This document shows positions 1 through 35,083 of a stretch of 35,083 nucleotides of DNA, in pieces. The notes under the pieces were generated by a model that did no database searches, was not told the origin of the DNA, and saw only the letters and a program-made list of their open reading frames with translations. Each line of letters begins with the position of its first letter. Position 1 is the first letter of the stretch. The stretch is from Priapulus caudatus (Eukaryota; Priapulida; Priapulimorpha; Priapulimorphida; Priapulidae), in NCBI RefSeq assembly GCF_000485595.1, contig NW_014577180.1, forward strand, positions 231,391-266,473, written 5' to 3'. The position numbers and the translations under genes are program-made.

Positions 1-1700
1 GTGCAATGTTATTGTCGATTTTTACCCAATGGCAATGTTCCTATTGTGTCCCATTATTAGTAGTATGAATTAGTAGCACGATTTTACCCAGCGCAGCGGG
101 TACCCGCAGCTAGTAAACTATAAAACAGCAAATTCACAGCAAACCCTCGCCTGCATTCCTGAGATTCGCGAAACTAAAATATGAAAATGTTGCTACAAAA
201 GATGAAAAGAAGTGCATTTATTTACGTAACCTTAATTAACGACAACGGTAACATAGTGTAGAGAGACAGCGAACCGGTTGATGGCATCTCGTGAGATGCG
301 AGAATCACGTTCTATTGAAGTTGACATAATAATGTAAACAAATCTACTCTGAAATGCAGATCGGTGCATAATATTGGTGAAAATAATAGCGTGTGAGTGT
401 TATAAAACACGTTAGCCTTACTGTACACATTTAGAGTTACCAAAGGAGTAACGGTAAGTATTTAAACGGAAGGGAAATATATGACAACGGATTGGAAAAT
501 GTGAAATCATTGCTTTAAGATGCTAGTTTTAAAAACGGCAAACTAACGATTTTGATATACTCGGCTCTTTGGGGTGACGTATAAGAATATAATTATTAGC
601 GAAACAAACAGGCTCATATTTTATAGTATAATAATCGGTATAACAATGTTACAAGAAACTGCGAAAAAGTAAAGTGTAACGTAAGAAGACTAACGCAGCC
701 GTGACGGTGACGCGTTTGAAAAATATACTCTTGCAACGGATTCATATTTTGGAAGAACTACGTCCTTCAGATTATAGTATCATATGCAACGTTGAAACCC
801 CACATTTCTATTATGCAAAATAGAGATGTAGATTGCTAGGGAAATAAGAGCGGCAATAAGATAATACAGAAGGACATCATGCGATCAATAACAACGTTCA
901 GACCATTAGGCGATGATATTATTGACGTCATAATTCTCCTATTTGCGGTTTCTAATAGATGTGACAACAGTAAATATTCATAAGCAATCATAGAAAAATG
1001 TAATAAACCAGGAAAGCTGGCGACCGGCCATGACCCAGGGTGTTGCACAATCAACAGTCCGAAGGGTCACTATAACTAATTAAGGTAGAGCGCCTCCGAT
1101 TGGGTGAGAGCGAGGGGAAGCCCAGGCATAGGTCAGAGAGGGAGAGAGAGAGCCGATTTACATATAAAGTAAGGTGACGCAAGAGACCCGGGGTTCTGGT
1201 TCTGGTTGTGTGGTTGTCTTGGTTTTGGTCGACTCTGCAGGTTGCGCTTATGTATGTCGTAACATGTATATACAATATACCTAGCTACACCAAGCATTAC
1301 GCCTTCGACCATTAATGCCTGTCAGCAAACCTTGCCTACACATAAGGTAGGCACTCGCTGTAATACACATAATTCTGTAACACCCAGACTATACCATTCT
1401 GTAACATGAGACTGTAACACCCAGGCACACGCATACACGCGCACACCCGCATAAAAAATCGATATAATTATTACGTAATAGACTCTACAGCCTAGGCCGC
1501 GGTAACGGATACAATAACTATACTCATTATGCATTCGAAAATTCATTAACGTATTTTGCCTAAACTCGTAGGTTTTGCGTGGGAATTTTGAACCCGATAT
1601 CGGTGCGCACGTGCTTGCTCGAACATTTCCTGCTGCGATTGCAATGGCCTATAAAGACGAAACAACACCATAATACCACGTACCAATATAAAACGAGGCT
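1..1700. other. Intergenic, no gene recognised
   Basis: No open frame here has domain-like composition or convincing splice borders; those present are short and AT-biased. A GA-rich run near 1138-1153 is the only simple repeat worth noting. The stretch reads as ordinary non-coding animal DNA. Confidence 0.5.
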
Positions 1701-1797
1701 TTACGTCGCGATGACGTCACCACGAGCTGATAGCCTCGTGTTACGACGACGTCACAGCGAGCAGACTGTTTCACGTTGCGATCACGTCACAAGATAG
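1701..1797. promoter_or_regulatory. Three-copy 35-bp tandem repeat with CRE-like cores
   Basis: The heptamer ACGTCAC occurs at 1714, 1749 and 1784, exactly 35 bases apart. The first copy is a full palindromic CRE (TGACGTCA, 1712-1719). The other two have a changed left half (CGACGTCA, TCACGTCA). Bases before each core (variants of GTTGCGA) and after it (CGAGC) are also shared, so this is a degenerate tandem repeat and not three chance hits. CREB/ATF proteins bind this core in animals. A CpG-rich stretch follows from 1800 to 2180, which would suit a promoter, but no gene start was recognised. Function is inferred. Confidence 0.45.
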
Positions 1798-2190
1798 ATT
1801 TAACGGCCGGACTTCGAACATCTGAGTGCGTGGGGCGTTGCTATCCTGCGCGCAAGTGAGCGCGACGCGGCGATGCATTCGCAGCGACAAGCACGAAAGA
1901 TGTAGGCGACAGTCGAAGTTAGCGCGGATTAGCACGCGCTGTAAACGATCGTCCTCAGTCCGCGCGCGGCGTCGTTTGCTGTGCGTGGTGAGTCTAAGCA
2001 AATCATCTCGTATAAGGCTCGCGCTCGCAATCCGCCCATAAAGCTGTTAACGCGCGGAAGCAAAGTGAAGAAGATAAGCTCTAATATCCTGCCGCCTAAT
2101 GTCGTTGCGGAGTATGTGCGTGTATACGCGTTAGCGCGGGATGTGGGCGTGCGTATTTGCGATTGCGGGGAGCTGTGATGAGAAAATATC
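1798..2190. other. CpG-rich stretch, no recognised gene
   Basis: The sequence is clearly richer in CG than its flanks, with overlapping short open frames on both strands that look like a by-product of base composition. No splice-bounded exon or protein family is recognisable. It could be an unmethylated promoter-like island associated with the CRE-like array just upstream. Confidence 0.3.
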
Positions 2191-2369
2191 AATGCAGTCA
2201 GTATGAGTTCAGGTTGATACTTATACTAAAAATGCGATATGATAATATATATATATATAACAATATGATATGATAAAAGCGTATTATATATATGGCAATT
2301 AATAATATATAAAAATGTGCATCGCTTGCAATCAGATGGGATCATGTCTGGCAAGTGCAATGAAACATA

Positions 2370-2862
2370 AGCCGCGTTCACACGTAGCAAGAAATCCGGT
2401 ATTTAGCGTTCACACGAGGCAAAATGCGCGGTCCAAGAAATACGGTATCTAAACAGATCCGGTATTTCATGTAAATACGAGGCTTCCCAGACCCCGAATA
2501 ATTTGCCGTGCTTGAGAAATACCGGATTTCTTGGACCGCGCATTTCCTCGTGTGAACGCTAAATACCGGATTTCTGAAGCCGCGTATTTTATAGACTGGT
2601 CCGCGTTCGACAGTTCTAGTGTAAGTGTGTAACGCGAGTGGAACTGTCGAGCGCGGACCAGTCTACGTATTTTATCGCCAGTTGGTGCGCGTTGCATTGT
2701 TTATTTCGCATTGTTCGCTTGATTGTTTAAAGCAGCTCGCAGCTCGCAAATACCGTATTTCTGGAGCCGCGAATCAGCGTGTGAACGCTCGGCCGCGTAA
2801 TTGTCTACGGTATTTCGCAAATCCGGTATTTCAGAAATACGAGGTCTCGTGTGAACGAGGCT
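2370..2862. mobile_element. Foldback (MITE-like) element with repeated CCGGTATTT motifs
   Basis: The outer ends are inverted: GCC.CGTTCACACG at the left and CGTGTGAACG.GGC at the right. A long internal inverted pair (about 2390-2450 against 2517-2576) holds motifs such as GCGGTCCAAGAAAT in opposite orientations, and a second hairpin at about 2595-2666 pairs AGACTGGTCCGCG with its complement. The motif CGTTCACACG occurs five times and AAATNCGGTATTT-type words about eight times, in both orientations. There is no coding capacity; open frames inside are shadows of the repeat. No clear target duplication was seen, so the exact ends are approximate. Confidence 0.6.
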
Positions 2863-3025
2863 ATTGTTATATGATATTATATAATTCATGTATGTATGCG
2901 TAATACATGATACTTATAATTATTATCATATTCATGATATCTGTGGATGGCATGACAACTGGTAGTGTCCTCTAGCGGCGGGCAGGGATGAGACCATATA
3001 TGGTGAATCCATGTTAGCGAAAAAG

Positions 3026-3069
3026 AAAGAGAGAGCGAGAGAGCGAGAGAGCGAGAGAGCAAGAGAGAA
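3026..3069. repeat. GAGAGAGC microsatellite
   Basis: Tandem GA-rich octamer units (GAGAGAGC) repeat about four times with slight variation at both ends. Confidence 0.8.
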
Positions 3070-3890
3070 AGATGGAGTCGATATATACCTTTCTATTGAG
3101 GTTATTGCCATTGCCGAAGCTGTCCGTTTCGCTACTTAACCTATGTCATATGTCGAGACAGTAGTAATATTCGATGCAGCTTCTCATCCTGTATACACGT
3201 GATCTCTTGTTCTTGTTCAATAAGAACGGACGAATAACCATTTACAAAACTCCAATATTATCGGATAAACATGGTAAGCGAAGCAAAACTAAAAAAAAAT
3301 TTAAACGTGTAATATAAATGTATAAAAATCCATGCATTCGTTCAATTCTAACATCTAGATTCTAGTATATCGTCATTAACTCCATGTATCCTATTGTAGA
3401 CACAAATTATTTTCGTGTGAAATATTAACGCAGTAACTGCACGAGTCAACACGACGCTTCGAAAAACATCGTTATTGTATCGTGTAAGCACAGCCCGCGT
3501 TGTCATTCCTCATGCGCATGCGGCTAGCATGTTCCGGGATTACATGCTGGGTTGACAAATGACACTACCTTTTAGTTAACTGCTGCAATCAAAATCAACG
3601 TAGCCTTACAATTAACGACCAAAGAGTCAGTGAAACTCAATTAAAAAGTCCCAGACGTTAAATTGTGCCTATCATCAATCGTGCGAAGCATTTTCGCAAA
3701 TTGGATTTTATTTTATTATTCTATTTGTATCTCAGATTTTTGAAGAATATTCAAAATAAATTTTTTATTATAAAGTCGCGTGTTGCTCGTCGCTTTGAGC
3801 ATGTCGCTCGTTTAATTGTTTTGCACGAAGGAATAACGCTCGAAGGAATAGAATAACAATGAATTTATATTCACAAAACACGCGCACGCG
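3070..3890. other. Intergenic, nothing recognised
   Basis: AT-rich sequence with no domain-bearing open frame, no RNA gene and no sizeable repeat. Confidence 0.5.
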
Positions 3891-4024
3891 CAAACATACA
3901 CGCCCTGGTACGCGCACACATGCACGCACACGCTCAAGCCCCCCCTATCACACAGATATATATATATATATATACATATATGTTATATCTGTGTGTGTGT
4001 GCGCGGCGTATATATATATATATT
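3891..4024. repeat. CA/CG- and TA-rich simple repeats
   Basis: An alternating purine-pyrimidine stretch (CACACGCAC-type, then a TA run, then GTGTGTGTGCG and another TA run). CACACAGATATA and TATATCTGTGTG form an inverted pair around the first TA run, so the block can fold. The short open frames here are simple-sequence artefacts. Confidence 0.7.
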
Positions 4025-4944
4025 GTGAAGCCACCACAGCTGTCTACAGACGCGTTGAAGCTGGCCAGCTACGCTGAGATGACAGCGGTATTGCGGCACT
4101 AGCCTGCACCATGGCTGGCATGCATGCAGCCAATGTCAGACGCAAGCCGGATGCTCACAGTCAACACATCTGACTGATTCCTTTCTGCCGCTTACCGCGT
4201 GGCAGTAATCGGTACATGCGATATCGTGAAAGTCTTTATTTAGCCTTTCTTTGTGACACCCAAGCCAGTCTAGCACCAGCTGTTGATTATAACATTACCT
4301 TACTTTGATTTTTGCGAACGAGCTTTGTCTTCCTGCACAACCGCGCTCCATTATCCTACGCTCTGGTACTACATATCTCATGTGCACTTCAATGTCGTGG
4401 AGTTGAAAAGCTGCCCATGGGTGAGCTAAGCGTGAGATGGGTACATAGAGGGCGCTACCTATACCGTTTATAGGCTATGCCGTGCCGCTTTCTGTCATAC
4501 ACGTCATTTTGTCATATTGGCATATTTATGTCGATACTGTCAGGGTAACAAACAGGTACCTCTGTAAAGGGCATTGCAACATAACTGCTCATCAAATTCA
4601 ATCAAACTCATATCTATTTCATAAAAGAGATGTCTCTCTTCGCTCTCGATGAAACTAATTAAAAAGACTTCATCGCTAATTACGTGACGGCAAAAATTGT
4701 GAATTTATATAAAAATTTAGCTTTTTTCTTATTTCTCAGAAACAGCAAAGGGTTGGAACTTAAACTTTTAGCCATACCTTGTTCATAGTATAAACTAAAA
4801 GACGATCCCTGGAATATTTTTAAATGCTTTAAGCCTCTTACCACAGCCGCTTTGCCGCACAAGTAAGTAGTAGTTTCGTTACCACATAGTAATCGCTCGC
4901 GCTCCATAGCACTGAGATTTTGTGGATCATTTTGTGTTTCTCTT
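4025..4944. other. Intergenic, one CTCF-like motif
   Basis: No gene recognised. The word AGAGGGCGCTA at 4447-4457 resembles the animal CTCF core, but a single match has little weight. Confidence 0.3.
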
Positions 4945-4958
4945 ACACACACACACGC

Positions 4959-5005
<47 letters not shown>
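4945..5005. repeat. (CA)n microsatellite
   Basis: A near-perfect CA dinucleotide run of about 55-60 bases with two CG interruptions near the start. Confidence 0.9.
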
Positions 5006-5006
<1 letters not shown>

Positions 5007-5238
5007 CGCACGTCGCAAATCATATTATGTGACAATGCAAATCAAATAGAATCGCAGTCGTTATACCAAGCTACTAGGCGAACCCCGGGGGCATTGCGCT
5101 GATGAATATTTGCCCAGCGTCACTCTCAGGATTACCCAGCGAACGGTTCCCTCTTCCGCCTACAGGAAGCATCTAGCTGGCAATATTTATCATGTCAGCA
5201 TGTAGCTAGTCGGTGACGAGGACAGCGCTACTGCGACG

Positions 5239-5420
5239 GTGACCAGGGATAATGACAATGGCGCAGACCACGACGACCACGATGACGACCACGACTACGA
5301 CGACAACGACAACTACGACGACGACAACTACGACGATGACGACTACGACGGAACGACGACAAGGAGGAGGATGTCAACAGCGACGACAATGACGACGACG
5401 AGAATGACAACAACGACCCG
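5239..5420. repeat. Degenerate GAC/TAC trinucleotide repeat
   Basis: Units of GAC, TAC, AAC and ATGAC repeat for about 180 bases. Read on the plus strand this would encode an Asp/Asn/Tyr-rich tract inside a 113-codon frame (5239-5580), but the composition is wholly explained by the trinucleotide repeat. There is no splice or domain evidence for a gene. Confidence 0.7.
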
Positions 5421-5799
5421 CGCTGCCGACGCTAGTTTCGATGATAGTCTAGAATCAAGGTCAAGACGGTCGAGAAGGAGAAGGAGGAAAGGGAGGAGCG
5501 AGAGAACTGCTAATGTTAGACGCAGACGTCTCGTTACTCATGCATCCATACCCGACGGTAGAAAATCGTCGATTTTTTAGTAATAAATCTAAAACTATTT
5601 TCGTCTACGTGCACGTGATCGGATGTATCGACCGTTCCCAGTTGATTACCTATTTTATACGCTTTCACTCGATTGAGGTGCTCAGAAGTGGTAAAAAACA
5701 TATACTACAAATAAACTGCGGACGGACGTAGACACATGTTACCTGTGGTGTGTAGAATGGTGCCAAATCTCTGGCGCTATGACTTCTGCATTAATTTAA

Positions 5800-6277
5800 A
5801 GCCGCACAATGCGCATCCAAACGCTAATTTCTCCAGTACTAGACTAGCAAATACTTCGTGTCAGATAATACTACATAGCCTTAATGACAAAATAAAGACT
5901 CTAGTTTGGCCCCCCATTTCACTGCGCGTTGCTGAAAACGCCACAAGAAAGAGGTGAGAAAACTGGCATTCTGGCGCAAACTCCGACTGTTTGCCAAACA
6001 AGATAGCCTCGAAGTGGTGACGTGACGTCACATGTTTTTATCTTTGCTACACTCGTACCGCTGTACCGCAGCACCGCTGCACGGTTGCTTGGAGATTGGG
6101 GAAACTGTCAACAACATCGGAGGTATTTTCAAATACCTTTTATAAGACAACGCGCAGTGAAATGAGACGAACTAGAGTTTATTTTGTCATAAGGTAGTGT
6201 GATTATGCATGCCACGAAGTATTTGCTAGTCTAGCTAGTACTGGAGAAATCAGCGTTTGGATGCGCATTGTGAGCCT
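5800..6277. mobile_element. TTAA-flanked MITE with about 130-bp inverted repeats
   Basis: The left arm starts AGCCGCACAATGCGCATCC and the right end is its complement with small changes; the arms stay alignable for about 130 bases (to about 5932 on the left, from about 6148 on the right). TTAA lies directly outside both ends (5796-5799 and 6278-6281). TTAA duplication is known for the piggyBac and Kolobok superfamilies, but the tips are not diagnostic enough to choose. There is no internal gene. The middle contains GTGACGTCAC at about 6021-6028. Confidence 0.7.
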
Positions 6278-6281
6278 TTAA

Positions 6282-6930
6282 GCATCTTCCGCATATTCCG
6301 CGTGTACTCTGCTGTAGATCAGCAGCCTTGCTTCTCCTTGACTAAAGCTCGGTCGCACTAGTGTAGACTGGCACAACAATTACCACGAGCAGTCAGTGGT
6401 GTTGCGCCTGCTAGGCAATTTATCGCTTCATTCTGCCTGGTGATGAATAAGGAGACCGCTATATGGTTGCACATGGGTAGCGCTAATGTATATATTGTTC
6501 TAGTTTAAGCACGTGCGACATCGTGCAACTAGAAGCGATTTGCAGCTCATGAACGCTGGTGCGCTTTCAATATTAACAAATACACACTGTTACTAATAGA
6601 GACTCTTCTTGCCATAAGGCAGATTAGAACTAGGCTATACGCTGAGCCACTAGACTAGACGGTCGTCTTCAACAGGAAGTCCGGGGCGAGTAGGACTGCA
6701 TGCAGACGTACTCCGCGATGATAGACCGCGGCCAATTTCCTAAATTGCCTTGTCGAACGTCGTGTTTTTAGACGCTGCCGCGCCCCAGTAATATATACGC
6801 CCTTTACCCCGGATCGGTTCGCCACGCCTGTTCAGTAGTCTAGGCGCCGTGCAAACTTGAGATACACATGCACCCATGGCGCTTTGATGTTGAATTTAAT
6901 ACGACTAGCCTCTAGGTACTACGACTGTAC
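6282..6930. other. Intergenic, nothing recognised
   Basis: No gene, repeat array or RNA structure could be supported in this stretch. Confidence 0.5.
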
Positions 6931-6937
6931 ATAACGC

Positions 6938-6977
6938 CAGGAGCGTATAATGACAAATTTGTCATTATACGCTCCTG
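6938..6977. mobile_element. 40-bp perfect palindrome of the CAGGAG family
   Basis: The element starts CAGGAGCGTATAATGACAAA and its second half is the exact reverse complement. The 7-bp word ATAACGC lies immediately on each side (6931-6937 and 6978-6984) and matches no further, as expected of a target-site duplication. The CAGGAG tip and the palindromic layout are shared with copies at 16144, 19786, 25026 and 29089. Confidence 0.75.
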
Positions 6978-7279
6978 ATAACGCATAAAAAGACGGTCAC
7001 TTGTAATCATTATAGCCACTAATTACAGTGAGGTAGTTTAAGGCTGTAAAAATTAATGGCCAATTAGGCGAAAATAGAAACCAAATGTGAAAAAGATCGA
7101 TGTCCTCCTGGCCTATTGCACACCGGGCTACAGACCCCTACACTGCGATGTAACCGTGTTAGTGATATTTAATGTGACATGTTTTCCGATCTGAATATCC
7201 CAGCTAGAAGTTTCTTCAACAACCGATCTCTTTGTTAGGGCATCGCAGCCAGTATACGTGAATTAGCGAGATATGACGG

Positions 7280-7396
7280 TAACACACAATTTTAACTGGA
7301 GGATATATAACTAGACTAGAACTTTTACAAGTTGACAGTAAGCCAGCTTGTAAAAATTCTAGCCCAGTTTCTTCTTCCAGTTAAAATCATGTGTTA
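7280..7396. repeat. Small imperfect foldback element
   Basis: TAACACACAATTTTAACTGG at the left is mirrored by CCAGTTAAAATCATGTGTTA at the right, and inner segments (CTAGA.TTTTTACAAG and complement) also pair. This gives a hairpin of about 117 bases with mismatches. There is no coding capacity and no clear target duplication. Confidence 0.5.
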
Positions 7397-7399
7397 GCG

Positions 7400-8195
7400 T
7401 GAGATCGAGCACGCTAATCTACCCACACTAGCCGTGATATACTGACAGAGACACGTGTAAATACGCCTACGACATGGGATATCCATCGTTCCGTAACAGC
7501 ATAGCAGAAACATGTATTAGGAAAGGTCACTGCGACAGTACTTTGGCTGTCTCTCTCGCCAAAATAACAGCAGCAGCGAGTTCAACCGAACAGAGCAGCT
7601 CCAAGTGCCGAATTATGGGCTATATCTATAATAGCGTATCTATTAGATTGCCAGCTCCCCGCAGTCGCACAGTGATGCATCACGCCACGCCAATGCCATC
7701 GTGTGAGTGTCCATTTGATGACATCTACTTTTCATTGTTTCCTTCCGCTATGGCGACCGGTCGTGTGCTACACGCGCAGATTGTCATATTTCACTTGGGA
7801 CTCTGAGCTTCACCAGAGCAACGAGATGCAACAGTGAGGCCATCACGGGAAGCCATCGCAAATGGCAACCGATCAATTCCGATAGCAATAAAAACATTTC
7901 CGCGACGCGCGTGTATGTATGCCAGGCTGCAGTGAGCGCTATCCGCCACCATCTGTTTCTTCCCGTCAGATACTGCCGACAGAGATATAAATCGTGACGT
8001 CATCGTCCGCAACACGAGTAGCGCGTCGAAAGTGCTGTCGGATCATATGTGAGATTGCAACAGTACATGTAGAGGCGTGGTATGTGTGTCTCAAAAGCCC
8101 ACGAAAAACACACATTCGTACTGAATTTAACTAAATTATTATAATCAAACCCAACCTAATCTAACTGAACCTTGTCTAATCCAATTTAAACTGAA
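7400..8195. other. Intergenic; one weak exon-like frame on the minus strand
   Basis: A minus-strand frame from about 7974 to a TGA near 7803 follows a pyrimidine-rich stretch ending in CAG, so it could be mistaken for a terminal exon. It has no recognisable domain. Nothing else in the stretch is supported. Confidence 0.2.
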
Positions 8196-8312
8196 CCAAA
8201 TTAAACTAAATTAAACTAAATTAAACTAAACTAAACTAAACTAACCTAAACTAAACTAAACTAAACTAAACTAAACTAAACTAAACTAAACTAAACTAAA
8301 CTAAATTAAACT
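8196..8312. repeat. (TAAAC)n pentanucleotide array
   Basis: About 23 units of AAACT/TAAAC with occasional TTAAA variants. The flanking sequence (8110-8195) looks like decayed copies of the same unit. Confidence 0.9.
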
Positions 8313-8315
8313 ATG

Positions 8316-9770
8316 CGCGAGTAGACCTGGAGCGATGGCAGCCGGGTAGAAAACGCCTTCATATAATTAATCCAACCCTATCTAATCCCAACCCATTATA
8401 TTTCAGCGCGTTGCTTGATGCGTACAAGTTTTAGGTCGAGGTCTGTAATGATTCTCTATGTAAAAAAACTCACTGTCGAAAGGCGAATGCGGAAACACGA
8501 AGAGTTATTAGTTGTTCCGAATGAGTGAATGACGGCAATAAACTAGTCAACGTACCACCGCACCCAGCTAGCGGCGTTAGACGTACACGCACAAAAACAA
8601 AACAAAGCAACAAAACAAAGCAACAAACTAAACATGGCAAGAAAACAGAGGAGATACACGGCTGTGGCTTCAAATAATGTCGGCAAAAGCGATGGTGATA
8701 GCAAAATCACCGCGGTCACTACCGCAAATTAATTCTCATTTTGGATACATTGGTATTTATGGCATTTATTCATAGAGAGAATTGCGGATAATAGCTTTTG
8801 CTGCGTTGCATTTCGGGAAGAAAGCCAATTTGGGGATGTGCAATAGTCAAATGAGAAAAGTTATATAGAACATTCACATAATGGAAAAAGTATTACCGCT
8901 ATAGAATAATAAATAAAATAGGATGAATTCAACCCATTACGTACAGCAAATGGCATACTCGATGAAGTAAAGATAGTAAATGTTATGAGTATATGATGGT
9001 AATTGGAAAGCGTGGAATCCCACGGGATATTTTTGCGGAAAATATGACACTATAACTGCTTGTTAGAAGACCACAAATAACAATAAAAAATTGTGTCCAC
9101 GTAATTATATAACCATATTCTCACCCTCCGCATCCCCTTTCCAGCTTCCCCGCCTCTCCGCTCTCAGAACAGCCTCTGATGCCAATAGGACTGGGTTCTG
9201 TTTCCCGGGTACGGCATAGAGCTACTTCCGCAAAACGTATGGTATTTCTTACTCTAAACCTTTATGATTCCGGGAAGCATAATGTCTTGTTCTGACAATC
9301 GTGTTCACTTACACTTCAAGTAGCGCAAAAGCACAAGTTCAAGAATCAACGAGACTATGGTAGGCACGCGTGACCACCCGGACTCAAACTCGATCCGTTA
9401 CCGTAATAGCGCGTGAAAGGTCACGTGGTGAATATGTGACGAAGACGCTACGGTGACAGTGACGGGGGCACGTACGATGGAAATAGACGCTATCGATCAG
9501 GGATCTGGTGCTATTCCTTTGGTCGCGCGCGTGTACACTATATTGTGCATAATTCCACTGAATGTTGCTCGCCCGCGTTGTAAATTGGAGCGTGCATGCG
9601 TCATGCGCCCGCAGCCTCCGCGTCGACGGAGAGCTATGGATTTGACACGTCGGCACTCCGCGCACGGATGCTCTCTGGCTGCATACAATCATTGCTCATT
9701 GTACGTTGATATTTTAATATAGGTCACGCCTCACACCTCCGAAAAGCGTAGTATATAGATAATTGACCAC
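8316..9770. other. Intergenic, nothing recognised
   Basis: Mixed-composition sequence. Short opposing open frames near 9384-9722 coincide with a CpG-rich patch and have no recognisable domain or splice borders. Confidence 0.4.
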
Positions 9771-9779
9771 GCGGCTTAC

Positions 9780-9880
9780 ATGAACGCACACACGCGCATA
9801 CTACGCACACGCACTCACGGGCGCGCGCGTGCACGTGCGTACACACACGCGCACGCACATGAGCACGAACGCACACACTG
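9780..9880. repeat. Alternating CA/CG tract (possible Z-DNA)
   Basis: Alternating purine-pyrimidine sequence of ACGCACAC and GCGCGCGTGCACGTGCG type, about 100 bases long. Such tracts can adopt left-handed DNA. No gene is involved. Confidence 0.6.
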
Positions 9881-10114
9881 GATACCTACCCATTAACAGA
9901 GACAGCTAGGGTCACTGCGGCTAACCCCCGGGGCAACATGAGACAGAAGCTCGGGAGTTCACGCCATGTGATGGGAAAATCCCCGTGTGCAAAGATGCAG
10001 TCCTATGCGATTCATCCTCATCACACGCCACAAAGGAAAATCTGGGTTCGGCAATGCTATGTTCATTCGTGAATAGCTCTCCGCATATCGACATTTACTA
10101 GGGATGAGAATGAA

Positions 10115-10185
10115 TTTACTTAAAAAGTAATTAGTAAAAAGTAAAAAGTAAAGAGTAAAAGGTAAAAAGTAAAAAGTAAAATTTA
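10115..10185. repeat. (AAAAAGT)n heptamer repeat
   Basis: About nine units of AAAAAGT/TAAAAAG with single-base variants. Confidence 0.8.
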
Positions 10186-10553
10186 TATGAACTTGAGCTA
10201 CGAATGAATTATGGCAAGCCCTATTATGCCATAGATTGATCTGGCTTTAGTATTACGTTACGTTATTATTTTGAAAACATAATAACGGACACTACGGCGA
10301 ACAAGAGAGTTGCTCTGACTCCTGACTGAGCAGAAATCACATGAAAACGTTTCAACCAAAAATCAAATAAACGCTCCTCTGAAAGTCGTAATAGCAAGCC
10401 AAAATAGTTGAATAAAGTAAGCTTAGGTTAGTTAGCTTAGTAACCATACACATATAGTGACTACTGTGGATGTATCATGTATGCATGAGTAAGATGCGCT
10501 CCGAATTTCATGCGAGTCAAACGAAAGAACTAGGGTAGTCAGTCAACACGGCG

Positions 10554-10914
10554 TTAGTTCAATAGGACATATCCCAGTTGCAGTCCCTTAGTATATGTGA
10601 CCTCATCTAAATGTTCGAGTAGTGTGCGACCCATATCTGAACATGAGTGGTACTCGTTAACGGTAATTCTAGCTGGTAAATCTGTACCAGAATGACATAC
10701 TGTCTGCGTGATTTCCAACACTGATCCTCTAGTTAGAATTACAATTTCCACGCTGGTCGCCTAAATAATGATAGTATTTACGCACTAATTCAGAGTAGAT
10801 AGGCACACATTTGCTGTACACGGAACGATATCTACAGAAAATGATACTCCGAGTGGAAAAATCCATGCAATAGCAATGCATGGATTCGACCCACATCTTA
10901 TTGACGTAGTACAC
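10554..10914 (-). pseudogene. Possible Mab-21/cGAS-like nucleotidyltransferase fragment (weak)
   Basis: On the minus strand around 10890-10790, one frame reads a short segment containing FSVDIVPC before a stop. Mab-21-like and cGAS-like nucleotidyltransferases carry a conserved (I/F)SVD(L/I)VP strand holding a catalytic aspartate. Two other open frames of about 60 codons overlap or follow, but none is recognisable. If real, this is a short broken fragment or a single exon. The match is one motif only and could be chance. Confidence 0.18.
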
Positions 10915-10919
10915 ATTTA

Positions 10920-12040
10920 ATGACTACTAAATAGATGATAATACATTCATTTTAATTATCAAGTGAGGACAATTAATTGAAATTTCGCCACACTCACGCT
11001 GTGTGTTTGTGTGTGTAACATCAAAATCAAAATCAATCATCTTTTTGTTTCCGTTCTTCTTGAGGAAGAGACGTTGCCTCGAAAGCTCGCTCTATGCAAT
11101 AAATTTATGGCATCATATTCTATGTTTAGATTTTATCGTTATAAACCTATTGGCGTCCTTGTGCTTTTCATTTTTCTTTAATATATATATATATATTCAT
11201 TTCAGACACTCGCACGTACGCTTCAAAATACATTAACTGCATATAAACTACATTCTTCGCACTTGTGTAGGAAGCGCATTTCGTTGGCTGCTTTCATCAA
11301 GTTATGAGCATGCAATATTTCCTAGAACTAAAATGCATCTCATTGCATCCGGCTATCATAATACTAGAAAATATTTCAAAACTCTCCTTGGAAACTAGGA
11401 AAATTTTCTTTGGAATTTAGAACTGACCCCCATCTTTTCATTGATGATGACATATTTCCCCATGAGCTTCTCTCGCCGATATATGGGCAATGCCTAAGTA
11501 GCCCAAACTGTCTCTTTTGATTTCTTCTAATATTACTGTCAGATAGACGGCCGTACGCATCCACGCGCGCTCGGTCGCAAATGTCATTCTAATGGCTTGA
11601 CGTCGGATGAGCATTAAATGTTCGTCTATACGATTCCTGCACTCACGCAGGCTGGAGCAAATTTAACACATCAAACGAGACGATCTCGACACATCTGTTA
11701 ACTTGATCAGCGCGTTACAACTACAACCGCCAGGGCTTTCTTAATGGAAACTCACTCCTTGTGAAGTAATCGACAAGGAGTTTTGATTCGCGACCAGGCA
11801 AAAGGCCTTGTAGCTTGATTGACGTCAGACCGTGTGGCACTCGCGGCATCACCTTAATCAATGGCAGCACACTTAAGATGTTTACAGGTCTATTATTAGA
11901 ACGCGCTGCCGCGAGGTGTTCTCACGATGGCTTCATTCAGACATCTTGTAATCTTGTTCGTGGAATCCTCACGAGCGCATATATGAGATTGAGACTCTGA
12001 TGCATTGATAGAGGGATCAGTTATATCCGTATAACTCTCG
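10920..12040. other. Region downstream of the RhoGEF-like gene, nothing recognised
   Basis: No exon with both good borders and domain content was found. A minus-strand frame near 11376-11564 is open but unrecognised. The right end of this stretch abuts the presumed poly(A) signal of the minus-strand gene. Confidence 0.4.
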
Positions 12041-12042
12041 AA

Positions 12043-12048
12043 TTTATT
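12043..12048 (-). terminator. Candidate poly(A) signal AATAAA of the RhoGEF-like gene
   Basis: TTTATT on the plus strand reads AATAAA on the minus strand, about 175 bases after the stop codon of the presumed last exon. Position and strand fit a short 3' untranslated region. The hexamer is common in AT-rich DNA, so this is an inference. Confidence 0.35.
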
Positions 12049-12222
12049 CAAAATTACACCGGCCGTAAATTACACGCACGACCAATGCATGCACGTACGC
12101 ACGCCCACGGGAGCGCACGTAGAATCCGTAGCCGTCCGATGCGTTGAGATAAAATGCTCACGCGAAAGACATCTGATATCTATTCTTTACGCGTACGGTC
12201 GTGCTGACAAGTCACACATTTG

Positions 12223-12276
12223 TTAACGCTGCGAGGTGGCGAGCCCCACCGAGATCCCTGCGTACTCCGCCGCCAC
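12223..12276 (-). CDS. Candidate terminal exon of a DH-PH RhoGEF-like gene
   Basis: On the minus strand a pyrimidine-containing acceptor (GCATTCTCAG) is followed by a GC-rich frame of 17 codons, ending in QR and a TAA stop. It starts in phase 0, which is what the preceding exon (14117-14319) leaves. The composition is coding-like compared with the surrounding AT-rich intron, and an AATAAA follows about 175 bases later. The segment would form a short tail after the PH domain. It has no domain of its own, so the link rests on phase, borders and position. Confidence 0.4.
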   Translation of the reverse strand: MAAEYAGISVGLATSQR

Positions 12277-12516
12277 CTGAGAATGCACTGCATGTTGCAT
12301 GCTAGAACGAGATTAATCTCAACACTTTGAACAACAAATCTGTACAGTCCGAGTCTCTACCGCGAAGCGACCGCCGCGTGCATGATTTTTTTTCCTAGGT
12401 CAATCAAGAACATAGAGCTCTAGTGAGCGCTGCTATTGGTTGAGCTTGTTTCGTCGCTCAATGACGTCACAGTGTCGTAATATTCATAGCACATCCAAAA
12501 TTTATAATTAGAATAT

Positions 12517-12586
12517 TCCTCAATAGCCGAGCGAGTACAGCACGCAATTCAAAGCTGAAAGGTCGATGGATCGAATCCCATCCGTT
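12517..12586 (+). ncRNA. tRNA-derived segment with A- and B-box-like motifs
   Basis: TAGCCGAGCGAG (about 12524) resembles an A box (TRGCNNAGYNGG) and GGATCGAATCC (about 12569) resembles a B box (GGTTCGANNCC), at tRNA-like spacing. GATGG and CCATC flank the B box and could form the T stem. A T run follows at once, as in Pol III termination. The anticodon arm is poor, so this is not a functional tRNA gene but a tRNA-derived relic such as a SINE head. Confidence 0.5.
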
Positions 12587-12763
12587 TTTTTAATTATTTT
12601 CCTGTTTTCTGTATTTTTCTATCTTTATCCGTTTAACAATTTTTTCCAATTAACGCAAATATTTACATGATTTATTTACAACAATTTAATAACAACAATT
12701 AATTTTTACAACAATTAAAAATTTAATTTTTTTATATTTTTTTAAATAGGGTTTGGGTTAAGG

Positions 12764-12817
12764 TTAGGGTTAGGGTTAGGGTTAGGGTTAGGGTTAGGGT
12801 TAGGGTTAGGGTTAGGG
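12764..12817 (+). repeat. Interstitial telomeric repeat, nine perfect TTAGGG units
   Basis: Nine uninterrupted TTAGGG copies, preceded by degenerate TTTGGG and TTAAGG units. TTAGGG is the telomere repeat of vertebrates and many invertebrates. Here it sits inside a foldback element and not at a chromosome end. Confidence 0.95.
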
Positions 12818-13139
12818 TCACAATGCAGTGAATGCACCATAAAACAGGAGTTTGAGACACGTGATTTGTATCAACCAATGGCAGCGCTCACTAGAGCCCT
12901 ATGTTCTTGATTGACCTAGGAAAAAAAATCACGCCGGCCACGTAACGGCTTCTCACACAATCTTATCGGCATGCTCTTGTGAAGATAGATGGCGCCAGCG
13001 CACGGCCGCCAGAAACTCAGGAGCTCTAATGGCGCAAGAACAATCGCGGTTGTTGTTCTTCGAGACCGAGCTCGCATAATCGTCATAGGACATAGGCTAA
13101 ACAGAGATGTTCATTATTTTCACGCTGAATAAGCGAGAG

Positions 13140-13322
13140 CCAGAGGCGTGTTCAGGAGAGCGAACGCTCGATGCGCACGCTCGCTGCACGAACGCAGCGC
13201 CTCTTGAACGATACACGAGCGCTCGCTGTGCGCTCGCTATGTCCAAGATGGCGGCCCCCATGGAGGGTTACTCAGCAGATTTTAATTGCGAGATTTTAAT
13301 GTCTTCGAACAAGTACTGTTAA
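13140..13322 (+). other. GCTCGC-rich patch ending in a YY1-like motif and short ORF
   Basis: Repeated GCTCGC/GAACGC words (13150-13240) resemble the core of the 123-bp palindrome downstream. AAGATGGCGGC at 13245-13255 is a textbook YY1 site, of the kind found at animal transcription and translation starts. The ATG inside it opens a 24-codon frame (MAAPMEG...) to TAA at 13320-13322. It could be a promoter and first-exon fragment or part of a repeat; no downstream exon was found. Confidence 0.25.
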
Positions 13323-13463
13323 ACGAATTAGCAAACGAAATTGATACGAATTGAATTTAGAAGTAAATGAATGAATAAAAAATGAAATGAAGTTGAAATA
13401 GATTGCAAATTGAAGTCGAAAATGTTAGATTCCCATTCGCCAGATTGCCCGTCGACATCTTGT

Positions 13464-13586
13464 AAACAACTCGCGCGCTGCGCGAACAGCCTTCTCAGCT
13501 TGCTCGCTCGCGCAGCGTCGTTCAGAAGGCGAGCGCTCGCGAGCGCGCAAGCTGAGAAGGCTGTTCGCGCAGCGCGCGAGTTGTTT
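13464..13586. repeat. 123-bp palindrome with perfect 40-bp arms
   Basis: The left arm, 13464-13503 (starting AAACAACTCGCGCGCTGCG), is the exact reverse complement of 13547-13586, separated by a GC-rich 43-base spacer rich in CGCTCGC. Perfect arms imply recent origin or ongoing homogenisation. No target duplication is visible. It lies in the last intron of the minus-strand gene. Confidence 0.8.
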
Positions 13587-13919
13587 TAGAAGGGCGGATA
13601 TTCTATGTGTTTGGACAGGAAGCCTTGCTGCACTGAGGACTCACCATCGGAAGCCTGCAACCGCACAGTGGGTGACGTCTGCATGTCTGCATTAATTGCT
13701 ACCTGCCAGCCTCGTGACGCGCAGTTGGTAATCTAACATAGCGTTGTCATTATTGCGAATGCAGCTCACACAACTTCGGGCCAGCGAGAAATTGTCATCA
13801 GGTCATCAACCGTGTAAGCGCACGCGCAAAGCCCAGGGAATTCATGCGATCCAGCAAATATGTGAGAATATATTTGCGTTCCAAAAATATGTTTGCGTTC
13901 GAAAAATATTTGAATCCGT

Positions 13920-14000
13920 TAGATACAATAAGGTAACCCAAACACAGGATAGGGTGGTTCCCCCCCCCTATCCTGTGTTTGGGTTACATTATTGTATCTA
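13920..14000. mobile_element. 81-bp palindrome flanked by TGAATCCGT direct repeats
   Basis: TAGATACAATAAGGTAACCC at the left is mirrored at the right (GGGTTACATTATTGTATCTA, one mismatch), and inner AAACACAGGATAGGG pairs with CCTATCCTGTGTTT, around a C-rich loop. The 9-mer TGAATCCGT lies at 13911-13919 and 14002-14010, consistent with a target duplication of 8 to 10 bases depending on where the tips are placed. This suggests a minimal MITE (hAT-like or Mutator-like spacing). It is not a member of the CAGGAG family. Confidence 0.65.
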
Positions 14001-14116
14001 GTGAATCCGTGTGCTGTTATAACCTCGAGAATATAGAGGGTAGCTGTGTTTGCCGTCCCATATATGCGCTCTCGCGAGTGCGTGTTTATCGGTACATCCA
14101 AAAGGTCGTGCCTTAC

Positions 14117-14319
14117 CTCATTTTGGGAGTGTTTCATGAGGTCCCATTGTAGAAACGTAATCAACGTCTTGTAGATGCCACTGTCGTCCAACTTTAACGT
14201 AAGTTGTCTCTCTTTGAACCGCTTGTTACTACCCTTTAGAGATTCCGGTTGGACTCGTATCTTTATCGTCAAGTCTATAAACACAGATGAGACAACACAT
14301 TTGCCATTCTTTAATGGGT
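14117..14319 (-). CDS. RhoGEF-like gene, exon 7 (C-terminal half of PH domain)
   Basis: A 67-codon open exon on the minus strand ending at a strong donor (AATGAG then GTAAGG) in phase 0. The closest acceptor (TTTCCAG, giving a start at 14330) would put a stop in frame after the previous exon. An AG 11 bases further (GATCGAG, start 14319) restores the phase, so I use that; an error or mutation here is possible. The encoded segment alternates hydrophobic and charged residues and ends in a helix-like TLITFLQWDLMKH, which fits the last strands and closing helix of a PH domain, though the family match is weak. Confidence 0.5.
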
Positions 14320-14600
14320 CTCGATCACAGCTGGAAATATAAGTAATGGGATTTTTAAAGTTAAATGTTTATTTAATGCACCTGGTACCGGAGTCTTGAT
14401 AGCTCTCGTCTCCTCTGACGTTAAATGCCATTAATAGACGATATTTACTGCTGATAGCATGCGTCGTGTCGAGGGGTAGCTGTTATTGTTCGCTTCAGTG
14501 ACGCGCAAATTAATTGTAGATATGTTTGCACGACCACTGGTGATAAACGTTCACTACTTTTTCACAAGAAAGGATGAAGGGTATGCAGGTTAATACTTAC

Positions 14601-14718
14601 TCTCCTGTTTGCAAGCACAATGCGTTAGTTTGTCGATCAACAACGGTTCCGCAATGATAGTTATGACGTCATCGATGGTGCAGAATATAATCATGTCACT
14701 GAGTAACACTGCCCAAAC
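14601..14718 (-). CDS. RhoGEF-like gene, exon 6 (PH domain core)
   Basis: Acceptor ACTTTATGCAG and donor GTAAGTATT bound 39 codons plus one base. The protein segment VWAVLLSDMIIFC is a clear PH-domain signature (the 'VFLLSDMLLF' strand seen in Dbl-family exchange factors) and is followed by a second strand and EPLLIDKL, matching the usual 'PIxLxxL' strand. It joins in phase 0 to the exon at 17148-17275, whose end (KVVFKKKLK) supplies the first strand of the same PH domain. PH domains next to DH domains bind phosphoinositides and help position the GTPase. Confidence 0.75.
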
Positions 14719-16136
14719 CTGCATAAAGTGATATATAATACGTCAATGAAAAATCTTAAACTATTAAAATGCTTAATTTTTCCATTAACCCAGAACAAAA
14801 ATTAGTGTAACCCTAGCTCTGTAATTCAAGAGAAAATTTATCTTGTTTATAAATGTGCCATCAACAAATTATGTGAATCTGCGTATCTTAATAACTCACT
14901 CCCGTTTCTCTAGTATAATCAACTTTTTTTCTGAATGGGTATTGCTTCACGTAAAAAAAAACTAGGAGAAATATTACTGGAGGACTATTTGATTTTTCCC
15001 ATCATATAGCATGACGTCTAATTATTACGAATCCCTCTCAAGATTACAGAAACAGCGTGACATTTTTTATTCAGCAATCACGTTTGATTGACGTAAATAT
15101 AATCCCGTTCTGTTTTCTAGAATTTTTAGTTTACAATGTCTAGACCATGACATCTTGTAATTATATTTCACTTCGTTCTGTTGGCTCGGTTTATTATCCT
15201 ATTCTAATTATTTTATCATACTAAATTATTATATACAATAACAATCCCCTTTGATTGAAAATTGTAGAAAAATAAAAGACTAATTTTAACGCTGCGTTAT
15301 ATTTTGTCAACGCTGTAACGTCCCTACACCTCGTCCTGTGACACTAATAAAAAAAGGCATCTATTGTAAACGGGTTAATACCCTGAATAATTTCGCGTAG
15401 ATTCTATTTTGAACTAATAATTTTAATTAACAGTTGTTCAATCGATGCAGGTTTTCAAGGTTGAATATGCGGCCATTGGTTACCACGGCCGTATTAAATA
15501 ATCCTCATTACAAGCGTTATCCGAGAATCTGTCAGCTTCTATCTAGCGGGGAAATGTTTTGCAGAAAACACGCGAGGAAAATTATTTTCACTTTAACATT
15601 TTTGTTCTGCGCTTAATCTTGATTTTATTTATAGTCATCACACATGACGTAGCAATCAGCGTGCGCGTGTAAACGTCGTGAGTACCAGACGTATCGTTCG
15701 TGATGTGCATGTATATATAATGTAGACATCGCGTGAATCCAAAATGATAGGAAAACCACCTGTTTCACTTGGCTAACAAGTAAAAATGCCTACGCAGGCG
15801 GGTACACGTGATTTAAAGTGTAAACAAGATGCTGGTACACGTCGTTACTCAGGAAATTCTGCAGTTGTTCGGAAAAAAATTAATACGCACACGCAAACGC
15901 ATCACGCACGCACGCACGCACGCACACGCACATACACATGAACACACATACACGCACACGCGCGCGTGCATGCGCGCAGGCACGCAGAATTACATTACTG
16001 CTCAGCTAACCAGCAAGAATGCTGTAAACAGGAAGCCGCCTGATAGCCTGTCTCTAACTACACACCATGATCCTGCATGTCGAGATATCTTTTATCGGGT
16101 AGGGGGGCCTTGTTTAAGCACGGGATGATGTGTTAC
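14719..16136. other. Intron 5 of the RhoGEF-like gene, left part
   Basis: AT-rich intronic sequence with no other gene. A CA/CG alternating tract at 15885-15980 (GCACGCACGCAC-type) is the main feature. Confidence 0.5.
15885..15980. repeat. CA/CG alternating microsatellite
   Basis: Units of CACG and CA repeat and end in GCGCGCGTGCATGCGCGC. It is similar in type to the tracts at 9780 and 27181. Confidence 0.75.
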
Positions 16137-16143
16137 ATATTAT

Positions 16144-16181
16144 CAGGAGTAGATAAAGGGAACTCCTTTTATCTACTCCTG
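16144..16181. mobile_element. 38-bp near-perfect palindrome of the CAGGAG family
   Basis: The left arm CAGGAGTAGATAAA is mirrored exactly at the right end; the arms then continue into GG/CC around a short loop with a one-base indel. ATATTAT lies directly on each side (16137-16143 and 16182-16188), a 7-bp direct repeat. The arm sequence is close to that of the copy at 19786. Confidence 0.75.
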
Positions 16182-16188
16182 ATATTAT

Positions 16189-17147
16189 AAATGAACGACA
16201 AAAAAACAGAGTATTTCATTTCAGTATTTCAAAATATATACGCATTCGAATATGAAAATAATGCATCGACACTATCCTTAATTTTATTAGTGTTTTAACC
16301 TAATTATTACCATTTGCGCAACCCCGCAATTATCATATCATGGGTAAACTAATACTAGAATTATCTACGGGGTAAATATGGGCGATGGGTGTGATCTTCT
16401 AACAATAACCATTTTAGAAGCTCATTCGGAATTGTCGCGAGGTGTCTCGTTTATGGCCTTCCACAAATTTATGAAGCAGCTATGTATTTTTGTTGATTGG
16501 GGACATGCATATTGTCTAGGCAAAATCCTATTTAATTGGTATTCTGAACCATTTGTCTCTCTCTTCTATTTTCTGGTCATGTTAAAATATATCTACCGCC
16601 ATATATATATTTTCAGCAAGAAATATATCAGCAGAAGAATATATTTTCAGCAAGTGCTATAATTGAGTTCTAATCTGAGTTTCAGTACTATAGCAAAAAA
16701 TTTACATTTAATAACAAACCACTGTTATAATACGTTGTCCTCGTATTCCTTCGTTTCTTTCTTATATACCTCTTCTCTCCCTCCCTTTCCTTTTCTCTCC
16801 TCATTATCTCACGCGCGTACTCGTTCCCTTTTGTGTGTGTCACACACATGCTATATTAGTACGATACCTCTTGCGATTTGCTCGCTTCTGACTTCCTTAC
16901 AGTACATGCGTAAATGAACTGCTGACTGGAATGAAACACGAGCGCCACCTGGTGAATAAAACCAAACGCAATCAATTAAATTGCTGTTAGCTTGCAGTAT
17001 GTTTTCAGCGAATATTTTGTTATTAAGCAAGAATCCTAAGTTAGATATGTTTCCATGTATTATATTTTACATTCAAATGTACTCACTGTCATTTATACAA
17101 ATGTGATCAAGATTGTACTTAATTTGCAAAGAAAAGAAGTAACAAAC
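16189..17147. other. Intron 5 of the RhoGEF-like gene, right part
   Basis: No coding evidence; a plus-strand frame at 16378-16662 is unrecognised. GCGCCACCTGGTG at 16942-16954 resembles the CTCF core in reverse orientation. Confidence 0.4.
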
Positions 17148-17275
17148 CTTTAATTTCTTCTTAAATACAACCTTGCTGTGCAGGTCACACATCGTTGCGT
17201 TTAGAAAGTCTCTATCCTTGCCAGCAGATGGCAGTGGTGAGTTTTTCTGGATCTTCGAACACCACCGCTCCATAG
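17148..17275 (-). CDS. RhoGEF-like gene, exon 5 (DH end, linker, PH start)
   Basis: Acceptor ACTCCTGGCAG and donor GTTTGTTAC bound 128 bases. The first two bases complete a codon begun by exon 4 (phase 1), and the exon ends in phase 0. The start (TMERWCSKIQK) continues the last DH helix, a Ser/Pro-containing linker follows, and MCDLHSKVVFKKKLK reads as the first strand of the PH domain. The frame is open only in the reading required by both neighbours, which supports the splice model. Confidence 0.7.
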
Positions 17276-17564
17276 CTGCCAGGAGTTGTTAATAAACTTT
17301 ACGAATGAAATATAGGCCTATAACGTTTTCATGTAAAAGAAATATTAACACTTGAAGGCACTTACAGCAGCCAATTATTGTTTATAGAATTCAAAATCGG
17401 GTTCATCCGTGAATGAGGTATGGTCTGCTAAAATTGCTTCCTTCTCCCTACTTTGTAATTGGAATACTATCCTAACATTTTACTCCCTGTTTTTCTGTAT
17501 GTCTCTCTCGCTTACCCTTATACCTCCGTCTCTCTCTTCCACCAGCTCTAGCTCACCACCTTCT

Positions 17565-17678
<114 letters not shown>

Positions 17679-17855
17679 ATCTCTCGCTCTCTCTCTCCTT
17701 GCTCTCTCTCTATTTATCGATCTATCCATCCGTCCGTTCGGCCATCTGCCCCTATCTCTTTATCTGTTCTGTCTTTCGTTCTCGTTCTCTACAAATTGAC
17801 TGAATTTCCTCATTCTCCCTCACGCCCCCATCTCTCTCGCACACTTCGCACGTAC

Positions 17856-18021
17856 TTTCCACGATGTCCTCTAGGTCGTCGTAGTCGTGATGGCCCATCG
17901 GTGTACACGAGAGCACGGCCTGCATGCGAGCAACCAGGTCGGTAATGTGGTACATCGGTCGCAGTAGAAGCTCAGTGAGATCCTGACTCCAGGCCGCCGG
18001 CGTCCTCTTCCCCTTGACTCC
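17856..18021 (-). CDS. RhoGEF-like gene, exon 4 (DH domain, conserved region 3)
   Basis: Acceptor TGTGTCATCTGCAG and donor GTACGTGCG bound 55 codons plus one base. The segment LTELLLRPMYHITDLVARM followed by CTPMGHHDYDDLEDIVE matches the third conserved region of DH domains, typically LLLxPxQRIxRYxLLL then HTPxxHxDYxxLxxA. The TP...DY.DL spacing is exact. The central QR..RY residues, which in Dbl proteins contact the GTPase, are replaced by YH..DL, so exchange activity may be altered. It joins exon 3 in phase 0. Confidence 0.8.
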
Positions 18022-18918
18022 CTGCAGATGACACAGGTTAGCGCGTTATATCAACTATCAAATCAATTTACGTAGTCGTCCCAATTAGTACGGCGGATTA
18101 GCGCATGACTTGTGCACTTTTATATCACACGCATACCAGCCAAATGAGAAGCGAAAATAGAAGCTACGATACAAATGGGTATTCCGCCACATGGATTAAA
18201 ATTACAGGTACAGACCCCTGAGTAGATAACGCATTTTGTTAATTCCTGCATTGGCATTTGTCAGTAGCAAAATGCTTGCTCGCAGAGTAAATTGTACACT
18301 TTTATCACGTCTTCTTTTTCGGCTTACCGCATTACAACTACTCCAACTGAATGGCACTTTGGCAACTCTGCTATTTACAATGCTGGTAACTTAATTTGTA
18401 CGCACCATGGTGGTGCTTTTATAAAGCTTTAAAATGATTCCGAAATCGCGTCCATCGTGTGTATAAAGGTTGGTCACGTTCTTGTTAAATGTCATCTTGG
18501 TTTGCGCACCACCTTCTAATTTTACTAAGAGCACAAGAAGGCGAGAAAGTAGACGGATCAGAGACTCGCAGTCTACCAGTTCTAATATTGTGTTAATATA
18601 ATTGTATAATTGTAATTCATATTGTGTAACATTGTGTACATTACCAGTTCTAATATTGTGTCAATCTAATAGTACAGTTCTAATTAATATTGTGTTACAT
18701 TACCAGTTCTAATATAGTGGATGGGGTTCGTTGAAAAATTTGTTTATAAGCTTTCTTGCGGCTTGTGATTTATTTTGTTGCCAATGGTAGAAGATTTATT
18801 CGTGTAAACTGACTGGTGATGACTGACCCCAATTATTGAGCGAGCAAAGAACGGCGTTCCAAAAGCACAGCGAAAGCCAACTGCTGACCTTTAACCTCAC
18901 TGGCGAAGAGGAACTCAC
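18022..18918. other. Intron 3 of the RhoGEF-like gene
   Basis: No coding evidence. It contains the short repeats listed at 18575-18720. Confidence 0.6.
18575..18720. repeat. Dispersed ACCAGTTCTAATAT repeats
   Basis: ACCAGTTCTAATATTGTGT or a close variant begins at 18575, 18643 and 18702, with a partial copy near 18673. Intervening sequence is rich in TAATATTGTG words. It looks like a small decayed minisatellite. Confidence 0.55.
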
Positions 18919-19035
18919 CTTGAGGTTGACGATATATCGGCGAAAGTCCGGTGACGTCAGCTTGAGTGAAAGCAGCTGTAAAGCGAAGCCTAATCCGTGG
19001 CAGTAGGACGCGTAGCAGTCACACATCTCTTGCAC
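18919..19035 (-). CDS. RhoGEF-like gene, exon 3 (DH domain middle)
   Basis: The acceptor ends CGACACAG and the donor is GTGAGTTCC, bounding exactly 39 codons in phase 0 at both ends. The segment starts VQEMCDCYASYCHGLGFAL and later has SPDFRRYIVNLK. This fits the DH helices in which an 'xxxYxxYCxN' motif is followed by 'PxFxxFL'. It links exon 2 (ending VGDIYLAR) to exon 4 without breaking the frame. Confidence 0.75.
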
Positions 19036-19116
19036 CTGTGTCGCGGAGAAGGTTCTGCTGATAATAACTTGTGTACGATTCTTAGCACTGTCAAATTAGC
19101 CAAACAGGTTGTTCCT

Positions 19117-19195
19117 GTCTGTCGGGTTGTCTGTCTGTCTGTCAGTGTGTCTGTCTTTCCGTCTGTCTATTCAACTGTCTGTCTGTCTCTCGGTT
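19117..19195. repeat. (GTCT)n-rich microsatellite
   Basis: Interrupted runs of CTGT/GTCT units in intron 2 of the minus-strand gene. Confidence 0.7.
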
Positions 19196-19238
19196 TCTCT
19201 AAATTCAGTGAGGCTTCATGCGAGGTTAGTATCATTAT

Positions 19239-19666
19239 CAGTGGCGTAGTTAGGGGGAAAAAGGAGGTCATGGCCCCCCGTTGTTGATCCGAAAGTAAAA
19301 AAAGAAGAAGTAGGGTTCTACTAAAATGAGAATTGTCGTAGTCAGAATGAAGGCTGTTCATGTACTCAAAAGTGCCTCAAATACCATATCCTGCGATCTA
19401 CATTTGGAAAAAAAATTTGGGGGAGGACCTCCATACCCCCCGCCTGTTTTCACCCCTCCTCCTTGGAATCCTGGATCCGCCACACGAACAAAAATGTCGC
19501 CTTTTTGCATGGCGCCCAAAATAAAGATTGCAGCGCTGAGAGGTGGGGGAGCGTAGGGTGTGGAGAGGGAGGCGGAGAAACCATTAAAATATTAAGTCAT
19601 CCACTATTTTGCGCAGTTCGCCGTGTTTGCCCCCCCCCCTGTTAAAAAATCCTGGCTACGCCACTG
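19239..19666. mobile_element. hAT-like MITE with CAGTGGCGTAG ends
   Basis: Inverted tips CAGTGGCGTAG and CTACGCCACTG bound 428 bases. The flanking octamers ATCATTAT (19231-19238) and ACCATTAT (19667-19674) agree at seven of eight positions, fitting the 8-bp duplication of hAT transposons, whose tips are often CAGNGGCG. Inside are runs of G and C and a module of about 125 bases (19317-19442) also found at 28068-28194. There is no transposase frame. It lies in intron 2 of the minus-strand gene. Confidence 0.7.
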
Positions 19667-19785
19667 ACCATTATTATTATATATTTATATAAATATATAA
19701 TATGAAAAGCTTTTATATATGTATATATGTATATCATCATGGGTGTTTGTCCTTATTAACCCTTGATGTATATATATATATATAT

Positions 19786-19819
19786 CAGAAGTAGATAATA
19801 GGCCTATTATCTACTTCTG
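19786..19819. mobile_element. 34-bp perfect palindrome, CAGAAG variant of the CAGGAG family
   Basis: The left half CAGAAGTAGATAATAGG is exactly mirrored in the right half. The tips are CAGAAG/CTTCTG in place of CAGGAG/CTCCTG, with the same base changed in both arms. It sits in a TA run, and both flanks begin ATATATAT, so the duplication length cannot be fixed (6 or 8 fits, 7 does not). Confidence 0.65.
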
Positions 19820-19829
19820 ATATATATGA

Positions 19830-20424
19830 ATAAAATACATAAATAGAAACGCGTTTAATTTTCATTTCCATGCATTGCAAATCATCGATGTGTTTCATTC
19901 CGTGCATTTACTGATCTTCTAAGTATTCATCAATCGGATATACTGTAGTTAAGTTCGCTATAATAGAGCGGAGAAATTGGATTTGCCCAAAGTAAGTGGG
20001 AACGTTTAAATTAGATACTGAAAAATCTTTATTTTATTTAAGAATTATTTAATCTTGAATGAATAATTTTATTTAAAGAATCTATTTTATTTGTACATAA
20101 AACCCTGTATATTACGTAGTGAATGTTAATTTTAATTGGGGTATTACTCGCATACGCTCACCAGTGTGCTCATTGTAAGCGATGCACATCTGTCTGCATT
20201 TCAGACATTCTCGTTATATAATTTAATCAGACGTATTTCAAGTCGACAGAATGAATCGCGATTAACACTTTTAAGATATTATTTTATTACTGTGAACGAA
20301 TATTACGACATATTTGCTAAGCTACTCGAGTTTGTTTCCATAAATAGCTCGGCCGAACGTCGCTTAGGTCACCGTGTAGAGAGTGAGCGTGGCGTCGTTA
20401 ATATTACGCGGCTAACCACGTAAC
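19830..20424. other. Intron 2 sequence left of the large transposon
   Basis: AT-rich, no supported gene. A plus-strand frame at 20136-20423 is unrecognised. Confidence 0.4.
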
Positions 20425-20427
20425 CAC

Positions 20428-21099
20428 TAGTCTATCAGCTGGGGGAAGTCCTGAGTGCATTTATATGTCCCCGCAGTTTGACGCTTGATTAATGTATGGG
20501 ACACCCCTGGGAGTAAAAAAAACTTGGGTAGACATTCTAAATCTTGGGAAGGATAGGTGAAATTCAAGATGGCGTTCAAGATGGCCATCAATTCATGTAA
20601 TTGACCATAACTCGCCACCTATTTATGATAGGAGGTTGATTTTGGTGTCTATCCCTATATTTTATGGGTCAGGCTATCCATTAAAACTGATAGCCGTACC
20701 GAAAATGCATTGCATCATTGTTAAATCTAAGATGGCCGCCGAAAGGGACACCGTATCATATAAACTGCTATAACTTCTCGCAGACTTATGATAGGAGGGT
20801 AATTTTCGTGTCTATCCCTATGTTTTAGGGGTCAGGTTATCCACTGAGACTAATAACCAGATTAAAAACGCACTGCATCACCATCAAAGCTAAGATGGCC
20901 ACCAAATATGACCGTCATTTATTGACAACTTTTCACATATCGCTATAATACTAGCAGCATTTACAGTATACATGATATTATTGGTAAGGTAACTTTAATA
21001 CTGATTACTGTGTCCTTAGGATACCAATTGGGTTTCTGCAGTCATTGACTTGTTTGGTCTGGCATTTGCAAAATTCGCAACACTTGGCACCATTTTGTT
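20428..21099 (+). repeat. Left 672-bp terminal inverted repeat
   Basis: It matches 23953-24624 in reverse complement across its whole length. It contains four AAGATGGC words (20566, 20578, 20729, 20892) and two direct subrepeats spaced 163 bases apart (TATGATAGGAGG at 20624 and 20787). Its innermost roughly 95 bases are an antisense copy of the end of the transposon gene. Confidence 0.9.
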
Positions 21100-21108
21100 T
21101 TACACTTC

Positions 21109-24047
21109 ATGCCGTCGTGGAGTGCGTTTAACTCCTTAATCACGAATGAACAAGTACTTGAAAAGATTGTTAGTTTCCTGCCTGTCCTACCCTATCCGGT
21201 AACAGAGTACAGGACAGTGTATACCGCCCTCAAAAACTTTCAGGGTATACTTGGTCAACTTAGGCAGGATAAACTAGCTATTGCATGTGACGAAGGAGTT
21301 TACCACATAGCAAGAGAAATCATGTTGTGGTGCAAAATTTCAAAATATTGTTCTGTGTCTCGGATCGTTCCATATGGTCAAGATTTTCCTTGGGTGTATT
21401 GGGAAATACTTGCGTGATAGTGGAGCAAAAAGTATTTAGATAGAAAACGGTATCTTTGGCCCTAACGTGACCCAGGCAGTCTTGGGTGGCTCGCATTATG
21501 TGGGGTCCTTGGCAGGTATGACATTGCTATCGGAAACAATGGAAAGACTACAGTGGGAAGCATTCTTTGATGAATTGGGCATAGCAAAGTACCAGGGCCC
21601 TCTTGGCATACTGAGGGAAATGAAAGCAAGTGTCTCGGAGAAGGATCGGTTAGAAAGTCAACAGCTGCTTGCCGATTTCGCTACCTCATCGAGTATCCTG
21701 TTTGATGACTTCGAAGAGTTCAAACGACAGAAGAGCGAGAGAAGTGAAACATTTAAATACTAATAATTCTTAACATAATATAACATAATAATACTTAACA
21801 TTCATTGATATGGTCAATTTGGAAAAAGACCTTATGCGAGCTGATCGGGAAGGGAATTGGCAACTACATTTGGAAACGGTTAAGGCTATCCTGCCTTACT
21901 TCGCGACATTTGACTCGACCAACTACCTTCGCTAGAGTTCCCTATACCTGGCAGACATGCAAAGTCTGCCTGAGACGGCACCAGCTATTCATGAAAACTT
22001 TCTGAATGGGGGCTTTGTGATCAAGCGTTCGTCAGCTCCATTCACAGCCGTTGCAATGGACATGTGCTTAGAGCAAACGATAAACCGTTCCTCAAAGAGC
22101 AGTGCCGGTATCATTGGTAGCACCAGGAAGAAGCAATACGTTACGAAATGGAATATCATTCACCATGAAATGATGTCTGTTAACCACCTGTTTAGGGAGA
22201 TAAGCGGAGTCAGAATGAACAATTCAGAGTTAGTTGTCAACCATAAATTCACCACTGGACGTACTGAAGGTGGGGAGCAAAAGGTTGATGACATGATGGC
22301 ATATGTGGTTACCCATGAGAATCCGTTCAAAGTTGTCGAAGATACAGAACAACGGCTGCACAACATCCTGTCGTCTGCCATTATGCCTGATGATGTTCGA
22401 AAGGATCTGGTGACAATCAAGGAATCTGGTGTTGAGAGGTACAATGACTTTCGAAAGAATAGACTAATAGACAAAACGAAACACCTGAGTGATGTTATTC
22501 ATAAACGAAACTTAAAGACGTTTGCAAGCGCTATCGGTCAAAAGAAGAAACCAGCAAATATCAAACACAAACAAGAGAGGAAGGATTTTGGGTCAGCACA
22601 GAAGAAGTTAGATATTGCTCGAGTACGCGGTTGTGATGCCCGATATGTGTTCCAACACGACCTCGTGGTGTCTCCCAGTTACCCCTTCGATGACGATGGG
22701 TTTATGAAGAAACCTGCAAAGTCTGAACTGACAAACGAACTCGAAAAAGTACTGACCAGTCCTGATTACCAAGCTCCGTCTCAGTGGACGGCAATGCCAA
22801 CTGCATACTTTGTAGTTGTAATGGCATATGTGAGAAATATTAGAACGTTGTCATTGAGAACATTTAGAGATTTCTGTGAGGTATTCTTGAAAACCGTCAT
22901 TGGCTTGAGTGTCAATGCCAGCCGTATCGACTTTGTTTTCGATTCCTACATCGAAGGATCTGTGAAGGACAGTGAACGACAACGGAGAGCTGAGACCACC
23001 GATCGAGTACAGTAATCTCAATCCTGAGACTAAACTGCCAAACGAAATGGACAGCTTCTGGGCATTCAGCGGCAATAAGGCTAGACTAGAGACACTGCTG
23101 ACTAGGTTTCTGATTTACCAATGTCCTACACGAGTACCTGGTGTGGAAATTGTAGTTAGCCAAATTGAAGGAAGCACAGTGTCTACGAAGACAGGTCATT
23201 CCATTCAGGAATTACAAACGAATACAATGAACTCAATTCTACTCTGGAAGAAGCGGATGTTCGAATCATGCTCCATGTTTTGCATGCCATCAGGATCGGT
23301 GTCAAGAGGATTGTCGTGCTGTCAAATGACACTGATGTGTTGGTGCTGTTGTTACATTTCAGCCAGATCTTTAAAACGCATGGTATGGTTGAACTGTGGA
23401 TGAGAGCAGGTGTAGGGAACAGTATCAGGTACATCCCAGTACATGTATTGGCAGCAAAGCAGGGGCGTGAATTATGTGATGTACTGCCGGCCGTTCATGC
23501 GTTGACTGGATGTGACATCACAAGCAAATTTGGCACCAAATTGGCAGCGCTCAAAGCGAACCCAATAGCACACCTCAAGGACTTCGGGAAGAACTCGGAC
23601 AATTTGTGTCTAGCTGAATCGGAACTATATCTGGTACAGGTCGTGAAACATGGTGACCATACTATACAAAATATGGATGAATTACGACATAGTCTATACC
23701 ACCACAGCAAGTCTGTGACCGTTCTGGACTTGCCACCGACTAGCCACGCAGCTACAGGACATATTCTCAGAGCCTTTTACTCCACCTATAGTCAGATGAA
23801 CTGTTTGAGTGCCCTTACTCTGGAACCTACAGACTTTGGATTCGAATTATTAGATGGCTTGCTTGTTCCAGGTAGGTTCCATCTACCTTTGCCGGACGAT
23901 GTTGCAGTTGTGTGTTCCTGTGTGAAGTGTTCTACAGCAAGGTGCGTGTGTCAACAAAATGGTGCCAAGTGTTGCGAATTTTGCAAATGCCAGACCGAAC
24001 AAGTCAATGACTGCAGAAACCCAATTGGTATCCTAAGGACACAGTGA
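21109..24047 (+). pseudogene. Broken transposon protein with FEN/XPG-like nuclease region
   Basis: The segments in order are 21109-21417, 21467-21763, 21810-23015 (broken by a TAG at 21933-21935), about 22996-23235, and 23235-24047. Passing along the protein needs four frame changes plus that stop, so it cannot be made as one chain. The family, multicopy and uncharacterised in many animal genomes, is recognised from PSWSAFNSLIT, TVYTAL, VLGGSH, ATFDSTNY and the D...E pattern in AMDMCLEQTIN. The C-terminal part has EEADVR, VLSNDTDVLVLLLH and HALTGCDITS, in the order of acidic motifs of FEN/XPG nucleases (EAEA, DxDxL, GxDY). It ends in a Cys-rich tail (CSCVKC, CVC, CCEFCKC). The N-terminus seems missing: the first ATG lies just after the left inverted repeat. 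Confidence 0.75.
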
Positions 24048-24624
24048 TCAGTATTAAAGTTACCTTACCAATAATATCATGTATACTGTAAATGCTGCTA
24101 GTATTATAGCGATATGTGAAAAGTTGTCAATAAATGACGGTCATATTTGGTGGCCATCTTAGCTTTGATGGTGATGCAGTGCGTTTTTAATCTGGTTATT
24201 AGTCTCAGTGGATAACCTGACCTTTAAAACATAGGGATAGACACGAAAATTACCCTTCTATCATAAGTCTGCGAGAAGTTATAGCAGTTTATATGATACG
24301 GTGTCCCTTTCGGCGGCCATCTTAGATTTAACAATGATGCAATGCATTTTCGGTACGGGTATCAGTTTTTAATGGATAGCCTGACCCATAAAATATAGGG
24401 ATAGACACCAAAATCAACCTCCTATCATAAATAGGTGACGAGTTATGGTCAATTACATGAATTGACGGCCATCTTGAACGCCATCTTGAATTTCACCTAT
24501 CCTTCCCATGATTTAGAATGTCTACCCAAGTTTTTTTACTCCCAGGGGTGTCCTTTACATGAATCAAGCGTCAAACTGCGGTGACGTATAAATGCACACA
24601 GGACTTCCCCCAGCTGATAGACTA
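23953..24624 (-). repeat. Right 672-bp terminal inverted repeat, overlapping the gene end
   Basis: It mirrors 20428-21099. The last 31 or so codons and stop of the transposon gene (to 24047), including much of the Cys-rich tail, lie inside it, so coding sequence and transposon end share the same DNA. Confidence 0.9.
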
Positions 24625-24627
24625 CAC

Positions 24628-24988
24628 GGCGGATAGCCAAAACCGTGCCTGCTGATGCCGAGTGTCTGTCGCGGTGCGCATGTGCATGCGCGTCGCCTCT
24701 CGGCCACACTCGCTGGTCGCCGAGTTATTTTATAGCGCCGCTCGCCTTTATGAAGAATGCCTGTTTACACCGTGCCTGCTGTTAGCGCCGAGATGGGTTT
24801 TTTTCGTGAAATTTTACGATAAATCAGCCCGACGAAATTAACATCTGTTCGCAAGTTTATTGCGTCTAACTTCATTCGTTTATCGGCTCGAGTAGCTTAC
24901 AGCTCATTACTCGCTTACTGACAGCACGTGCACAGACAGCATAACGGGAGTATAGACAGCATTGCGTAACGCACGGCAAGGTTGGTTA
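24628..24988. other. Intron 2 sequence right of the large transposon
   Basis: A CG-rich stretch with ACCGTGCCTGCTG occurring twice (24654 and 24769), then AT-rich sequence. No gene recognised. Confidence 0.4.
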
Positions 24989-24995
24989 TAGATAT

Positions 24996-25129
24996 ATGGA
25001 GTGTATAATAATATACTATTATTATCAGGAGTCTATCAATATTGATAGACTCCTGTTATTATGATTAATATACACTAGTAATAATAATTATAGACTATTG
25101 TTATTATATTCTATTATTATACACTCCTT
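24996..25129. mobile_element. 134-bp AT-rich foldback, outer member of the CAGGAG family
   Basis: GGAGTGTATAATAATA near the left tip is mirrored by TATTATTATACACTCC near the right. TAGATAT lies outside each end (24989-24995 and 25130-25136) if two altered tip bases (AT/TT in place of CA/TG) are counted as part of the element, the same geometry as the other copies. It contains the 30-bp palindrome at 25026 as a nested insertion. Confidence 0.6.
25026..25055. mobile_element. 30-bp perfect palindrome nested in a related element
   Basis: The left half CAGGAGTCTATCAAT is exactly mirrored. TTATTAT flanks it on each side (25019-25025 and 25056-25062). The arms are the same as the outer arms of the copy at 29089. 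It interrupts the left part of the 134-bp element. Confidence 0.8.
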
Positions 25130-25575
25130 TAGATATCATACCCGCCTGGATGAGCCGTCATGTCAATGTATGCTGCGACCATAGTGGTCACGATCATCTA
25201 CGCGCTAGCTTTTCATACATAAAATACAAATATAATAATAAAATTATACTACCTCTAAAAACAGTCTAACCTATCTGTTTCCTGCACCCAGTGTCGCGTG
25301 TGTGTAACGTAAAAACACTATTTAACATGCAAGAGATAAGTTACCCTGTCGAATTGTGATATGCGGCTATTTGTCATAAATTAAGCTGGCAATATAATAT
25401 TCAAGTAATAGTAATATTCATAGAGTATTTCCATATTCCAAATATATTTAAGAGCAGATAAAGTTTATGCATGTGCTCTTTATATACCGCTTCCGATTCG
25501 TCCTTTAAAATCACGTAGGTGTGGATTTTCCCCCTGTTTTCACCTCATCATGGTTATAAAAGACCAATAAGCCAT

Positions 25576-25906
25576 ATCGGAAAGTCCCCGCCGCCATATT
25601 GAGGTCAGATAAGAGGGGTATAAGTTGAAGGGGTATAACATGGGTAGAATAGGACTATTCTAGGTTTTTGATCTATAATTCTCTTCACTAACATCGTACT
25701 TCAATTCACAGGTGCGTTTCTGTTTACATAAACATTTACAATACACAAATGATTGTGGTCATTTGGGATATTTTGCAATGTTTGTGTTAATGCAAAAACT
25801 AAAAACGCACGAGCGTTTACATTAATCATGTACTTTCCTAAGCGCGCCTCGGCCATTTTATACCCCCTTTTTCTGTGACCTAATTAGCACAACTGGACTT
25901 TCCGAT
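25576..25906. mobile_element. Possible MITE with ATCGGAAAGTCC ends
   Basis: ATCGGAAAGTCC at the left and GGACTTTCCGAT at the right are exact inverted tips. Inner segments (GGTCAGATAAGAGGGGTATAA and a mirrored TTATACCCCC...TGTGACC) also pair approximately. It is about 331 bases, has no gene, and shows no obvious target duplication. Confidence 0.5.
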
Positions 25907-26307
25907 CTCACATATTAGATTCCTGTCCAATTAGCTTAATACGTGTTTATCATTAATCTTCGCACACACATACCATAGCAATGCCCGAACTGAAAATCCT
26001 TTATCAGATAAGAACCAATAAAGACAATACTAAAATAACAATGCTTAAACTGGTTAACTAAACATAATCGGTAACTATTTTTGGTAAACATCGGTTTGCG
26101 TAGCGCGTGACCATGGTCGTATATGATATACGAACCGTCGTCAGCTTTATTATGATAGTTATATCGTTATTATGAAAAGCATTACGGTACACTGAATCAG
26201 CAGGGCCATTGACACTAGCTTGTTTACGCGCATGTTCATCACGATTATTACCACCGACAAATTGCGATTACCGCTCCGCCCATGTCACGAGTAATGAATG
26301 AGCTTAC

Positions 26308-26427
26308 CCTAGCCAGGTAAATGTCACCCACGGCAGGGACGACGTAGGTTGTACTCTGCTTGTCACCGGCACACGCGACCCGAGCCTCGTCGAGTCCCGC
26401 CAGGTGGCGCTCGGAGTAGCGCAACAC
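26308..26427 (-). CDS. RhoGEF-like gene, exon 2 (DH domain)
   Basis: The acceptor ends GTTGACACAG and the donor is GTAAGCTC, bounding exactly 40 codons in phase 0. The segment starts VLRYSERHLAGLDEAR and ends VGDIYLAR. In DH domains the first helix ends 'LFxNIxEI' and continues 'xxxHxxFLxxL', which fits exon 1 (ALFKNVIE) joined to this exon; 'GDIYL' matches the 'GDxFL' motif before the next helix. A CTCF-like word (CGCCAGGTGGCGCTC) also occurs within this exon, where coding constraint may explain it. Confidence 0.75.
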
Positions 26428-27180
26428 CTGTGTCAACAACATCAGCGCGAAAGAAGATCACATATACGGAGGCATGTAGTCTGCGCATTAGCAGTGAAGG
26501 CCGACGTATAGGTAACTGCTTGATCGATCCACGAGACAACGTCACGATAAGTAAGCCGCGGTTAGAGTATCGTAATGAGGACGCGCGTCCTCACAGAATG
26601 TCACCGAGTCGCCCTTTATTTCGTCGGAATGATTACACTCGTTTATAGATGCCAGCATTTCTCCCCGTTCATAGATGAGCATGGGATCATTCTTCGCATT
26701 CGCTCCATAATGAATATACCCGTCATTACATTTCATCTCAATCTGTGTTTGCGCCATTTTCTCGATCTGTATTTTCTGCGTTTGGATGTGACATCTAGAT
26801 GTACAGTGAGTAGCTTACTACGATTCTTACACATCTACAGTGAGCGGCCAGGATGTGTTTTTATTAGGCGAAGCAGTTGCTAACGGCGCAAGAAGAACAC
26901 GATGAATTCGCTACAACATTCAAGATGTTTTCTATAGATGTCTCAAAAAGCTCTCATCCGCTCTCTGCGCCGTTGTATGCATCTCCTGTAATTGGGCTTC
27001 ACATCTGCAGTTAGTCAGAGTTCCGTTGAATCCGCGAGCAGACGGAGGCTCCGGGCTACCGACAGTCATGCTGCACGGAAGTAACAGTATTTTATCTGAT
27101 CGCTGCTTGGAAACAGGCATCGCACTCGCGCGCTCTACAAATCCGTTAGCTGCGACGCAAACGATCCGGGCGCCGGAATG

Positions 27181-27198
27181 CACACACGCGCGCACGCA

Positions 27199-27251
<53 letters not shown>

Positions 27252-27262
27252 GCGCGCGCGCA
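27181..27262. repeat. (ACGC)n(AC)n(GC)n compound microsatellite
   Basis: GCAC units, then a pure AC run, then a GC run, about 80 bases in all. It is strongly alternating purine-pyrimidine and a candidate for Z-DNA. Overlapping Thr/His- and Cys/Val-rich frames are artefacts. Confidence 0.9.
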
Positions 27263-27355
27263 ATTATATATACACACGCACACCAGGGGCGTAGCTACCA
27301 TAATGCAGATACGCAGTTGCGTACACATCATTTCACCAAACTTTTTTTTTATTGC

Positions 27356-27393
<38 letters not shown>

Positions 27394-27894
27394 TCAGTCA
27401 GTCAACCGTTATATTTTATTTAGCGTTTAGCGTGAATGTATGTTTCATTAATTTTAAACGAATTTTTCACACACTGTCATCCAGCGTAGACAGGTCCTCG
27501 TCTCGACATATTTCTATTTAGAAATCTCTACTCACAAGCTTACTACATCAGTGGCGGATTTAGGGGGGGGGGTGGATTGGGTGGCTAGCTACCCCCCTCT
27601 GTTGGACTAACAATATTTTTACATAGTCGCGCGGCTGTACAAAACGTCACCTGATGCATAGGTTAAATTATATAATTGAGTGGCAAAGCAGGTTACAACC
27701 CTTTTTCAGCTTTTTCACAATCCCAAGAAATAGAGTTTTGCTGTCGCCCTCATCCCAGCGGTGGTCACCCCTACACATTAAATAATGAACGCGACTTAAA
27801 CAATGCCGTGATGTAATGTGATGTGCAATGAGTGATGTGTGTGTTTATTGTTTAAGCACACACACGCGCCCACGCGCACCCGCACACCCATACG

Positions 27895-27960
27895 ATCGCT
27901 CGCAAGCACGCACGCACGCACGCACACAGAGAGGGAGAGAGAGAAAGAGAGAGAGAGTTT
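27895..27960. repeat. GCAC and GA microsatellite
   Basis: CGCACGCACGCA units followed by an interrupted GAGAGAGA run inside the hAT-like element. Confidence 0.75.
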
Positions 27961-28067
27961 AAGAATGTGCGTTAGTTCAACATGTCTTAATAATAAAACG
28001 AAAATTACATGATTAGTTATAGTGATCTTTAGTGATCACATCTTGCTGCTCATGAAGAGAATAGTTC

Positions 28068-28194
28068 TACTAAAAACATAATTGTCGTAGTCAGAATGAA
28101 GGCTGTACATTTACTCAAAGGGGCCTCAAATACCATCTCCTGCGATCTACATTTTCAAAATTTTCTGGGGAAGGAACCCCAGACCCCCCGTCTG
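28068..28194 (+). repeat. Module shared with 19317-19442
   Basis: About 125 bases align in direct orientation with 19317-19442, sharing words such as AATTGTCGTAGTCAGAATGA and CCTGCGATCTACATTT, with differences in between. Each copy lies inside an hAT-like element. Confidence 0.8.
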
Positions 28195-28475
28195 TGTACG
28201 TACACCTCCATTTCACCCTAGCTACGCCCCTGCACACCCATGCATCCACGCACCAGTGCGACGTCAATGCAATCCTTCGCGTGTATTACTTTGCTGTGAA
28301 GCATTAATTCATTACATGACAGGCTCATGCACTAACAGTCTCGCGCCCTAATAACGCATACCGACACTATATCTCATGGGAATTTTTAACCGTTTTTTTA
28401 CGTGGAGGGGGGGGGGTTCATTTGTTGTTGATTCTACTTCCAGGATCCTCGACAATTATATATATATATATATAT

Positions 28476-28562
28476 CAGGAGTGAATAATAAGAGATCTTA
28501 GAATAGATAATATTAGATACATTTTTATAATAATTTTAGATATTATAATCTATTATTATTCA
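28476..28562. mobile_element. Degenerate member of the CAGGAG family
   Basis: It starts CAGGAGTGAATAATAAGAG in a TA run and ends near CTATTATTATTCA, which mirrors the left arm but lacks the final CTCCTG. The right tip appears lost, so no duplication can be tested. Confidence 0.45.
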
Positions 28563-28647
28563 TTACATAATTTATATTAATATTTCTATACATCGGTTTC
28601 TACTCTACCATACGGTCTATACACGGTGTTCGTAATGCATCACGTAC

Positions 28648-28821
28648 CTCTATAACGTTCTTGAAGAGAGCCGTGTACTCGTCGACGGACAGTAGAGGGC
28701 AGCACTCGAGTGGCGTGACGCACCTCTTCAGTGTGGCGGTGACGGCGGTGACGTAGACTTGCTCGCATGCAACCAGCTCGCCGATACGTTCCTGACGCAC
28801 TTGCTCAGCCATGTCGAGACC
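28648..28821 (-). CDS. RhoGEF-like gene, first visible exon (start of DH domain)
   Basis: The donor GTACGTGATG follows ATAGAG in phase 0. The segment RQERIGELVACEQVYV is the first conserved region of DH domains (typically 'RxxVIxELlxTExxYV'), followed by CPLLSVDEYTALFKNVIE, matching 'LSxxExxxIFxNI'. The left limit is uncertain: an acceptor-like TGCACTGCAG places the exon start at 28821, giving exactly 58 codons; an in-frame ATG in good context (GACATGG) lies three codons in, and the frame stays open further upstream. The exon may be an internal one or hold the start codon. An RhoGEF loads GTP onto Rho-family GTPases at membranes. Confidence 0.75.
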
Positions 28822-29088
28822 CTGCAGTGCACGCAACAGCACGTACGGGTACGGAACAGCCTGCGCCAGCACACAACGAACGATTGCAACGCGTAACGAG
28901 GCATTGTAATACGTACCGACGGGTTTTAACACGTATATCGGGGCAGTACTACACGTAAGGCCATAATAAAAAAATATTGTTTGTTTGCCCTCACCCGACC
29001 GACCTGCCAAAATGGGGCCGACTCAAAAAAAATTATGGATTTTCCCCATTTTTTTAACAAATTGTATCACTGTAGGCCTACATTATAT

Positions 29089-29165
29089 CAGGAGTCTATC
29101 AATATCGGAAAAAATATCAAAATATCAAAATATCAAAATCAGGAGTCTATATTGATAGACTCCTG
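29089..29165. mobile_element. 77-bp rearranged copy of the CAGGAG family
   Basis: It starts CAGGAGTCTATCAATAT, then has a filler rich in AATATCAA units, then a second CAGGAGTCTAT, and ends ATTGATAGACTCCTG. The outer arms equal those of the 30-bp palindrome at 25026. ATTATAT flanks it exactly on both sides (29082-29088 and 29166-29172). Confidence 0.75.
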
Positions 29166-29610
29166 ATTATATAAATCTGTAGGCAATACATTAAATATAC
29201 CGAGCAAAACAAACATTCAACATAAAAGGTATCTCCACACAAGCACACCCGAGCATGTAGACACCATGCTGAATTTGTAAAAAGACCTCCCTCAAAAAAG
29301 CTTATACCTACCTACCCAAACTTTTCAGCCTGGGTCGGGTGAGGGCAAACAAAGATTTTTCTAATTGTGGCCTAACCGACCGTCGTAACACGTAGCGAAG
29401 CATCGCTACACGTATCGGCACGGCGTAACACGCAACGGTCAGGTGTAACACGTAAGTACATTGTGTCGCTCGAAATAACGGGTAAATAATGCCTTGTAAC
29501 AGTGTGCATGTCGTCAGCATAACAGTGCGCATGACCTTTACACACTGTGTAATAGCTCCGTAATGGCATGCTATATTATAGTATCAACCGTTTAACAATA
29601 GAGCTCAGGG

Positions 29611-29825
29611 AGGTTAGCTCCCAGTTCCCAGTTCCCAGTTGCTTATTCGAATAAGGAACTATAGTAACTAGGCAAAGCAGTTACCAGTTCCCAGTTCCCA
29701 GTTCCTTATTCGAATAAGGAACTAGTAACTAGGCAAAGCAGTTACCAGTTCCCAGTTCCTTATTTGAATAAGGAACTATATATAGTAACTAGGCAAAGCA
29801 GTTACCAGTTCCCAGTTCGAAATGC
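29611..29825. repeat. About 60-bp tandem repeat with an internal palindrome
   Basis: GTAACTAGGCAAAGCAGTTA begins at 29664, 29725 and 29785 (periods 61 and 60). Each unit holds CAGTTCCC words and the palindrome TTCCTTATTCGAATAAGGAA (one changed base in some copies). Decayed CAGTTACCAGTTCG units continue to about 29990. Confidence 0.85.
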
Positions 29826-30054
29826 AACATTGAACTTATTCAGTTACCAGTTCGAAACCTAGTTACTTATTCGCCTATGCCGTTAAATGATCTTATTTGG
29901 CCCTTTACAAGGTCCTAAAAGTCATTCAGAGCCCAAATTAACCCTTTGACGCCCAGTTACCAGTTCGCCACCCAGTTAGTTACCCAGCAAACATTGTCGT
30001 ATTGGCACGATACTGGCCCAGTATGCTCACCGGTATTCAGTACCGCTTGAAAAT

Positions 30055-30126
30055 TCCAATTACCAATTCAATGTTGCATTTCGAACTGGGAACTGGGAAC
30101 TGGTAACTGCTTTGCCTAGTTACTAG
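30055..30126 (-). repeat. Inverted copy of the 60-bp repeat, cut by the LTR element
   Basis: TTGCATTTCGAACTGGGAAC, followed by GGTAACTGCTTTGCCTAG, is the reverse complement of the unit at 29785-29830. The LTR starts directly after TTACTAG, within the next expected bases of the unit, so the retrotransposon inserted into this repeat. Confidence 0.75.
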
Positions 30127-30755
30127 TGTAGTGGCCCTAGGGGTGGCCGACCACGGTTCGACAGACGTTGTTTCGTAACGCGTGCCCCAGTAGTGTGGGA
30201 TTTAGTGTTCGCTCCTGCCGGTGTATTAGGCAGGACGGTGATGTCACGTAGCAAATAACAGATAGCACCAGTTAAACAGAACACAGTGAGATTCGGTTAA
30301 CGGTACGGTTATATAGCTTTATTGCTCGTTACTAGTTTACAAATAATTGCTCTGCGTTCGTATGGGCCGCAGATGCTATCACCACTAGATTAATATTGAC
30401 GAAGTAACACGTCGCCGGTTTCGTCTTCCTCTCTCACGTTCGTCCTCTCCTCGCGTAGACCTAGGCAGTCTCCAAGGTGTCTCCCTCTCCTCCGCGCCTG
30501 GCTCTACCTAACCGGAACCCCGTTCTTCTCCGTCCTCGTTTTATTCCTCTCTCCCGTTCGTCTCCGGTTTTCACCTACCCTGAAAACCTGTGCCTCTTCC
30601 CTATCTCTCTGACGCTTTCTCGCTCCCTCCCTTCTTCTTCTTCCTCTCATTCGTCTTCTTCCTCTCCTCCTTCTTCTTCTTCCTCTTCTTCCTAGACCTG
30701 AAAATAATGCTTCTTCCTCTTTCGCCTCGTCCTCGGCTGCTTCTTCTCCTTCTCC

Positions 30756-30808
30756 TTAATCTTCTTCTTCTTCTTCTTCTTCTTCTTCTTCTTCTTCTTC
30801 TTCTTCCT
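30756..30808. repeat. (CTT)n microsatellite within the LTR
   Basis: About 16 CTT units; the surrounding 200 bases are also CT-rich. It reads as (GAA)n on the retrotransposon strand. Confidence 0.9.
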
Positions 30809-30854
30809 ACCTATAGACCTGAAAATAACTGCTTGCTTCTGCTCGGTGTCGTCT

Positions 30855-30864
30855 CCCTTATATA
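30855..30864 (-). promoter_or_regulatory. TATA-like box of the LTR promoter
   Basis: TATATAAGGG on the element strand, about 340 bases into the LTR and upstream of the poly(A) signal, as expected at the U3/R border. Confidence 0.5.
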
Positions 30865-31205
30865 CTTAGCTGGCAACCCTCCCCCCCCTACGGCTGTTTC
30901 AGTCGGTGGTGCAATCCGTTACCGCCGGTACCACGATGACTCACCCGATGTCGCAACCCGTGGCTGGCACGGATTATTGCATCATTTTATGCAACCCGTT
31001 TCTGAGTAAATATTCCTTGTTTTCGCCCGACAGGCAGCAGCACCAGCAGTAATAGCCTAATCCAAGATGGCCGCGCCCAGGTGTCAATATTTACATGCTG
31101 TCTATATTTTATCCGGCCTTTAGTCTATATATATGGTTATTCTCTCTCTACGGTGAGTTCAGTCTGTGCATCCTGATCTAGTCTACTACTCCTGTAAGTT
31201 ACACA

Positions 31206-31240
31206 CCCCCGAAATCTCCACAACTCCCCCCAACTCCTTT
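31206..31240 (-). other. Polypurine tract next to the 3' LTR
   Basis: On the element strand the purine-rich words GGAGTTGGGGGGAG and GATTTCGGGGG directly precede the 3' LTR. This is where plus-strand DNA synthesis is primed in LTR retroelements. Confidence 0.6.
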
Positions 31241-31481
31241 TAGTATTCGCCCTCGGATACGCCTTCGTCTCCCCCAACGTGTCCGCGAAATGAAACTTCT
31301 GTTTTATGTAATTATATCTACTATATTAAATCTTACAAAGGATATACATATGTCCTGTAATAAAAATCCCTAAATGATGAGTCGATGACGTCCTGTCCAC
31401 CTAAACAAAACAAAACAAAACGATGGCTCCTTCCCTACAAATCCATCCTCTGTGGTGGTTTGCGGGCTCTCTTCCCCCGCC

Positions 31482-33045
31482 TCAACTTCTCCTCGGCCTT
31501 CTCCTTTTCCTTTCTCGACTCGCTCCTACTTCCGACTGTTTTAACCTTCCCCTTTTCAACCCTTTTCCAGGTTGCCTCCGAGCACAGACAGTGCAGTACT
31601 GGCACCATCTCTCGATATCCTTCGTGTAGTTTGGCCAGTAGAACCGTTGCTGAATGCTGGATCTACTCCGCTTCCCTCCTTGATGTCCTGCTGTACGATG
31701 GTAATGTAATTGCTGAAATATTTCTCTTTGTAATTCCTTAGGTATCACCAACTGAAGTATGGGATGAGTCGGCGTGACCGGCGTCTCCCATCGTCTATAC
31801 AATTTACCTTCCTGCACCTCTAACTGATTCCACTGCCCCCAGTACGCTTTCGCCTCCGATCCCATTCCTGCAATTTCTGCAAACTCAGGTCTGTCCAACG
31901 CCGCTTCTTTTCGTTCCTTGAAGAAAACAATTGCAGGGTCCTTATCCTGTAATCTCCTAATATTTTCCGGGTTATATACATCATGGTCTTCCCCCTGATC
32001 CTCGGGATTCTCTCTGCGATCCTCTCGCTCTCCCTCGGTCACTACTAACACCTGCCCACGCTGCTCCTTATCCTCACATGAAGAACCGTCTCTCCTCCCA
32101 TTACGACTGGGTGGTTCATATCCCCATGTAGAATCCTCTGCTCCCCTACTGCAGCTGGGTGGTTCATCGCTACTACTTTCCTCATCTTCTTCCTCCTGAA
32201 CGTGCGTTTCCTCTTCCTCTGAGTGCATCTCCATCGCTGGTCGGGCCTCCGCTCCCATCATTCCATGCCTGCTATCTGGGCAGTTCTCGTTCGGGCATTT
32301 CCCTACTGTCTTACGTGACAACGCATCCGCATTCTGGTGATGCTGTCCCTGCTGTGTCTCACTCTCCTCCACTGGTTTGAGTTTCCCCACTTGCCGATCC
32401 TCCTCCGATATACCTGTATGGGAGATAACCAACGGTACCTTCATCACATCCCTTGGGAATACCGTCTGCTCCATCCGAATCTCCTGTGCCTCCAGCTTCT
32501 GAAATTCATCCACGTATACTGGTCTACCATTCTCTCCCCCTGTCCAAAATCCTTGAATCTTTCTCCCATCGAGTGATAGTATTCCTGTAGCAATTTTCAG
32601 GATAGCATTGTTTGGGACGAGAAAGTCGAGTCCCAAAATCCCATCTAAATCCTCTAATTGTGCAATAACCATTGTTTTCCTATTGTAGGTATGCTCGGCG
32701 ATTTCTAGACGGACAACAGTCTCTCCAGGACTATTCATTGCTTCGCCGTTCGCCATCTTCAGATCCCTCTTTCTCGTTATCAGCTGTAGCCCTGTACTTG
32801 CTTTGATGTCGTTGAACCCTATCTTCATTTATCAGCGTCGTACTCGATCCGCTGTCTACTAAAATTGTTATGTCACATCCCTCTACTTTCACAGGTATTA
32901 TCCATGTGGAATGACACTGCAATGGTGCTACGGAGATAGTAGGTATCCGTGTGGCTGCAGCCTTGCCTGAGCTATTTTCTCTATTTATCGGTATCTTAAT
33001 CCCTACGTGTTTTCCTGCATCATCGCCTTCTTCTATCTTCTTCAC
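31482..33045 (-). pseudogene. Protease-pol remnant without reverse transcriptase or integrase core
   Basis: The first frame (32731-33045) holds the aspartic protease active site ITILVDSGSSTTLIN. The second (31482-32828) resumes the protease with ILGLDFL; a one-base shift near 32825-32835 separates them. After about 80 more residues the chain jumps to NADALSR, the usual end of RNase H, so the whole reverse transcriptase is missing without loss of frame. An acidic spacer (HSEEEETHVQEEEDEESSSD) follows, then the integrase zinc-binding pattern H...H...CQYCTVC and FYWPN. The chain then ends in a basic tail where the integrase DDE core should be. The two in-frame losses look like an older deletion derivative. 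Confidence 0.8.
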
Positions 33046-33151
33046 TATTCTGTCTGAGAAAGTGTGAAACCAGTAGATTGTGGTGTAGCTCCCTCAGTCG
33101 GCTTATTATGGGCCAGCTAGGCTACCTACTCTTTTCCTAGCCCGTCCTAGT

Positions 33152-34633
33152 TTAACAGTCGCTGACTCCTGTTCGTTGTGCGCGATTATCTGAAACATTG
33201 CCGCATTGCAATCGTCGCGGGCAATCTCTCTGCATGTGTCCCGTTCTCCTGCAAAAATAACATTCTATCTCAGCTATTCTTGCCCTATTCGGTGGAGGCC
33301 TTGCCATTCTGCTGAATGGTGCATTATGCATTCTTTCTCCCGACCTTTGCCCTCTGCCTCCAGCTTCTGCTGTATGTTGTTGCCTTTGACCTTCCATGTC
33401 CTTCCTGATCTTAACCATTCCCTGTTTCAGGCTTCGCATCTCTTCGTACATCGCTTCCCATCGACTTGACACTGGATCCACTGGCTGCATCGCAGCTCGT
33501 ACATAAGTGCTTCCACCTGGTGGCGGTTTTCTACAATTTACCGTTTCTCTTGTAACGGCCTCATACTGCGCTACCCGAGCTATAGCCTCGTCTAGCGTGC
33601 TTGGTCCTTGCAAGAGTGCGTAGCGTTGTATTTCCGCATCTCTTATTCCTTCCAGGTATTTATCTATCAAGATCTGCTCCGTCTGATGACCTATCATGCC
33701 AGGGTACGCCCGCGTGAACAACTGCCGCATGACAGCGCCATACTCCTCGGCCGTTTCGTCATACCTTCTGCTCCTACGGCGTAGCTCACTCCAATAAACG
33801 TGGATGCGCTCTACCGGATCGAACCTGCGTTGCAAACAGGCAACCATCCTGTCGTAGTCAGCACGCTGTGATCGTGGCATCCTTATCATCACCTCTAAAG
33901 CTTCACCCTCCAAGCATAATCCTAATTGAATTCCCCATCCATTCTCTGGCCACTGATTGTAACTAGCCGTCATCTCGAACTTTATCAAGAAGTGCTTTAG
34001 GGCAATTCCATCTCCCTTCCTAAAGTTTGGAGGCTTTCGTTCCTTTACAGGTGTACTGCGCCACGGACTTCTCTCACGTGCTAAAGGCAGGTCCTGCATC
34101 GACTCCCTCCTTGTGTACGGCATATCCCTAACCGGAGCCGTATCTCGTGCAGGTGCATGTGAAATTTCTGCTTCCCTGTCAAGTGCGAAATCAAAATTCA
34201 TACTACCGTTCTCTGTCTCTTTCAGAATGCTGCCGTGCCGTTCGATCGGACTTCCCCAGTTTCTCTGTAAGCTTTCCTGGCTTACTCCAGCGTGGGGTAG
34301 GGGTGTGTGGTATCTCGGTCCCCTTTCTTGTTCATTTTCTTCCCAGCTTTCCTGCAATCTTCTCTCCGATCTTGTTATCTTCTCCCTATAATCCCTGGCT
34401 GCCTCCTGAAATATCTTCCTGTCCCTAGAAGCTTCCTCCGGGGTGGATACGCCATCGTGAATGATCGTCGGTACCTGTCCCTTTCTGAAATTAATGGACT
34501 CGCCCACACTTCCCCTTCCGTGCGGCTGTGTCGATGACTCATTCGCCTCCTTGCCTTGCACATCGTTCCATCGATTCTGCGTGGGCGTCAGAAATTCCCG
34601 TATCCTTTTTAACGACTTTATAAAACTCGACAT
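33152..34633 (-). CDS. Gag polyprotein of the LTR retrotransposon
   Basis: An open frame of about 493 codons. The first ATG is at 34633 (MSSFIKSLKR); the frame extends six codons upstream without another ATG. A basic, Ser/Arg-rich N-terminal half is followed by a capsid-type region (FLIKFEMTASYNQWPENGW, then YDRMVACLQRRF and YGAVMRQLFTRAYPG) typical of Ty3/Gypsy gag. A single CCHC zinc knuckle, CYFCRRTGHMQRDC, near the C-terminus would bind RNA. The frame is intact while pol is broken, so this copy could still make Gag particles. A separate frame starting about 100 bases after the stop encodes the protease part. Confidence 0.9.
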   Translation of the reverse strand: MSSFIKSLKRIREFLTPTQNRWNDVQGKEANESSTQPHGRGSVGESINFRKGQVPTIIHDGVSTPEEASRDRKIFQEAARDYREKITRSERRLQESWEENEQERGPRYHTPLPHAGVSQESLQRNWGSPIERHGSILKETENGSMNFDFALDREAEISHAPARDTAPVRDMPYTRRESMQDLPLARERSPWRSTPVKERKPPNFRKGDGIALKHFLIKFEMTASYNQWPENGWGIQLGLCLEGEALEVMIRMPRSQRADYDRMVACLQRRFDPVERIHVYWSELRRRSRRYDETAEEYGAVMRQLFTRAYPGMIGHQTEQILIDKYLEGIRDAEIQRYALLQGPSTLDEAIARVAQYEAVTRETVNCRKPPPGGSTYVRAAMQPVDPVSSRWEAMYEEMRSLKQGMVKIRKDMEGQRQQHTAEAGGRGQRSGERMHNAPFSRMARPPPNRARIAEIECYFCRRTGHMQRDCPRRLQCGNVSDNRAQRTGVSDC

Positions 34634-34702
34634 GTTTTTATCCTTGCTCACTATCCGTCTATAACACTGGTACGCTTGCTATTGCTACTCCTTCATGCGA
34701 AC

Positions 34703-34720
34703 ATCCCGGACGAGCCCCCA
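34703..34720 (-). other. Primer binding site, proline-tRNA type
   Basis: On the element strand it reads TGGGGGCTCGTCCGGGAT, seven bases inside the 5' LTR. This complements the 3' end of tRNA-Pro and is the same primer type used by gammaretroviruses. Confidence 0.85.
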
Positions 34721-34727
34721 TTTAACC

Positions 34728-35083
34728 TGTTGTGGCCCTAGGGGTGGCCGACCACGGTTCGACAGACGTTGTTTCGTAACGCGTGCCCCAGTAGTGTGGG
34801 ATTCAGTGTTCGCTCCTGCCGGTGTATTAAGCAGGACGGTGATGTCACGTAGCAGATAACAGATAGCACCAGTTAAACAGAACACCGTGAGATTCGGTTA
34901 ACGGTACGGTTATATAGCTTTATTGCTCGTTACTAGTTCACAAATAATTGCTCTGCGTTCGTATGGGCCGCAGATGCTATCACCACTAGATTAATATTGA
35001 CGAAGTAACACGTCGCCGGTTTCGTCTTCCTCTCCTACGTTCGTCTCCTCTCCTCGCGCAGACCTAGGCAGTCTCCAAGGTGT
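34728..35083 (-). repeat. 5' LTR (partial, cut by the window edge)
   Basis: The first 356 bases match 30127-30481. Differences include TGTTG for TGTAG at the tip and a 2-base indel near 35048. The remainder and the right target duplication lie beyond the window. Confidence 0.9.

Follow-up and report, generated by a model that had tools for sequence, protein, structure and literature searches.

Palindromic CAGGAG...CTCCTG sequences in the Priapulus caudatus genome as probable excision scars of a P-superfamily transposon

Described P-type systems and the palindromes of the window

Among the closest described systems, the Drosophila P element has a transposase that cuts with a 17-nt stagger (PMC7776569) and ends of the form CA...TG (PMC2895639). 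The excision junctions tabulated after repair of P{wa} consist of a target copy, an end that does not exceed the overhang in length, an overlap or copied filler, the other end and a second target copy (PMC2895639), and such footprints are near-palindromic because the element ends are inverted repeats. Galileo, also of the P superfamily, has long inverted termini and 7- or 8-bp duplications with the consensus GTATTAC; the word "footprint" is absent from the main text of that paper (PMC4168063). Pdre2/zebrafish THAP9, a further P-superfamily system, has ends that start with CA and finish with TG, and Pdre2 has 13-bp inverted repeats (CATACCTGTCAAC) and an 8-bp duplication; zebrafish THAP9 has been expressed in Drosophila S2 cells alongside a mini-element on a plasmid (PMC10983969).

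The window, a 35,083-nt stretch of P. caudatus DNA numbered from its first letter, contains short palindromes with the same layout as the P{wa} junctions. The tails of P{wa} are 17 nt and its targets 8 bp, whereas approximately 20 nt and 7 (in some cases 8) bp apply here; the P{wa} junctions are laboratory products from a single site, whereas here several arm subfamilies are spread over thousands of positions in a natural genome; and long-microhomology losses, which often remove most of the ends, are reported for P{wa} (PMC2895639). The likeness to Galileo is one of duplication length, an AT-rich palindromic target of similar core and long inverted termini, although the outer bases of GTATTAC and ATAWTAT differ (PMC4168063). 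Transposases of the Pdre2/THAP9 domain family occur in this genome. The palindromes are very probably repair scars left by an excised P-superfamily transposon, whose stubs were joined, and not minute mobile elements.

The earlier note described CAGGAG...CTCCTG palindromes with five exact 7-bp direct repeats, all of which are found again by script at the same positions. The first (6931..6984 including its targets) consists of CAGGAGCGTATAATGACAAA followed by its own inverse, 40 bp in total (6938-6977), between copies of ATAACGC at 6931-6937 and 6978-6984, and its arm recurs elsewhere with different centres, for example at C4:501544 and C3:544548. The second (16137..16188) is an imperfect palindrome of 38 bp (16144-16181) with the arm CAGGAGTAGATAAAGGGAA and the target ATATTAT; the same arm is found on a full-length end at C52:444806. 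An older unit (24989..25136) has the arms GTGTATAATAATA around a long AT-rich centre (24996-25129); its TAGATAT repeat is exact, and its tips have decayed to ATGGAG...CTCCTT. This unit was subsequently interrupted by another palindrome (25019..25062), which reads CAGGAGTCTATCAAT|ATTGATAGACTCCTG (25026-25055) between copies of TTATTAT. The last (29082..29172) has 17-nt arms around a filler of approximately 43 nt (29089-29165) and the target ATTATAT, and within its filler ATATCAAA is repeated and the first 11 nt of the tip occur once more, directly after two bases that belong to the local target. Because the duplicated target surrounds the whole of 29089-29165, the segment 29140-29165 is part of this single unit and not a separate copy.

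Two further copies stand in part. The CAGAAG variant (19778..19827), a perfect palindrome of 17 + 17 nt (19786-19819), is present, but its repeat is the 8-bp ATATATAT and not 7 bp, and the duplication is weak evidence because it sits in a TA run. At 28476..28570 on the forward strand, a probable decayed scar retains the left arm CAGGAGTGAATAATAA and a long AT-rich centre, whereas its right tip is eroded and its right border is not fixed. A scan of the window for 10-nt inverted tips (one mismatch allowed, up to 200 bp) bordered by any exact 7-bp repeat returns six matches, namely the five reported palindromes and an unrelated one at 2584, and the same scan of 20 Markov shuffles returns none. 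CAGGAGN{0,30}CTCCTG occurs four times in the window against an expected 0.03. A Pfam scan of four open reading frames of the window gives no match.

The following sequence of events would produce these structures. The element would have entered an AT-rich, near-palindromic target (ATAWTAT), with a duplication of 7 bp or, in some cases, 8 bp. During excision, one strand would be cut by the transposase at the element border and the other strand approximately 20 nt inside, which would leave on each side of the gap a target copy and a 3' tail of approximately 20 nt of transposon end. The tails would then undergo end joining, either bluntly once they had been filled in, through short stretches of self-complementarity, or with copied filler in the manner of polymerase-theta end joining. 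Since each tail carries the sequence of the other in inverted orientation, the product would be a near-perfect palindrome with a target copy on either side. In this scheme we infer the staggered cut, its 3' polarity, the repair enzyme and the immobility of the scars.

Target duplications, arm lengths and junctions across the genome

In the 385-Mb genome, CAGGAGN{0,30}CTCCTG is found at 2224 places and CAGGAGN{31,60}CTCCTG at 1701, compared with 123 and 108, respectively, for the reversed control patterns; these controls, together with the shuffles and the expected count in the window, exclude chance palindromes. An exact 7-bp repeat borders 46 of 76 copies genome-wide, compared with 1.9% for artificial pairs made of the left flank of one copy and the right flank of another, a large excess in the test proposed in the earlier note. 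The reading of the palindromes as insertion marks with 7-bp duplications holds, for a DNA transposon. Among 78 flanked copies, chosen by pattern with the better repeat retained where candidate spans overlapped, both target copies (7 or 8 bp) are kept around the joined ends exactly in 56 and nearly in 15, and 7 have none; two of the 78 are a single tandem duplication (L039). The window itself supplies five of these copies, and outside it 51 of 73 are exact. The duplicated target has the AT-rich, near-palindromic consensus ATAWTAT, with T at position 2 in all 46 exact cases. The 8-bp length is seen in 7 of 20 copies of the TAGATAA subfamily and in 2 of 58 others; this difference is not pressed because several 8-bp duplications sit in TA runs, in which the exact length is ambiguous.

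The arms of the tiny copies show a limit near nucleotide 20. Eleven forms of full-length end served as references; 82 of the 176 arms are assignable to one of them and 94 are not. Among the assignable arms, agreement extends to nt 20 in 31 and to nt 21 in 8 (both counts cumulative), to nt 22 in one and no further in any. None enters the subterminal motif GGAGTRTGACA that full-length ends carry, the end forms being drawn from a pattern that requires this motif (two such ends had earlier been encountered without that pattern). The tiny copies were sampled up to a total length of 72 bp, and arms of 21-36 nt could therefore have shown up. The limit of nt 20-22 holds for assignable arms across subfamilies of unlike sequence.

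The junctions are diverse. In the 61 of 88 copies that can be classified, 8 are overlaps, 10 are blunt, 16 carry 1-5 nt of filler and 27 carry more than 5 nt. Distinct sequences account for 79 of the 88 copies, and just four short products recur; identical simple palindromes of 30 bp and 40 bp are found at different sites in 5 and 4 of the 88, respectively. The 30-bp product is that of 25026-25055, the window copy not being counted among the five, and two of the five share the L039 tandem duplication. All 27 fillers longer than 5 nt differ from one another. Their longest match to the arms averages 6.7 nt, compared with 4.5 nt after shuffling, and when tested singly 9 of the 27 have p of 0.05 or less and 18 do not reach p 0.05. 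In two fillers, the copied tip is accompanied by neighbouring bases from the local target (four bases in L109 and two at 29089 in the window).

Paralogous sites add some detail. The repeat that contains the palindrome at 29089-29165 has a second copy, L063, in which the palindrome is absent. An empty site with a single 7-mer, as proposed in the earlier note, is not cleanly shown by L063: in this one unoccupied paralogue found, the centre exceeds a single-copy target by 7 bp. Two tandem paralogues, at C3:267220 and C3:273525 (L076 and L077), have different centres and were considered as two independent excisions of one insertion; as numerous small indels also separate their flanks, they were dropped and are not used as evidence.

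Full-length elements and the link to P transposases

A search with CAGGAGTN{11,16}GGAGTRTGACA yields 197 forward and 202 reverse ends, 399 genome-wide, and none in the control. By eye, at least 21 facing pairs closer than 2 kb are present among the matches listed, and 19 of the 21 are 609-842 bp long. The CAGGAG...CTCCTG tips form terminal inverted repeats in these pairs, with ends CA...TG. To our knowledge, such ends are the rule for the P superfamily. The duplications at 10 fetched pairs of the 21 comprise four exact 7-bp, five exact 8-bp (two of them in TA runs) and one of only 6 bp. An eleventh full-length element, of 775 bp, has the target duplication ATTTCAT and a foldback structure. A search for full-length parents of the arms CGTATAATGACA (6938) and TCTATCAATA (25026 and 29089) gives none, since each of the 23 ends that it returns is of the TGTATAATAGG type; a looser search for these parents gives 31 ends, with matched strings listed for four.

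Longer elements with the same tips exist, at 775 bp and at 7126 bp, and the larger of the two holds a decayed P-like coding remnant. The 7126-bp element (C79:4452-11577), of which 4.0 of 7.1 kb and both borders were read, carries the tips and a decayed coding piece of 69 aa; its longest open frame within the 4.0 kb is 198 aa. P-type transposases are marked by a split RNase H with a GTP-binding insertion. The 69-aa piece has 16 matches in the genome including itself, and 9 of the 15 others coincide with places of PF21787, a P-transposase domain. Relatives of the piece among P transposases include those at C467:174099, C2843:4447, C660:42069, C831:135816 and C1475:58063. The parent lineage is an undescribed one, probably of the P superfamily, with a putative stagger of approximately 20 nt, and the single decayed element is the sole coding link between the tips and P. 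A Pfam search with pieces of the 7126-bp element gives no P family match, and the 69-aa piece has no Pfam match; an intact P transposase of the same genome gives nothing significant when compared with the element by BLAST, and the element is absent from the 64 PF21787 places of the genome. As a candidate parent, this intact transposase, an open frame of 827 aa at C1414 (L111), was rejected, since CAGGAG tips are absent from the 5.9 kb examined.

Alternative origins and implications

The palindromes could instead be ultra-short mobile elements (tip-only MITEs), in which two ends of 15-20 nt are joined and then moved as a unit by the transposase that serves the longer elements. The exact target duplications and the recurrence of the same 30- and 40-bp palindromes at more than one site accord with this; however, the sequences that recur are simple joins of identical ends, most copies are distinct, and the longer fillers all differ. 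Moreover, two fillers hold bases of their own local target, which is unexpected for a moved unit, and assignable arms never reach GGAGTRTGACA, whereas binding of P transposase involves internal sites at both ends (PMC7776569). We regard this origin as very unlikely. The tiny mobile units of the earlier note are not supported: the tips belong to longer elements, and no enzyme is required to move a 30-40 bp unit because the palindromes look like the leftovers of longer elements that were excised. It is similarly improbable that scars can be excised and inserted again, which would account for the identical palindromes at different sites; at 30-40 bp, with two ends of approximately 20 nt that lack the subterminal motif, they would be exceptionally small transposons.

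Alternatively, ordinary MITEs might have become shorter where they lay, through abortive gap repair or through central deletion of an unstable palindrome, with no transposase cut. Most of the parents found are 609-842 bp long, and the one parent read as a foldback has a form that is expected to be unstable. Templated fillers, too, arise in abortive gap repair and in palindrome-centre deletion. Shortening of this type should, however, stop at many distances from the tip, whereas the assignable arms are capped at 20-22 nt in a sample that extends to 72 bp, which makes this origin very unlikely. The hAT elements often have CAG...CTG tips, but the 30 loci that were fetched, out of 144 hAT matches, lack the present tips within approximately 1.5 kb, a short flank for a whole element. 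Dada, which the earlier note named as a possible match, resembles the present case in its duplications of 6-7 bp, but it is without terminal inverted repeats and inserts in snRNA and tRNA genes (PMC3706591), whereas inverted tips are present here and the targets are AT-rich and varied. An assignment to Dada or hAT is hardly credible. Repair scars of an excised P-superfamily transposon are supported by the duplications, the tips common to longer elements, the limit of approximately 20 nt, the varying arm-like fillers and the one P-like remnant.

A genome-wide set of P-type scars is not described in the literature searched, which misses most subscription journals. If the palindromes are scars, approximately 3,700 of them (control subtracted) form an archive of transposon departures in one genome, approximately nine times the 399 full-length ends of the lineage searched. 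From sequence alone, this archive would reveal the position of the transposase cut, approximately 20 nt inside compared with 17 for the fly P element, and it would also tell of the frequency of departures and of break repair in the germ line. Under the same condition, the archive also warns against annotating very short palindromes with target duplications as MITEs.

Palindromes and their target duplications

The palindromes placed by the earlier note at positions 6938, 16144, 19786, 24996, 25026, 28476 and 29089 are present, and five are flanked by exact 7-bp direct repeats, as it had claimed. When the window is scanned for inverted 10-nt tips flanked by a 7-bp repeat of any sequence (at most one mismatch, at most 200 bp), six places are returned, five of which are these palindromes, and none in 20 shuffles. 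Three details require revision: the repeat of the CAGAAG copy at 19786 is 8 bp and lies within a TA run, the copy at 29140 belongs to the 29089 unit, and the tips of the 24996 unit are decayed.

In the genome holding the window (385 Mb, 2952 contigs), CAGGAGN{0,30}CTCCTG occurs at 2224 places and CAGGAGN{31,60}CTCCTG at 1701, compared with 123 and 108 for the same patterns read backward, an excess over background of approximately 3,700 places for the two spacer patterns together. Subfamilies differ in the arm beyond the common tip, e.g., TAGATAATAGGGAA, TAAGATAATATAGG, TTAATAATGACAAA, TTAATAAAGACAAA, CGTATAATGACAAA and TCTATCAATA. At the fetched locus L015, a minisatellite-like array of 26-bp CAGGAGCCTCGTAGCAGCCGACCAAT units yields matches outside the family.

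An exact 7-bp repeat borders 46 of the 76 tiny copies with flanks, compared with 1.9% when flanks are paired across different copies. In a recount that also allows 8 bp, 56 of 78 copies are exact (47 with 7 bp and 9 with 8 bp, although several of the latter sit in TA runs, where the length is indeterminate), 15 are near and 7 have no repeat; the window contributes five of the 78, and 51 of the 73 copies outside it are exact. The 7-bp target has the consensus ATAWTAT, with T as the second base in all 46 exact cases and a preceding C in 21 of them. The 29089 palindrome is hosted by a repeat with inverted termini (approximately 28970-29370), another copy of which lacks the palindrome (L063:2362-2564). 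In this single unoccupied paralogue the palindrome is absent, yet the target is not cleanly single-copy.

Longer elements, arm length and junctions

Two lone tips in fetched stretches continue into other sequence; one of these tips forms the left terminus of a foldback element, which is 775 bp long and flanked by the target copies ATTTCAT. The pattern CAGGAGTN{11,16}GGAGTRTGACA, derived from both ends, identifies 399 ends genome-wide and none in the control. Among the matches listed, at least 21 facing pairs lie less than 2 kb apart, 19 of them spanning 609-842 bp; the borders of ten pairs carry exact 7-bp repeats in four cases, exact 8-bp repeats in five (two in TA runs) and a 6-bp repeat only in one. 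A search for a full-length parent of two window arms found none.

The arms were examined in 88 tiny copies, namely 85 of 100 plus-strand places among the matches listed (15 without arms were left out) and three window copies. Compared with 11 full-length end forms, which came from the pattern demanding GGAGTRTGACA (two such ends had been met earlier without it), 82 of the 176 arms are assignable. Thirty-one arms match as far as nt 20, 8 as far as nt 21 and 1 as far as nt 22, with none going beyond, which indicates that no assigned arm properly enters GGAGTRTGACA; the copies measure up to 72 bp in total, so that somewhat longer arms were detectable. An earlier count used 20-nt references, which build the limit into the comparison; in it, 71 of the 130 arms that could be assigned matched over all 20 nt.

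Sixty-one of the 88 junctions are classifiable: the ends overlap in 8, are blunt in 10, and are separated by 1-5 extra bases in 16 and by more than 5 in 27. The only recurrent exact sequences are four short products, and no two of the 27 long fillers are alike. The longest match between a filler and the arms averages 6.7 nt, compared with 4.5 nt for shuffled fillers; taken singly, 9 of the 27 reach p 0.05. The filler at C5:596762, outside the window, copies 18 nt of tip and four adjoining target bases, and that of the 29089 unit copies 11 nt of tip and two adjoining target bases.

Probable relation to P-superfamily transposons

A genome-wide search with PF21787 (P/THAP9-type RNase H) gives 64 matches. 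Elsewhere in the genome, the tips bound a 7126-bp element (C79:4452-11577), of which both borders and 4.0 kb of the interior were read; it includes a decayed coding region. One 69-aa piece of this region has no Pfam match but matches 16 places including itself, and 9 of the 15 others are among the 64 PF21787 places. This coding link, together with target duplications of 7 or 8 bp at an AT-rich palindrome, as described for Galileo of the P superfamily (PMC4168063), makes it likely that the parent lineage belongs to that superfamily, on the evidence of one decayed copy. No intact transposase was found between CAGGAG...CTCCTG tips. An open frame of 827 aa in this genome, which encodes a P-type transposase with HTH, RNase H, GTP-binding and THAP9 C-terminal domains (L111:1737-4217, minus strand), has no CAGGAG tips in the 5.9 kb examined and no significant BLAST match to the C79 element.

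P transposase cleaves the second strand at a point 17 nt in from the element border, which leaves long 3' tails (PMC7776569). In a published table of fly P excision junctions, two target copies enclose the two element ends, one of them retained over at most 17 nt, with an overlap or a filler where the ends meet (PMC2895639). The palindromes share this layout, with approximately 20 nt in place of 17 and 7 (or 8) bp in place of 8, and are very probably excision scars of a P-type transposon; for the cut position, its polarity and the repair enzyme, we infer all three. That the palindromes are themselves mobile units is quite improbable: local target bases in a filler are expected if it was made on site and are unexpected for a unit that arrived ready-made. 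The sample is covered only in part by the coding link and by assignable arms, which slightly weakens the case for excision and slightly strengthens the mobile-unit explanation. Under excision, the nested pair, 25026 within 24996, would record an older scar that later received an insertion, which was excised in turn.

Other features of the window

An element at 20428-24624 has long inverted termini beginning TAGTCTATCAGCTGGGGGAAGTCCTG, with CAC at both borders by eye, a possible 3-bp duplication; its ORFs of 359 and 292 aa match no Pfam family. Also by eye, units resembling AAATCCGGTATTT form inverted repeats at 2370-2850, and telomere-like GGGTTA repeats form an internal run at approximately 12757-12818. 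The region 30126-35083 appears retrotransposon-like by eye, in that approximately 350 bp near 30130 are directly repeated from approximately 34735 to the window end, and the stretch between the two copies holds ORFs of 448 and 508 aa on the minus strand.
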